A stretch of 64,000 bases of DNA, taken from positions 29,642,492-29,706,491 of the forward strand of contig NC_056004.1 in the NCBI RefSeq assembly GCF_018446385.1. The letters are read 5' to 3'. This DNA comes from Zingiber officinale. Taxonomy: Eukaryota > Streptophyta > Magnoliopsida > Zingiberales > Zingiberaceae. The position numbers and the translations under genes are program-made. Positions 1-64,000 of this stretch are shown here, piece by piece (within the stretch, counting starts at the first letter, position 1; the number at the start of each line of letters is the position of its first letter). Under the pieces are notes generated by a model, which saw nothing but the letters and a program-made list of their open reading frames with translations, was not told the origin of the DNA and made no database searches.

Positions 1-2275
1 AAGTCAACCTTCATGATGTGGCAATATCAAGTCAAACTTGATGTTTCAACTTCCATTTGGTCAAGTCAAAATTGGCCAATTTTCTTCCTTGTTGAGTTAA
101 ATCCAACCTTTGATTCAAGTCAATTTTAATTTAATGAATCTCAATTTATTAATATAAATTGACTCAATGAATCAAATTTAAATTAGACTCATTCAACAAT
201 TGAATCTAATTGATTCTAACTCAATAAGTCTAATTTGAATCCAATCTTTGGTGCATCATATGAACCTAATCCAATTGGTTCATCATATGAACCCAATCTC
301 CATCCACTTGTTCTTTGTGTGTGACCCAATAGGTTCTTGTAACGTTGGCAATGTTTCTAAACTCCTTTAGAAACATAAACAATGAGCGGCATCTAGCAAT
401 ACATCATTGCTACCCAAGTTACAAGAATGTTGAGATCCAACATCACCTTGTGACTACTAATTGTGACTCCTCACAATATGCGACATTGTCCTTCTATCCT
501 AGACATCTAGATTGATCAATGTGAGGCATAGACCGTGTCATCCTCTAATCAATCTAAATCTTGAACTCCAAGTAGACTCACTCGATCAAATGAGCTCAAC
601 ATCTCATGTTGACTCATTTGGGCATGGCCATGCACTTCGTGGTCTAACTCTATCAGGAATATCGATGTCGCTCCCGTCATATGGGAGGGATAGATCCCAT
701 CTACATCACTCACATCCCTCTACATAATTCGTTATATACCCAGTAATCGCCTTTATAGTCCACCCAGTTACGGGTGACGTTTGACGAAACCAAAGTACAT
801 AACTCCTTATGTAGGGAACCATGGTGACTTCAAGTCTAATGACCAATAGTCATACTAATAGTCACATGAGAAAATATATGGCACTCATATAACGATCCAT
901 GATATTTTCTCATGGCGGGTCATTCAGTATACATTCTCCAATGCATACCCATGTGTCAACTTGATATCTCCATATTCATGACTTGTGAGATCAAGTCATT
1001 GAGTTGACCTACATGCTAGTCTTATTGCATTAACATTGTCCCTGAATGTTAATACTCGACTAGGAATGATTTAGAGTAGTGTTCCCTATATCATCTCACT
1101 ATCGATTCAATCAATCGATTGATATAGGTAAGAACCTTCTACTCAAGGACGTTATTATACTTAATTTATTTGGCACCAATACAAGTAAGTATAATAACCA
1201 AACAAATTCCTTTATTAATATAAGAATATGATACAATAAGTCCATAATACAATCATCAAATGATTGACTCTAGGGCTCTAACTAACAGAAATATAAAAGA
1301 GAAGGAGGGGTGCCTCACCCAATAACACTTCTATTATTCTTCCTCTCTTATTCTTTGTGGTCGGCCCTTCCTCTTCCCCATTCTTCTTCTTTGTGGCCGG
1401 CGGCATCAACCTCTTGGAGCTTCATTGGTGGCCAGATTTCACTTGAAGAAGAAGAAGAGAAAGGTGGCATTGTTTCCTAGCATCCCTTGGAGATTGGTTG
1501 GTGGCCGAGACTCATCATCCTTTGGAGGTTGTTGGTAGCCGAAACTTGGAAGCAAGAAGAGAAGGCTTGGGTGGATTTCATCTTGGTAGATCGTCGCCCA
1601 CACGACGCCCAAGAGAAGGAGAGGAATACAATAGAAGATCAAGAGGTTTATAAGTTACAAAAGGTATAACTAGTTATTAGTTTCCGCATCATAACTAGTT
1701 CATCTTTTGTATAGATCTTGGAAAACCAAACACAAGAGGTTATCGGTTTAAGTTATCGTTTTTGTTATCAATTTCATGTTTCGATATTGTGTTTTTATTG
1801 AGGTCTCTATAGTTATACCTAATTTACTGTAAGAAGTTAAATATCTAATTTCTTTGTGAGGCTTTGTCTAGGAAGTGGTGGATGATCCCATACCCAAGAA
1901 GGCCTAGTGCCTCGCCATGTTTAACCTGGAAGCCGATCTTTGAAATAGATATTTGATAACTTCTGTAATATGATTTAACTTAGGAAGATCACATCGGTTG
2001 AACTTGGAGTAAGGATGTTAAGTTTCGTTCCCAATCCAAGTTTAACTTCTAAAGGAGAAATTTGGATTAATAATGTTAAGCATCATTTACAATCCAAATT
2101 TAACTTTAGTAGAGCACATGAGTAGCTAGGATAGTTCCATGCTTGTACAAATTTTTGTACAGGGGAACTAGGACGGTATTCCTAGTAGCAACCAACAATA
2201 TGTACTCTTGAAAGTCTATTTTCAACTCTTGAACTTCACGAGACTCGTTGTGTATATTCTCAAGAATTAAAAAAA
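1..2275. repeat. LTR-retrotransposon non-coding sequence, cut by window edge
   Basis: No gene is visible. On the minus strand the sequence from 1286 leftwards starts TGTTAGTTAGAGCCC, which looks like an LTR start. The stretch 1287-2275 resembles LTR/leader sequence of Copia elements and ends in TCTAACA next to gag sequence at 2276. A segment at 1858-1918 matches, in opposite orientation, a non-coding segment of element A2. The left boundary and its target duplication lie outside the window, so I cannot say whether this is a solo LTR or the end of a full element. The Copia assignment is by general resemblance. Confidence 0.5.
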
Positions 2276-2315
2276 AAATCTAACAACATTGCTCTGAAAG
2301 CCAAGAAGGATGAAT

Positions 2316-3216
2316 TATTGGTGCAACTGAGGTCAGCAAGAGGGGGGTCAATTGCCTGAAAAAATAAAGTTTACCCTCCTCGAAATTTTTAACTCAAAAT
2401 AAAAGCAACTATAATAAGAATAAAACAAAAAGGAAATAGAAATAAACTAGAGACTCGGGAGTTAACCTGGTTACAACCAAGAAGGGTGTTAATCTAGGGA
2501 GATGAAAAGCGCACACTAAGAAAGTCTCCTTTACTGTAGGCGGAGAAGCATTTTTACACACTGAGAAAGCTCACATGCTGCTAAGAATTAATTACAGAGT
2601 TGAATACTGAGTTGATGCCTAATTCCTAGCTCCAGGGGCCTTTATATAGCCTTTGGAAAATCTATCTCGAAGGTCTAAGGCGCATCCAAAAGAGGTCCAA
2701 GGCGCCTCCAACGAGTGTGTGGATAAAACTTTATCCGAAAGCTAAACGGCCAGTTTGGCCAGGTCCGAGGCGCCTTCAATTGGCATTGAAGGTGCCTTCA
2801 AGGTGAAGGCGCCTTCAATGCCTAATGAAGGTGCCTCCATTAGTGCAGTGACTCCAGTTGCTCTTTTTCGTTTGCTTCCGAAGCTCCGTTCTTTTGGGTG
2901 ATTCCGGCCAACCGGAATAGGGCTCATCCGAACCAATTTCCCGGCCCTCTCCTCGAGCAGGCTTCCGTCGCGGCTTAACGTTCCTCGAATGTCGCCACGT
3001 TCTTCTCACCCACCAGTGTACTCTTCCGCAGCTCTCTCGTCCTTTGGACACACCGAGCCCGTCGGCTCCCTTCCCGTGTCGTCCTTCTCGCTAGCCGTGT
3101 CTTCCGCTCGACTTCCTGCGCTCCTAAGCTCCTGCACACTCAGACACAGGGATCGAACACAAAACAGGACCTAACCAACTTAGTTGATCACATCAAAACA
3201 ACCACGGGGTCCAACA
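2316..3216 (-). repeat. 3' LTR of A2
   Basis: This 901-bp copy starts TATTGGTGCAACTG where the other LTR has TGTTGGTGCAGCGG, and ends GGTCCAACA on the plus strand. Next to it (3217 onward) the minus-strand polypurine tract appears as CTCCTCCTTTTT. On the minus strand the U3 carries imperfect palindromes built on GAAGGCGCCTTC (about 2655-2845) and then a TATA box (2639-2651). Confidence 0.9.
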
Positions 3217-3844
3217 ATCTCCTCCTTTTTGATGTGCATCAACCCAAGTTCAAGTTAGGATAAAAATAAACAAACAATAATTTTAAAGAAAATTACTAAA
3301 CTAACATGTTAAGTATAAATTTGCAATAAATAAAATTGCAACTATTTAATTAAGAGTTTAAAAAGAATTTTTCAAAAATATTTTTAAAACTTAGAGTTTT
3401 GAAAAAAAATTCTAAAAAAAGTTCTCACCCCCTAAACTTGTACCTTTTCTCTCCCCCTTTGATCACAGCAAAAAACAGGGTAATAATAAGAGAATATGAT
3501 ATTTATTTAAAAAATATTTAGCAAAATGTTAAGTTAGAAAAATTTCTGAGCAAGATGAATTTTTCCAAAAACTTCTAAGTAAAAATGAATTTTTAGAGTT
3601 TTCCAGAAAAAATTTTTAAGTAAACTAAATTTTTAGAATTTTGGGAAAAAAAATCTAAGTAAAATGACTTAAAAAAATATAAGTAAAAATTTTGAAGATT
3701 TTCAAAGACAATATTTGAAAAAACTTTCAAAGCATTATTTAATTCTAGTTTAATGCTTTTTCAGAAAGTTGATTAAACATTGTATTTCAATATTTCAGCT
3801 TCCAGGTCATGGCGAGACACTAGGCCTTCTTGGTTATTGGAGCA
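3217..3844 (-). other. A2 internal non-coding region, 3' part
   Basis: AT-rich sequence between the A2 3' LTR and the B insertion. It has no reading frame worth reporting. It holds the polypurine tract next to the LTR, and at 3808-3844 half of a segment that is shared with 1858-1918 and with element H. Confidence 0.7.
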
Positions 3845-4090
3845 ACAATTGTTGGTGCAACCTTAGGTCAAGGTTGACCTGGTTGACCTGACTCGAGTTG
3901 ACCTGACTCGAGTTATATTTTGATGTTTGACTTAGGAAGATTGTTGGTGCAACCTTAGGTCAAGGTTGACCTAGTTGAGTTGTATTTTGATGTTTGACAC
4001 TCGTGGAAGAGTTGTATTCTTGATATGGGACAAGAATAGATGTTTGGGAGATTATTGGTGCAACCGTAGGTCAAGGTTGACCTGGTTGAC

Positions 4091-4640
4091 CTGATTCGGG
4101 AAAAAGTCCAAGTATGGAGACTTGGCAACGGAAAAGTCCAAGCAGGGAGCTTGGCACTGGAAAAGTCCAAGTATGGAGACTTGGCACTGGAAAAGTCCAA
4201 GCAGGGAGCTTGGCACGCGAAAAGTCCAAGTATGGAGACTTGGCACTGGAAAAGTCCAAGTATGGAGACTTGGCACTGGAAAGTCCAAGTAGGTCAAGGG
4301 AGTGATCGGATACTTGGCACGAAGAGGAAAATCCAGATGGATCAGGGATGATCGGACATCTGGTGTGGAAAAGTCTAAGTGTGGTGAGTGAAGCCGGTGG
4401 GAAAGTCCTAACTGGGATGTTAGGCATGGGAAAGTCCTAACTGGGATGTTAGGCAGTTGGAAAGTCCTGGTGAGTAAAACCGGGCAAGGGAAAATCCAGA
4501 TGGATCGGGGATGATCGGACTTCTGGTGTTGGAAAGTCTAAGTGGGTCAAAGGGATTGACCGGACACTTAGCAGGGAGTGCTAGCAGGTCAAGGGAGTGA
4601 CCGGATGCTAGGCATGATGTACCAACAGGTCAAGGTTGAC
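4091..4640 (+). repeat. Hairpin minisatellite in B 5' LTR
   Basis: About 12-15 units of roughly 28-45 bp follow one scheme: GGAAA(A)GTCC, a stem, a short loop, the complementary stem and GGCA. Examples are CCAAG..CTTGG, CCTAAC..GTTAGG, CCTGG..CGGG (imperfect), CCAGA..TCTGG and GCTAGCA..ATGCTAGG. Stem letters change between unit types while pairing is mostly kept. Confidence 0.85.
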
Positions 4641-4682
4641 CGGATGTTGGTGTGGAAGCCTTAGGTTTAGGGTGAAAAGTTT

Positions 4683-5030
4683 GGATCGGGCTGCGACCGA
4701 TCCAATGATACATGGCTCACTGATCGGTCCGGTGACCGATCGGTGACCGATCAGTATGCTACTGATGGTTATCTGATCGGTCCGGAGACCGATCAGAAGG
4801 AGATCAGAGACGCAGCCGATCAGGCGTCGATCGTTCCGAAGGTGCGCAGCTTCTGATCGGTCGGCGGACCGATCAGGCACTAATCTGATCGGTCCCCAGA
4901 CCGATCAGATGTCGCTCGTCCCAGTGCTTAAAGCCTCCTGATCGGTCTCCAGACCGATCAATAAAATCTCAGTAGGCTACTGATCGATTTCTGATCGGTC
5001 TGCAGACCGATCAGTAAACGTTCAGTAGCC
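4683..5030 (+). repeat. Palindrome array in B 5' LTR
   Basis: Repeated inverted pairs GATCGGTC and GACCGATC with 2-6 bases between them, about nine copies, in the U3 of B. Individual copies are imperfect. Confidence 0.85.
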
Positions 5031-5546
5031 ACTGATCAGTTTCTTCTTCTTCCTGAAGCTTCTGCTTCTTCTTCTTGCTGAGCTTTGTTGAGCTCGTTGG
5101 GTGCTAAAGCTTCGCGTGAGCTTCTTCCTGTTGCTGGTTTTCTAGCTAGGCTTGGATCCGAGAAGCTGCTGCTTCACCAGGGTTCCTGCTGACTTCAAGA
5201 AGGCAAGCAAGTGTTGTTTACATTTCTGTTCTTGTTTTCTTGTTCCTATTTGTACTCCTATTGCTGTTGCAAAGATTGTGGTGAGGTTTCTCCACCCACA
5301 AGGAGTATCTATTAGCCGGGTTTCCGGGGACTCATCCACCGACGGATTGGTAGGCTTCGTCCACCTTACGGACACGCCGAGGAGTAGGAGTTCATCTCCG
5401 AACCTCGTTATATGGTTTGTCTTTCTTCTCCTGTTTTCTTTCTACTTTGTATTTCCGCTGGGCTAACCTAATCGTAGGAAGAAACGCGAAAGATTGGGGT
5501 CGGCTATTCACACCCCCTCTCTAGCCGTTCAAAGGATCCTAACAAG

Positions 5547-5558
5547 TGGTATCAGAGC
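5547..5558 (+). other. B primer-binding site (tRNA-Met)
   Basis: TGGTATCAGAGC lies two bases after the LTR end. This is the usual complement to the 3' end of plant initiator tRNA-Met and primes minus-strand synthesis in Copia-type elements. Confidence 0.92.
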
Positions 5559-5604
5559 GAGGCCGCTCTTCATCGGATCAACACCCGTGGGAGCAAAGCT
5601 AGAG

Positions 5605-7053
5605 ATGGATCAATTCAGAGAAGACATCACGATTCCACCCTTCTACAACGACAACTTCACATATTGGAAGGTAAGGATGATGTATTTTCTTAGGACTAAT
5701 ATGTTGAACTGGTTTTGTGTACAAGAAGGGTTTTCTCCTCCAATGGATAAAGAAGGAGAGCCTCTAGAGAAGAACAAGTGGACGAAGGAACAAGTCCACC
5801 AATCCACGATCAACAATGAGGTAACTAAAACAATTGAATTTTCATTACCTACTAATATTTTGTGTAAGATAGGTAAATACAACAATGCCAAGGAATTGTG
5901 GGATAACTTGGCCAAGTACCATGAGGAGAGCTTCACTTCAAGCCATGAAGAGGAGCCTAGTGAGCCAAGTAGCTCACATCATGGAGGGAGCAAATTGGGA
6001 GTTGAGGGCTACTCAACATCCAAGGAAGAAGAGGAGGAGAGTTCCTCTTGCTCAAGTTCGGAGCAAGGAGAAGAAGAAAGCTCATCTCCATCCACAACCC
6101 TAGGTAACTCAAACACTGTGATTTCAAGCAAATTACACATAATGTGTTTTGAGTGTAGGAAACATGGGCACTACAAGAGTAAGTGTCCAAGGAGGGTTAG
6201 GAAGACTCCACCGGCACCAAAAGTCAAGGGAGCCGGAGTCCCGACACGCAAAGGCAAGGAGCACGTGGTATGCTTCCAATGCAAGCGAAGGGGACATTAT
6301 CGGAGTCATTGTCCGAGGGGGAGGCAACCTCACAAGGGCAAGAGACCGAGCACTTCTATAGGGGGAGCTAAGGCAAACCCTAAGGTATCATTTAAGTCTC
6401 ATTCGTGCAATACTAGTAAGATGCATACTAGAAATTTTATTGCACTAGTCAATAATGATAAGCATGATAACATTAGAAATCGATACACATGCTTAGGTGC
6501 CAAACATGTGAGCCTAGATAAGGATAACACTAGGAAAGCCAACCCTAGAATTACCTCATCTAAGGTTAAGGAGAACCTAGGTAGGAATCCCAAATCAACT
6601 AGACACATGCCTAGGAATGCCTCAAAGAAAAATGACAAATCAAAAATTGAGGTACTAGAGAAGGAGAATCAAGTCTTGAGGTCAAGACTTGATAATTTAG
6701 AAAAGGCTCTTAAAAACATGGAGAAGTCATCTCTAGGGTTTAAGGGTCAAAAACCAATGTCCAAGGACAAAAAGGGTTTGGGTCACAAACCTAAGTCCCA
6801 AATGGTCAAGCCCACTTATCACAATGTTCCATTCGATTATGGAACAAAACCTAGGGCTAGGAAGACCATTACCAAGGTTACAAGGGGAGTCACCCCTATA
6901 GTTGACCTTGATGAGACCCAAATGACCAAGGCTTCAAAGCCTAAGAGGGTCATTAGGAGGGACGCTAGGAAAGATATCCCTAGTGAATATTTAGTGAACC
7001 CAATGAGCTCTAATAGGTATTGGGTTCCTAGGAGCATCTTCTCTACCCCATAG
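5605..7053 (+). CDS. Gag polyprotein of element B, two CCHC zinc knuckles
   Basis: The 482-residue frame is intact and starts at the ATG 46 bp after the primer site. The frame is open further upstream, but those residues would overlap the LTR end and the primer site. Residues 1-110 are typical of Copia gag: a region ending in an F-Y-W-rich start and an A-K-E-L-W-D motif. A serine/glutamate-rich linker follows, then two knuckles of the form CX2CX4HX4C (CFECRKHGHYKSKC and CFQCKRRGHYRSHC, about residues 180-240), then a basic, lysine-rich tail with a short coiled coil (about 350-375). The protein should package element RNA in virus-like particles in the cytoplasm. Two knuckles rather than one is less common for plant Copia. 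No pol is fused or follows, so the element depends on others for enzymes. Confidence 0.88.
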   Translation: MDQFREDITIPPFYNDNFTYWKVRMMYFLRTNMLNWFCVQEGFSPPMDKEGEPLEKNKWTKEQVHQSTINNEVTKTIEFSLPTNILCKIGKYNNAKELWDNLAKYHEESFTSSHEEEPSEPSSSHHGGSKLGVEGYSTSKEEEEESSSCSSSEQGEEESSSPSTTLGNSNTVISSKLHIMCFECRKHGHYKSKCPRRVRKTPPAPKVKGAGVPTRKGKEHVVCFQCKRRGHYRSHCPRGRQPHKGKRPSTSIGGAKANPKVSFKSHSCNTSKMHTRNFIALVNNDKHDNIRNRYTCLGAKHVSLDKDNTRKANPRITSSKVKENLGRNPKSTRHMPRNASKKNDKSKIEVLEKENQVLRSRLDNLEKALKNMEKSSLGFKGQKPMSKDKKGLGHKPKSQMVKPTYHNVPFDYGTKPRARKTITKVTRGVTPIVDLDETQMTKASKPKRVIRRDARKDIPSEYLVNPMSSNRYWVPRSIFSTP

Positions 7054-9119
7054 ATGGGTTAGAGAGTGTCAACTCCAATAAGAAGGGTAGTTAACCCAAC
7101 TTTGAGGAAATTGACACTCAAGGAGCATTTTCAAGGTGTTTGGGAACCTTTGAAAATGAAATGGAATAATCTTTGTCATTCACTCCTTGGAAGAGTAAGT
7201 TGTGCCAAAGTGAGAATATATTAATCTTACTTTAAATTGACACAATTTTGAAAAACCTAGAGAAATATCAAATTGGGATTTTGATATTCTCTTAGGTAAT
7301 CAAGGCAATCCGGGCCTTAACTTAGAAGTGCTACTCTTGTAGAATTTTAAATGGTATAAATCAAACAAGAGATCAAGAAATGCCAACTTGGGGTTTGACA
7401 TTTTCTTGGAGCACTTTGGGCAATCTAGGATTAGAATTTAAGTTAGCTAAGTGATTAAGGATACTTAGATAGGTAATCTAGGTATTTTATTTGTGTTAAC
7501 TTACCATGGTTGTTTGCCATTTGCCATGTCATGACACCATATTTAATTTATGATCATTTGAAATGTCACGATAATGCTTAGGTTATTATATGTCATGCTT
7601 TATTTAAGTTTTCAAGCTTTATGCCATGACATCATGACATTGGCACATGTTTTTACTTATGATATCATTTATGCCATGTCATCATCTCTTGCATTAATAA
7701 TCAATTGAATTGATTTAAGGATGAAGAACACATCTTGATATTGAGATCAAATTTGTGTTTAGAAAATGCATGAGACCTTAGCCTAAGTTGACCTTAACCC
7801 ATATCTCACATCAAATTGACTTGAATGTGGTTTGATGCACCTTAGATGTGTGTGAGATATTAGGATCATGAGTTAGGATCAAGGTGCATAGTCATTGTAC
7901 CTAGATGACCCTAATTCAAGAAATTAAGGATCATAGGGAAAGCTTGTGTACAAGTCATGTACATCTAGCCCTAAGATTATGGTCCTAAATTCAAATGGTT
8001 TTAAAAACATTTTAAAATTGATTTGAAAAACCTTGATGAAGTCATTCTAGTGATAGCATTCATCATTGAACATTGTGATACAAAGTTTACTTAACTTTGA
8101 ACTATCTCAAAGTCTTTTAAACTTTGTATCAAGATTGAAAAATAGAATCTATTTTCATATAAAACTATTTTTCCTTGATAGTATATGTTAAGAGGAATGT
8201 ATCCTCAAAATTTCACAATTTTTCGAATTTTCTGGAATTTTCTAGGAGTTTCTGAATTTCGGGAAGGAAATTTCAGAAATCTGCCTATCAGAGTCTGGAT
8301 CGGTCTGGGGACCGATCCAGGTAAGTCCTGATCGGTCTGTGGACCGATCCAGTGAAGCATGGATCGGTCTGCAGACCGATCCAGTAAGAACCAGAGAGCT
8401 TGGTGCGATCGGTAGCACGAGTGCGATCTGGTGTAGGGCTGATCGGTCTGGGGACCGATCAGGGCGTGCCGAATTTCTGATTTTTCAGCTGTTGTCTGAA
8501 ATTTCAGTTATGGAAATGGTGTTTTTGGATTTCTAAAGGTTTGGAACTCACAAAGACATTGTTGGTGCAATGGTCAAGGGGGAGTTGACCTTTAGGGGGA
8601 GTTTTACCTAATTGTCAAGGGGGAGTTGACTTTTAGGGGAGTTTTTACTCCTTAAGACTTTTGAGGATTAGTGATATGGGATTATCACTAAGTTGATTGT
8701 TGAGTTTAGTATCAAGGGGGAAATTAAGAGTTTCAATGAAAGGTATGGGACTTTCATTAGGAAGAAACTCTTGACCTTGATACCCTCCTTTTTCTTTTTG
8801 ATGTGTGTCAAAAAGGGGAGAGTGTTCATTGGAGAATTATTGGAGAACCCAAGTTAGGTTATCAGGTTAACCTAAGCTAGGGAAAGAATGTCAAGGAATG
8901 TTCAAGGAAGAACATTGGAATTCTTTTTGATGTATGTCAAAAAGGGGGAGAATTATTGGAGAACCCAAGTTAGGTTATCGGGTTAACCTAAGGGGAGAAT
9001 GTCCAGAGAATGTTCAAGGAAAGAACATTGGACATTGGAAGATGATTGAAAACCTAAGTTAGGTTATCAGGTTAACCTAACTTGATTATGGTTTTGTCAA
9101 ACATCAAAAAGGGGGAGAT
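7054..9119 (+). other. B internal non-coding region with palindromes and polypurine tract
   Basis: No coding potential is seen. A block of GATCGGTC..GACCGATC palindromes lies at 8296-8462, with the same core as in the B LTRs. At 8560-9110 GGGGGAG-containing purine blocks are repeated several times, and the final one (9106-9118) is the polypurine tract next to the 3' LTR. Confidence 0.75.
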
Positions 9120-10969
9120 TGTTGGTGCAACCTTAGGTCAAGGCTGACCTGGTTGACCTGACTCGAGTTGACCTGACTCGAGTTATATTTTGATGTTTGA
9201 CTTAGGAAGATTGTTGGTGCAACCTTAGGTCAAGGTTGACCTAGTTGAGTTGTATTTTGATGTTTGACACTCGTGGAAGAGTTGTATTCTTGATATGGGA
9301 CAAGAATAGATGTTTGGGAGATTATTGGTGCAACCGTAGGTCAAGGTTGACCTGGTTGACCTGATTCGGGAAAAAGTCCAAGTATGGAGACTTGGCAACG
9401 GAAAAGTCCAAGCAGGGAGCTTGGCACTAGAAAAGTCCAAGTATGGAGACTTGGCACTGGAAAAGTCCAAGCAGGGAGCTTGGCACGCGAAAAGTCCAAG
9501 TATGGAGACTTGGTACTGGAAAAGTCCAAGCAGGGAGCTTGGCACGAGGGAAAGTCCTAACTGGGATGTTAGGCAGTTGGAAAGTCCTGGTGAGTGAAGC
9601 CAGGCAGTGGGAAAGTCCTAACTGGGATGTTAGGCAGTGGGAAAGTCCTAACTGGGATGTTAGGCAGTTGGAAAGTCCTGGTGAGTGAAGCCAGGCAGTG
9701 GGAAAGTCCTAACTGGGATGTTAGGCAGTGGGAAAGTCCTAACTGGGATGTTAGGCAGTTGGAAAGTCCTGGTGAGTGAAGCCAGGCAGTGGGAAAGTCC
9801 TAACGGGGATGTTAGGCAGTGGGAAAGTCCTAACTGGGATGTTAGGCAGTTGGAAAGTCCTGGTGAGTGAAACCAGGCAAGGGAAAATCCAGATGGATCA
9901 GGGATGATCGGACTTCTGGTGTTGAAAAGTCTAAGTGGGTCAAAGGGATTGACCGGACACTTAGCGGGGAGTGCTAGCAGGTCAAGGGAGTGACCGGATG
10001 CTAGGCATGATGTACCAACAGGTCAAGGTTGACCGGATGTTGGTGTGGAAGCCTTAGGTTTAGGGCTGAAAAGTTTGGATCGGGCTGCAGACCGATCCAA
10101 TGATACATGGCTCATCTGATCGGTCTGGTGACCGATCAGTGACCGATCAGTATGCTACTGATGGTTATCTGATCGGTCTGGAGACCGATCGGGGATCTGA
10201 GCCGAGAAAGAAGCCGATCGGTCCGTAGACCGATCAGAGACCGATCGGTCCGTGGACCGATCAGAGGTTTCTGATCGGTCCATGGACCGATCGGACAAAC
10301 ATAGGCTTTTTCCGATTGGTCTGCATCGATCAGATGTTGCTGATCGGTCCACGCACCGATCAGGGTGATGCCTGATCGGTCCACACACTAGTCGTTGCGA
10401 CACAACGGCTAGATTCTGTGTCTTCTGTGTCTTCTTCGCAGGTGCAGGTATAAGACCTCTACAGGAGACGAAAAAAAAAACAACTCTCTTCCTCACGAGA
10501 CTGTGATTTGAGCTTTTGCTGAGCTCTCATTGTGTTGAAGCTCTGCGTGAGTTTCCTGCTGGTTTTCTAGCTAGGCTTGGATCCGAGAAGCTGCTGCTTC
10601 ACCAGGGTTCCTGCTGACTTCAAGAAGGCAAGCAAGTGTTGTTTACATTTCTGTTCTTGTTTTCTTGTTCCTATTTGTACTCCTATTGCTGTTGCAAAGA
10701 TTGTGGTGAGGTTTCTCCACCCACAAGGAGTATCTATTAGCCGGGTTTCCGGGGACTCATCCACCGACGGATTGGTAGGCTTCGTCCACCTTACGGACAC
10801 GCCGAGGAGTAGGAGTTCATCTCCGAACCTCGTTATATGGTTTGTCTTTCTTCTCCTGTTTTCTTTCTACTTTGTATTTCCGCTGGGCTAACCTAATCGT
10901 AGGAAGAAACGCGAAAGATTGGGGTCGACTATTCACACCCCCTCTCTAGCCGTTCAAAGGATCCTAACA
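9120..10969 (+). repeat. 3' LTR of B with 91-bp higher-order repeat
   Basis: The 1850-bp copy differs from the 5' LTR mainly in repeat number. At 9546-9870 a 91-bp block (two CCTAAC..GTTAGG hairpin units plus one CCTGG..CCAGG unit) is repeated about 3.5 times; this expansion is absent from the 5' LTR. The palindrome array is at 10076-10390 and a TATA-like box GTATAAGA at 10448-10455. The final 440 bp match the 5' LTR closely; one substitution seen is G at 5503 against A at 10928. Confidence 0.92.
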
Positions 10970-10974
10970 ACAAT

Positions 10975-11270
10975 CACTTCCTTAGACAAAGCTTTTATAA
11001 AAAAATTTTAACGTTTAATTTTCTCGCTGAAAGCCCAAAAAAAATTTAATTTAAGACAGATTTTGGAACTCAATAGAGGTTCCTTCCTATTGGATTAGTC
11101 AAATATTTAGGGAGTATATAATTTATGGGAATTTTCCTAAGTTGACCTTGATGATGTTTAACATACCAGTTTAATTTTCCATAAATTCTAAGTTTTGACT
11201 TTTGAAAAACATTTGTTTTAAAACATGCATCAGTTTTTAAATTTTCAATTTCTAATTTTAAATTATCATT
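10975..11270 (-). other. A2 internal non-coding region, right of B
   Basis: AT-rich non-coding sequence of A2 between its gag and the B insertion point. It contains the other half (10970-11000) of the shared segment cut by B. No gene is seen. Confidence 0.65.
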
Positions 11271-12495
11271 TTATGATTTTAATTTATCTAAAATTCTATT
11301 TAAGTCAGCATTCTCTTTTTCTAATTTGAATAAATCTTTAGAAAGAGACTTAATAAATTGAAATGACTGAGTCGGGGTTAGATTACGTACCCTACTTACC
11401 TGACTTGGTGATGCTCCCCCTTCACTGCAGCTTTCTTCCTCTGATGTTCCTCCCCCTTCATCTATGCTCATCTCTGAGCTTGACCCTTCTTCCAGCTGAT
11501 AGTTAGCCATTAGCGCTAACCCTGAGAAGACTTCGACGTCTGATTCGGAAGAAGACGAATCTGACCAAGTGGCCTTTAGGTTCTTCTGTTTGGAGGATTC
11601 TGGTTTCTTGTACTTTGTCTTTACCCTCTCTTTCTCCTTTTTCTTTAATTTTGGGCAGTCATCTTTGATGTGTCCTTCTTCGTTGCAATTGTAGCAACGG
11701 ACTGTCCTTCTCTTTTGATGATGTTTACTCGACTACGATCTAAATTTGTTAGCTTTAAAAAACTTATTAAATCGTCTTACCATTAATGCAGCTTCAGATT
11801 CGTCGATTGAGGCTTCGGAGTCAGAACCGTTTATTCTTGCCTTTAGGGCAATGTTCTGACTAGTTTCTCTACTCCATTGGGCTCTGCAACTCGAGTTCGT
11901 GAAGTTCAAAAGTAGAAAACAAATTTTCTAAAGTACTTACCTCAAAGTCCTTAGAGATGTAGTACGCATCTACTAAGGAGACCCACTCTGGAGTTTTGGG
12001 GAAGGCGTTGAGCGCGTACCGGATTGAGTCCCGGTTCATTACTTCTTCTCCAAGGTTGCTTAATTGAGTGATTAGCTTCTTAATCCTTGCTTGGAGTTGC
12101 GCTACCTTCTCACCTTGGTTCATCCGGATGTTCGTAAGTTGAGTCCGGAGGATATCGCGTCTTGCAAGATTTGCTTCAGATGTACCTTCGTGAAGCTCCA
12201 GGAATTTTTCCCAGAGGTCTTTCGCGGAGTCGTAGCTTCCGATTCGACTTACCTCTTGTGGTGGCAGCACGCTAAGCAGGTGGAACTCTGTCTTTCCGTT
12301 GGCGACAAACTCGGCTTGCTCTTTCTTGCTCCACTGAGGCTCTTCTTTATCTTTTGGAACTTCAAAATCATATTTCATAGTTAGTAAAATATTGAAGTCG
12401 ATTTTAAAAAATACCTCCATCCGGCGTTTCCATGTCGCGAAGTCTCCGTCGAACTTCGGGGGATAAATATTCGCTCCGACCATCGTCTTGATCAT
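11271..12495 (-). pseudogene. Gag of element A2, decayed
   Basis: The frame opens at the ATG at 12495, 40 bp after the primer site, and runs 208 codons to 11869. It shows the Copia gag signature (PPKFDGDFATWKRRME at the N-terminus, then AKDLWEKFLELHEG). A frame change near 11870 is needed to continue through a conserved zinc knuckle (11654-11696, CYNCNEEGHIKDDC, all four ligands present) and an acidic serine-rich segment to 11271. One further in-frame stop lies just before the knuckle. The product would be a nucleocapsid-type RNA-binding protein, now interrupted. It is closely related to the A1 gag on the other strand. Confidence 0.8.
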
Positions 12496-12534
12496 TGTGC
12501 TTCAGTCGACGGTTAGTCCTTCTGAGGCGATCTG

Positions 12535-12546
12535 GCTCTGATACCA
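12535..12546 (-). other. A2 primer-binding site (tRNA-Met)
   Basis: On the minus strand TGGTATCAGAGC follows the LTR end at 12549 by two bases. It fixes the orientation of A2. Confidence 0.9.
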
Positions 12547-12548
12547 AT

Positions 12549-13449
12549 TGTTGGTGCAGCGGAGGCCGGCAAAAGGGGGGTGAATTGCCTGAAAAAATAA
12601 AGTGTACCCTCCTCGAAATTTTCAACTCAAAATAAAAGCAACTATAATAAGAATAAAACAAAAAGGAAACAGAAATAAACCAGAGACTCGGGAGTTAACC
12701 TGGTTACAACCAAGAAGGTTGTTAATCCAGGAGATGAAAAGCGCACACTAAGAAAGTCTCCTTTACTGTAGGCGAAGAAGCCTTTTTACACACTGAGAAA
12801 GCTCACAAGCTGCTAGGAATTGATTACAGAGTTGAATACTGAGTTGATGTCTAATTCCTAGCTCCAGGGGCCTTTATATAGCCTCTAGAAAATCTATATC
12901 GAAGGTCTAAGGTGCCTCCAATAGAGGTCCAAGGCGTCTCCAACAAGTGTGTGGATAAAACTTTATCCGAAAGTTAAACGACCAGTTTGGCTAGGTCTGA
13001 GGTGCCTTCAACTGGCATTGAAGGTGCCTTTAAGGTGAAGGCACCTTCAATGCCTAATGAAGGCGCCTCCATTAGTGCAGTGACTCCAGCTGCTCTTTTT
13101 CATTTGCTTCCGAAGCTTCGTTCTTTTAGGTGATTCCGGCCAACCGAAATAGGGCTCACCCGAACCCAATTCTTGGCCTTCTCCTCGAGCAGGCTTCCGT
13201 TCCGGCTTAACGTCCCTCGAACGTCGCGCACGTTCTTCTTACCCACCGGTGTACTCTTCCGCAGCTCTCTCGTCCTTCGGACGCACCAAGCCCGTCGACT
13301 CCCTTCCCGTGCCGTCCTTCTCGCTAGCTGCGTCTTCCGCTTGACTTCCTGCGCTCCTAAGCTCCTGCACACTTAGACACAGGAATCAAACACAAAGCAG
13401 GACCTAACCAACTTGGTTGATCACATCAAAACAACCACGGGGTCCAACA
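12549..13449 (-). repeat. 5' LTR of A2
   Basis: This 901-bp LTR is the same length as the other copy. On the minus strand it starts TGTTGGACCCCG and ends GCACCAACA. The palindromes around GAAGGCGCCTTC lie at about 12905-13075 and the TATA box at 12871-12883. Confidence 0.9.
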
Positions 13450-14086
13450 TGAATCAGACGTTGACACCTCCTTGGACAATGATGAAACAACTTATATGGT
13501 AATAATATTTAAGAAATCTTTTAGAACTAATAAGTTCAATCAAGTGTAGGCAAAGTAAAGAAAATAAAGGAATATAAGATGCTATAACTGCAATGAAGAG
13601 GGGCAAATCAAGGAGGACTACCCAAAGATGAAGAAGAAGGACAACAAGAAGGAACCAAGTACAACAAAGCACAAAACCTTGAAGGTGACTTGGGATGAGT
13701 CGTCATCAGAATCTGATCTAGAGGAGTATGCTGGACTTGCACTAATGGTAAGTCACCAGGAGGAGGAGAGCATAGATGAAGGGGGAGACTCCTTAGAAGA
13801 AAACTGCAATGAGGAGGAAGAAACAGACTTTAGAGCAGATTTGGTAAGTGAGGTATGTTTACTACTTCCTGACCAGTTATACTCATATATTAAATCTATG
13901 ACTAGATCATTATGTAAGCTAAAATATAAAAATAATAACTTAAAAAGAGAAGTTCTTATATTAAAAATAATCTTAGCAAAAACTTGTCCTTTAGAAATGT
14001 ATGATAAGTTAAAGGAAGAAAATGAAAAATGGAAGGACCAAATTAAAAAATCTAGAAATTCTACATGTCTTACTCAAAATGTCTGA

Positions 14087-15227
14087 AAAAATTATAGAAG
14101 TCTAAATTGGTATCTTAAATATTATAAGGGACAAATTAGAAAAATATCATAAAAATATATGTTCCAAATAAATTTCTTATTAACCCCGTAGGTAAAAATT
14201 TATTTTGGGCCTCAAAATCTCTTTTAGAATAAATAAAGGATTATGCATGTTTAAAAATATTAATTTGTAAAACCAAGTGCGTATGCTTACTGTTAATAAT
14301 TATTTCTAAAATTTTACTAGAATAGAAATTTTCTTAGTATTAAATTTTTCAAAAATTTTCTTCAAATAAATTATTTTTTTATTAAAAATCATAATTTAAA
14401 ACTTAAAATTCTTTGGATATGTATTTTGAAAAACCTGAGTTTTTAGAAAATTGCAGCTATGTTTTGAATACATAGAAAAATCAACCTCAATTTTAGACTA
14501 ATAAAACTATTTTTAAAATATTTATTTCTGAAAAGAATCATAACTTGTCAAAATAATTTTTGTATAATCTTTCTGTTAGAATTTCTTATCCAAATTTTTT
14601 CTACTGATAAAATCATTGAATTTCTATTCAAAAATATATTTTTGTAAATTTTTAATAAATAATAAATTTTCTATGGATTATTTACCAAAAACTTTATTTT
14701 TAAATATAAAAAATCTTGAAACTTTATTTTTGGAAATTTTAAATTTTCTTTAACTATACATTCTATTATCAATACTTGCAAAATATTTGAGGATTTATTT
14801 TAATGAAATTTTTGAAATTTAACTTGTAAAACCTATGTTTTTGTGCTAAATGATTTGTTTATACTAAAACACTTGTAAATTTTTCGTGAAAATTTTTCTG
14901 TTGAACCTTAAGACAAATTTTCAAAATTTAAACTCTTTTTTTTTTACAAATATGGTTATTAAATCATGGAAATTCAGATTTGTTTTATAAAAATTGAAAT
15001 ATGTTTCCTTACCCTTAGAAAAGTTTCAAATTCTTTATCTAACTTTGCTTTTCCCAACTTTATTTTTGATGTGATCAAAAGAGGAGAATGAGAGTTGAGA
15101 GCTTAAGTCTAGGGAGAGATTATATTTGTACTTTTGTAGCCTGCAAAAGTTACAGTTTTAACTATGATTTTAACTATGACTTTCCCCTAACTCTAACTGG
15201 GTTGATGTACATCAAAAAGGGGGAGAT
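14087..15227 (+). other. A1 internal non-coding region and polypurine tract
   Basis: Very AT-rich sequence between the A1 gag remnant and the A1 3' LTR. No pol coding sequence is found. It ends with GTACATCAAAAAGGGGGAGA, in which 15214-15226 is the polypurine tract. Confidence 0.75.
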
Positions 15228-15489
15228 TGTTAGTACCCCGATGTAGTTTTGATGTGGTCAATAGAGTTAAGTTAGGTCCTATATATATTTGATGCCTTGT
15301 GTCTAAGTGTGCAAGAACTTTGGAGCACAGAAAGTCTAGCAAAAGACACAGCTAGAGAGAAGGACGACACGGGAGAGAGTCGACGGGCTTGGTGCGTCCG
15401 AGGGACGAGATGCTGTGGAAGAGTACGTTGGCAGATGAGAAGGAAGCGCGCGACATTTCCAAGGGACGAGAAATTGGAGCAGAAGCTTG

Positions 15490-16071
15490 TGTTGGGGTTG
15501 CAAGGTTGCAAACATAGTCCCACATTGAAAACACATGGGAAAGATCATGGGTTTATAAGAGAAAGATATCTCCATTGGTATGAGGCCTTTTGGGGAGAGC
15601 CTAAGAGCAAAGTCATGAGGGCCTAGGCCCAAAGTGGACAATATCATACCATTGTGGAGATATCTAAATTCTTTTCGATCTAACAATGGTCTGATTGAGC
15701 CATGCGGGTACAATATTGACCTCAAACAAAGAAAGTGGGGCTCCTATATTCGGATCAAGAGGACTAGACACCAGGCAAGAAGTCCTAGTAGGTCGGGTGG
15801 ACCGAGGGGCAGGAAGATCTGGTGGGTCGAGGATCGGACATGGGAAGCCTGTGGTCCTTTGTTTGAGGGGGGGATTGTTGGGGTTGCAAGGTTGCAAACA
15901 TAGTCCCACATTGAAAACACATGGGAAAGATTATGGGTTTATAAGAGAAAGATATCTCCATTGGTATGAGGCCTTTTGGATAGAGTCCAAGAGCAAAGTC
16001 ATGAGGGTCTAGGCCCAAAGTGGACAATATCATACCATTGTGGAGATATCTAAATTCTTTTCGATCTAACA
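15490..16071 (+). mobile_element. TRIM (terminal-repeat retrotransposon in miniature)
   Basis: Two 196-bp terminal repeats (15490-15685 and 15876-16071) begin TGTTGGGG and end CTAACA and flank 190 bp of non-coding sequence. A perfect 5-bp duplication GCTTG flanks the element (15485-15489 and 16072-16076). A degenerate tRNA-Met primer site (TGGTCTGATTGAGCC) follows the first repeat and a G-rich polypurine tract (about 15866-15875) precedes the second. It has no coding capacity and inserted in the A1 LTR. Confidence 0.93.
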
Positions 16072-16490
16072 GCTTGCTCAAGGAGACGGCCGAAAGATGG
16101 GTCAGGGTGAGCCCAATTCTAGATGAACGAAATCACCCAGGTGATTGGAGTAGCGAAAAAGCAAACAGAGTGTTGTAGAGCTACTGCAGGCGCCCTCAAC
16201 AGCGTTGAAGGCTCCCTCACACCTTGATAACCATCATTTGGTCATGATATTTTGATTCATAAAAGCATATCATTTGATCTTCTCATGTGTTAATTCCATG
16301 TTTATATCACATTTCATGAGTTGTATTCATTTGTGGACTTAATTACAAATTATCTTATATTTATGGTATTTGATGCTAATATTTGGATATATTCTTTGTA
16401 GGCATCAAAGGGCAATGACTCGATCAGATCAAATCAGATTTGGGTTCAAATCTAGGGCTAATTGAAGAGATCAAACTCTAAAGTAATATA

Positions 16491-17607
16491 TGTTGGTGCA
16501 GTTAGCACTAATGGTCTAACTTAGGTTTTGATGAATGACAAAGTAGGTTATGTTAGGTTTGTTGTGATCTAACACTTTGATTGAGTGTGCAGGAGAAGTC
16601 CATATAGGTCGACGGGCTGACCGGATATCTGGCATGATGCCCAGTTAGGTCGATTGACCGACCGGATAGCTGGCACGAAGCCCAGCTAGGTCGACAGGCC
16701 GATCGGATAGCTGGCACGAAGTCTAGCTAGGTCGACGGGCTGACCGAATAGTTGGCACGAAGTCCAGACAAGTTGACGGACTGACCGAATATCCGGTAGG
16801 TAAGTTAAGGTAAGTCACTGGAGGGGAGTGACTTGGTGAGGACGTGTTCCCCATTCGAGGGAACAGTAGGTGTCGATCCAACTTAGAACCATTTCGGGAA
16901 TCTAAGTTGAGATCGTGATTAGATTCTATTCTCGGTGAGACAGAATCTAATTACTACTTTGTTTGAATATAATTGTGCTAACACTTTATTTTACAGGGTA
17001 GTATAAATTGTATTTTGCCTCAGACTAACATTTTCTTGCAAGAAAACGGTGTGCTGAAAAATGATGGTCCGGGCACTCAGAAGGGATCCGAGCGCCCGGA
17101 TGGTTCGAGCGCCCGGAACTGGTCTAGGCGTCCGGAAGGCAAATCTTATCTCGACAGCTTGGAGCGCGTTGATTGGTTGGCTGACGTCACGGTCCAAGCA
17201 CCCGGAAGGTATCCAGGCGCCCGGAGCACTCCTATAAAAGAAGGCCTCTACCAGAGCTTCAACAACAACTCTCTTTTGTGATTGCTCTCGTGTGCGCTGC
17301 TTCCAAGACGCTCTTGCTACACTGCGAAACCTCTCCGACAACTAGTGATTAAGTCTTTATTTTCTTGTTGTCGGTATTTTCATTCTATAAATTCTTATAC
17401 TTATTATGATTTATTCGTAATTGCCCAATGAAAGCACTCTCACGTGTGGGCCTTGGAGTAGGAGTCGTCCAAAGGCTCCGAACCAAGTAAAATTGGTTTG
17501 TGTTAGCATTGTGACTTTTATCTTTCCGCTGTGTACTTGATTTAATAACGGATTTTTTAACGATCGCTATTTACCCCCTCCCCCTCTAGCGTTTTCACAA
17601 TCTAACA
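16491..17607 (+). mobile_element. Solo LTR E1 (Copia-type), inside the Gypsy solo LTR
   Basis: It starts TGTTGGTGCAG, ends ATCTAACA, and is flanked by ATATA (16486-16490 and 17608-17612). The U3 has 40-45-bp hairpin units (CCAGCTA..TAGCTGG) at about 16610-16800. Palindromes of the type CCGGGCGC..GCGCCCGG follow at 17080-17225, then a TATA box CCTATAAAAG at 17231-17240. No coding sequence is present. Confidence 0.88.
17231..17240 (+). promoter_or_regulatory. TATA box of solo LTR E1
   Basis: CCTATAAAAG directly follows the palindrome array. The same arrangement is seen at 19256 (A1), 22289 (C), and on the minus strand at 2639 and 12871 (A2), 34990 (E2), 50995 (I) and 56977 (H). Confidence 0.7.
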
Positions 17608-19568
17608 ATATAGATCGTCCATTCAAGATTAAGAGAGATCTGAGTCATCCGTCAAGGATCTGGTCCATCCAAGCCAAGGGAAGTAGATCACAACCATCAA
17701 TCAAAATCCAGAACTTTTAATCTAGATCTGAATTGATTTGACCGTAGATCAAGATCCGAAGTATTCTAGACCATCCATTCAGATCTGAGATGAGTTCAAA
17801 TGAGAAGCTACAGTGGGTTTCTTTTCTTCGTCAAATGCTACAGTACTAGCGTCAAGAAACAGGGGGCGATCGCGAGCTTGCTCCAGCGATCTCGATCCCT
17901 TCCACCACCGGCGAGCAAGTGAGGTCAAGGGTGATTCCCTTCCTCTGGTCATCATCCGTCTTCAACTCGGCGACACCACCTCAACCATCTGAAGCCAATT
18001 TTGCCGCGACTTTGTGCGAGGAAGAAGAAGCAAAGAAGGTGGAGGAATTTGGTGGTTTCAGTCGATTCCCTCTCCTTCCGGCCAGTGATCTTCTTCCCTT
18101 AAGCTTCGCACCCATCTGAACCATCAAACGTGTTTGCTTCTGATTCCTCTGATTTCTCCACCATTTCCAGCCGCGAGCTATTCTTCTTCTTCCCTAATCG
18201 GTTCTGAGACGAGAGGAAGAAGGCTGGAGTTACGAAGGAGATAGAGGTTTACCATTTCCTTTGAAATTCTATTCTGTCATTCCATCATCTCCCGCATCCA
18301 TCTCTCTGATTGAATCTCTGCCTGATCATCATCAACGTCAAGTTATTCTGCTCAATTCTGATTCGATCTTAGCATGGAGAAGCCCTAGCTTGGTTGTAAG
18401 ATCCATTCTGGAATTTGATACTTCTTTGATGTATTGATTGCTTACTTGTGTTCATGTTTTAATTCTGGTATTAATTCATTGTTGGCTGAATTGTAATTGA
18501 CTTGAATTCCCCATGTTCTAGATTTTATGTATCTGGGTATGTTTTGAGAATGCTTTCATGATGAAATTTCTCAACCATTTGTGTTACTCAGATTGTTGCA
18601 TTTAAGTTCATTAAATTCTTGTAATGCTTTAGTTAGTTGAGTGCTTATTGTTTCTTTGATGCTTGTTCTTCATGTAGGTGCAATTAGTTTAGATCAGATT
18701 AGGTTCTGTTAAATGATATAAGTTTCTTTTGTTTAATTCTTTAGGATCATTAAATGCTTTATTCTCTCATGTTGTCTTTCCTGTTCTTCTATTATAGTCT
18801 AAGCTAAGTTAGGTTCTTGTCACGTGCATTGCTTTTCATTTCTTAGTCTTAGAATCCAAAACCTAAACTCCCCATTTAAACTTCAAAATACCAAGTAATA
18901 ACAAATCAAACCTAAGATATCATGCACTAGCCACATTCATTGGGAGACGACTCGAGTCATCTCTATGCTACAGTAGTATAGAATGAATTAGGTCACTTAA
19001 TTCTTTTGATACACATTTCACGACAAAATTATGATTTATCACACCTTTTTGGTGGAAGGCGCCTTCAATCTCTTGAAATCTCCTTCACGCCTTTATGGAA
19101 GGCGCCTTCAAACCTTTAAAGGAGCCTTCGACTGGGCAAACAATAACCGTTAGCGAAGATAGAGTTTATCTTCACACGGATAAAACTTGCCACGCTGGAG
19201 GCACCTTCAAGCCTATTGAAGGCGCCTTCTAGTCTCGAATAGAATTTTTCAGGGGCTATAAAAAGACCCATGGAGCTAAAAAATATTCAACAACTCAAGT
19301 ATTCATTTCCTAGTAACTTTCCAAGTTATTCAACGAGTGTAAGAGGCTTCTTCGCCTTCACCAAAGGAAATCTTTGGTGCTTTCTTTTATCTTGGATTAA
19401 CAACAACCTAAGTTGTAACCAAGTAACTTTTTTTACCTCTTTATTTTATTAGTTGTTAAATTGCTTTAAGTTGATTGTGCTACTAATGTTGTTTGAAAGA
19501 TTTAGAAAGGTCCATTTTAAATTTACAAGCAATTTACCCCTCTCTTACCGGCCGCACGGGTCATAACA

Positions 19569-20550
19569 ATGATCCTACCCTATTTGTTAAAATCATAGGA
19601 AAAGATATCTTTGTGGTCCAAGTTTATGTAGATGATATAATCTTCAGGTTAACCAACTCTAAACTTTTAAATGAATTTACCGGATTAATGGAAAATGAAT
19701 TTAAAATGAGCCTTGTAGGTGAATTAAATTTCTTCTTAGGTTTACAAATAAATAAACATAGGATGGAATTTATGTTCGCCAAAATAAATATCCTAAATAA
19801 CTAATTAAAAATTTTAAAATAGAAAATGCCAAAGAAATAAAAACTCCCATAGCAACAAGTATAAAAATTGATAATGACTTAACAAGAAAAGATGTTGATC
19901 TAAAATACTATAGGAGTGTAATGGGTAGTCTCTTGTACCTAGCTGTAAGCCGATTATATATATATATTGCAATAAGAATGTGCACAAGATATTAATCTTG
20001 TGCAAAAGAGTCTCATCTAACCTTGACTAAAAGAATCCTAAGATATATCAAAGGAACCCTAAATGTAGGAATGTTGTCCCCTAGGACAAATAACTTAAAT
20101 TTATTAAGGTACTCAGACTCAGATTATGCTGGTTGTAAACTAGATAAAAAATATACAAGTGACGGTTGTCAAATATTAGGTTAATGTCTAGTCAGTTGGA
20201 GTAGCAAAAAGCAGCACTGTGTCGCACTATCAACAATTGAAGCTGAGTACATAGTACTAGTGGAATGTGTTTCTCAGTTATTATGGATGATGCATACACT
20301 AAAGGACCTTCAACTTGATTTAAAAAATATCAAAATCTTAATTGACAATATAAGTTCAATTAATTTAACAAAAAAATCTAATTCAATACTCAAGGACCAA
20401 ACATATATAAATCAAACGCCACTTCGTTAGAGACCATGTAGCTAGAGGTGAAATTTTACTTGATTATATTGAATCTAAGTCAAATCTAACTGATATCTTT
20501 ACTAAACCTTTTCCCGAAGTTGAGTTTAGTCTACTCGACAGCTAGGAATG
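19569..20550 (+). pseudogene. Element C: Copia reverse transcriptase / RNase H remnant
   Basis: The stretch begins inside the RT palm domain immediately after the A1 LTR. The catalytic box YVDDIIF is at 19625-19645, followed by KMSLVGELNFFLGLQI. After several stops and frame changes the RNase H part is recognisable (SDSDYAGCKLDKKYTS near 20110 and STIEAEYI near 20230). Upstream pol and gag lie beyond the A1 insertion, off the window. The protein copied element RNA into DNA; this copy cannot. Confidence 0.85.
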
Positions 20551-21473
20551 TGCTTTATAGATAAGTTTTTTTTATATAAAAAACTATTTATTAAGTAGTT
20601 TATTTTTTTTTTCTTCTTTTCAATTTGGACTTAGCCTAGGTCCCCCCCCCCCCCACCAAAAGCATGATCTATAGATTTAGACAGCCAACATCTCACAAGC
20701 ATATTAGGATTACCTTGTTTGTATATTGAAACACTTAGAATGGTGTGAGATTTAGGATTACCTCAAGTCTGAATTTTATATGTTTATATCAGTGCATTAT
20801 CATAAATCTAGGCTAAAAATATCAACTCAAATTGATCAAGTTAAATAATCCTTCATAGCAAACACCTAGTTGAATATTTTACTTAACGTGACTAATCAAG
20901 TGAAAACTATATTATTTCTGGAGGTCAGCTAGTAGTTAAACGTTAGACATTTTTTAAAGGACTAATTTGTTTTTTCATGTTTGGATATTAGAGATGAAAT
21001 TTAAAAAAAAAAGTTTTTTAAATTGTTTTTTTCTCAAATTTCCTTAATTTTTTTTTTAATTTGAAACCTTGCTTTTTCCATAATTTTTACTTCAAAATTC
21101 ATTCCCTTTTCAATTTTTTTTCCCCTTCTCAAACTATTAAAAAATAGTTAAACTTCTAATTCTCAGTTTCTTTTCAAAATGACTATTTAAAAGGTTTTTC
21201 ACCTTATATATATATATTTTTATATGTGGCAAAGGGGAGAGAATAGATAAGTTAAGTAAACAAGTTAAAAATCTCTTACATGTATTTAAGAAGAGATATT
21301 AGATTAAGGGGGAGAAACAAAATGCATTTATGTTATTCAATATTTTCCTAAGTTATCTTTTATCTCCTTAAATTATGATGCTTTAATTTTTCAGTTATTT
21401 ATCAAGTCCCTAAATTCTTATGCTTTAAATTTTAAACTAATACGATATTGCCACTAATCAAAAAGGAGAAGAT
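20551..21473 (+). other. Element C 3' non-coding region
   Basis: AT-rich, with a run of 13 C at about 20642-20654. The segment around 20685-20715 (CCAACATCTCACAAGCAT) has its reverse-complement counterpart in element H near 59160-59180. A polypurine tract (AAAAAGGAGAAGA, about 21460-21472) ends it. Confidence 0.6.
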
Positions 21474-22740
21474 TGTTGATGCAGATTGTATCATACGATT
21501 GAACTTGAGGTTTTGATCTTGGCAATAGGTTCAAGTTAAGTCTTATAGTTTTCTAAAATGTTGATTGAGCTTGCAAAGAAATCCTAGTTGAGACTAGACA
21601 AAGGAAATTCTAGTTGCGGCTATACAATTAAGTCCTGGTCGGAGGTACTAGGCGGAAGTCTTGGCAGATTGACGATATTGGGCTGGAAGTCCTAGGGGTT
21701 GAGGGCACCTGAGGAGAAGTCCTAGGGGTCTTGAACACCAGGTGGAAGTCTAAGCAGATCGAGGGCCGAAGGTTTAGTGAAAAGTCCCAAGGGTCAAAGT
21801 CAGACTAAGTAAAAGTCCAAGTAGGAGGTAGACCAAACTTGACATCTGGTAACCTCTCTTGAGTGAAGTGGTGAGGATGTGCTCTCGAAAAGAGAGCAGT
21901 AAGCATCGATCCAACCTAAGATCTCACGGGAGATTTAAATTTAAGATCAGACAACTTAGAGAGCTGTTAATCATAATTATATTTATGTATTGTGCTAACA
22001 TTGTGATATAGGAAAGCTAATTAATGAAGAAAGCTAGAAAATGGGATCCAGGCGCCTCTATCATATTCAGGCACCTAGACTATCCAGGCGCCTCTATCAC
22101 ATCCAGACGCTTGGACTATCCAGGCGCCTCTATCACATCCAGGCACATGGACTATCCAATCGCCTCAAACATATCCGGGTGCTTGGACTATCCAAGTGTC
22201 TCAATCATATCCAAGCGCTTGGACCAAAAGACTTATTACAACGACGGGATCAAATTAGATAAGGGTCAATCCAGGCGCTTGGATCAGGCTATAAAAGAAG
22301 ATTTCGATCAGAACCTTCTTCACTCATTGCTTCCTCGCTTTAAGCTATATTACACTTCTGAAATAATGATACTCTATTGTGATCAAACATCAATGAAGCA
22401 ACAACGACACAGCATCGCGACAATTTCAAATGAGTCTAGCTTTTGGGAAACATTTAGTTGTTGCATTTCTATTCGAATTTCTTTCAATGCTAAAATTTCT
22501 AAGGGTTAGTAGTTTTGTTACCAAACTCCATATTTATAAAAGAAAACGGATTGATAGTGATTGTCCAACGAAAGAGGTCTAACTGACTATGGGCATTGGA
22601 GTAGTAGTCACGAGGCTATGAACCAAGTAAAATTTTCGTGTTCTTATAATTGTCTTTTTAATTCCACTGCATGACTCTGTGGTATTTTAAATGATTTATA
22701 AACATGTATGAAGCGTGATATTCAATCACCCCCCCCCCCC
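21474..22740 (+). repeat. 3' LTR of element C
   Basis: It starts TGTTGATGCAG after a polypurine tract. The U3 has AAGTCCTAGG-type units (21590-21830), palindromes with cores CCAGGCGCCT and CCAAGCGCTTGG (22045-22285) and a TATA box at 22289-22297. The right end is uncertain; a run of C at 22728-22740 is where LTR-like sequence stops. Confidence 0.7.
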
Positions 22741-23544
22741 AATATTTAAAACTCTCAGTTCCGGACAAATCGTTATCTCCTATCTTAATAATTGTCGCAT
22801 TACGTCTAATATTACTAAACTGAAATTAGATTCTAGTTTAGCATTTACTCTTTCACATATTTCATTTATCAAAATAATATATGCAAACAATATACACCAC
22901 GGTACTATGTCTTGAATATATATAATAAATTCGTCTATAATTAGTATAAAAAAATAAAGACTTAGAATACATATAGACTTAGAACTAATTCTTAATGTAA
23001 CCTTATCTTTATTGAAAATACAATAACTTTACATGAAGTCTTTATTCTAATCGTTACATCCTCATACATATTTATATTCCTATAATTTATACAATTTTAT
23101 ACGTCTTTCTTATATTTATAAAAAGAAACTATAATACTTACCCGATTAAATTTTTTTTTTTATTTTAATACCATATTAAATAATTTTATAAATTATTTTA
23201 TTTTCCTAACAGTTCACCTGCTAACAAAGAAACAAAAATTATTCATGAATGATGACATAATATTTTAACAAAAAATCAATACTAAATGGCGTAAATGTTT
23301 TTTAATAGTTAGCGTAGTTTCTTCAATACAAACTTTATTTTTTATCCAAAATGAATCTTAATTAAATATATAAATCCTAGAAAAGAAAAGGATACGATCA
23401 ACATGCAAAGCCAAATAAATAACATTCACCACACAGCCAACTCGACACGTTATTGAGGCATTGATAATTTCAATTTTAACATCCAAAATTCTTTAAGCAA
23501 CAACCAAATATAGAAAGGAAGATAGCACATCGGTTCATAACTGC
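22741..23544. other. AT-rich intergenic stretch
   Basis: No gene or clear repeat is seen. The right-hand part should contain the 3' untranslated region of the eIF2-alpha gene; no canonical AATAAA is obvious on the minus strand. Confidence 0.6.
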
Positions 23545-26500
23545 TTAATCTATGTTAACACCCGACTCCACATCCAATTCACCCATTCCAGTGTCTTCCT
23601 CATCTTCAGAGCCTTCATCACCATCAACCTCATTGTTAGCAGATTGTAGTTTTGCCATGTGCTCGGCGAGTAACTTATCATCTCGTTCGCTCACCTAGAA
23701 AACAATCCAATGTTTATGTTAGCATCAAAATAATAGCCTTATCCTAACAACTACATCTCAAAAATTGGAACAATGACTACTTGAACATACAAACATTTTA
23801 TCATCCACTGAAGAATTACGTCTAAATTATGAAGATCCCATAAAGCCTCACTAAAAATAACACTTCCATATTCAACAAAAAAAAACAATTTGTTGATATG
23901 CAGAATGCACACAACTGACTGAACCCCAAATGTAGAATTTGGCATCAATTTGCAAAAGATTTGACAATAACAACAACAACAACAAGTCCACATATAAATG
24001 AATAAGCTAACTTAACACACACTCCTTAGATGATAACTTAATGGGAAATTTAACTTACAGCTCTTGGTGCCTCCTTCAGAGTTAGTTTTCCTTTGTGCAG
24101 TTCAATTTCCTCGGTGCAAGCCTTAATCGCAATATTGAGAATTGAAATGCCTTGTTCCTGTAAAGAATGCACATTGCACGATAAGGAAAAAACTGAGTTA
24201 AGAAACCATGTCTACCTGCAGCATGATCTACATTACGCAGCTAAACACACAATGAGACATGGTATAAGCAACTACACAACTATGCAAGTGCACATCATAT
24301 AATGACTCCCAGGTTCCATAGTTCAAAGCATTTACAAGATTCATATGAAAGACACCAAGAACCATGGATATCATGAAAATGTTTTAAAGGGATCTATGTG
24401 AATAAAGATGAAACAAAATTTTTCAATATGATAACCAATTGTTGGAATTGGGATGTGGTAATATAAATTGGCACACTTCTTTACATTCCAGGATCATCCA
24501 AAGTAGCACACCATCAGTAACAAACAAATAAAAGACCACTTTAATGCTGAGCATAAATGGAAGAAATAACTACAGAGTTACAAAGGTATGAAACATGTCT
24601 TCCTTTCTAACAAATACGCTATAAATTTATGGATCTAAGTATAGAAAATAAACTTGTTGTAGGACTACAGGCCTATGGCCCAGCATGATAGACATGCAAT
24701 CACATCATGATTGCCATATTGATAGCTACTATTCTTTCAAAATCATCAACAGTCTAAAGACCAAATGTAAAAGTTGGAGACTTGCATTGTATATTGCTCC
24801 TTAAAGATTGAATGATCAAATCAAAAAGAACTTTGGGATAATCTAGATGAAAGTATATCTATGACTGAACAAATTATAATCAAAGGAGATTTAAATGGAC
24901 AAGGAGTCACTAGAGAATACATCGGTGAATCTATAAGGTTGTCAAAGATACAAGGTCTGGAGATAGAATTGTTGTATATTCAGGAAAATGAGATACTAAA
25001 CATTGTAAATTTTGCTCCTTAACTAGGATTGAATGATCAAATCTAAAAAAAGAATTTTGGGATAACCCAGATGAAAGTAATCTATGACCAAACAATTAGA
25101 GAAGATTAAAATGGACATAGTCTCTAGAGAATACATGAGTGAATCTGGAGTCCTTGGAATTAGTGAAAGAAAAGAAGAGGACAATACATACAACTTTCCT
25201 TTTTCACATCTTATGGTTGTTGATGTTCCTTTTAAGAAGAGAGGTGAATAATTGATTACTTTAAGAGTTAGTCAAATAGATTTTTTTTTTCTTTAATAGA
25301 AAAGTAGATTAAAGTGTGTAAAAACTGTAAGATAATAATTGAAAAATGCTTAACTAACTAATATCGCCTAGTAATATTTCAAGGTCAAAAATATATAACT
25401 TAAGTGACATTAAAGATGATTTATAAAAACGAAGATAGGTAAAAAGTAGGCCTAGATGATATTCCTATTTGGTTTGGAAGACTTTAGGCAGGGATCATTT
25501 GCTTAGCAAAATTATTAAGAAAAAATTAAGAATTAAGAAGATAACTGGGAAAATAGAGAAATTTTTTAGTACCCATTTATGAGAAGAAAAGTAAAATACA
25601 AAATTGTTCTAATTATAACCGTACCAAGTTGATTAGTCATACTATGAATCCTTGGTAATGAGATCATTTGATAGATGAAAAGAGAAGAGACGATCATTTT
25701 AAAAACCAATTTAGTTTCATATGATCAACCATGGTTGTTATTTATTTAAAGACAACAAATAAAGGAATATAGAGAAAAGAAGACATATATGCATGTGATT
25801 TTTATTGATGTCAAAAAAACTTATGGTAAAATCCATAATAATTCATTTTGATGGGTTTTAAAAAAATAAAATAATATCTAATAATTATTGATGTTATAAA
25901 AGACATGTATGAAAATATTCAATCAATGTTACAGTGTCCAGAAGTGTGACAAATAATCTTCTATATCTGTAAACTTACATAGAGAGACATCTCCAAGTCC
26001 ATATTTTTTTCACATTAATGCTAGATGAATTAACTAATCATGTTAAATCCTTGGTCAAGTTGCCATACATATAGCTTTAAAACACATGTTTCACAAGAGG
26101 TCAAAGTATATAAAGATTAATTGTCACTTCATCAGAGAGAAAGTACAAAATTAAACTGTCACTTCCTTTGTTGAACCATCTTAAGGAAGAGTGTTGTGAC
26201 CCTTATATAAAACAGGGTTGTAACCCTTCTACAAATATGTAAACTATGGGAGTACAATTATAATATTTCATGCTTAATTAATAACATCTAGATACAGGTA
26301 TGGGGTTACCTAGGGTTGTGTTTTGAATTATACCCCCTCACATATCTTGTATCACCAGATATACATAGCATTGTCCCTTCATTATAGCTCACACCTTGTC
26401 CATTTAAAGGGGTTCCCAAATATAAATGATGCCTACGAATATGAGAATGGATCTTGCACTAAATAAATTTTTGAGATTCAATTAATTGAGTGCAAAAATA

Positions 26501-29500
26501 TACTTCTCAAAAAACATAATTGGTAACTTCATATTTAATTTCCAATCTACTCAAGAAGGCATAGTTCTTAAATCAATAAAGTCACATAATCCAAAATGAA
26601 ATAAATTCCCCTAGAGGTAAAGAATAGGTTATTTTATTTTACTTTATTGCTTCAACTAAGCTTACAATTGGATTAGTTGAACCAATCAGAGTTAGTAGTA
26701 AAGGCTTGAGAGAACAAAGATATTTTTTGATAAATGTAACAAAAATAATTAAATTAATTTGGATATTATTAGTGACAAGTGTAGACCTCAATGGAGGAAT
26801 TAGATCCATTTGTTGAACCTCATAGTTAAGAAGTGCGCAATTTAATGATAACGAAGTTTTGATTAAACCATAGTTATTAAAAGTGCTTGCCTCGCTGCAC
26901 TTCGGCACAAGGCGCAGCCAGGCGAGCCTCTTGCACCTCGTCTCCTTAAGTGTGTGCCTTGTGAGAGACACCAGACGCGCTTAAGGTGCTTGGTCTTACG
27001 AAACCAATAAAGATTCAGCTATACAAATTTAAAACATCTGGTGATGATGATAATGATATGATTGAGAAAGATGATGAAGATTTTGATGATTTAGATATTT
27101 GAAGTTTTTTTAATTTGAATTATGTGTATAACGTATTTATTTACTAGTAAATTTTATATTTATATTATTGTTTAATATTTTATCCACTATAGTTTTGTTA
27201 GTGAAATATTTTAATAGAAATTCCTTATATATGTTTGAATTGTAAAAATTTATATTTGGAACGCCTTACTTTGATAAGGCGTGTGCCTCACTTGTGCATT
27301 GCGCCTCAAGTCCACAACACTCATGCGCTTTTAAGCGCCTCACGCCTTAAATAACTATGAATTAAACTACTATGATTTGCTAGTCTCAATTGACTTGGTT
27401 GTATCATAAATGTCTATACATGAGGCTTTAACATATTGTATATTATGAATTTTTCATTCTTGTTTTTCTCCTCTCGTCTTGAAATAATCAACTAAGGTAT
27501 ACTATGATTGAGGCAACCATCTCATATTTCATGTTGTGTCAACAAGTGTCCCCTCGAATGGGTCTAGTGGCTAGCGCATGAGGTGTTGCCACAATGAGGT
27601 CTGAGGTTCAAATCTCGGCAAAGCCAAGGTAAATACCTCCCTTATGTGCTAGTCACTATTCCAAAGGCTAGTAGCCGTCCGTGATTTACCTCCTCCGTGT
27701 TGGCCTTGGGACGGGTTGGCGGGGGCGCTAGGGGCGAATGCCTTTTTTGCCACAATGTTGTGTCAACAAGTTATAGGACAAACCAGAAACATCATCCATA
27801 AAGTCAAGGTCAAACCTTTTAAAACTTCTCTAATGATGGTGAAATTTGCATGTTAAACACTTAAATTTTACTCTGGTTAATTAAAAGTAAGTCAAACAGA
27901 AAAAAAAAACATTGAGTCATAAACAAATATGATAACAAATGGAAAGTATGACTAGCAAACTTAATTTTGAATTACAATGTTAAGATGAGTGTCATGAACA
28001 AATACAATAACAAATAGAAAGTATGGCTAACAAAATTAATTTTAAATTACAATGTTAAGATATATAAATATAATGCAACATTTAAAAAATAATTAATTAA
28101 GAAAAGTTCAGATAAACAGAAAATTCAAGATAATCTAAATATTAACACCAGCAGTTTTTTCAGACACTTTGGAAATATGCAATAGATTTTAGAAAAGTGA
28201 GTAGCAATTTCACTCAACCTTTACCCAACACTCTCCATAAGAATAGAGACCAATGGAGGAAAGCAAATCAGAAGGAAGCTGATTTGACAGAAAATTAATT
28301 CTTTTATTTAAATTGATGATCAGTCATTTCACTTTTTCCACTTATCCTACTAATTATTTATCTATATTAACAATCAGCCATCTCATTTTCCCCACACATT
28401 TCACAACTATTATGTTTCATCTTATAAACAAAAAATAGTTATGTTTCATTGTGTATCCTACTAGCACCACCACTACAATGATACATTATGCAACATTCAA
28501 CTGAAGTTTTTTTTCTGATTATGAAGTACTATCTCATAGTATAGATGGCATTCTGTTAGTTTGAGAAGGCATTGATGTTAAGACGTATGTAAAGAAACTT
28601 ATTTTCTGAAATCATATGCAGAGGCACTAGTTGTGACAGATTAATCAGTGAGCATTACAGTTACCTTGTCGAGGGTCTGTGTAGTAAGAACATAGAGTGG
28701 AGGAGCAACTAGTTTGATTTTGACAGGACAATCCTCATTCCCAGAAGCTTCAGCTTTCCTCATAGCTTCCTGCAAAGAATGGTTCAAATATGATTCATCC
28801 TAATAAACCTCATAATGTCAAGTGAAGCTCTTTTATCAACATTTGAGAATTCAAATATATATTCCAGAAGGGGAAAAATAACATAAGAACATTTAAGCAT
28901 CAGTGCCTTGATGTGAAGAACACCATCAAACTGGAAACACTTCATTTCTATATCAGCTCGTATCTTCAGTGGTTGGGGTGTCATCCGTCTCCTAATGTTC
29001 TTAACCAATGTGTCTTTTACCTCGGGTGTCACAGCAGGAACCACCTTTGTCACCTGCAGCTATCTTAGACTAAGAAACTCCATTTTGAAAGAAACCAGAA
29101 ACAATTCAATGACTCACAAGTCGTAAAATTACCTCCTGTCCATCAGGCCCAACTTCCTTCACTTCCCGAGTAAGCGAATCTAGAATTGAATCAGGATCCG
29201 TTACAATTATCTTGAATGCCTATGGATTTCATTGCGAAACATTTTTTGTTCAGCATAACAGCAGGAAAATGATAGGTCAGCCACAAAAACCAACACAGAA
29301 CGGAGATCTGGAACGGTAAGCTCTCCTGAGTGATACCTCGAATGCATGGCCGTACTTGCGGTAGAGGGGCCAGCCGATGTGTACATAGAGCTCCTCCAGG
29401 TCGAGGTCGAGGGTCTCTGCGACGTGTCGCATGATAGAGTGAACAAGCTTGCTCTTGTTGTAGCGCTCCTCGCAGGTCTGGATGTCCTCCTCCGAGACCC

Positions 29501-29765
29501 GACGCTTGGACAGATCGATGTAGCCTTTGTCACGGTCGACACGAAGGACCATAACGGGCTCCTGACGACCGACCTTGATGAGGGAGGACACGGAACGGAT
29601 GCGGCGGCGGGAGAGCTCGGAGAAGAGGATCATACCCTCGATGTTGTTGTACTCCAGGAGGGAGACGTATGCTCCCATGTCGGCGATGTTCTTCACCTGA
29701 ATCATCACCGCCATGTCCACCTCCGGATATCTGGCCTCGTACATCCTGCACTCCAGGTTCGGCAT
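23545..29765 (-). CDS. eIF2-alpha: Eukaryotic translation initiation factor 2 subunit alpha
   Basis: Six exons, 29765-29337, 29219-29133, 29053-28907, 28769-28665, 24157-24059 and 23694-23545, join in phase 0 to give 338 residues, close to the roughly 340 usual in plants. The protein is the regulatory subunit of the eIF2 complex, which brings GTP and Met-tRNAi to the 40S ribosome in the cytosol. Residues 1-90 form the S1 RNA-binding fold ([20 protein letters not shown]). The GCN2 target serine is Ser52, in [10 protein letters not shown]. The helical domain follows, then the C-terminal alpha-beta domain ([20 protein letters not shown]) and an acidic Glu/Asp tail of about 28 residues. The start is the ATG before PNLECRMYE; some plants have a few extra N-terminal residues. 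Exon 1 is GC-rich, later exons are not. All borders are GT-AG except intron 3, which has a GC donor. Intron 4 is 4.5 kb and filled with transposons. The gene appears functional. Confidence 0.95.
24800..26150 (+). pseudogene. LINE (L1-like) ORF2 remnant in intron 4
   Basis: Weak but ordered traces of an L1-type ORF2 are visible on the plus strand, opposite to the gene. An endonuclease-like segment with IIIKGDLNG comes first (about 24870-24920) and appears twice (again near 25060-25110). Next comes LVPIYE..NCSNY (about 25570-25620), then [13 protein letters not shown] (about 25800-25840), corresponding to RT blocks. Many stops and frame changes are present. No ends, poly-A tail or target duplication were identified. 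Confidence 0.65.
26869..27359 (+). mobile_element. hAT-type MITE in intron 4
   Basis: The 491-bp element starts CATAGTTATTAAAAG and ends TTAAATAACTATG, giving inverted terminal repeats rich in GCGCCTC motifs further in. It is flanked by GATTAAAC and AATTAAAC (26861-26868 and 27360-27367), an 8-bp duplication with one change, as expected for hAT elements. No transposase is encoded. Orientation is arbitrary. Confidence 0.8.
27548..27754 (+). mobile_element. tRNA-derived SINE (family I) in intron 4
   Basis: The body of 207 bp is flanked by a perfect 17-bp direct repeat (27531-27547 and 27755-27771, ATGTTGTGTCAACAAGT). It has an A-box-like TAGTGGCTAGCG and a B-box GGTTCAAATC, the internal RNA polymerase III promoter of tRNA-like SINEs. 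Relatives are at 49766 and 52272. It lies antisense to the eIF2-alpha gene. Confidence 0.92.
28901..28910 (-). other. Non-canonical GC splice donor of eIF2-alpha intron 3
   Basis: Exon 3 ends CACATCAAG and the intron begins GCACTG. The next exon (28769) begins GAAGCTATG, continuing the conserved LHIK-EAM junction. No GT donor keeps the frame and the conserved residues. Confidence 0.8.
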
Positions 29766-30013
29766 CTTCGGCGATTGAAGGATTGGGAATTAGGGTTTTG
29801 CAGAACCTTCGAAAACGGATTTGTCGCAATCGTGAGAGACAGGTCGAGGGAAGAGGATTGCGCTGCGGCCGGAAGGGTCGAAGGGAGATGAATAATTAGG
29901 TTTTCTTGTGTGTAAATTTTCATTTCAAACCCTGTAAGTTATCTTTTTCCAAAATCTCTTCCAGTTTCTTCAAACTCGTTTTTTTTAAGGATGCGTTTTT
30001 ATTATTCTACTAA

Positions 30014-30795
30014 GGCTGCATTTGGTATGGTGTAATCTGCCTTGTAATGTAATGTAATCTGGATTACAAAATGTAATGAAGTTTTGTAATCTGGATTACA
30101 AAGCAAACACATTATAATCCGATTACATTACGAGATCACCTTTTAACAAAAATTTGAATGTCAAATATACCCTTAGTCTATTGTCGCTCATCTTCGCTCG
30201 CCGCCACTGCCACCGCCCCCCGGCGGCAGGCGCCGGCGACTTGCGACCAGCAATCGCCGGCGACAGGCGACCGGCCACCGCCGGCGGCAGGCGACCGGCG
30301 ACCGCCGACGGCCGGCGACCGACGACCGACGACCGCCGGCGGCAGGCGACCGGCCACCGCCAACGGCCGGCGACCGACGACCGCCAGTGGCCGACGACCG
30401 GCGCCCGGCGATCACCGGCGACCGACGACCGCCAGTGGCCGACGACCGCCGACGATCGACCGGCGACCGACCGCCAACCGACCGACGACGGCTGGCTGCA
30501 GCCGCGACGCCCGGTGATGGCCGGGGACCGATGACAGCGGCCACTGCAAGCTCCGACAGAGATGTCGCGTTCGTCGATAAAAGTCATAGGATATTTTTAT
30601 CATTTTATAATAATACGAATTACATTCCTTATAAAAATAATGGACACCAAACAAAAGAATGTAATCATCTTTGTAATCAAAGATTACATACATTTCATTA
30701 CCAAATATAGTAATGTAATCAAGATTACATTACATTATATTATAAATTTGATTATATTATGAACTCAATTACATTACGTCCAACCAAACATAGCC
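30014..30795 (+). mobile_element. Harbinger/Tourist-like MITE upstream of eIF2-alpha
   Basis: The ends are GGCTGCATTTGGTATGG and, inverted, GGCTATGTTTGGTTGG. They are flanked by TAA on both sides (30011-30013 and 30796-30798), the duplication typical of PIF/Harbinger. The outer parts are rich in TGTAATCTGGATTACA-like subterminal repeats. The centre is a GC-rich minisatellite. It lies 246 bp upstream of the eIF2-alpha ATG and so within or at the edge of its promoter. Confidence 0.85.
30190..30540. repeat. GC-rich minisatellite inside the MITE
   Basis: About 350 bp of degenerate units built from CGGCGACCGACGACCGCC and CCGGCGGCAGGCGACCGG. It is open in nearly all frames on both strands, which reflects its composition and not a protein. 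The surrounding sequence is AT-rich. Confidence 0.85.
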
Positions 30796-30798
30796 TAA

Positions 30799-32074
30799 AT
30801 GAATTAACAATATCACTGATAACCGTCTGAAAAATTTATAAAATATTTTAATAATTTTAAAACTCAAAGCATATTTTAAACACGTATGTGTCTTTTTTTT
30901 ATCTCATAATGTTTGTATAAACAATGTGTATATTTTAATTAACAACTTTTGAAAAAAAAAATATTGCAATTATTCTCTGGAAGAACTCTTCGTTCGTTTC
31001 TTTTCCAAACAACTATGGTCTATTTTAAAATCTTATTTAGGTTTATTTTTTATTTTAAATTATTTTTTATAACTATAATAAAAATATATAAAGACATTTT
31101 ATTTAAAATTTAATTTGCTCTTGATTTCAATTTAATCCTTTAAGTTTTAATGGTATAAATTAGCTTTTAACTTTATAATCTGTCTAATTAAGTTAATAAT
31201 CCAACACTTAATCTATTTTAAATTCTTAATGATGAACTTTTAATTAATTTATTAAGATAATTATTTTTAATTAATTGGTTAAAGTAATTAAGATGATTAA
31301 TTTTTATTTATCTTTTAGTTCTCACTTAAAGTAGATATTAAGTCTCAAGAGCTCAGCAATGTATCTAAGTAATTAGATTTTTTTAATCCACAATGAAGAC
31401 TCATTTTCATTAGTGTACTTACATCAGTGTTGATTGATGTCTAATAAGACATTAAGACTATCTTTTTATTTTACAAGTGATGGGTTGTAAAAATCGTTTT
31501 TCTAGCACAGTTAGTATAATCGCAATCTATTGGGCGAAATACTAACTTAAAAATTATTCCCAATTATTTTTTACTAGGTATACATTTTATCCGAGTAAAT
31601 TAATATATAATATATACGCTTTCATTTACCATGAGTGATAAATTCTATATCAATTACTTATTCATTATCAGAAGATTAGCAACATAATCAATTACATTCT
31701 ACATAAATAATTAATCAGGGCAATTCAATCTAATTTTATAAAAAATTTACACCGACCGCCGCTCAATTACACTTTACATGTAACTATTTGAAGAGTCAAA
31801 CACAAAATAATTAAAAACGTTAGACACGGGATCACTATCAGAGACATTTAATAGTATGCTTAACGCACATGCGATATTGGCTTAATCTCTACAATGCAAC
31901 TATGGAATGATTCAAATTATTGAGTAGAGTTTGTTTACAATATTGATTATTTAAAAGTATAAATATTAAAATTACAATCATCTAGTAAATATTCAATGCC
32001 TTGTTATGCAATGAAATATATAGTTTTTTTAGAATTTTGATACTGGATAGGATAATGATTATGATTATTCTATA
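30799..32074. other. AT-rich intergenic stretch
   Basis: No reading frame, RNA gene or recognisable repeat was found here. Confidence 0.6.
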
Positions 32075-32482
32075 TGTTGACAAGAAAAAATAAATTGAGA
32101 AGAAGAGGAGAATAGATAATCATTGTCCTCCCAATTTTTCTATAAAAAAATTATTTAATAATAGAGAATTATCCCTAATGCAACTAAATGTATGTTTATA
32201 TAGACTCTAACTCTAGGACATAAAAAAAGAAAGAAATCCTAGCATATGGACTCCAATTCTAATCTTGTAAATAAATAAATAAAAAATCTAAGACAAAGAA
32301 AAGAAATTTTAAAATTAAAAAAAAAATATTAACATACTCACAATCTTAAAATTTCTAAACAATACAAAAAAAATATAAAAAGATAGATATTACTAAAAAA
32401 CCTAAAGTAACAAAAAATACCTTAAATACCAAAAAAAAAATTCAAAAATAATAATAATAAATTTAAAGATCCTCTTGCATCA
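32075..32482 (-). repeat. LTR of family F, lower copy
   Basis: About 408 bp, on the minus strand starting TGATGCAAGAGG and ending TTGTCAACA. It is clearly similar along its length to 46971-47364 (for example TAGAGAATTATCC and ATGTTTATATAGACT). The flanks of the two copies show no matching duplication, so they may be separate insertions or one very old element. Confidence 0.65.
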
Positions 32483-32680
32483 GTTATCCCGAGTTGAAAG
32501 GACTTGTCCTTAAGTTTGAAGTAGTTTCTAGTGATAACAGAGAAAGATCTTCTGGCACTAGCAATTGTTGGATTTTAGGAATCCTCGTCAATTTGCCGAT
32601 GAGCACGACATCATGAACATTGCTATTGTTCATCTTCTCATCCTTTGAGTACTTCTCCATCACTGAGTGATCGATCAAGC
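32483..32680 (-). pseudogene. HSP70 fragment next to the F LTR
   Basis: On the minus strand, codons from about 32672 to 32563 read [20 protein letters not shown], which is the HSP70 ATPase-domain block (usually DVVLVGGSTRIPKVQQLL). The phosphate-loop GGST is GKLT here, so this is not functional. The frame then runs into [11 protein letters not shown] and stops just before the LTR, as at the end of some retrotransposon polyproteins. Only about 35 residues are HSP70-like. It looks like a captured gene fragment. Confidence 0.65.
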
Positions 32681-32795
32681 TTCTATGAGAGATAATTTTA
32701 GTCGACTCAATGTGAATGGCAAAGCCAACAAGAGTTTACTTATATATATATTCTCCCTTTTTGTTGACCTAGTGGGATCATAGCAGAAGAGAACG

Positions 32796-33138
32796 TGTTG
32801 ATAGATGACTCATATTTGAGTAAAAGCCAATTCAAGGGACGTCACGAAAGAAAAATATGTTACAGTTTTTTATAATAAAATTCTATTATGGTTTTTTTCC
32901 ATAACAGAATTCTGTTACTATTTTTTTAATAGAATTATGTTATGATTTTTCATAACAAAATTATGTTACAATTTTTTGGATCTATTTTGGTATGCTGTGG
33001 TTTGGACACTATTTATTAGAATTATTATAAATCTATTGTAATATTAATAGAATCATGAAGATTCCTTTGTGTAGATAAAATTATAATATAGCTTCGACCG
33101 TTTTGTGGAGTAGGCACACCGCTGAACCACGAGGTTGA
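32796..33138 (+). repeat. 5' LTR of Copia element D, partial
   Basis: It starts TGTTGATAGATGACTC and matches 41907-42150 through several TTATAACAGAATTCTGTTA-like blocks. The R/U5 part has CGCTGAACCACGAGG, typical of Copia leader sequences. It is broken by a TRIM relative at about 33139. Confidence 0.7.
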
Positions 33139-33430
33139 GAGTGTTATGCCTGAAAGATATTCATATATCTCCACAATTATATAATATTATCCACTTTGGC
33201 CCTAAACCCTCATGACTTTGCTCTTGAATTTTATCCAAAAGACCTCATGTTAATGAAGATATCTTACATCCTTTTAAACACATGATCTTTTCCATATATT
33301 TTCAATGTAAGACTTTTGATTGTATCCCAATAATCTCTCCCTCAAACGAAGGACCACAATTACTCTCATGTTCGGGTCTCTCCACGAACATCCGGTCACT
33401 CTTGACCTGCTCCAGACCTTCCTCGTGATG
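33139..33430 (-). mobile_element. Degenerate TRIM relative
   Basis: On the minus strand this matches the 3' half of the TRIM at 15490: part of the internal region (GTGGTCCTTCGTTTGAGGG) followed by a terminal repeat with GAGCAAAGTCATGAGGG. The other terminal repeat is missing. It sits between the D LTR and the D pol sequence. Confidence 0.7.
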
Positions 33431-34600
33431 GAAAATAATTCATCTTACAAAGTCATAGACATAGGGAATATCATAATCAAGATATTTGATGGTGTGATCA
33501 AAACTTTATGTGATGTCAAATACATATCAAATCTAAGGAAGAATTTGATCTCACTATATACACTAGATGGTATAAGTTACAATTATAAATCAGTGAGCAG
33601 GGTGATAAATGTCTACAAGGGAACTCTGACGATAATAAAAGGATAAAAGTTAGCAAGCAACATCTACAAGTTGATTGGGACTATACAGTTGTAGGTGGAG
33701 TCACCTCGATAGAGTCTAAATCAGATAGTACTATCTTATGACATATGCGATTAGGGCATATGAGTGAACGTGGGATGCTAGAACTTCACAAGAGAGATTT
33801 ATTGAAAGACATCAAGACATCAAAGTTTGAATTTTGTAAATTCTGTGTTTTTAGAAAATAGAGAAAATAGCAATACACAAGACGAAGGGGATTTTGGATT
33901 ACATACATACGGATCTCCGGAACCAACCAATTTAGTATCACGTGGAAGACACTTATTTTTTTGTGAGTTTTATGATTACTCACGAAAGGTCTAGGTATAC
34001 TTCATGCATCACAATTCGAAAACTTTTACGAAGTTTAAACAATGAAAAATTAAAGTGGAGAATCAGACTGGAAGAAAGATCAAATACCTTAGGTCAGACA
34101 ATGGAATTGAGTATACGAATTCAAAGTTTCAGAAATTTTATGAACGACATGGGATAATGAGGTATTTCTCGGTTCATAGGACACTTCAGCATAATGGTGT
34201 GACGAAAAGATTGAATAAGATAATCATTGAGAAGGCAAGATATTTCAGACTGAATGTAGGGCCAACAAAGAATTTTTGGGCAAAAGCGATAAACATGACA
34301 TATTATCTCATTAATAGATTATCAAGGGCAGCACTAGAAAGCAAAATATTAGAGGAAGTATGGACAAGTAATCTAGTAGATTACTCTCATTTTCGAGATT
34401 TTGAATGTCCAAATTATGTATATATCTAGCGAGGAAAAATCAAAGTTGAATGTGAAGTCAAACATTGCATTTTTTGGAGGTATTAAAAAGGAGTTAAAGA
34501 CTTCAAACTTTGGGATGCTAAGACAACCAAGGAGGTGATCAATAAAGATGTAGTGTTTGACAAGAAGGTCATGCTACAACATACTCAGGAAGAAGGAAAG
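33428..34600 (+). pseudogene. Element D: Copia protease and integrase part of pol, decayed
   Basis: In order are the C-terminal part of protease (ISNLRKNLISL near 33530), a GAG-pre-integrase zinc region (ILWHMRLGHMSERGMLELH, with frame changes, near 33740-33800), and the integrase core with SDNGIEYTNSKFQKF (about 34100) and LNKIIIEKAR. Stops and shifts are frequent. Gag and the start of protease are lost. The frame is cut at 34600 by a solo LTR and resumes at 40519. Confidence 0.82.
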
Positions 34601-35254
34601 TGTAAGATCGAAAAGCACTAGAGGGAGGGATGAATAGCGTGTGTCGCTTTTTCACTTTTTTTGAAAATTATGAGTTAGAGCAACGAAAATAAGAGAAAGA
34701 AAAACAAGACTAACACAGGTTGATTTTACTTGGTTTGAAGTTTTCGACAACTTCTACTATAAGGATCACACTCTTCGAGTAATTTTATTGAGCAATCCAC
34801 TAATAGCTCAAATTAGAATACAAACATTTAAGTACAAGATAATAGACAAATTATACCGACAATAAAGTATAGTAGTAACTTGAGCATTGGTTGTCGAAGC
34901 AACATTTCAATGTCATAGAGAGTTTTTCAAAACAATACGTGAGTATAAAAGTTGTAGCAATTGATATATGAAGTTGTTAGTTAAAGCTTCTTTTATAGGC
35001 TTTTCTAGGTGCATGGACCACCTCGAGCACCTCCATTGATGCATATCAGATTTACCTTCATCGTTGAGATTACCCCTCTTTGGGTGTCTGGATTACTGAT
35101 TTGGATGCACCTCAGTGAAGCTCTATCCAAGTCACATTTATCCCTTCTTAGGCGCCTGGATGATGAGATAAGCCAGCCAACTAGCATCTGCCAACTCATC
35201 TGCTCGTGAAGCTGGATTCAGGCCATTCCGGACGCTTGGATCTTGTCCGGTTGC

Positions 35255-36945
35255 TGATAACCATGACTTTGCTATAATATTTTGATTCATAAGTGCATGC
35301 TTTTATTATCTTCTCATAGGTTGAACTCACATTTCATGAATTGTATTTATTCTTAGACTTAATTGTAAAATATCTCATTATTGCGATATTTGATCTAATA
35401 TTCGAATATGATCTTTGTAGGCATCAAAGGGCAAGAACTTGAGTTCGATCAACCCAGATGAGCTCAAATCTGAGCTTAAATGAAGAGATCAAGTTCTGGA
35501 ACCATCTGAACCGTTCATTTGAGATCATGAGTGATCTGAGTCATACATCAAAGATCTCTCTATCTAAGCCAAGGGGAAGTAGATCACAACCATTGATCAA
35601 ATCTGGAGCTTTTGATCCAGATTTAATATGATTCAACCGTTAGATAAGATTTGAAGCATTCTCCACCATTGATCGAGATTTGATTTGATTCAAAATGAGA
35701 AGCTATAGTGCTTTTTGGAGGATCATCAATTGCTATAGGGATTGCATCGAAACAGAGGAGGCGGACGATCTTGCTCCGACAATCTCGATCCACTTTCCAT
35801 CGCTGACAACCAATGGAGGTTAAGGGTGCTTCCCTTCCTCCGGTCATCATCCATCTTCAAGTCGGCGATGCCACTTCAACCATTTGATCTCTAGCTTGGT
35901 CGCGATTTTTGAGCGTAGAGGAAGAAGTGGAGAAAAGGAGAAGCAAATGGATTTGATCTGGTTCCTTCGTCTTTCAGCCGACGATCTTCTTCCCTGAAGC
36001 TCTGCACCTATCTAAATGATCAGAAGTGTTTGCTTCTGAACCCCTTTGATTTCTGCACCAATTTCTAGCTTCAGTTGTGTCACTGGATCAGATCATCTAA
36101 TTTGATCAATTTTTCGTCATCTGCAAGGTCCGGACATCTTCGTCCAATTCTGTGAGTGCTTGGGGTTTCCTCCAGCTCACCTTGGTTTATCACTTCTCCC
36201 ATATTTCATTTCTATATTTCTGTATTTTCCATTTCCAACTTAGTTTAGTTGTGTTGACAGATTAGTTTCATAGATCTGAATTATTTGGGTTAGATGAAGG
36301 TTTAGATCTGTTTCCTTGTTCTCAATTCATCTGAATGTTTGCTAGCTCCTCGAGTGGAGATCTGAATCCGAGCTTGCATTGTTCATGAACTATTTTTAGT
36401 TGTTGTGCAATTGGTTCTCTGTTTACTATTCTTGGCATTAAGTGGTTCTGAATATATTTTACTTCTATTAGTTCTTGTTTTATTTAGTTTAGCTCCTCTT
36501 CATGGATCTGAGTAGATCTCCTTCCATGTGACGAATGGTTGTTTGATCCCTCACGTATCTAATCTTTGTAATTTGGTTTGTCCTTGTTTTTTTCTCTTGT
36601 TTAGTTTTCAATTTGTTTAGATCTGTTAATGGTGTAATCTATAGTATAGAGTGACAGTATGTTGTGGGTTTATAATTAATAGATATATAGGATTTCTTTT
36701 ATTGCATTAGATTTAGTTTCATAATTGTTTTGCTATTTCATTCCTTAATTTAAGAACTCAACAAAATCGAAAACCCCAATTTCTCATCAAAAATCTAAAA
36801 AACAATAACAAAGCAATTGTAAGATATCATCATTGTTATATTCGTTGGGAAACGACCTGAGTCATCTCTATGCTACATTAGTATAAAATGAATTCAGTCA
36901 CTTAATTCTTTTGATACTCATTTCACGATAAAATTACGTCTATAA
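35255..36945 (+). mobile_element. Solo LTR, probably Gypsy-type, copy 2
   Basis: It is 1691 bp, starts TGATAACC, ends CTATAA (decayed from TTATCA) and is flanked by GTTGC (35250-35254 and 36946-36950). It is similar throughout to 16225-19041 after removal of the insert there. No long coding frame. Confidence 0.8.
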
Positions 36946-37425
36946 GTTGCCCGGACGTTCAAGCGCTTGGATCCCTTTTGGGTGCTTAACTTTGATTTCC
37001 TGTAATACAGAGTTAGCAAAACAGATATAATATGAAATATAAGTATTAAAATATTTAGACAGTTTTGGGATTGTCCGATCTTGACTTTGTATTTTACTAA
37101 AACCTTAGGTCAGACCGACGCATACTGTTCCCTCAATGGGGAATGCGTCCTCACTAAATCTCTCCCCTCCAGTGCTTACCTCCACTTACCAATTGCATAC
37201 TTACTTAACTTTAATCTCTTGACCCACTAGGTTTTCTTACTAGATGGATCATTTGGACCATAGTTTGTAGAATCACGATCCTACACCAAATCAATTTAGA
37301 GTCAGGATCAGATCGGTCGTGATCAGATCGTAGAATCGTACGATCCTACGAAAACCCCTTAATTTTAGTATACATGATTAATAATTAGACAAAATACCTA
37401 AAAACCCATTTATATATAAATAGAT

Positions 37426-39350
37426 TGTTGGTGTAATATCCCTAGGTCAAGGTTGACCTGGTTGACTAAGCTTGAGTTGGCTCAAGTTTGAGTCTTGATG
37501 TTTGGGTTTTGATGTTTGACAATACATGGAAATTGCAGATGCAATCGTCTATTTGGGGAGATTATTGATACAATTCCCCTCTGGTTAAGGTTGACCAGTC
37601 AGATGTGAAGAAGAGTCAAGTAGGTCAAAGGATTGACCGGATACTTGACTGAGAAAGTCCTAACTGGAGGTTAGGTAATTGAAAGTCCCGGTGAGTGAAG
37701 TTAGGCAGGTAAAAGTCCCAGTGAGTGAAGTCAGGCAGTGGTGAAAATCCTAGTGAGTGAAGTCAGGTGGAAGCCCTAGTGAGTGAAGCTAGGTGAAAGT
37801 CTTGGTGAGTGAAATCATGCAGATGGAAAGTCCTAGTGAGTGAAGCTAGGTAGAGTGAAAGTCTTGGTGAGTGAAGCCAGGCAGGGGAAAGTCTCGATAA
37901 GTGAAGTAGGTCAGTGGAAAGACCTGGTGAGTAAAGGAAGACACGAGGAAATCCAGATAGGTCAAGGGTGACCGCACATCTAGTGGAAGGAAGTCCAAGT
38001 GGGTTATGGAGGACTAAACACTTGGCACGAGATGGTAAGTCCAAGTGGGTCAAGGTTGACCGGACACTTGGTGCGAGGAAAAAAAGGCCAGATGGGTCAA
38101 AAGTTGATCGAACACTTAGCGGTCGTAAGTCCAATAGGGAGTTGGCATGGAACTAGAAAGTTTGGACGTAGTAAACTTTCGAAGGTCATAACTTTTGACT
38201 CGGATATCGGAATGAGGTGATCTTGGATGCGAAATGAAGCTCATTTCAAGCTCTACACATTTTTTTACTACCAATCGAGTTGCCAATCGATTAGGGGGTT
38301 CAATCAATTGGTCAATCGATTAGTTGACATGATTTTGTGCAAAAATTGATTAGCCAATCGATTCAGAAGCTCACTGTTCACTCAGAAACTCTCCCAATCA
38401 ATTGACCAATTGATTGGAGAAGCTTTGATCGATTACCCAATCGATCCAAACTATTTCTGCATAAAATCATGTCAACCAATCGATTGAACTCGTAAATCAA
38501 TTGGCAAGTAGAAAAATGTGTAGAGCTTGAAATGAGCTTCGTTTCACATCCGAGATCATCTCATTCCGATATCCGAGTCAAAAGTTATGGCCTTCGGAAG
38601 ATTATTACGTCCGAACTTCCTAGTTCCATGCCAACTCCCTATTGGACTTACAACCGCTAAGTGTTCGATAAACTTTTGACCTATCTAGCCTTTTTCTCCT
38701 CGTGCCAAGTGTCCGGTCAACCTTGACCCACTTGGACTTACCATCTCGTGCCAAGTGTTCGGTCCTCCATGACCCACTTGGACTTCCTTCCACCAGATGT
38801 GCGGTCACCCTTGACCCATCTGGATTTCCTCGTGTCTGCCTTTACTCACCAGGTCTTTCCACTGACTGGCTTCACTTATCAAGACTTTCCCCTGCCTGGC
38901 TTCACTCACCAGGACTTTTACTCTGCCTAGCTTCACTCATTAGGACTTCCCATCTGCCTGATTTCACTCACCAGGACTTTCACCTAGCTTCACTCACTAT
39001 GGCTTCCACCTGACTTCACTCACCAGGATTTTCACCACTGCCTGACTTCACTCATCGGGACTTTTACCTGTCTGACTTCACTCACTGGGACTTTCAACTG
39101 CCTAACCTCCAGTTAGGACTTTCTCAATCAAGTATCTGATCAATCCTTTAACCTACTTGACTCTTCTTCACATCTGACTGGTCAACCTTGACCAGAGGGG
39201 AATTGTATCAACAATCTCCCCAAATAGACGATTGTATCTGCAATTTCTATGTATTGTCAAACATTGAAACCCAAACATCAAGACTCAAACTTGAGCCAAC
39301 TCAAGCTTAGTCAACCAGGTCAACCTTGACCTAGGGATATTACACCAACA
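37426..39350. repeat. 1.9-kb inverted repeat of LTR U3 sequence
   Basis: The left arm (37426-38340) and right arm (38459-39350) are reverse complements over about 900 bp, separated by 118 bp. Each arm is the U3 part of a TGTTGGTGTAATATCCC-type LTR with AAGTC..GTGAGTGAAG..CAGGCAG minisatellite units and CAATCGATTG palindromes near the centre. Right of the right arm, CAATCTCCCCCTTTTTGATG (39349-39368) is a minus-strand polypurine tract, so that arm is the true end of an element and the left arm is an inverted copy. Confidence 0.88.
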
Positions 39351-40258
39351 ATCTCCCCCTTTTTGATGTTTGATAATACCTTTAAGTTAGGTTAATCTCA
39401 TAGCCTTAACTTCCTTTCATGCTAAGGCATGAATGAGGGTTTCCTTCATTCTCTCCCTTTCCTAGAAGATAAACTTCCTCTTTCGGTAATGAAGGCCTAA
39501 AACCCTACATAGATAAATAATTTTGCATCTATATGCAATCATTTACACCCAACACCTCATATTACATTATTACATGTATAAATTTAAATTAATCAGTAAT
39601 TTAACTACCATTCTTGTATAGTAATAATATTTATTTTCCATATCATAAAACAAAAGAAAATAAAATTTTTATTAACACAATAATAATAACACATTCAACT
39701 TCAAAAATATTTCTTTGGTTTATATGATGATCCAATTTAAAGGTCAACAAAACACTTAATGTATATAACAGAAGCTATTGAATCCTTTGATTCAAATATG
39801 AACGCCGGAAAAAATCTTCTAAAGACTGGTTGATGCCACACAATATTAAACAATAGGCATCTAAAAACTCATCATTTTGGAAAAAGAAATGATAGAATAT
39901 TATTGATAAATAACTAACTCAAAAATAATTAAACATATGTTTAAATAATTTAAAATCCTAACAAGATGAAAAAAAAGATAAAATCTTCCGAGCATTCGAA
40001 AATAATTTAAATGATATTTTTGCGATTTGAAATAGGGTAGTTAAGGATAAACTTTGAAATTTATTAAAAATCTCTAAACGAGCTTTAATTTGATATATCA
40101 TAAGCTTTGTGGTTCAATTTGAGTCAAAAGTTATAACCTCTCAATGTTTCCACTGATCTTGCTCCGATCCTGTTACGATCCTACCGATCCTGCTACGATC
40201 CTATGACAAAAATCAAGTATGTACGATCCTGGATCGATTTTGGGTTTCCGGATCGTAG
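39351..40258 (-). other. Internal non-coding remnant of an LTR element and hAT sequence
   Basis: AT-rich remnant of the element whose LTR is the right arm of the inverted repeat, followed by the hAT element's own repeats. No gene is seen. Confidence 0.5.
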
Positions 40259-40518
40259 GATCATACGATCCTACGATCTAGATCATGATTTTGCAAACCA
40301 TGATTTGGACTTCAGCTACTCGTCTGGTCCTCCTTGACCCAACTAGAGTTCCTACCAATCATTCTATTGGACTTCAACTTTGTATCAGGTCCTCTAGATC
40401 CATTAAGTCTTTTAGTCCTACACACTTGGTAACCAAATTAAAATAGACAAAATCTAATTTTAACCATTTATCATACATCAAAAGTTAAATTTGATTATTA
40501 ATACTAATTGCACCAATA

Positions 40519-41820
40519 GAAAGGAAATGCCACAGAGTAATAAGAAGAAAGATGTTGTGTATGTGGAGTTAGAGACTCATGACTTTGATGATTCTAACTC
40601 ATAGCACACGGAGCATCATACTATAGCTGGTGGTCGAACGAGATGAGTCATAAAACCACCCATCTTATACGGATTCGAAGACTTAGTATCTTATGCACAC
40701 ATCACTAGTAGCGAAGACCCTATATCTTTTCAGGAGGCGGTTCATAACTCTGAGAATGACAAGTGGATGAGTGTTATGGAGGAGATAAAGCCACTGCATA
40801 AGGAAAAAATGTGAAATCTAGTGGAGCTTCCTGTGGAAAAATGAGTTATAGAGTGCAAGTGGGGCATTGTAAAGAAAAAGAAAAAGGTTGACAATTTGAA
40901 AGGGCTAGTGAGCAAGGAATTTAACATAAAAAATTTGGGTGAGCCCAAGAAGATTTTTATGATAGAGATTCACAAGGACAAAGCTACAGGGAGTTTATGG
41001 TCGTCTCAACTTAACTATGTGGAGAAGGTACTGAATATGTTCAATATGAAAATGTCAAGTCAGTGAACATAACACTGATACATCACTTCAAGTTATCCAG
41101 TACACAGTACTCAAAGACAAATGAGGAGATCCAAGAGATGTTAAAGATTTCTTATGCTAGTGCAGTTGATTTTTTTGATATATGTCATGGTTTACACAAG
41201 ACCAGATTTGACACAAGTAGTTAATATAGTAAGCAAGTTTCTCTTAAATTCTGGTCGACCACACTGGGATGCAGTGGAGTGAATTTTCAGATACTTGAGA
41301 AATACAACTAATTATGACATCATGTTCAGTAGACAATCGAAAGATTCTTCAGTTGTTGGGTACATAGATGCAAACTATGCAAAATATTTAGATTACAGGA
41401 GCTCTACTATAGGATACGTGTTTACTTGGGTGGGAGGATCTTTCTATTGGAATCCTATGATACAATCTATTGTTGCATTGTATACTACGAAGTCAGAGAA
41501 CATGGTAGCAGTTGAAGCAACAAATGAAACTTTATGGCTTATAGGGTTGGATAGAGAGCTGAGCTTTCAGCAAGGTGGAGTCAAGTTGTTATGTGATAGT
41601 TATAGTACTATCTATTCAGCGAAGAATCAAGTGTATCATGAGAGAACCAAACACATTGATATGAGGTTTCACAAGATCAGAGAGTTGATTGCTTCCGAAT
41701 AAATTCAACTTAAGGAGGTTCACACTATAGACAATGCTACAGATATGTTGACGAAGTCTGTGACCGTAGAAAAGTTCAAGCATTTCTTGAACTTTATTCA
41801 TGCCTCTAGATGCTAGAGAA
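40519..41820 (+). pseudogene. Element D: Copia RT / RNase H remnant
   Basis: The frame continues from the break at 34600. DPISFQEAVHNSENDKWMSV (near 40710) is the start of the RT domain. Much of the RT core, including the YVDD box, is deleted: sequence jumps from the KKKKVDNLKG region to FNIKNLGEPKKIFMIEI near 40920. RNase H is better kept (41295-41702, TTKSENMVAVEATNETLWL) and ends near ADMLTKSVTVEKFKHFLN-type sequence at 41800. Confidence 0.85.
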
Positions 41821-41906
41821 AGAAAGTTCATACCTAGAAATTCAGGTAGAGTTTTGCTCAGATGCTTATATTCTTCATACATTTGAATATTCGACAATGT
41901 GAAGAT

Positions 41907-42150
41907 TGTTTATGTGTGACTCATATCTAAGGGAAGGCCAATGCGAGGGACGGAAGAAAAAATTGTTATAATTTTTCCATAATAAAATTCTGTTACGATT
42001 TTTTTAATAGAATTTTGTTACAGTTTTTCACAATAGAATTCTATTATAAATTTTCAGGTATGTTTTGACATGCTGGAGTTTGAACACTATTTATAGAGAT
42101 CATTATAGACCTATTGTAATATCTAGAGAATTATGAGGATCCCTATGACT
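41907..42150 (+). repeat. 3' LTR of element D, partial
   Basis: It starts TGTTTATGTGTGACTC after a decayed polypurine tract and matches the 5' LTR at 32796 until about 42150. Beyond that, to 42310, the sequence is unlike the 5' LTR and I cannot assign it. Confidence 0.65.
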
Positions 42151-42309
42151 AGTTCATGCTAGAGGTGTCATCTTTAATTTATCTCCCTTGATATAATATG
42201 GGAATAGACTATGAAGAATATCTAGGATGAATATTATCCTCTTTTACTATCAAGAGAATTATAAAGACTCAAAAAGAACTCTAATAAAACATAAGTTATT
42301 TTGATTTTT

Positions 42310-42775
42310 TCTTCTAGAGCGAATCGGCAAAAACAAAAAGTCTAGACGGGACTGACTCCGCTCTTCCCATAGGCGGCGTGCTTGACACAATAAGCTTAGG
42401 CATCCTCGACGTACGCATGGTCAAAATCCTCTGTTTTTTGCTAAATGGCTGATCTCAAATGTAACATCCAAATCAGCTGGAACTGTGTCATTGTTGTTAA
42501 CATGGAAGAAGCCACAGGGATTCATGACTTGATTCACCAAGGAAACGTGCTTGCTTCTCAGCCGATCGAACTCCTCCATAGGCCACTGCAACAGCTGCCG
42601 AACCAGCCTTTGCTGACATCATTGGCGATGGTATCCGACTCGTTGGTCCAGCTGGTCAAAACCCCCCTCCTCTTTGCTGGATCGAAGAAGGTCTTCAAGG
42701 AGTAGAAGTTATCATAATCGTACCTCAGCCTTTCGCTACTAGCAGCCAACCATAATGCCATCCCTATATTAAGAC
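42310..42775 (-). pseudogene. Cell-wall/vacuolar invertase (GH32) fragment
   Basis: On the minus strand the sequence reads [20 protein letters not shown], then [13 protein letters not shown], and in another frame [13 protein letters not shown] and VPADLDVTFEISHLA. These are successive blocks of plant beta-fructofuranosidases (family GH32, which split sucrose), C-terminal to the catalytic beta-propeller and into the beta-sandwich domain. At least one frameshift and several stops are present. Only about 150 codons are kept, and the active-site region is absent. It lies directly next to a BTB-protein fragment on the same strand. Confidence 0.78.
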
Positions 42776-42789
42776 CCATGTAGACGATG

Positions 42790-43748
42790 CATTGTATGCC
42801 CTTCCCACAAAACACCTGGGGTTCAACTCATTAGCACCAAGGACTCGCCGTCTGAAAGGCTTCAGACTTGAAGAAGAGTGCTTCAATTACTAATTTGGAT
42901 GCAAGGTTATGATCCAGGTCATCACACATGAGGATTTCTCTTAGTTTACTGCAACTCAAATAAGCAAAACGGATATGAGGGAGTAGGCGAGATTCGAGAA
43001 CTCAAAATATCAAGACATTCTCCCAGTAGTGTATATTGTGTGTGCCCACTTCACAACAAAGACACAAATAGCATCTTCTGATGTCGCTTGAAGGTCATCA
43101 CTTGATAGAATAGCTTCAATGCCAGCCAGGGGAAGAGTCATAATTTCGTCTTGGAACTTAGCTATCAGAGGTTGGCAAGGATGCCTTTAGCAACATCTAT
43201 CAGAGGTTGGTCAGCGGAAGCTAATGAAATGTTGTAAGGCAAATCCAGATACAACAGTGCCGATTTGTTGTCATAAGCAAACTCCCAAGTGGTTTACTGC
43301 AATATTGCATGCATGAAACAACCTCAAACTTTTCAACAGCTATGAGCACATCCAAAAGGAGAGTTGGAGACGTAATTGACAGTTTTTCACTATACATAAA
43401 ACTCAAGATCTCCATGAAAGTAGCTTCATCTTATTAATTAATAATGCTTTGTAATGCATGCTGCCATTCAGATTCTTTCATACCATTCGAAAAAAACCTG
43501 TAGAAGAAAGGGCTTTTTGCAACAAGAATAACAGAGTTAATGTAAATGGGTATAACGCTGAGAATGCAAAGATGTCTCATAATCGATGATTCCTTACTTT
43601 TAGAATCAACTACAGCTTGCAATGGACTTGGTGTCAATTCATGGGTCGCTGAAACATCATCTTCTTTATGATTTTCATATTCCTCATAATCATGGGACTT
43701 AGGCTCACAATTTGATGTAAATTCAGAAGAGCATTTTGCAGACTCCAA
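42790..43748 (-). pseudogene. POB1/LRB-type BTB-BACK protein fragment
   Basis: On the minus strand 43434-43748 has VAKSPFFYRFFSNGMKESEW, the heart of the BTB domain of plant POB1/LRB-type E3 ligase adaptors. It continues with FMEILSFMYS..LLDVLIAVEKFEVVSCMQYC (43221-43425). Pieces of the BACK domain follow with stops and shifts ([16 protein letters not shown]-like near 43110, KLVIEALFFKSEA-like near 42870). I see no introns across this stretch. It is a captured or processed remnant and not a working gene. Confidence 0.75.
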
Positions 43749-44689
43749 TGCATTTTCAAATTCTTATTATTTATTGTTGTACATCGGCTTCCTGGTTATT
43801 TCAATTTGTAGTCTATATCTTTTTGAAGAAAAATTTTATTATCATCTTCCTTTTCTTCCGAGACATCCTCATCAAATTATTCTTTCAACACCTTTTCTTC
43901 ATCGGTCTCAAATCTTTCCATACCGTGGTGGTCATATCCTTGTTGATTTTCTCCAATCTATATTGATACGGGTTTTGATGAGATAACTCGAAAGATGATG
44001 TGGTAAAAGGAGTCAAGATGACGGGGCAGTCAAAGTCAAGATGACGGATCAGTTACACTTGAAAAAGAGTAATGTCCCCTCATCTGGCATGGATCAGTCA
44101 CATAGTGCTAAGCTTCTTAGATTCCACTAGATCAGGTTATAATCCTGTCATGGAAGGATGATCAACCCTTAAGCCGAGCAAACCAGGGAGTCTGGTGTCT
44201 CAGGGCCGGCTAGATTTTAAGGTGACCATGAGCAAAGCCGGCTGACCTTAAGGGCCGACTAAAACGATTGACTCATTCCACAACAGACCAACTACTGGCA
44301 GACGGAAGGTAGGCAAACTCATTGGTAATAAAATCAGACAGACTTATATGTGCTGGTCGTACAAAAACTAGGGTAGGGCAAATACAACCCAGCTTGATAT
44401 GTTGATCAAGGCTCTCAGAACGAAGTGGGTCTTCTCTAGATAACTTATCATACGCTCAGTCAGGTAAAGGGACGATCGGACATATGACACTTATACTTTT
44501 ATTACTATTGCCTGAACGGAATTCCAACCCAACATATATTATTATCAAAGAGATGATGCACTCTATCATTCTCCAGTGAGTATATTAATGCTGCATAGAA
44601 CATGATTGAACGGTTTAATATGATGTATAGCAGTGGAATATATAGAATGCAACTGAATAACTTAATAAAAGAGACTGGCTTAAGGATCG

Positions 44690-45160
44690 ATCGAATATAT
44701 TCAGACAACAATATCATCTTAACAAAGCTACTAGCTTAAGGACCGGTCGGATTATATTCAGCAAATTACATCAGCTTAACAGGGAAGATGGCTTAAAGAT
44801 CGGCCAAGACATATTCAACAAACTACATCAACCTAACAGGGCAGCCGACTTAAAGACCGACCGAGACATATTCAATAAACTACATTAACCTAACAAGGCA
44901 ACCAACTTAAAGACCGACCGAGACATATTCAATAAACTACATCAACCTAACAGGGCAACCGACTTAAAGATCGGTCGATACATATTCAGCCAACAACTTC
45001 ATCTTAACAGAGCAGTCAGCTTAAAGACCGACCGAATTATATTCAGCCAATGACATCATCCTAACAAGGTGGCCAGCTTAAGAACAGACTGGATTGTTTT
45101 CAATTGACAATATCATCTCAACAAGATAGTAGACTCAAGGGTCGACTGAATGATACTCAG
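44690..45160 (+). repeat. 57-bp tandem repeat in G
   Basis: The phrase ATATTCAA recurs at 44811, 44868 and 44925, exactly 57 bp apart; flanking units are more diverged. Confidence 0.85.
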
Positions 45161-45429
45161 TAGACAATATCTCGACAACTTGTCATAATAACAACTTTGT
45201 GTCAGAGAATATTCTTTTGGAAACTTCTTCAGGGATCATCATGTTTCTTATCAGAAGACCAATAATAATAGCATATTCCTTCAGCAACCTCGGCAATAAC
45301 AAAAGTTAAAAACGATAAAAGGGGTATACATATGAGTAAAATAAAGATTCATCGGATGATTATGGTGAACTGCTTAACAAACTCTGACATATTTTTGTCA
45401 CCTCATGATTGCGGAGATTACATAAGGTG

Positions 45430-45441
45430 GTATATAAAAGG
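45430..45441 (+). promoter_or_regulatory. TATA box of region G
   Basis: GTATATAAAAGG, followed by a CT-rich leader. It is probably the promoter of an old LTR. Confidence 0.55.
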
Positions 45442-45689
45442 GGAGTTCTCTCTGCAACTAAGATGCACTTACTGACATCTACAACTCCACTCTCGCACAT
45501 ACGTTCTGACGGTTCTTCCATTCGTTGGGATCAGGACTGACTTGAGCATCAAAGAACCTTCGCTAGGGACCCCCCTAGTTCTAGGCACTGCCATTTTGTT
45601 GGATAATTTGCTTGTGCGTAAGATCACAGGAGAAGCTTCTTTTGAAGAGAAAGGTCTTCTGACGATCAATCACTCATCCATCGTGCCCA

Positions 45690-46370
45690 GCGCATCATCT
45701 CTGCATGTCTTAGATAGGATCATATACCTTTCTCATGTAAGAGAATCTCTCGCGGCTTTGCATCCCCAAAGGATTAGTCTTTGGCTGGACTTCACTGTCA
45801 CTTCTGTTGCAGTAGATATCAATTGTAATCGATTGATCGTGGACTTCCAACCCTGTTTGATTGTGCACTAGAAGGTCTGCTTGAATGTGAACTAGCAGGC
45901 CTACTGGTATTCTTAATCTCCATATCATAGTACAACCTCTTCCAATCTAGGCCTTTCCCTACTAAAATCTCCTCTCTCGGACGTGCAACCCCAAATAGAA
46001 TTAGTCGTGTTCTTGGAGGCTCACTCGATGTAGTAACATTCCTCTTTGGTGGATCTAAAATAAGCTTTTGTCTTCCCTAATCGTCAAACCTACGGTTGGG
46101 AAAACCTCCATGGGCACCACCTCCACCACCATACCCTCGGAATCTGCCACTGAAGCAGCCATGTTCTAGCTCCTCCTAGAATCACTCCCTCAGCCCAGTA
46201 GGGAGTTGGCTCATCTCGGAAGAGGTGAGCCCCTTGTCTCAAAGGCGTCTCAATGCCTGCCTATTCGGGTGCCTAAATTGCTGGCGTTGTCCTGTTTGAG
46301 AGGGAAGGCAACACCTTTTTTTCCTGCTTGGAGGAGGTAGCCACCTCCTTAAGGCTAGGGAATCTCTATG
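45690..46370 (-). pseudogene. eIF4B fragment
   Basis: On the minus strand, in shifting frames, are FPSLKEVATSSKQEKK (near 46345), GLTSSEMSQLPTGL (near 46210), a glycine-rich block, LFGVARPREEILVGKGLDWK (near 45960) and SRPASSHSSRPSSAQSNR (near 45880), then FGDAKPREILLHEKG (near 45770). This is the order of motifs in plant eIF4B, an RNA-binding cofactor of the eIF4A helicase. Stops and frameshifts are many. No intron is evident, so it may be a processed pseudogene or a transposon-captured fragment. Confidence 0.78.
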
Positions 46371-46679
46371 CAGACTCGCCAACAAAGAGGGACCGGGTGG
46401 AGGCATATCTGCGCCCATCTACTCGTGTTCCCCGACCTCTGCTTGCTCTGCAGCGTATGCCCTATTGTTCGCCGATCAAATCTTAATCTTCTTTGGAAGT
46501 TTGAGTGTACTAATGAAAAAAAAAATGCTGCAAGTGCTCTCGACGATACTCATCGGATGACAATTCATCGGTTGGTTCTAGTAGTTATTTATAGTAAAAG
46601 AACTGCTCCATTTTATTGATCTAATCAATAGCATTCTATATCTATGAAGTACCATAAATGTCTAGTAAATCAACTTGAA

Positions 46680-46965
46680 ATTCGAGATCTCCATGTCAAT
46701 CCTCTCGATCACATGTCTCACGATAATGAATTCGCACCCTCTGCTAGGCGCTAAGATAAATTTGTAACTTACCTCTGTAAATCACATTGGGTTAAATCTA
46801 CAAATTGTCTCTATAAATCCTCAATTATACCTTGGATGCTACGACTATGGTACAAGATTTTCCCAGTCAAAATTTGCCTGGAACAACCACGAGCACCACC
46901 ATGATGACCTTTCATTGGATATGACACTCGACTTCTTCAATTAGACACGACTAACTCTGATACCA
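46680..46965 (-). pseudogene. Family F leader and gag-like start
   Basis: On the minus strand TGGTATCAGAG (46955-46965) is a primer site immediately after the F LTR. About 50 bp further a frame resembling the start of a Gypsy gag (GHHGGARG..) is visible, with stops. The remainder of gag and pol is not seen before the eIF4B fragment. Confidence 0.5.
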
Positions 46966-46970
46966 ACTGA

Positions 46971-47364
46971 CGTTGGACATGCTAGCAATTATCTTACAGA
47001 CTGACGAGAAGAGGGAAATTAAAGAGAAGGCAAGAAGAGATAACCGTTGTCCTCCCGATTTTTTCGTAAAAAAAAAGATATTATTCAATAATAGAGAATT
47101 ATCCTTCGTACAACTAAATACATGTTTATATAGACTTCAACCCTAAGATATATGACAGGAAAGAAATTCTAAGATATATAGACTTCAATTCCGATATTAT
47201 AAAGAAAGGGAAAAATTTTAAAAAAAATAAAAGAAAAGAAAAATATTCTATTAAAAATATAAAAATATAGAAATTAGTAAAGATACTTAAAATACCAAAA
47301 TACCTTAAATATTTAAAAAAAATATAAAAAATAATAATAAAAATCTACCGATCCTCCTATATCA
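46971..47364 (-). repeat. LTR of family F, upper copy
   Basis: On the minus strand it starts TGATATAGGAGG and ends GTCCAACG, 394 bp, next to a tRNA-Met primer site, so it acts as a 5' LTR. It is similar to 32075-32482. Confidence 0.7.
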
Positions 47365-47388
47365 AATTTATAGAATTTGCTCTTTTGT

Positions 47389-47631
47389 AATGAACTAGGT
47401 AACACATTGAACCTGAGGCGATCAACCTGGCCTCACAAAAGTTTTCCACCATTCGTTAGGGTAAGTCGAGAAGCACTCGCGGAGGATGGCCAAGAAATCC
47501 AACATCTTGTGGTTGAGCGTCTCATTTAGAGGAAAAATCTCTACAAATGCGTCGTACCTTGAGATCGAACTGTGGATACCTAGGTGGTAACTTGACACTC
47601 TTTCACTGTATCGTAATCTCGGAGATAAAAT
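47389..47631 (-). mobile_element. SINE, family II, minus strand
   Basis: On the minus strand the block matches the SINEs at 50117 and 52025 (CAGTTCGATCTC as B-box, AATGAGACGC.., GAGTGCTTCTCGACTTACCC). It is flanked by AATTTGCTCTTTTGTAA and AATTTGCTCTTTCGTGA, a 17-bp direct repeat with two changes. A protein-like frame on it is meaningless. Confidence 0.8.
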
Positions 47632-47649
47632 TTGCTCTTTCGTGAAGAG

Positions 47650-48200
47650 GAATGAAAAGACATTTGAAATATTTTAGTAGTGATGAAAAATCCAATTAAA
47701 TCATTTGAGATTTAGGAGTGATCTTTTTATCATTTTAAGGTAATTATGGTTCTAAAGTATAGTTCATTTTTCATAAATAAGAATCGTTTGCACGAGGTGT
47801 CCAGTTAACTAAAGTGTGACATATTTATTATATATTTACTATAATAAGATAGAGATCAGTTTTTGACGGACACATACATTAAGAAAAACTTTCTACACCC
47901 CTAATCATTTCGTAGTGGACTATAAGTTGATGTTGTGGTTTATCTTTCTTTATATAATCTAGGATGAATTGCAATCAAAATCATCTAGGAGTATAATTAC
48001 CTTTAGCTATAAATAGTAAATAAGAATCAAATAGAGCATTCAAGATGAGTCAAAGAGAAAAAGATTTGATTAGGAGTATAATTACCTTTAGCTATAAATA
48101 GTAACTAAGACAAAATGAGTTGTGACTAGAAAGAGAAAAAGATTTGATTCACATCATTATTAAGAAATGCATTTCATATGCATTATATAGAAGAAGAAAC
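47650..48200. other. Intergenic stretch with a short duplication
   Basis: A block of about 80 bp with GGAGTATAATTACCTTTAGC occurs at about 47987 and again at about 48071. Nothing else is recognised. Confidence 0.65.
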
Positions 48201-48531
48201 AAAACACAGTAGAAGGTAACTAATGAATGCGGTGCCAAGCATGAAGAAGCCTATCAAGGTTCTTCAGCCCCACCAGAATGTTTATCTATTTCCTTAAATG
48301 AAAACGTCCAAGTTGTGTATGCATGCTTTTGTCTTCATTCATCACTGACACATACAGATCCAGATGCAGATGATGGAGATCAACCAATCAATCAATCGAG
48401 CTCTTTCCTTGTTGGGCTAGTGATACCGACAATCACGTACCAAGTGTAAACCTCAAGAAAGAAGATCGAGAAAAATATAAGCTCTCTCGATCGATCAAAT
48501 CTTGGAAACCTATACATCAATGTACTCAAGC

Positions 48532-48937
48532 TCAGCGGCCCTCTTCATGCTGCCGCCAGCTTTCTTCCCTTCGAAAGCAACAGAGCACCTACAGCCAAAA
48601 CGCGAACGAGATTGAACAACAACAACAACAACAACCATGGCTAGCTACCTGCCATCTGATTCACGGAGAATGAACTGACCTTGTGAAATCCATTTCGGCG
48701 TTGTCCGCCGTCGGCAGGGGCCTTGTTTTCTTGGAGCATTTCGTCTTTGGAGGAGCTGACGAATCGCAGCACCGGGGGCGACCACAGACTGCTCGTTTCG
48801 TAGTCAAAATTGAACTCCGATGCGTCCGGGAACTTGATCAAGAGGCCCTCGGAGACGCTTCTCGACACGAGCTGAACTTTGGTGACAGGCGAGCGCCCGT
48901 CGACGGACTGCAAGCCGATCGCTTCTGAGTTGGACAT
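48532..48937 (-). CDS. Small two-exon plant protein, function unknown
   Basis: Exon 1 (48937-48680, 86 codons) starts at the first ATG. It has a conserved-looking block, [20 protein letters not shown] followed by [15 protein letters not shown], that I recall only vaguely from uncharacterised plant proteins. A 91-bp intron with GTCAGT donor and CTGTAG acceptor joins exon 2 (48588-48532) in phase 0, giving 104 residues ending [18 protein letters not shown]. Without splicing the frame also ends shortly, at 48641. In exon 2 another frame is open to a TAG at 48510-48520 and would join a different frame of exon 1, so the C-terminus is not certain. No signal peptide or membrane segment. Codon use is GC-rich, unlike the neighbouring repeats, which supports a real gene. 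Confidence 0.6.
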
Positions 48938-49379
48938 TGAGGCCAGGAGGAGATCAGCTCGAGGAACAGAGGGGTTTGCATCTATTCTCTCTGACTGCGT
49001 GGTTTTAAGTAGCTAGGGAAAAGGGTTGCCGATTGACAAGGACACATGAGGAATTCATCCATCTTTGTGGACGGAACTAACTAACTACTTGTTAAAAAGG
49101 TTCGAATTTCACTGTTTCCTTTGATCCTCTTGGTCGTATCTCCTGCTTTTTAGTGTGGATCTGAAGCTGTAGGATGTGAATCGTCGGTCTCAGATCTGAA
49201 TTCGGGTTATAATGAAGTGGACAAATCTGCTAAGATGTCGGAATCTGATTATTAGTTTTGGTGGATACCGAGCAAGACGACATGGCTGCATGGACAGATT
49301 AAAATGTCGGCGAATTACGGCATCTATGTTTTAAAATGCTTAAATTACACACTTTATTTTCTAAATTATCAAATCATGG

Positions 49380-49752
49380 CCGTGTTTTAGTAAATTACAC
49401 CAATACAACTAACTATGTCAGATGATTTTGAAATGGATAATAGTAACGGTCCTTCAGGCCACATGACTACTTTCTTTTTCCTTGGGTTTATATATATGTT
49501 GTTCTTCACGGCCACCGTCGCATCGAGTCTTTCGATTCCAGCGGTCGCGTCTCCACCAAGAACTCGGCGGTGTTCAGGTAAGCGATTCATGTCCCTTCCC
49601 TCGCCTCTCTGCTCTTTTTCTTCTTGATTTCTTTTTCCAGGTTCCAGATCTCTTTTATTTTTCTGTCGGCATTTGGATTGGAATTGCATAGGGATTTCCG
49701 TCTTTTCATTTTGAATGCATGATTAGCGTTTACTCATCCCTGGTGGTTCTTG
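49380..49752 (+). promoter_or_regulatory. Possible orphan promoter and first exon
   Basis: A TATA-like TTTATATATATG (49487-49498) is followed by a GC-rich stretch ending GTGTTCAG and GTAAGCG (near 49578), a good splice donor, and then a pyrimidine-rich stretch. This looks like the 5' end of a gene or non-coding transcript. No coding continuation was found; SINEs follow. Confidence 0.3.
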
Positions 49753-49765
49753 TATGGTTTTGAAG

Positions 49766-49968
49766 AGGTCCCCTCGGAGTGGTGTTAAGATACAGGGTAT
49801 TACCATATTAAACTATGGGATCAAAATTTAGCACATTTGAGCATGCCTTCTTCGTGCTTTGGTCATTGTACTAATGGTTAGTAGTCATCCGTGGTAATTT
49901 ATCTTCTCCGTGTTGACCTAGGGACAAATTGACGGGAGCACTGAGGTGAGCAAATCACCTTCTGCGTT
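49766..49968 (+). mobile_element. SINE family I
   Basis: Similar to the intron SINE at 27548 (starts GGTCCCCTCGG, contains GTAGTCATCCGTGG and CTCCGTGTTGACC). It is preceded by TATGGTTTTGAAG (49753-49765). Directly joined to it is a truncated family II SINE. Confidence 0.75.
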
Positions 49969-50100
49969 GTGAAGGCTGGGCTTCTGCGCCGCCCACCACA
50001 AGTATTTCTTGATTTACTTTGGCGACCAGTGAAAATTTTCCATGTGGCCGAGCCGGTCACACCAAGCTCGACGTTACCCAACCTGATTAATCATTTTTTT
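49969..50100 (+). mobile_element. SINE family II, 3' half
   Basis: Matches the 3' half of the SINE at 50117 and ends in a T-rich tail. The 5' half with the polymerase III boxes is missing. Confidence 0.7.
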
Positions 50101-50116
50101 TTTATGGTTGTGAAGA

Positions 50117-50357
50117 CGCCTCCGGGGCTATGGTGCAACGGTAAGGGTGCTCAATTGTCTCCCAATCACCCACGGTTCGATTCCCATTTACGGGGTATTT
50201 GTAGAAATTTTTTCTCCAAATGAGACTTACAACTAAGGGATGCTAGACTTTTGAGCCATTCGCCGCTTCCCGATTGACCCTAGTGGCCGATGGCTGTAGG
50301 GGACGGGCCGATTGCCCCAAGCTCAACGTACCTAACCTGGTTAATCTTTTTTTTTTT
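50117..50357 (+). mobile_element. SINE family II
   Basis: The A-box region is TGGTGCAACGGTAAGGG and the B-box GGTTCGATTCC. It ends in a run of T. It is preceded by TATGGTTGTGAAG, and the same 13 bases with one change follow it. Confidence 0.85.
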
Positions 50358-50373
50358 TTGTATGGTTGTGAAA

Positions 50374-50612
50374 GCCCCCAAGGCTATGATGTAGTGGAAG
50401 GGTGTCTAGTTATCGCCAGACACCCACGATTTGATTCCCAGTTACGACACATTTACAGAAAATTTTCCTCTAAATGAAATGCACAACTAAGAGATGCTAG
50501 GTTTCCGGGCCGCTCGGCACGAGTACTTCTCGATTTACCCTAACGGTCAGTGGGAAACATCAGTGGGGCAGGCCCGGTCGCCCTAGGTTCGACAATACCT
50601 AGTTAACCATTA
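50374..50612 (+). mobile_element. SINE family II
   Basis: Same layout as the preceding copy, with boxes TGATGTAGTGGAAGGG and GATTTGATTCC. The tail is short. Confidence 0.8.
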
Positions 50613-50616
50613 TGTT

Positions 50617-52258
50617 TATCCCCAGGACTATGGTGTAGGATCGAGACGTACTAGGGGGTGAATAACACTCATAACTTTTTTCATTTAAAATCAATCGGAG
50701 TAAAACACAACGGAAAGTAAAGAACACAGAACAAGGACACCAAGGATTTTACTTGGTTCGGATCCTGTGACGACTCCTACTCCAAGGTTTGTATATGAGA
50801 GTGCTTTCAATGAGCAATCAATAATAAATCGGAAGATTACAAGTACAAGTATTGTAATAAAATAAAGTTTACCGACGACTTGGAAAGTTGGATCTTTTAC
50901 GTAGTCATTGTCGGAGTAGAGTTATGGCGTTGCAGATTCATCTTTTGAGCAACACGCACATGAGAAGATCATTCTGAATGTGGTCGAGGCCTTCTTTTAT
51001 AGTCGAGTTGAACCTAATTCAAATCCATTGATCTCGGAATCAAGTTTGACTCGACGCTGATCGGTCGACCGATCCCCTTGATCGGTTGATCGAACCTTCT
51101 AAACCTGCCCAACTTCACGTCTAGATTCTGCCGCTTAAGATAAAGCCTTCATTCGATCAACTGATCCCACCGTTTGGTTGACCGATCCAGCTGTGCTTGC
51201 TGGCTTATCTGGTTCGATCAACCTTGTCTAAAGTTTACCCATCGTTCAGTCGACTGAACCTGAGGTTTAGTCGACCGATCCCTTGGTCCAAACTTCACTT
51301 CGAGCTAGAATCTGATCTGTTTGCTTAGGGGTTCGGTCGATCGATCTGGACATTTGGTCAACCAAATAGAGTAAAAATATGAACCTATAAAATTGTTAGT
51401 TTCCTACAAAACAGAGTTAAAATAATAGGCGAATAATATATAAAAAGTAACTTTGACAGTCTTCGGACTGTCCGGTCTTGACTTTGAGTTTTGCTAAAAC
51501 TCTAGGTCGGACCAACACCTACTGTTCTCTCTTCATGGAATGCATCCTCACCTACTTCTCTCAGGAGAGTTTACCTTTTGCAAGACCGGTCCTCCAGACC
51601 GTTTGAACTTTTGCTCAACGTCCAATACGTCAAAACTTCATGCTGAATGTTCGATCCTGCCCCGTTCAGTGTTCCCCTGGTGTTCGTGATCTCCAGAATT
51701 TTCACCTAGAGTCATCGACTTTAGAATTTCACCCAACGTCCTCAACCCGCCAAGACTTCAACCAGTCCCTTGAACCAGGACTTTGTTGCCTAACCGTAGC
51801 TAGGACTTTCCATAACCTAGGGTTACCCCCTATAACCTAGGGTTACTTCCCTCTAGGGTTTTCTACCTGCCTAGAATTCACTAGGACTTTTGCCTAAGAA
51901 CACTTAGGACTTTTCTACAAGTTCAGTCATGTTTGTTAAATTACAAGACATCTTAACTTTTGAACCTTTTGTCATTATCAAAACTCAGGTTCGATCGTCT
52001 GATGCTCCCTGCACCAACATATGGTGCAGTGGTATGGGCGCTCAGTTGTCTCCCAGGCACTCACGGTTCGATTCCCAGTTATGACATATTTGTAAGGATT
52101 TTTCTCCAAATGAGACTTGCAACTAAGAGATGCTGGGCTTCTGGGTTGTCCACTGCAAGTGCTTCCTGATTTACCCTAGTGGTCAGTAGAAAACTTCTAC
52201 AGGATGGGATCAATCATCCCAGGCTCGACGTTATCTAGGCTAGTTAATCACTTTTTTT
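50617..52258 (+). mobile_element. SINE family II, split by a solo LTR
   Basis: The first 17 bp are at 50617-50633 and the rest at 52025-52258 (TGCAGTGGTATGGGCGCTC.., B-box GGTTCGATTCC). The interruption is the solo LTR with target duplication TATGG. Confidence 0.82.
50634..52019 (-). mobile_element. Solo LTR I inside a SINE
   Basis: The insert is 1386 bp. On the minus strand it starts TGTTGGTGCAGG and ends CGATCCTACA, flanked by TATGG (50629-50633 and 52020-52024). On the minus strand the U3 has hairpin units, then palindromes around TCGGTCGACCGA (51055-51370), then a TATA box (50995-51003). No coding sequence. Confidence 0.88.
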
Positions 52259-52271
52259 ATATAGTTATGAA

Positions 52272-52490
52272 GGGTCCCCTCGGGACGGTGCGGTAGTTAA
52301 AACATGAAGTGTTTGCCATATTAGGTCATGGGTCGAAAATCAATGTATCTAAACATACATTCCCCATACTTTGGGTATTACACTAATGATTAATAATTAT
52401 TCATGATTTACATCTTCTATATTTACCTAAGGACATATTAATAAGGATGAACGAATAATCTTTTATAATATTATATAGTTGTGAAGAGCA
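52272..52490 (+). mobile_element. SINE family I
   Basis: Starts GGTCCCCTCGGGACGGTGCGG after TATAGTTATGAAG. Its second half is AT-rich and diverged. Confidence 0.7.
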
Positions 52491-54289
52491 TAAACCCTCC
52501 GAGAAAAACTTTTCCTATCTCTTCTTAATTATTCAGGTTATAAATTAACCCCATTGTTTATCTCTGGTATAAAATGGAGACAGCCCGGATAGATAGTTGC
52601 AATTTAATTCTTTTGGAATTTTTTAAGCTTGGAAGTGGAGAGAGAGCTGAGAAAATTAGTTCGTCTTATTTTTATTCTATTTTATTAAATTTTTAATGGT
52701 TATTTTTTTAAAAAATAAAATCATTTACTTATATTGGAAGCTTAGACGTTTCTTCAACTTTGTCTGATTTGATTGTAATTAGAATAGAATGGTGTGCCTA
52801 ACACTAAGACGAATTTTATCATAGTATAAAAATTTGAGACTAATGCTGTGACAAAAAAATTTTCTCCCTAAATTATCGTTGCCAAATTCTGCGATAACAA
52901 AATTAACCTATTTATAACAGATCCTATTGAATAAATCCAACATATCCTATTTAACATATATATAACATCTTATTCACAAGATACAGATCCTATTAATAAT
53001 GAAAACTAAATTTATAATAATACAAATATAAAGTTATCAAAATAAAATCATACAAATAAGTTAAAAGAAACATATCAAATCCATACAAGGCATCATATCC
53101 AAAAATATCTAACATTCATTGAAAAATTAAAAATTTCATTAAAATGGAAATACTCAAACCTCATCAATTCATCATCTTCTTCCACAACAACTTTCTTCTC
53201 TTTCCATTCTTCTTTTACTGTATCAAACCAAATAAACAAACAAAAAAAAGATCATTTATAATAAAAAAAGAAAATCCCTTAAAATAACATAAAACTTAAT
53301 ACTTAATTTTTTTTCTCTAACATGCATTTTCAATTTGTACCAATTTACTTAACCTCATTAACCCTCTTTAAAATAAATTAACAGTATTAATAAAAAAAAT
53401 ACAAGTTTCAAGTCAGAAATTTATGTATTCAAATAAATATTGTTGTGTTCAAATAAGACTTTTAGCCCTCTTACTTCTATAAATTATTCTACACTTCTGC
53501 CACTATTTTTTTTATGCAAATTATTTGATGCAAGCTAAAGATGACTCGTATGATGTATACACATCACATATATATATATATATATTTTTGATAAAAGGTT
53601 AGAAATGTATGATGAAAATCCACCGTACATGAGTTATATCTACTCCTAATTAAGGTGCGAAAACAAGCAACAACATTTAGATGATAGGTAGTTCTATCAA
53701 CCAATATAATAAAGCTTTTTGGTTGGTGATGGATTCCAAGAATGCAAGAGAAATGTTTCGATTTGGGCACTGTGATGTCGCTAGGGATTAGGGAAATGGC
53801 ACCGTCGGGGCCACATGAGGAGTAAGTAGTCTTGATAGGAATGCCATTGATGGAAGATTTTGTAGGCCAAGGCCATGAGACATGACTTGATAACATTTGG
53901 CTTCAAGTCATGGTCATCAATATATCAAAAAGTAAGAGGGGCATTTGTGTGGCCACGAGAGAAAAGGTTTGAGTTTTAGACGACTACTTATGATGATTCG
54001 CATCATATTTATTAAGCAGCAGTGGAAGTTTCAACTCAGAAATTACTGTTCTGATTAGTCAGAGACAACGAGAATGATGGCAAAAGTGCTTGTTTGGTTC
54101 TGATTGCAGTGTTCGCAAACGTGAGTTGTTCTCTTTAATAACCAAATCGACTTACAGCAGAAATCTAGAAACGAAAACATACTCCAACCCACGAACCTCA
54201 AACAAATCAGGTCCATAAAAGAAGAAGAGCACACTGGATTGGTTTACAGTGTTTATACTGGTTGGAAATGTGAATTGAATAAAGAGATA
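52491..54289. other. AT-rich intergenic stretch
   Basis: A short (TA)n run lies at 53569-53584. A 110-codon frame on the minus strand (53564-53896) matches nothing I know and has no supporting context. Nothing else is seen. Confidence 0.6.
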
Positions 54290-55156
54290 AAGACTAAAGA
54301 TTCTATTGTGTATGAATTTTTAGTTCCACATTAGAAATTGTTTGACTTTATTCTTGGTTTAAATTATGACACATACATTGATATAATAAACATATGCATG
54401 GGGAGAGACTCTCATGAGTGAGTGCACAAGGGTGAGTGTAAATCTAGAGTTCGGATGGTATTGAAGCAAGGTTGACTTGTGTGCGAGCACCACCTACTCA
54501 TGTCAAATGCTAGTCGAGATAAGATTTGCTCAAGCGAATCCAATTGAAACTGTCGATAATTAATGGCAATAAATGGTCGTTAGTTCATTCAATTGAAATA
54601 TTAATCAGTCATTTATTACGACCAAAGGTTGAACCCCTATATAAGAAGCTCAAATCTTGTGTAGAAGATATAGAGCGACCGCCTGTGTTCTCCCAAAAAA
54701 CTCTCTTAGTCGTGCATCAGTTTAGCTGAACTATTCGTGATAGCACCCGGATACATTCTCAGTTCGCTACAAACAACAGTGCTTGGTTGCATGCATGATT
54801 TTATAGTTGTATCCTAGGAAATAGATGACCCGAGAGAACTTTGAAGCACAGCCGGAGGTGGGGCGAATCTGATTCAAGGAAACTACGTTTAGTGTATGCC
54901 TCAGTATCTTACTCAGCGAATTCCCTTCCTGACTCGGCGATCAACTCCCGATTCTGCTATGCACCTCATCAACTCCGCAACTCGGACCATCAGAAGCTTG
55001 ACAGAACCAGCTCCGCTAGCAGCTTGAGATTATTCGCTCAAGTCATCTTAACATATAAGTTAGAATTGATTTTGTATAATTTCAATTCAATAATTTTCTT
55101 TAATATCTCTAGCAACAGATTGTCCAATAATCTTGAAATAGATTTTGTTCTATTGA
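54290..55156 (+). repeat. Probable 5' LTR of Copia element J
   Basis: A TATA box CCTATATAAGA lies at 54636-54646, followed by a leader. GATGGCTACAGAGCAAAG at about 55156-55173 is a decayed tRNA-Met primer site, after which gag starts. The left end is not defined. Confidence 0.55.
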
Positions 55157-55197
55157 GATGGCTACAGAGCAAAGTATTGATTACCCCGATTGAAACT

Positions 55198-56035
55198 ATG
55201 TCAATCAACTACGGAGAAAGGCTAGAGAAGTTCACTGGATTAAACTTCAAGAGGTGGCAGCAAAAGATGTTCTTCTACTTGACCACGCTCAATCTGGCTT
55301 GGTTCTTGACCGAGGACTCTCCCAAGTGTATTGAGGATACTAATGCACAAACCATCAAGCATGGACTCACTCTGAGTTTTTTTTTTGCCAAAACTATATC
55401 CTCAACTGCCTTGTCGACTCGCTATACGTTGTGTATAGCACGAAAAGAACGATTAAGGAGCTATGAAAGTTCTTGGATAAGAAATACAAGATAGAGGATG
55501 CAAGAGACAAGAAGTTCATTATGGGCCAATTCCTGGACTACAAAATAGTTAACTCCAAGACGATGATCAGCTAAGTCTAGGAACATGAGATCCACTTAGA
55601 AGGAATGATTCTGAGTGAAACTTTCCAGGTGGCTGATATCATTGAGAAGCTACCTTCCAAGTGGAAGGACTTCAAGAACTACATGAAGCACAAGCGGAAT
55701 GAGTTGAATGTGGAGGAACTCATTGTTAGACTTCGCATCAAAGAAGACAACAAGAGTTCAGAGAGAAAGTTATTCTCTCAGGATACTATGAAAGCCAACA
55801 TGCTCGAACGCGGTTAAAACTCAAAATGGAAGAACCTCAAGAGTCAAGACTTCCAAGATGGGACCCCCAGAGGAGGCATTAAGAAATTCTCTGGGAAGTG
55901 CTTCAACTGTGGTCGAGTCGGTCACAAATCTTCAGAATGCAGAAACTCAAAGAAGAAGCAAGAGGTCAACCTGAACGAGGGACCAGAAATGGATGACCTC
56001 TGCATTGTTTTTGAGTCAAACAGAGTTGAACTGTC
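55198..56035 (+). pseudogene. Element J: Copia gag, decayed
   Basis: It starts MSINYGERLEKFTGLNFKRW, a typical Copia gag N-terminus, with a frameshift near 55375 and a stop near 55575. A later open part (55605-55817) has [16 protein letters not shown] and [12 protein letters not shown], the UBN2-type gag core. One zinc knuckle, CFNCGRVGHKSSEC (about 55906-55947), keeps all ligands. It encoded the capsid/nucleocapsid protein of the element. Confidence 0.82.
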
Positions 56036-56516
56036 TAAAAATGAAATGTTTGCAGGAAGGAGCTATATATCTGATGGGTTGTTCAAGCTCAATATAATGG
56101 TCATTAGGCCTAAAATAAATAAAGATGAAAGCTCTTTTACTTATGTGCTTGAGTGTTCATGTTTGTAGCATATTAGACTAGGACATGTTAACTACAATAT
56201 GTTGTGTAAACTAATAAACATACAAGCATACCTACATTCCACCTTGACCCAAAATACAAGTGTGAGATTTGTGTTAAAGCAAAAATGACAAAGTCATCAT
56301 TTCAACACGTTGAGAGAAGTAATGAACCACTCGGGCTAATTCACACAGACATGTGCAACCTCATAGGTACACCAACACGTGGTGAGAATAAATACTTCAT
56401 CATTTTTGTAGATGATAACACAAAATATTGTTATGTGTATCTTCTCAAAAGTAAAGATTAAGCTATAAAGAAATTTGCTCTCTATAAGAATGAGATTGAA
56501 AACTAACTTAATAAAA
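56036..56516 (+). pseudogene. Element J: GAG-pre-integrase and integrase start
   Basis: Recognisable are GLFKLNI, HIRLGHVNYNMLCKLI (zinc-binding HHCC region near 56170-56215), a KSSFQHVER stretch and LIHTDMC..ENKYFIIFVDDNT (start of the integrase core, near 56335-56425), in changing frames. Protease is missing. It is cut at 56516 by element H; the rest must lie beyond the window. Confidence 0.8.
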
Positions 56517-57972
56517 TGATAGATCGGATGCGAGCGATAGAGGGGGGGAATGAATATCGCTTCTTTTAAAACTTTAGTTTATCTTTTAAAACATAAAGTT
56601 AAGCAGCGGAAATTAGAAAGAGACATGTTTGTTTACTTCGTTCGGAGCCTAACTCGACTCCTACTCGAAGGCCCGCGGTCCTTGACCGCACCGATGGGCA
56701 AAGCACTATAACTCTTCTTTCCGAAATCCTTTGGAAAGAAGCAAATCGTACAAATGAGCAAGATAGTAACACCCTACTATCTTGCTTAAATAAATTAAGT
56801 ACAATGCAAGCTTATTCTAAAATAAAGTATACCAACAATGATTTGAAGATGAATCTTGGGTCGATACTTCCGGACGGTGTGAGCTTGCTGAACTGATGAA
56901 GATTTGTAATGCGTGTTGCTTGCAGAAAAGAATTTGAGTCAATCAGAAAGTTATCCTGGCCTCAGACTTCGAGCCCCATTTTATAGGCCTTGGGCGTTCG
57001 GTCGACCGATCCCACTGTTCGGTCGACCGAACCCGCTCCTTCCTTCTTTCCTGGCTGGAGTCTGACACTGGCTCGATCTCTGACATTAACTGATCTTTAA
57101 TGGTTCGGTCGACCGATCATGTCTTTCGGTCGACCGAACAAGCTTTTTTCCTTATTCGTTGCAATATGCCGAGATCTTTATTTATTGCACCATTAATGTT
57201 GATTGGTTCGGTCGACTGATCCCTGCGTTCGGTCGACCGATCGACTTCTTTTCCTTTGTTGCTGATCGGCGTTGATGAACTGGCTGAGCTGAGTCATCAA
57301 TGTTCGGTCGACCGATCTTACTGTTCGGTCGACCGATCAAGCTTTGATCGGGCTCAGACTATGTTCAGGTTTGATCTGAATACTGAACTGAATTTGCTTG
57401 GTTCGGTCGACCGATCAAGTGGTTTGGTCGACCGATCAAACAGAATATGCAAAACAATGTTAAGCAACACACCCTGCAAAACCAAGATTAACATAGTAAT
57501 AAAAATGCATGAGTAATATGAAAGACAGTAAAATTGTCTTGATCTCAAATTGGAAACCTTTCCGATTTCTTCAGTTGGATCAACGACCTAAGGTTGCTCC
57601 CTTCGGGAACCCGACCTCACTGTCGCTCCTCCAGTTTGTTTACCTCAACTTACCTGCCAAACTTTGATCCTCCAGATCTAGTTTGGACTTTTCACTAAGC
57701 CTTGATTAGCTCCCCAGGACTTTTCTCTTGATCTTCGGTCCTCCAGACCTCTCGATCACACTGCCAAGCTTTGGGTCCCCTCGACCTTCTTGGACTTGCA
57801 CCTGGGTTCCACGATCTGCTAAGATTTCTCCTGCCTAGCCTCCAACTAGATTTTTCCCGGTTGAGTAAATATCTTGCACAGTCAGTCAACTTGTTAGATC
57901 ATAACAAGACTTAACTTGAACCTTTGACAACATCAAAACTTAGATTTGATTCTGGTGCAACTTGCACCAACA
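56517..57972 (-). repeat. 3' LTR of element H
   Basis: On the minus strand it starts TGTTGGTGCAAG and ends CGATCTATCA; to its right a minus-strand polypurine tract (CTCCCCTTTTTT) shows that the element body extends to the right. U3 hairpin units lie at about 57590-57880, palindromes TCGGTCGACCGA at 56995-57430, and a TATA box (GGCCTATAAAATGG) at 56977-56989. Confidence 0.88.
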
Positions 57973-59519
57973 ATCTCCCCTTTTTTGATGTTTGGCAACC
58001 AAGGTTCAAAGTTAAGTTAAAAATATGTAACAATTAAATAAACAAGCAATTTAACTTTTAATTCTCCCTCTGAGTTAAACAACTCCCCCTGAATTCACTA
58101 TCTCTCCCCCTTTGACAGACATCAAAAATAGGGGAAGACCAACAAACCAAAAGGGTTGAAATGTATAACAATTTTAACCAAGTGCTCAAAAATTACTTAA
58201 AATGAAAAAGTTAAGTTTGATATTCAAAAATGTTTTTTAACTAAGTTAAAATTTGAAAATATTTTGAAAATTTTTACTAACTTAAAAAGCTATAAAATAA
58301 TTTTGAAAATAATAATTTTCTTAAGTTAAACAGATATTTAAAAATTTTACTAAGTTAAAAATAATTTTGAAGATACCATATTTTTTAAAAAATATTTCTA
58401 AGTAAAATATTCTGAAGAGAGTAAAGTTTTACCAATAAAATAATTTTACTAAGTTAAAATTTCTAAAAACAACTTTAAATAAAATGTTTTGGTTCAAATG
58501 TTGGAAATTATTAACACCTTATAAAAATTTGCTAGGTTTATAAAAAGAATACTAATAATCTAGTATAATTAAGATTCTCAAGATATAGTAATTTTGAAAG
58601 GTTTACCAAAGTTTTAAAAAAAATGTTACTAAGTTGTCGGAAAAATATTTTACCTAAGTTTTGCAAAAATAAATTTAAAAGTCTAAAAATATGAAAAATA
58701 AGAATTTTGGAAAAAAAAAATTTTAAAATTTTTTTAATTTAAACACAAAAAGATTTTTCAAAAATAATTTTAAACATTGTTAAAAAAACGAAAAATATGA
58801 ATAAAAATTAGGATTTTCAAAAATGTGAAAAATAAATAGGTCAAGGCTCCCCCTAGAATTGATGACAACCTAAAAGTCCAAGCATGGACAAAAAGACTAA
58901 GGAAAAAGTTCTTATGATGAAATGTCCAACCTTTACACAAAGTTAACTACCATAAGATAGTAGCAATAGACTTAGGTTGGTCAATTTGAGTATTTTAATA
59001 CTAACTAGGTTTTTACTAACTAGTTAACCCAAATTGATTCATGTATGTTGTTTAAAACCCAGATTTATAGCGATGCACTAACATAAGTATCTGAAATCTT
59101 AGGCTAGGTCCTAAGCATCTCACTCATTCTAAGTTATCAAACAAGGGATCCTACTGTGCTTGTGAGATGTTGGCTCCTAGAACTATAGGATCATGCAGTT
59201 CTACGGTAGAACCTAGGCTACTCCAGAAAATTTAAAATATTTTGAAAAAGTTTTGAAAACCAAAATTTGAATAGGGATTTTTACAAAAATAATTTTTGAA
59301 AAATTATAGTAGTAATTTTTCAAAAATAATAAAACCTATTCTATTAAACACAACTAACAAGTATGCAAAAAAAAAAGTAACCAGAAATACAAATTTTAGT
59401 ACAAGGTTCAAATACATAAGTCTGATAGGTCACACTAGTCCAGAAAGACATATAAAGAGTCAGATGTCAGGAGGTGGAGAATCATGGGCAGCACGAAAAT
59501 AGCTAAACATCCTAGTCTG
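57973..59519 (-). other. Element H 3' non-coding region
   Basis: AT-rich, with a polypurine tract at its left end. The part at about 59090-59220 resembles the 3' region of element C in opposite orientation, which suggests H and C are related. No gene is seen. Confidence 0.65.
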
Positions 59520-60733
59520 CTATGCCTCCAACGTCTCTACTCGTCGAGTAATATCCTGACGAAAATCTGTCAGTTGATCCTGAAACATCATTTGAAGAGA
59601 GTCAAAACGACCAAAAATATCATCCCGGAGCTGACTGAATGGATCACTAAAGTAAGGAGGAGGAGCTGTAGAAGAAGTCGCCTGAGCAGCATCAAAGACT
59701 GGAGTCTGGGAATACTCAATAGCTAACGGTGGTATATAGGGCTCCTCTACAACAATAGGGGTGTCCTCAGCATCGACTGCTTCCTCAACCGGTGGAACAT
59801 AGGATGGATGAGTGCACTTGTAAACTAGACTCTGAGAACTAGCCTTAATCCCAGCCAAAGACATTTGTCGAACACCAATGAGGTCAAAATCGGACAACTC
59901 AATCAACTCACCATGGCCAACACCTACTCCTAAGGAGGCTATGAAAGCTGTAAGTATATGATAATGAATCATGTGTACCTTCAACGAGGTATACTATAGC
60001 CAGAGTAGTAGATTATGGATTTAAAAACCTAATAAGCAAAATCTATATCTAGTTTATGCTTAAGGACATACATCAGAAAAAGGTGAACAGGTCGTAGAAC
60101 TGCCTGATCTCTGGATGAAAGAGGATGAATGCATGAGACGACCATTTTGTATAAGGCATTGTCATTCGGGCTTAATGGAACCGAAGAAATTTTCCTTGGT
60201 CAACGACCTTGGAAGAATTCAGCATACATGAGGTCTAGTGTTAGATGAGAAAACGGATCAGGCAAGGTAGCAGGATATGATGGATAAGGAAAGACACGTG
60301 TAGTCGAGGGACACACGTAAAAATCGAGAGAATACATTAAAATCAAATATCATATCCCTTGATGCACCTCTAGTCTTAAAATGATAGACATCAATCTCAC
60401 ACAGATTATGATAAAATTCAGTGCATAGTGTGGGATTATATGCATGTCTACAGAGAACTAGACTGTCTAAGGAATAGTGGTGTATAATATCTACTATTTC
60501 GGGACAGTAGGTTTGATAAAATGGTAGATCAAGGCATCTAGTACCTACAACTAAAAAGGTTTTGTTAGAAAAGGATTGATGCAAGTCCTCTGTGGAGAAC
60601 CTGGGGTCTTGGCTGGGATTGGAGGAACTAGCCTCCTTTTGGGCAAGTTTACGCAGTTTTTCACTAAAAGGAAAATAAAAAATAAGTAAATGTATGATAA
60701 GAAAAGACTAAACTTTAAATCATACCGAGGCAT
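59520..60733 (-). pseudogene. Accessory ORF of element H, resembles plant transposon-protein domain
   Basis: Read on the minus strand, an 8-nt first exon (60733-60726, ATG CCT CG) with a GTATGA donor and a TTTTAG acceptor (60664) can join a frame open from 60663 to 60258. The 62-nt intron is near the plant minimum. Readable blocks are TLCTEFYHNLCEIDV and IFDFNVFSRFL, then after a frameshift near 60300 LSPNDNALYKMVVSCIHPLS and LFLMYVLKHKLDIDFAY. The ORF at 59984-59520 ends with a coiled-coil-like SQLRDDIFGRFDSLQMMFQD. The order recalls the putative plant transposon protein domain (Pfam family named Transposase_32), common in plant retroelement ORFs; its function is unknown. Stops and two frameshifts show decay. 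It lies downstream of gag in the sense direction, behind its own TATA box. Confidence 0.6.
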
Positions 60734-60821
60734 GGTTTGTGAACGCAGAAACTCGATAGATCGCCGGAGATGTGAAGAATAGGAAGGGAAGGTTGTATAA
60801 AGGACTCGAGGTTCTGTGGGT

Positions 60822-61108
60822 GTTTTATAGAGCTTTATCGGTCGACCGATCCAATCAATTCGTCTTCATCCGATGCAAAGGGGTAGATGTTCGGTCGACC
60901 GATACTAGGGTTCGATCGACTGATAAATTTAAGATGGACGGTTTTCCGTGCACCAACCGAGAATGGGTGGAGGGTATTAAAGCTTTCGGTCGACCGAAAA
61001 CAGTTATCGGTCGACCGATAAATTAAGTTTTCATCGATTAAAAGAACTGGTTCAAAAAGGTCACATGGTGATCGGTCGACCGGTAATTTTGATCGGTCGA
61101 CGGATCCC
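60822..61108 (-). promoter_or_regulatory. Internal promoter-like module of element H
   Basis: Seven palindromes of the type GATCGGTCGACCGATC or TTCGGTCGACCGAA lie at 60837-61108, followed in the minus-strand direction by a TATA box GCTCTATAAAAC (60833-60822), 89 bp before the accessory ORF's ATG. The same palindrome core and order are in the H LTR. Confidence 0.65.
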
Positions 61109-61124
61109 TTTTCTTTTTTAAATT

Positions 61125-62215
61125 AAGCTTAAAAAGTTTTTAATTGATTTTAAAATAATTTTAATTAAATTGAAAAAGTTTTAAATTAATTTTAAAATAA
61201 TTTTAATTAAGTTGAAAAAGTTTTTTAAAATAATTTTAATTAAATTGAAAAAGTTTTTTAAAATAATTTTAATTAAATTGAAATTTTTTTTAATTAATTT
61301 AAAATAATTTTAATTATGTTAAAAAAGTTTTTAATTAATTTTAAAATAATTTTAAATAAGTTAAAAAAAGTTTTTAATTAATTTTAAAATAATTTTAATT
61401 AAGTTGAAAAAGTTTTTAATTAATTTTAAATAATTTTAATTAAGTTTTTAAAAAAAAATTAATTAATTTTAAAATAATTAAGTTTCAAAAATAATTTTAA
61501 TTAAGTTTAAAATAAATTTAATTAAGTTTTAAAATAATTAAGTTTTAAAATAATTTTTAATTAAGTTTTAAAATAATTTTTAATTAAGTTTTAAAATAAT
61601 TTTTAATTTTTAAAATAATTTTAATTAAGTTGAAAAAAGTTTTTAATTAATTTTAAATAATTTTAATTAAGTTTTAAAAAAAATTTAATTAATTTTAAAA
61701 TAATTAAGTTTTTAAAATAATTATAATTAAGTTTAAAATAATTATAATTAAGTTTTAAAATAATTTTAATTAATTTTTAATTAAGTTTTAAAATAATTTT
61801 AATTTTTAAAATAATTTTAATTAAGTTTTAAAATAATTTTTAATTAAATAATAAAATAATTTTAATTAAGTTGAAAAAGTTTTTTTAAAAATAATTTTAA
61901 TTAAGTTTTTTTTAAATATTTAAGTTTTAAAATAATTTTTAGTTTTTAAAATAATTAAGTTGAAAAGTTTTTAAAATAATTTTAATTAAGTTTTTTAAAA
62001 TAATTAAGTTTTAAAATAATTTTTAATTAATTTTAAAATAATTAAGTTTTTTAAAAATAATTTTAATTAAGTTTTAAAATATTTTTTAATTAAGTTTTAA
62101 AATAATTTTTAATTTCTAAAATAATTTTAATTAAGTTTTTAAAATAATTTTAATTAAGTTTTTAAAATAATTTTAATTTAGTTTTAAAAATTAATAATTA
62201 AGTTTGAAAAAGGTT
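61125..62215. repeat. 1.1-kb A/T-only tandem array in element H
   Basis: Degenerate units of about 20-45 bp built from TTTTAAAATAATTTTAATTA with AGTT or AGTTGAAAAAG between them. There is almost no C. It lies between the gag and the accessory ORF. Confidence 0.9.
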
Positions 62216-62700
62216 ATTGAACTTATGTTAGATTCAAACTTAGCTTTGGGTTAATCAAGCAGGCTTCATAAGGATAAGCTTTCAGTTCAGTTGCGAGACA
62301 TATGACCTTCTTGTGTATCAACGGTGGACCACTTGCTGAAGACTTCCAAACTATTCCCGCCCAAAAAACTTAATACTAAATTTTGGTCTAACTAACCCAT
62401 GTTTAACTGGGGTAGCTTCGGTCAGATCCACTAAGTCTAGTGCATCAGGTAGAATTCCATATTCAGCCTAGACATGCCTTCGACAAAGTTTCCTTGACGT
62501 ACTATCATCCCAATCCACTCCGATGCTATGTTGTAGAGTTTGGTAAACCTTTTTCATCTAACCATTCTAAGCAGAAAATAAACATAATCCTAAGTGTTGA
62601 GATTGGTTAATCAAGTTGGTTGTATTATTTTTCTACTTACTCCTCCTGAGTCATAGCTTAGATAAGGTCTATCTAAGTAATGGATTTGACTCTTAGGGAC
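62216..62700 (-). other. Element H spacer downstream of gag
   Basis: No coding sequence. On the minus strand, about 62350-62285 resembles the segment shared by 1858-1918 and element A2 (ACACAAGAAGGTCATATGTC). Confidence 0.55.
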
Positions 62701-64000
62701 CAAGTAGAGGTTTGATTCAATTTGTTTGGTTAAATATTTTGTTTGGACCCATGCTTGGACTTGACTTTTAACATTTTAGCCGATTAGAGATAAGTATGAT
62801 TTGTTTGTTTGTTTGTGTTTGTAACCGAGTCCTGATTTGTTGTACACGACTTGTTGCGATCTAAGTACCATATTTAGACACTTGGACCCCAATTCAAACC
62901 TTTCTAGCGTTTTCTTGAGTCGCTCGACTTGACCTTTCAAACCGGAATTTTCTTCCTCAAGCTTTTCAACTTTAGTTGAAGTTCCGACTTAAACTTGGTT
63001 AGTCGAGTCACTCAAGTTAACTTGTTGCTTAAGGTGGTCTATTTCCTTAAGTAACAAGTTATTTTGTTTTTCAGATTTTGATAATTTTTTAAACAAGCAT
63101 TTAACTACTTTAAGTAAATTAGATTTGGAATAAATCGTTACATTTGGATCTTTTGATCCGTAGCTTTTGTCGGACTCGATGTCCATCTCGGACTCATACT
63201 CGTACTTGTCATCAATCTCAGAGTCGGAATCTTCGTTTCTTGCCATAAATGTAAGATGGCTCGAGTGCTTCATTTTCTCCGCGTCGGATTCGTTGGAAGA
63301 AGTCTCGTCCCATGTCGCTTGAAGAGCCTTCTTTCGTCTTGTCGATTTGGGCTTTTCTTCCTTCTGGTTCGGACAATCGATTTTAAAATGTCCCTTTTTG
63401 TTGCACCCATAACAAATCACTTCAGATTTGTTTTGGGTCTGGTTGAGCGGAGTCTTCTTAATATTTCTTCTGAACTTCTTCTTCGTCAGAAGTCTCTGCA
63501 CCATGTTCACCAACTCTTCTTCATTTGTTGAGTCAGAGTCTGTCTCGCCTTCAGACTCGATCTTGGTTTTTGATTTTGTCTCCTTGCTTGGACCTGCATA
63601 CAAAGCTATACCTTTCTCGACATGACTTATATTAGACTGTTCGTGTAATTCCAATTCACAGAATAATTCGTCTAACTTAAGAATTGAAAGATCCTTGGAG
63701 ACTTTGTATGCATCTACAATTGATGCCCACAAAGCATTCCTCAGAAAGACGTTCAAAGCGTACCTTATTGTGTCGCGATTTTCCAGGTTGTGTCCGATCA
63801 GGTGGAGACCATTAAGTATGTCCTTCAGTCAAGCGTGTAGTTGCGAGGCAGTCTCTCCGGGAAACATTTTTATATTAAATAAATTATTTAAAAGTAAGTC
63901 CTCTTTATTTACCTTCGAGTCGTTGATTCCTTCGTGTAGTTTGACTAGAGAGTCTCACAATTCTTTAGCATTGTCGTAGGGGCCGACTCGATTCAATTCT
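62700..64000 (-). pseudogene. Gag of element H, runs off the window
   Basis: On the minus strand gag sequence starts beyond 64000. It includes VGPYDNAKEL then a stop at the conserved Trp (TGG to TGA), a second stop where Arg is expected (CGA to TGA, near 63830), then an open frame to 62989 with a complete zinc knuckle CYGCNKKGHFKIDC (about 63420-63379) and an acidic serine-rich region. After one further stop a coiled-coil part continues to about 62700. Both upstream stops are C-to-T type changes, as expected from decay of methylated DNA. No protease or pol follows, so H is gag-only apart from the accessory ORF. Confidence 0.82.

Follow-up and report, generated by a model that had tools for sequence, protein, structure and literature searches.

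The locus analysed here, a window of 64,000 nucleotides of Zingiber officinale DNA (NC_056004.1, positions 29,642,492 to 29,706,491), raises the question of what the clusters of short palindromes before its LTR TATA boxes represent. The original prediction described them as a module found in several unrelated families, with position kept while sequence changes, and as a shared LTR design of which no description was known.

Palindrome arrays and their position before TATA boxes

The elements of the window are nested and broken; their features are as follows.

19055..19229, plus strand: A1 array, three perfect GAAGGCGCCTTC boxes (19055, 19098, 19218) and two two-mismatch boxes
19256..19262, plus strand: A1 TATA box CTATAAA, downstream of the array, about 32 bp past the last box centre
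12546..13449, minus strand: A2 5' LTR, decayed GGCGCC boxes, TATATAAA at about 12880, poly-C at 12580, junction CAATTGGTATCAGAGC at 12550
11869..12501, minus strand: A2 Ty1/copia gag fragment (Retrotran_gag_2, E 7.6e-15)
2313..3216, minus strand: A2 3' LTR, one perfect box TGAAGGCGCCTTCA at 2804-2817, PPT-attachment site before the LTR at 3226
56998..57435, minus strand: array of the H LTR, five doublets of exactly 21 bp each, formed by ten boxes with no more than one mismatch
56980..56986, minus strand: H LTR TATA box CTATAAA, about 18 bp past the array
57971..57982, minus strand: PPT and AT/TG attachment site of Sirevirus type where the H 3' LTR starts, differing by one base from the published octamer
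51055..51370, minus strand: I array, seven near-palindromes; CTATAAA at 51002
22046..22224, plus strand: C, GGCGCC-like boxes (weak) in a tandem repeat of 36 bp; CTATAAA at 22289
17080..17225, plus strand: E1, boxes resembling CCGGGCGCCCGG; CTATAAA at 17232
35000..35250, minus strand: E2, without palindrome excess; CTATAAA at 34998
4719..5044, plus strand: 5' LTR boxes, GATCGGTC-N4-GACCGATC, of an inner Sirevirus-like element; PBS junction at 5543
8296..8463, plus strand: linker of the inner element, same boxes, upstream of PPT copies at 8577, 8594, 8618, 8943 and 9110
10065..10390, plus strand: 3' LTR of the inner element, same boxes; TATAAG at about 10450 (by eye)

Eight perfect TCGGTCGACCGA-centred palindromes lie in the H array (56998-57414), while the perfect palindromes of I (51059-51074 and 51244-51259) have two distinct cores, CGGTCGACCG and CAGTCGACTG. 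The sole perfect palindrome of C (22210-22223) falls inside its 36-bp tandem repeat. The A2 LTRs, each about 0.9 kb, are 92.5% identical, and two of the four gag or gag-like frames scanned passed the Pfam cut-off. The inner-element boxes and a further array at 60835-61085 had not been named in the original prediction.

Palindromic 12-mers with at most one mismatched pair were counted in each region and compared with 500 dinucleotide shuffles and 500 equal-length positions elsewhere in the window. The H array contained 10 palindromes against 1.5 expected, a count reached in 0/500 shuffles and 3/500 positions; I contained 7 against 0.9 (0/500 and 8/500), and A1 contained 3 against 0.6 (12/500 and 26/500), its three perfect 12-mers comparing with 0.03 expected (0/300 shuffles). 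Two palindromes each were found in C (82/500 shuffles, 96/500 positions; one perfect, 8/300), the A2 5' LTR (36/500, 86/500) and the A2 3' LTR (50/500, 64/500; one perfect, 10/300). No excess over shuffles was seen for E1 (2 palindromes; 95/500 shuffles, 57/500 positions), nor any excess for E2 (1 palindrome; 302/500, 216/500). The array at 60835-61085 gave 2/500, with four perfect palindromes (0/300), and the inner-element boxes gave 3/500 in the 5' LTR and 6/500 in the 3' LTR; the linker boxes were within chance by this measure (102/500). From these counts, arrays before TATA boxes hold for H, I and A1 and are weak for C and A2, whereas E1 and E2, taken alone, are at chance level. The array at 60835-61085 and the inner element likewise stand out.

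Across the window and 20 samples of 10 kb from the same 3.09-Gb genome, placed at preset round coordinates on contigs C1-C18 and not randomly drawn, 10 same-core palindrome clusters were found versus none in 20 shuffles. The comparison with shuffled sequence that had been proposed as a check favours the arrays overall, but not E1 and E2. The palindrome arrays are genuine and well above chance.

A TATA box of the form [CT]TATAWA followed a box within 150 bp at 29 of 44 family-A loci, at 32 bp in 15 of these 29, and at 20 of 22 CGGTCGACCG loci. For comparison, 6.4% of randomly drawn positions have such a TATA box within 100 bp on one strand; this control is coarser and not like for like. In the remaining 15 family-A loci, whose fetched segments were 0.5-0.7 kb, no box had a TATA within the 150 bp, and only 3 of the 10 same-core clusters, all in the window (0/6 in the samples), had TATAWA within 150 bp downstream. 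Inspection of L022 and L014 by eye showed only TTTAAA or TATTTAA. The prediction that the core varies by family while the array ends near TATA is borne out in the best-sampled families. Loci other than L005-L024 were picked for holding a box pair and are thus uninformative on the share of LTRs without boxes. L027 and L028, which overlap L026, were omitted from spacing and TATA counts and used in the flank-symmetry test, with identical boxes collapsed. The family-A alignment comprised 22 of 27 loci with readable TATA, omitting L039, L040, L043, L073 and L077, whose box-TATA layout differs; that of CGGTCGACCG comprised 11 of 19 loci, omitting L026, L049, L050, L051, L062, L066, L067 and L068.

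Probable Sirevirus identity of the elements

Sireviruses are a plant-specific lineage of Ty1/copia elements, large in size, with a long LTR and linker and, in some, an ENV gene preceded by boxes. The PPT AGGGGGAG followed by AT/TG at the 3' LTR was found exactly at 9110 and with one base off each at 57982 and 3226, and multiple linker PPT copies occur both in the inner element, as listed, and on the H side (58854, 58111, 58090); none of the PPT-AT/TG sites was linked to E1, E2, C or I. The 5' LTR junction CA/A(T or G)TGG/TATCAGAGC was read at 12550 (A2), 5543 (inner element), L007, L022 and L002, with CAA(T/G)TGGTATCAGAGC present at 5543 and 12550. The window held no further junction, exact or with one mismatch, and for E1, E2, C and I no link to a Sirevirus junction was made. 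Allowing one mismatch, the junction occurred at 8 places in the window and samples, 7 of them having four or more consecutive C within 80 bp. Close to the 3' end of the LTR, the poly-C integrase signal was found at 12580, 2347 and 56548 (minus strand), in the inner 3' LTR, and at L014 and L089. Boxes shortly upstream of TATA, a Sirevirus trait, are present in A1, H, I and many fetched loci, and not in E1 or E2; upstream of the junctions at L013, L014 (4199) and L020 there was no same-core array, and L010 had a single box.

The Sirevirus survey of Bousios et al. (2010, BMC Genomics 11:89, PMC2829016) describes repeated-motif (RM) boxes: palindromes present many times over, chiefly in the upper half of the LTR, a short way ahead of a conserved cTATAWAAg. 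In ENV-bearing Sireviruses the boxes also occur in the linker before ENV, and cores differ by element; the published Vitis core, CGGTCGACCG, is the core of H (PMC2829016). As given there, 12 of 13 RM types carry CGG-CCG and 8 of 21 elements lack RM, so CGG-CCG is common but not required. It is present here in CGGTCGACCG and CCGGGCGCCCGG; unlike most published types, GAAGGCGCCTTC, CAGTCGACTG and GGATCGATCC lack it. The RM of Tnd-1, ACAATCGATTGT (Table 3, PMC2829016), also lacks CGG-CCG, and AATCGATT occurs both in it and in palindromes of L007, L014, L015 and L022.

The arrays are most probably the RM boxes of Sireviruses, situated in the U3 of the LTRs upstream of the TATA box; the published description matches in position, symmetry and one identical core (PMC2829016). 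The readable LTR junctions are all of Sirevirus type, with hallmarks in A2, H and the inner element; the notion of several unrelated families is not supported. Nor can the design be called undescribed, as palindromic boxes before the Sirevirus TATA are already in print (Bousios et al. 2010). The arrays are a described trademark of Sireviruses, not a new design common to unrelated elements.

Cores, spacing and the maintenance of boxes

Genome-wide counts of close box pairs, possibly lower bounds, were at least 3,236 for GAAGGCGCCTTC versus 0 for the reversed control (gap 0-10) and, at gap 0-30, at least 11,618 for CGGTCGACCG (control 54), 46,119 for GGATCGATCC (15), 29,410 for CAGTCGACTG (7) and 9,559 for CCGGGCGCCCGG (0). 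As CCGGGCGCCCGG is abundant, E1 and E2 may be decayed members of its family. CCAAGCGCTTGG was ruled out as a family core, with 3 pairs genome-wide. Spacing was fixed within families: 10,528 of the 11,618 CGGTCGACCG pairs lie at 21 bp and 22,171 of the 29,410 CAGTCGACTG pairs at 20 bp, both with varied spacers, and in family A 85 of 184 neighbouring pairs lie at 21-22 bp (72 distinct spacers). Among the pairs listed, spacings were 19 and 16 for CCGGGCGCCCGG and often 12 for GGATCGATCC. With such variation between families, exact two-turn helical phasing was rejected as a general rule, and inherited tandem units could explain the spacing.

Fixed spacing sets these arrays apart from the published account, which reports none in its accessible part (PMC2829016). 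Among the papers listed in searches of the Sirevirus literature, none had a listing that mentions fixed box spacing, a GGCGCC core or an identified internal ENV promoter. The cores without CGG-CCG, the fixed family-specific spacing and a GATAA-TTATC repeat with compensatory changes are possibly new.

The likely mechanism, and our leading reading, is that the boxes are dimeric transcription-factor sites. Each box would be the putative site of a dimeric DNA-binding protein, a doublet would hold two neighbouring dimers, and the promoter of the LTR, perhaps also an internal promoter, would be driven by the array. The core might be replaced throughout a lineage once that lineage depends on another factor; alternatively, homogenisation of the array could spread a new box. 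The Arabidopsis VANDAL/VANC system offers a parallel, in which short motifs multiplied in a transposon family change along with the protein, specific to that family, that binds them; there the protein, VANC, comes from a DNA transposon, unlike the Sirevirus retroelements here.

Half-site matching, which had been proposed as a check, gave a mixed result. Family-A box flanks differ symmetrically between loci (global permutations, 6/2000 at offset 1 and 0/2000 at offset 3), but little covariation was left within loci (1163/2000 and 186/2000). Box-by-box compensatory flank change was scarce within loci, with few small exceptions: within-locus excesses for family A at offset 4 (45/2000), CGGTCGACCG at offset 5 (17/2000) and GATCGATC boxes from two loci at offset 1 (9/2000). 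At offset 2, the symmetry of CGGTCGACCG flanks was below chance (0.27 vs 0.47).

This low covariation within loci bears on a reading that we consider unlikely, in which RNA hairpins formed by the U3 palindromes matter, feeding small-RNA production, a role proposed in maize, or serving the element RNA, with symmetry kept for pairing. Six of eight hand-chosen segments had much stronger folds than shuffles (z -3.3 to -11.0), E1 (z +0.35) and E2 (z -0.67) not doing so, but perfect palindromes fold well by construction. The family-A GATAA-TTATC repeat favours RNA structure, its outward paired run being 79 against 31.3 expected (maximum 60 in 5000 permutations) and 15 cells having changed on both sides against 5.1 expected (0/500); two further measures were weaker (double-change pairs, 4 vs 2.3, 28/500; pair types, 10 vs 8.1, 50/500). 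The ends of doublet spacers, by contrast, are mostly unpaired. In a subset of pairs (40, 37 and 14 listed spacers; 35, 34 and 11 distinct after strand collapse), 2/34 CGGTCGACCG spacers pair at position 2 against 16 expected, CAGTCGACTG alone showing an excess at position 1 (19/35 vs 11.6; 39/5000). A hairpin between doublet boxes as a selected feature thus finds no support in the spacer ends, which favour protein sites over it. In maize, palindrome clusters with the core CACCGGACNNNGTCCGGTG occupy the regulatory LTR part, change fast in sequence, have strong predicted structure and are small-RNA hotspots (2016, Genome Res 26:226, as relayed in PMC5311732 and PMC10760457). The maize system rests on small-RNA data, whereas the arrays here are known from sequence.

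It is improbable that the arrays are neutral minisatellites, in which tandem duplication and conversion within LTRs multiply whichever box is present. Unit lengths particular to each family, tandem repetition like that of the 36-bp unit in C, and a flank type that tends to be common to the boxes of one locus would fit such a process; however, boxes are kept while spacers vary (the 82 pairs at 21 bp have 51 different spacers), and arrays precede TATA in the best-sampled families. Box conservation and symmetry are inflated by the choice of loci by box pairs and of cores as palindromes. Least probable is quasi-palindrome correction, by which template switching in reverse transcription or replication would perfect inverted repeats without selection: it would account for the compensatory changes in the GATAA-TTATC repeat, but it leaves the place before TATA and the fixed spacing unexplained, and the decayed A2 boxes changed one-sidedly at the central CpG (GGTGCC, GGCACC).

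An internal array in the H element

A second array lies inside the H element.

60835..61085, minus strand: internal CGGTCGACCG array, on the same strand as the H PPT-attachment site and preceding it by 2.8 kb
60824..60830, minus strand: CTATAAA, about 14 bp past the internal array; candidate internal promoter
59520..60707, minus strand: open pieces downstream of the internal TATA (60707-60258, 60199-60029, 59993-59520)

The open pieces occupy the position of ENV in Sireviruses; of the four pieces scanned against Pfam, one gave a weak Transposase_32 match (E 0.012), below the cut-off. Segments related to the internal array precede related linker or LTR starts at three further places. The array and CTATAAA upstream of the H 3' LTR form a candidate internal promoter, possibly a new arrangement. 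The authors of the Sirevirus survey state that they were unable to pin down an internal ENV promoter conclusively (PMC2829016), and the internal array with its TATA gives that old idea a concrete place.

More tentatively, and with rather less than even likelihood, each Sirevirus lineage of this genome may have a palindromic code of its own. Doublets at a fixed distance, particular to the lineage and near two helical turns, would serve a dimeric factor that changes at the pace of the code, the H module would be used twice, at the LTR TATA and at the internal TATA in the ENV position, and the GATAA-TTATC repeat, as a separate base-paired U3 element, would be kept by structure and not by sequence. 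If true, one factor would switch on the H genome and a second gene.

Palindromes of a class that abounds in this large plant genome now have their place in a described category and should therefore not be listed as a novel design shared by LTRs. The presence of five abundant cores with fixed spacing in one genome bears on whether retroelement promoters switch factors while diverging.

Palindrome arrays in the window and across the genome

The 64 kb were surveyed for perfect palindromes, TATA boxes and primer sites, tandem repeats and self-alignments. The original prediction placed palindrome clusters in seven LTR regions (A1, A2, C, E1, E2, H, and I). When each region was compared with dinucleotide shuffles, the excess was borne out for H, I, and A1, of which A1 showed the smallest (12 of 500 shuffles; its three perfect boxes, 0 of 300), whereas the signal was weak in C and A2, and E1 and E2, taken alone, did not exceed chance. 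The ten boxes (short palindromes) of H form five doublets of 21 bp each; I has two perfect boxes, one with the core of H and the other CAGTCGACTG. An additional array lies at 60835-61085. In the Sirevirus-like inner element, GATCGGTC-N4-GACCGATC boxes (spread over 4719-10390, plus strand) occur in each LTR as well as in the linker, those of the linker showing no excess over shuffles by the measure used for the other window regions. Other repeats were also recorded:

Window 44674-45089: tandem repeat with a 57-bp unit containing GACCGACCG motifs, not within any LTR identified in the window
Window 37422-39354: fold-back inverted repeat (about 1.9 kb) that matches its own reverse complement at 88.8% identity in the self-alignment
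Window 4102-4500, 9372-9890, 37680-37936, and 38836-39103; sample L007, 380-620; sample L022, 8900-9400: minisatellite of about 30 bp (AAAGTCC...GGCA type) that precedes the boxes in L007, L022, and the inner element, with further copies inside the fold-back repeat

Palindrome density was also compared with shuffled sequence over the window plus twenty 10-kb samples taken at preset round coordinates of the 3.09-Gb genome. Palindromes of at least 10 bp and at least 40% GC numbered 232, against a shuffle mean of 116 (100-137). Ten clusters were counted in which three or more palindromes share an identical 8-base centre, 4 of them in the window and 6 in the samples, against 0 in 20 dinucleotide shuffles; one, in a GC-rich repeat at 30258, had no recognisable LTR around it. 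The samples revealed two cores absent from the original prediction, GGATCGATCC and CAGTCGACTG. Close pairs were then counted genome-wide, with the same pattern read backwards as control; these counts may be lower bounds.

Close pairs of boxes in the whole genome (core, gap: pairs; backwards control)
GAAGGCGCCTTC, gap 0-10: 3,236; 0
CGGTCGACCG, gap 0-30: 11,618; 54
GGATCGATCC, gap 0-30: 46,119; 15
CAGTCGACTG, gap 0-30: 29,410; 7
CCGGGCGCCCGG, gap 0-30: 9,559; 0
CCAAGCGCTTGG, gap 0-30: 3; 0

Box spacing, the TATA box and the possible role of symmetry

Genome-wide, 10,528 of the 11,618 CGGTCGACCG pairs lie exactly 21 bp apart, centre to centre, and 22,171 of the 29,410 CAGTCGACTG pairs exactly 20 bp apart. 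Neighbouring pairs (up to 130 bp apart, boxes with up to 2 mismatches) stood at 21-22 bp in 85 of 184 cases over 44 loci of family A, the A1-type loci (72 distinct spacers), and at 21 bp in 82 of 157 over 22 CGGTCGACCG loci (51 distinct spacers). Among family-A pairs no more than 40 bp apart in which one or both boxes are inexact, and whose spacing was not fixed by the search pattern, 51 of 87 were at 21-22 bp. Because the value varies by family, strict helical phasing is not claimed.

The predicted proximity of array and TATA box held in many fetched loci. Of the 29 family-A loci that have a TATA no more than 150 bp away, 15 have their nearest box 32 bp upstream of it; in 14 of 20 CGGTCGACCG loci this distance is 19 or 64 bp. 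In L089, a locus with CAGTCGACTG doublets, the last box is about 16 bp before CTATAAA, counted by eye. Counted against this proximity, TATAWA occurs within 150 bp of only 3 of the 10 same-core clusters, all three in the window, and of 0 of the 6 sample clusters. By eye, short complementary arms often flank the TATA box in A, E2, and CGGTCGACCG loci (L032 248-397, L053 186-335, window 34980-35010), and these arms vary by lineage (GGGG/CCCC, CCCC/GGGG, GAGGC/GCCTC, AAAGC/GCTTT).

We read the boxes first as sites for protein dimers, and structure as a by-product usable by the host; from their position, symmetry and spacing, dimeric factors would act on the LTR promoter through them. The half-site comparison gave a mixed outcome, with symmetric flank differences between loci and little covariation within them. 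Alternatively, the two boxes of a doublet could be kept for pairing with each other, in which case complementary spacer ends are expected. RNA folding was strong in 6 of 8 chosen segments, as expected for palindromes, and CAGTCGACTG doublets showed a pairing excess at position 1 only (35 spacers). However, of the 34 distinct spacers of CGGTCGACCG doublets, 2 are complementary at the second position where 16 were expected, and the 11 CCGGGCGCCCGG spacers gave no excess of spacer-end pairing.

Family-A loci (e.g., L046 247-396, L086 406-555) have a GATAA-TTATC inverted repeat in the stretch that separates the box array from TATA, and we read structure there as a feature separate from the dimer-site boxes. 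Its outward paired run was 79 versus 31.3 expected (maximum 60 in 5000 permutations; 26 distinct flank pairs). In a 22-row alignment, 15 cells had changes in both arms that retained pairing, versus 5.1 in shuffles (0 of 500), and the score was 0.251 versus 0.011-0.101 for slid versions; pairs with double change (4 versus 2.3; 28 of 500) and pair types (10 versus 8.1; 50 of 500) were weaker measures, all these covariation numbers being inflated by relatedness of the loci.

Sirevirus signals and an internal array upstream of the H 3' LTR

The A2 element combines a copia gag and a Sirevirus-type primer junction (12550) with poly-C ahead of its LTR end and a PPT-attachment site (3226). In H, poly-C stands at 56548 and the PPT-attachment site at 57982. 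The inner element shows all three signal kinds, with the primer junction at 5543, the PPT-attachment site at 9110 and poly-C, together with four more exact PPT copies. The junction, with at most 1 mismatch, was found at 8 places in window and samples, 7 of them with a run of at least 4 C within 80 bp. Upstream of it, L007 and L022 have perfect same-core arrays, the inner element has imperfect boxes, A2 has decayed ones and L010 has one GGCGCC box; samples L013, L014 (4199), and L020 have no same-core array there. Some LTRs with CAGTCGACTG boxes also have poly-C close to their 3' end (L014 5903-6473, minus; L089). The junction was sought and not found in I, C, E1, and E2, which are candidate Sireviruses by their boxes.

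The additional array and its surroundings comprise:

60835-61085, minus: array, with CTATAAA at 60830; the H PPT-attachment site lies 2.8 kb downstream, likewise on the minus strand
60500-61085, minus: span of the internal module
57860-58160, minus: H linker/LTR start
58854, 58111, and 58090: PPT copies between array and H PPT-attachment site
60707-60258, 60199-60029, and 59993-59520: open pieces downstream of the array
61109-62230: AT-rich tandem array of 1.1 kb, units of about 21 bp, adjoining the internal CGGTCGACCG array
62989-63828, minus: gag-like open frame whose CCHC-like match falls slightly under cut-off; the internal array lies 2 kb further downstream, and a full pol would not fit between

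No recognised U5 follows the internal array. Four open pieces were scanned against Pfam; one gave a weak hit, below threshold, to what is annotated as a putative plant transposon protein (E 0.012), and the remaining pieces gave none. Blastn of 59300-60835 found no match in fetched loci outside the window. A 361-base query (last box, TATA box and 0.3 kb downstream) matched at least 40 places including the window at 84-100% (42 rows; 40 scored of 276 candidates). With the H linker end and LTR start as query (best 40 of 2,432 candidates), at least 3 of the 39 other places had a linker/LTR start within 3 kb downstream on the same strand among the matches listed; at a further place, on contig C21, the nearest listed was 12 kb away.

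Distance from the internal array and its relatives to the linker/LTR start
Contig C4: 2.36 kb
Contig C15: 1.89 kb
Contig C7: 0.26 kb
Window (contig C19): 2.34 kb

The internal array occupies the position of the ENV-linked boxes in Bousios et al. 2010 (PMC2829016), where ENV-bearing Sireviruses have extra RM copies mainly upstream of ENV and, by the authors' account, an internal ENV promoter was not conclusively identified. We infer that this array with its CTATAAA is a candidate promoter.

Relation to described Sirevirus motifs

The original prediction knew of no description of a shared LTR design. Palindromic repeated motifs (RMs) were, however, described by Bousios et al. 2010 (PMC2829016) in 13 of 21 Sireviruses. 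Each such element has 8 or more copies, mainly in the upper LTR half, and the CpG islands there end at a mean distance of 37 bp from a conserved TATA box downstream; a regulatory role was proposed and no common factor was found. Maize work cited by later papers (PMC5311732, PMC10760457) makes the palindrome region a hotspot of small RNAs and sequence change. The LTR design is therefore not new. The Vitis motif CGGTCGACCG is the core of H, whereas three abundant cores here lack the CGG-CCG found in 12 of the 13 published motifs (PMC2829016). Overall, we conclude that the arrays consist of RM boxes of the Sirevirus kind, present in new families and in part with cores that differ from those published, a feature confirmed here and mostly described already. 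The abundant cores without CGG-CCG, the fixed family-specific box spacing and the GATAA repeat with compensatory flank changes may be new.
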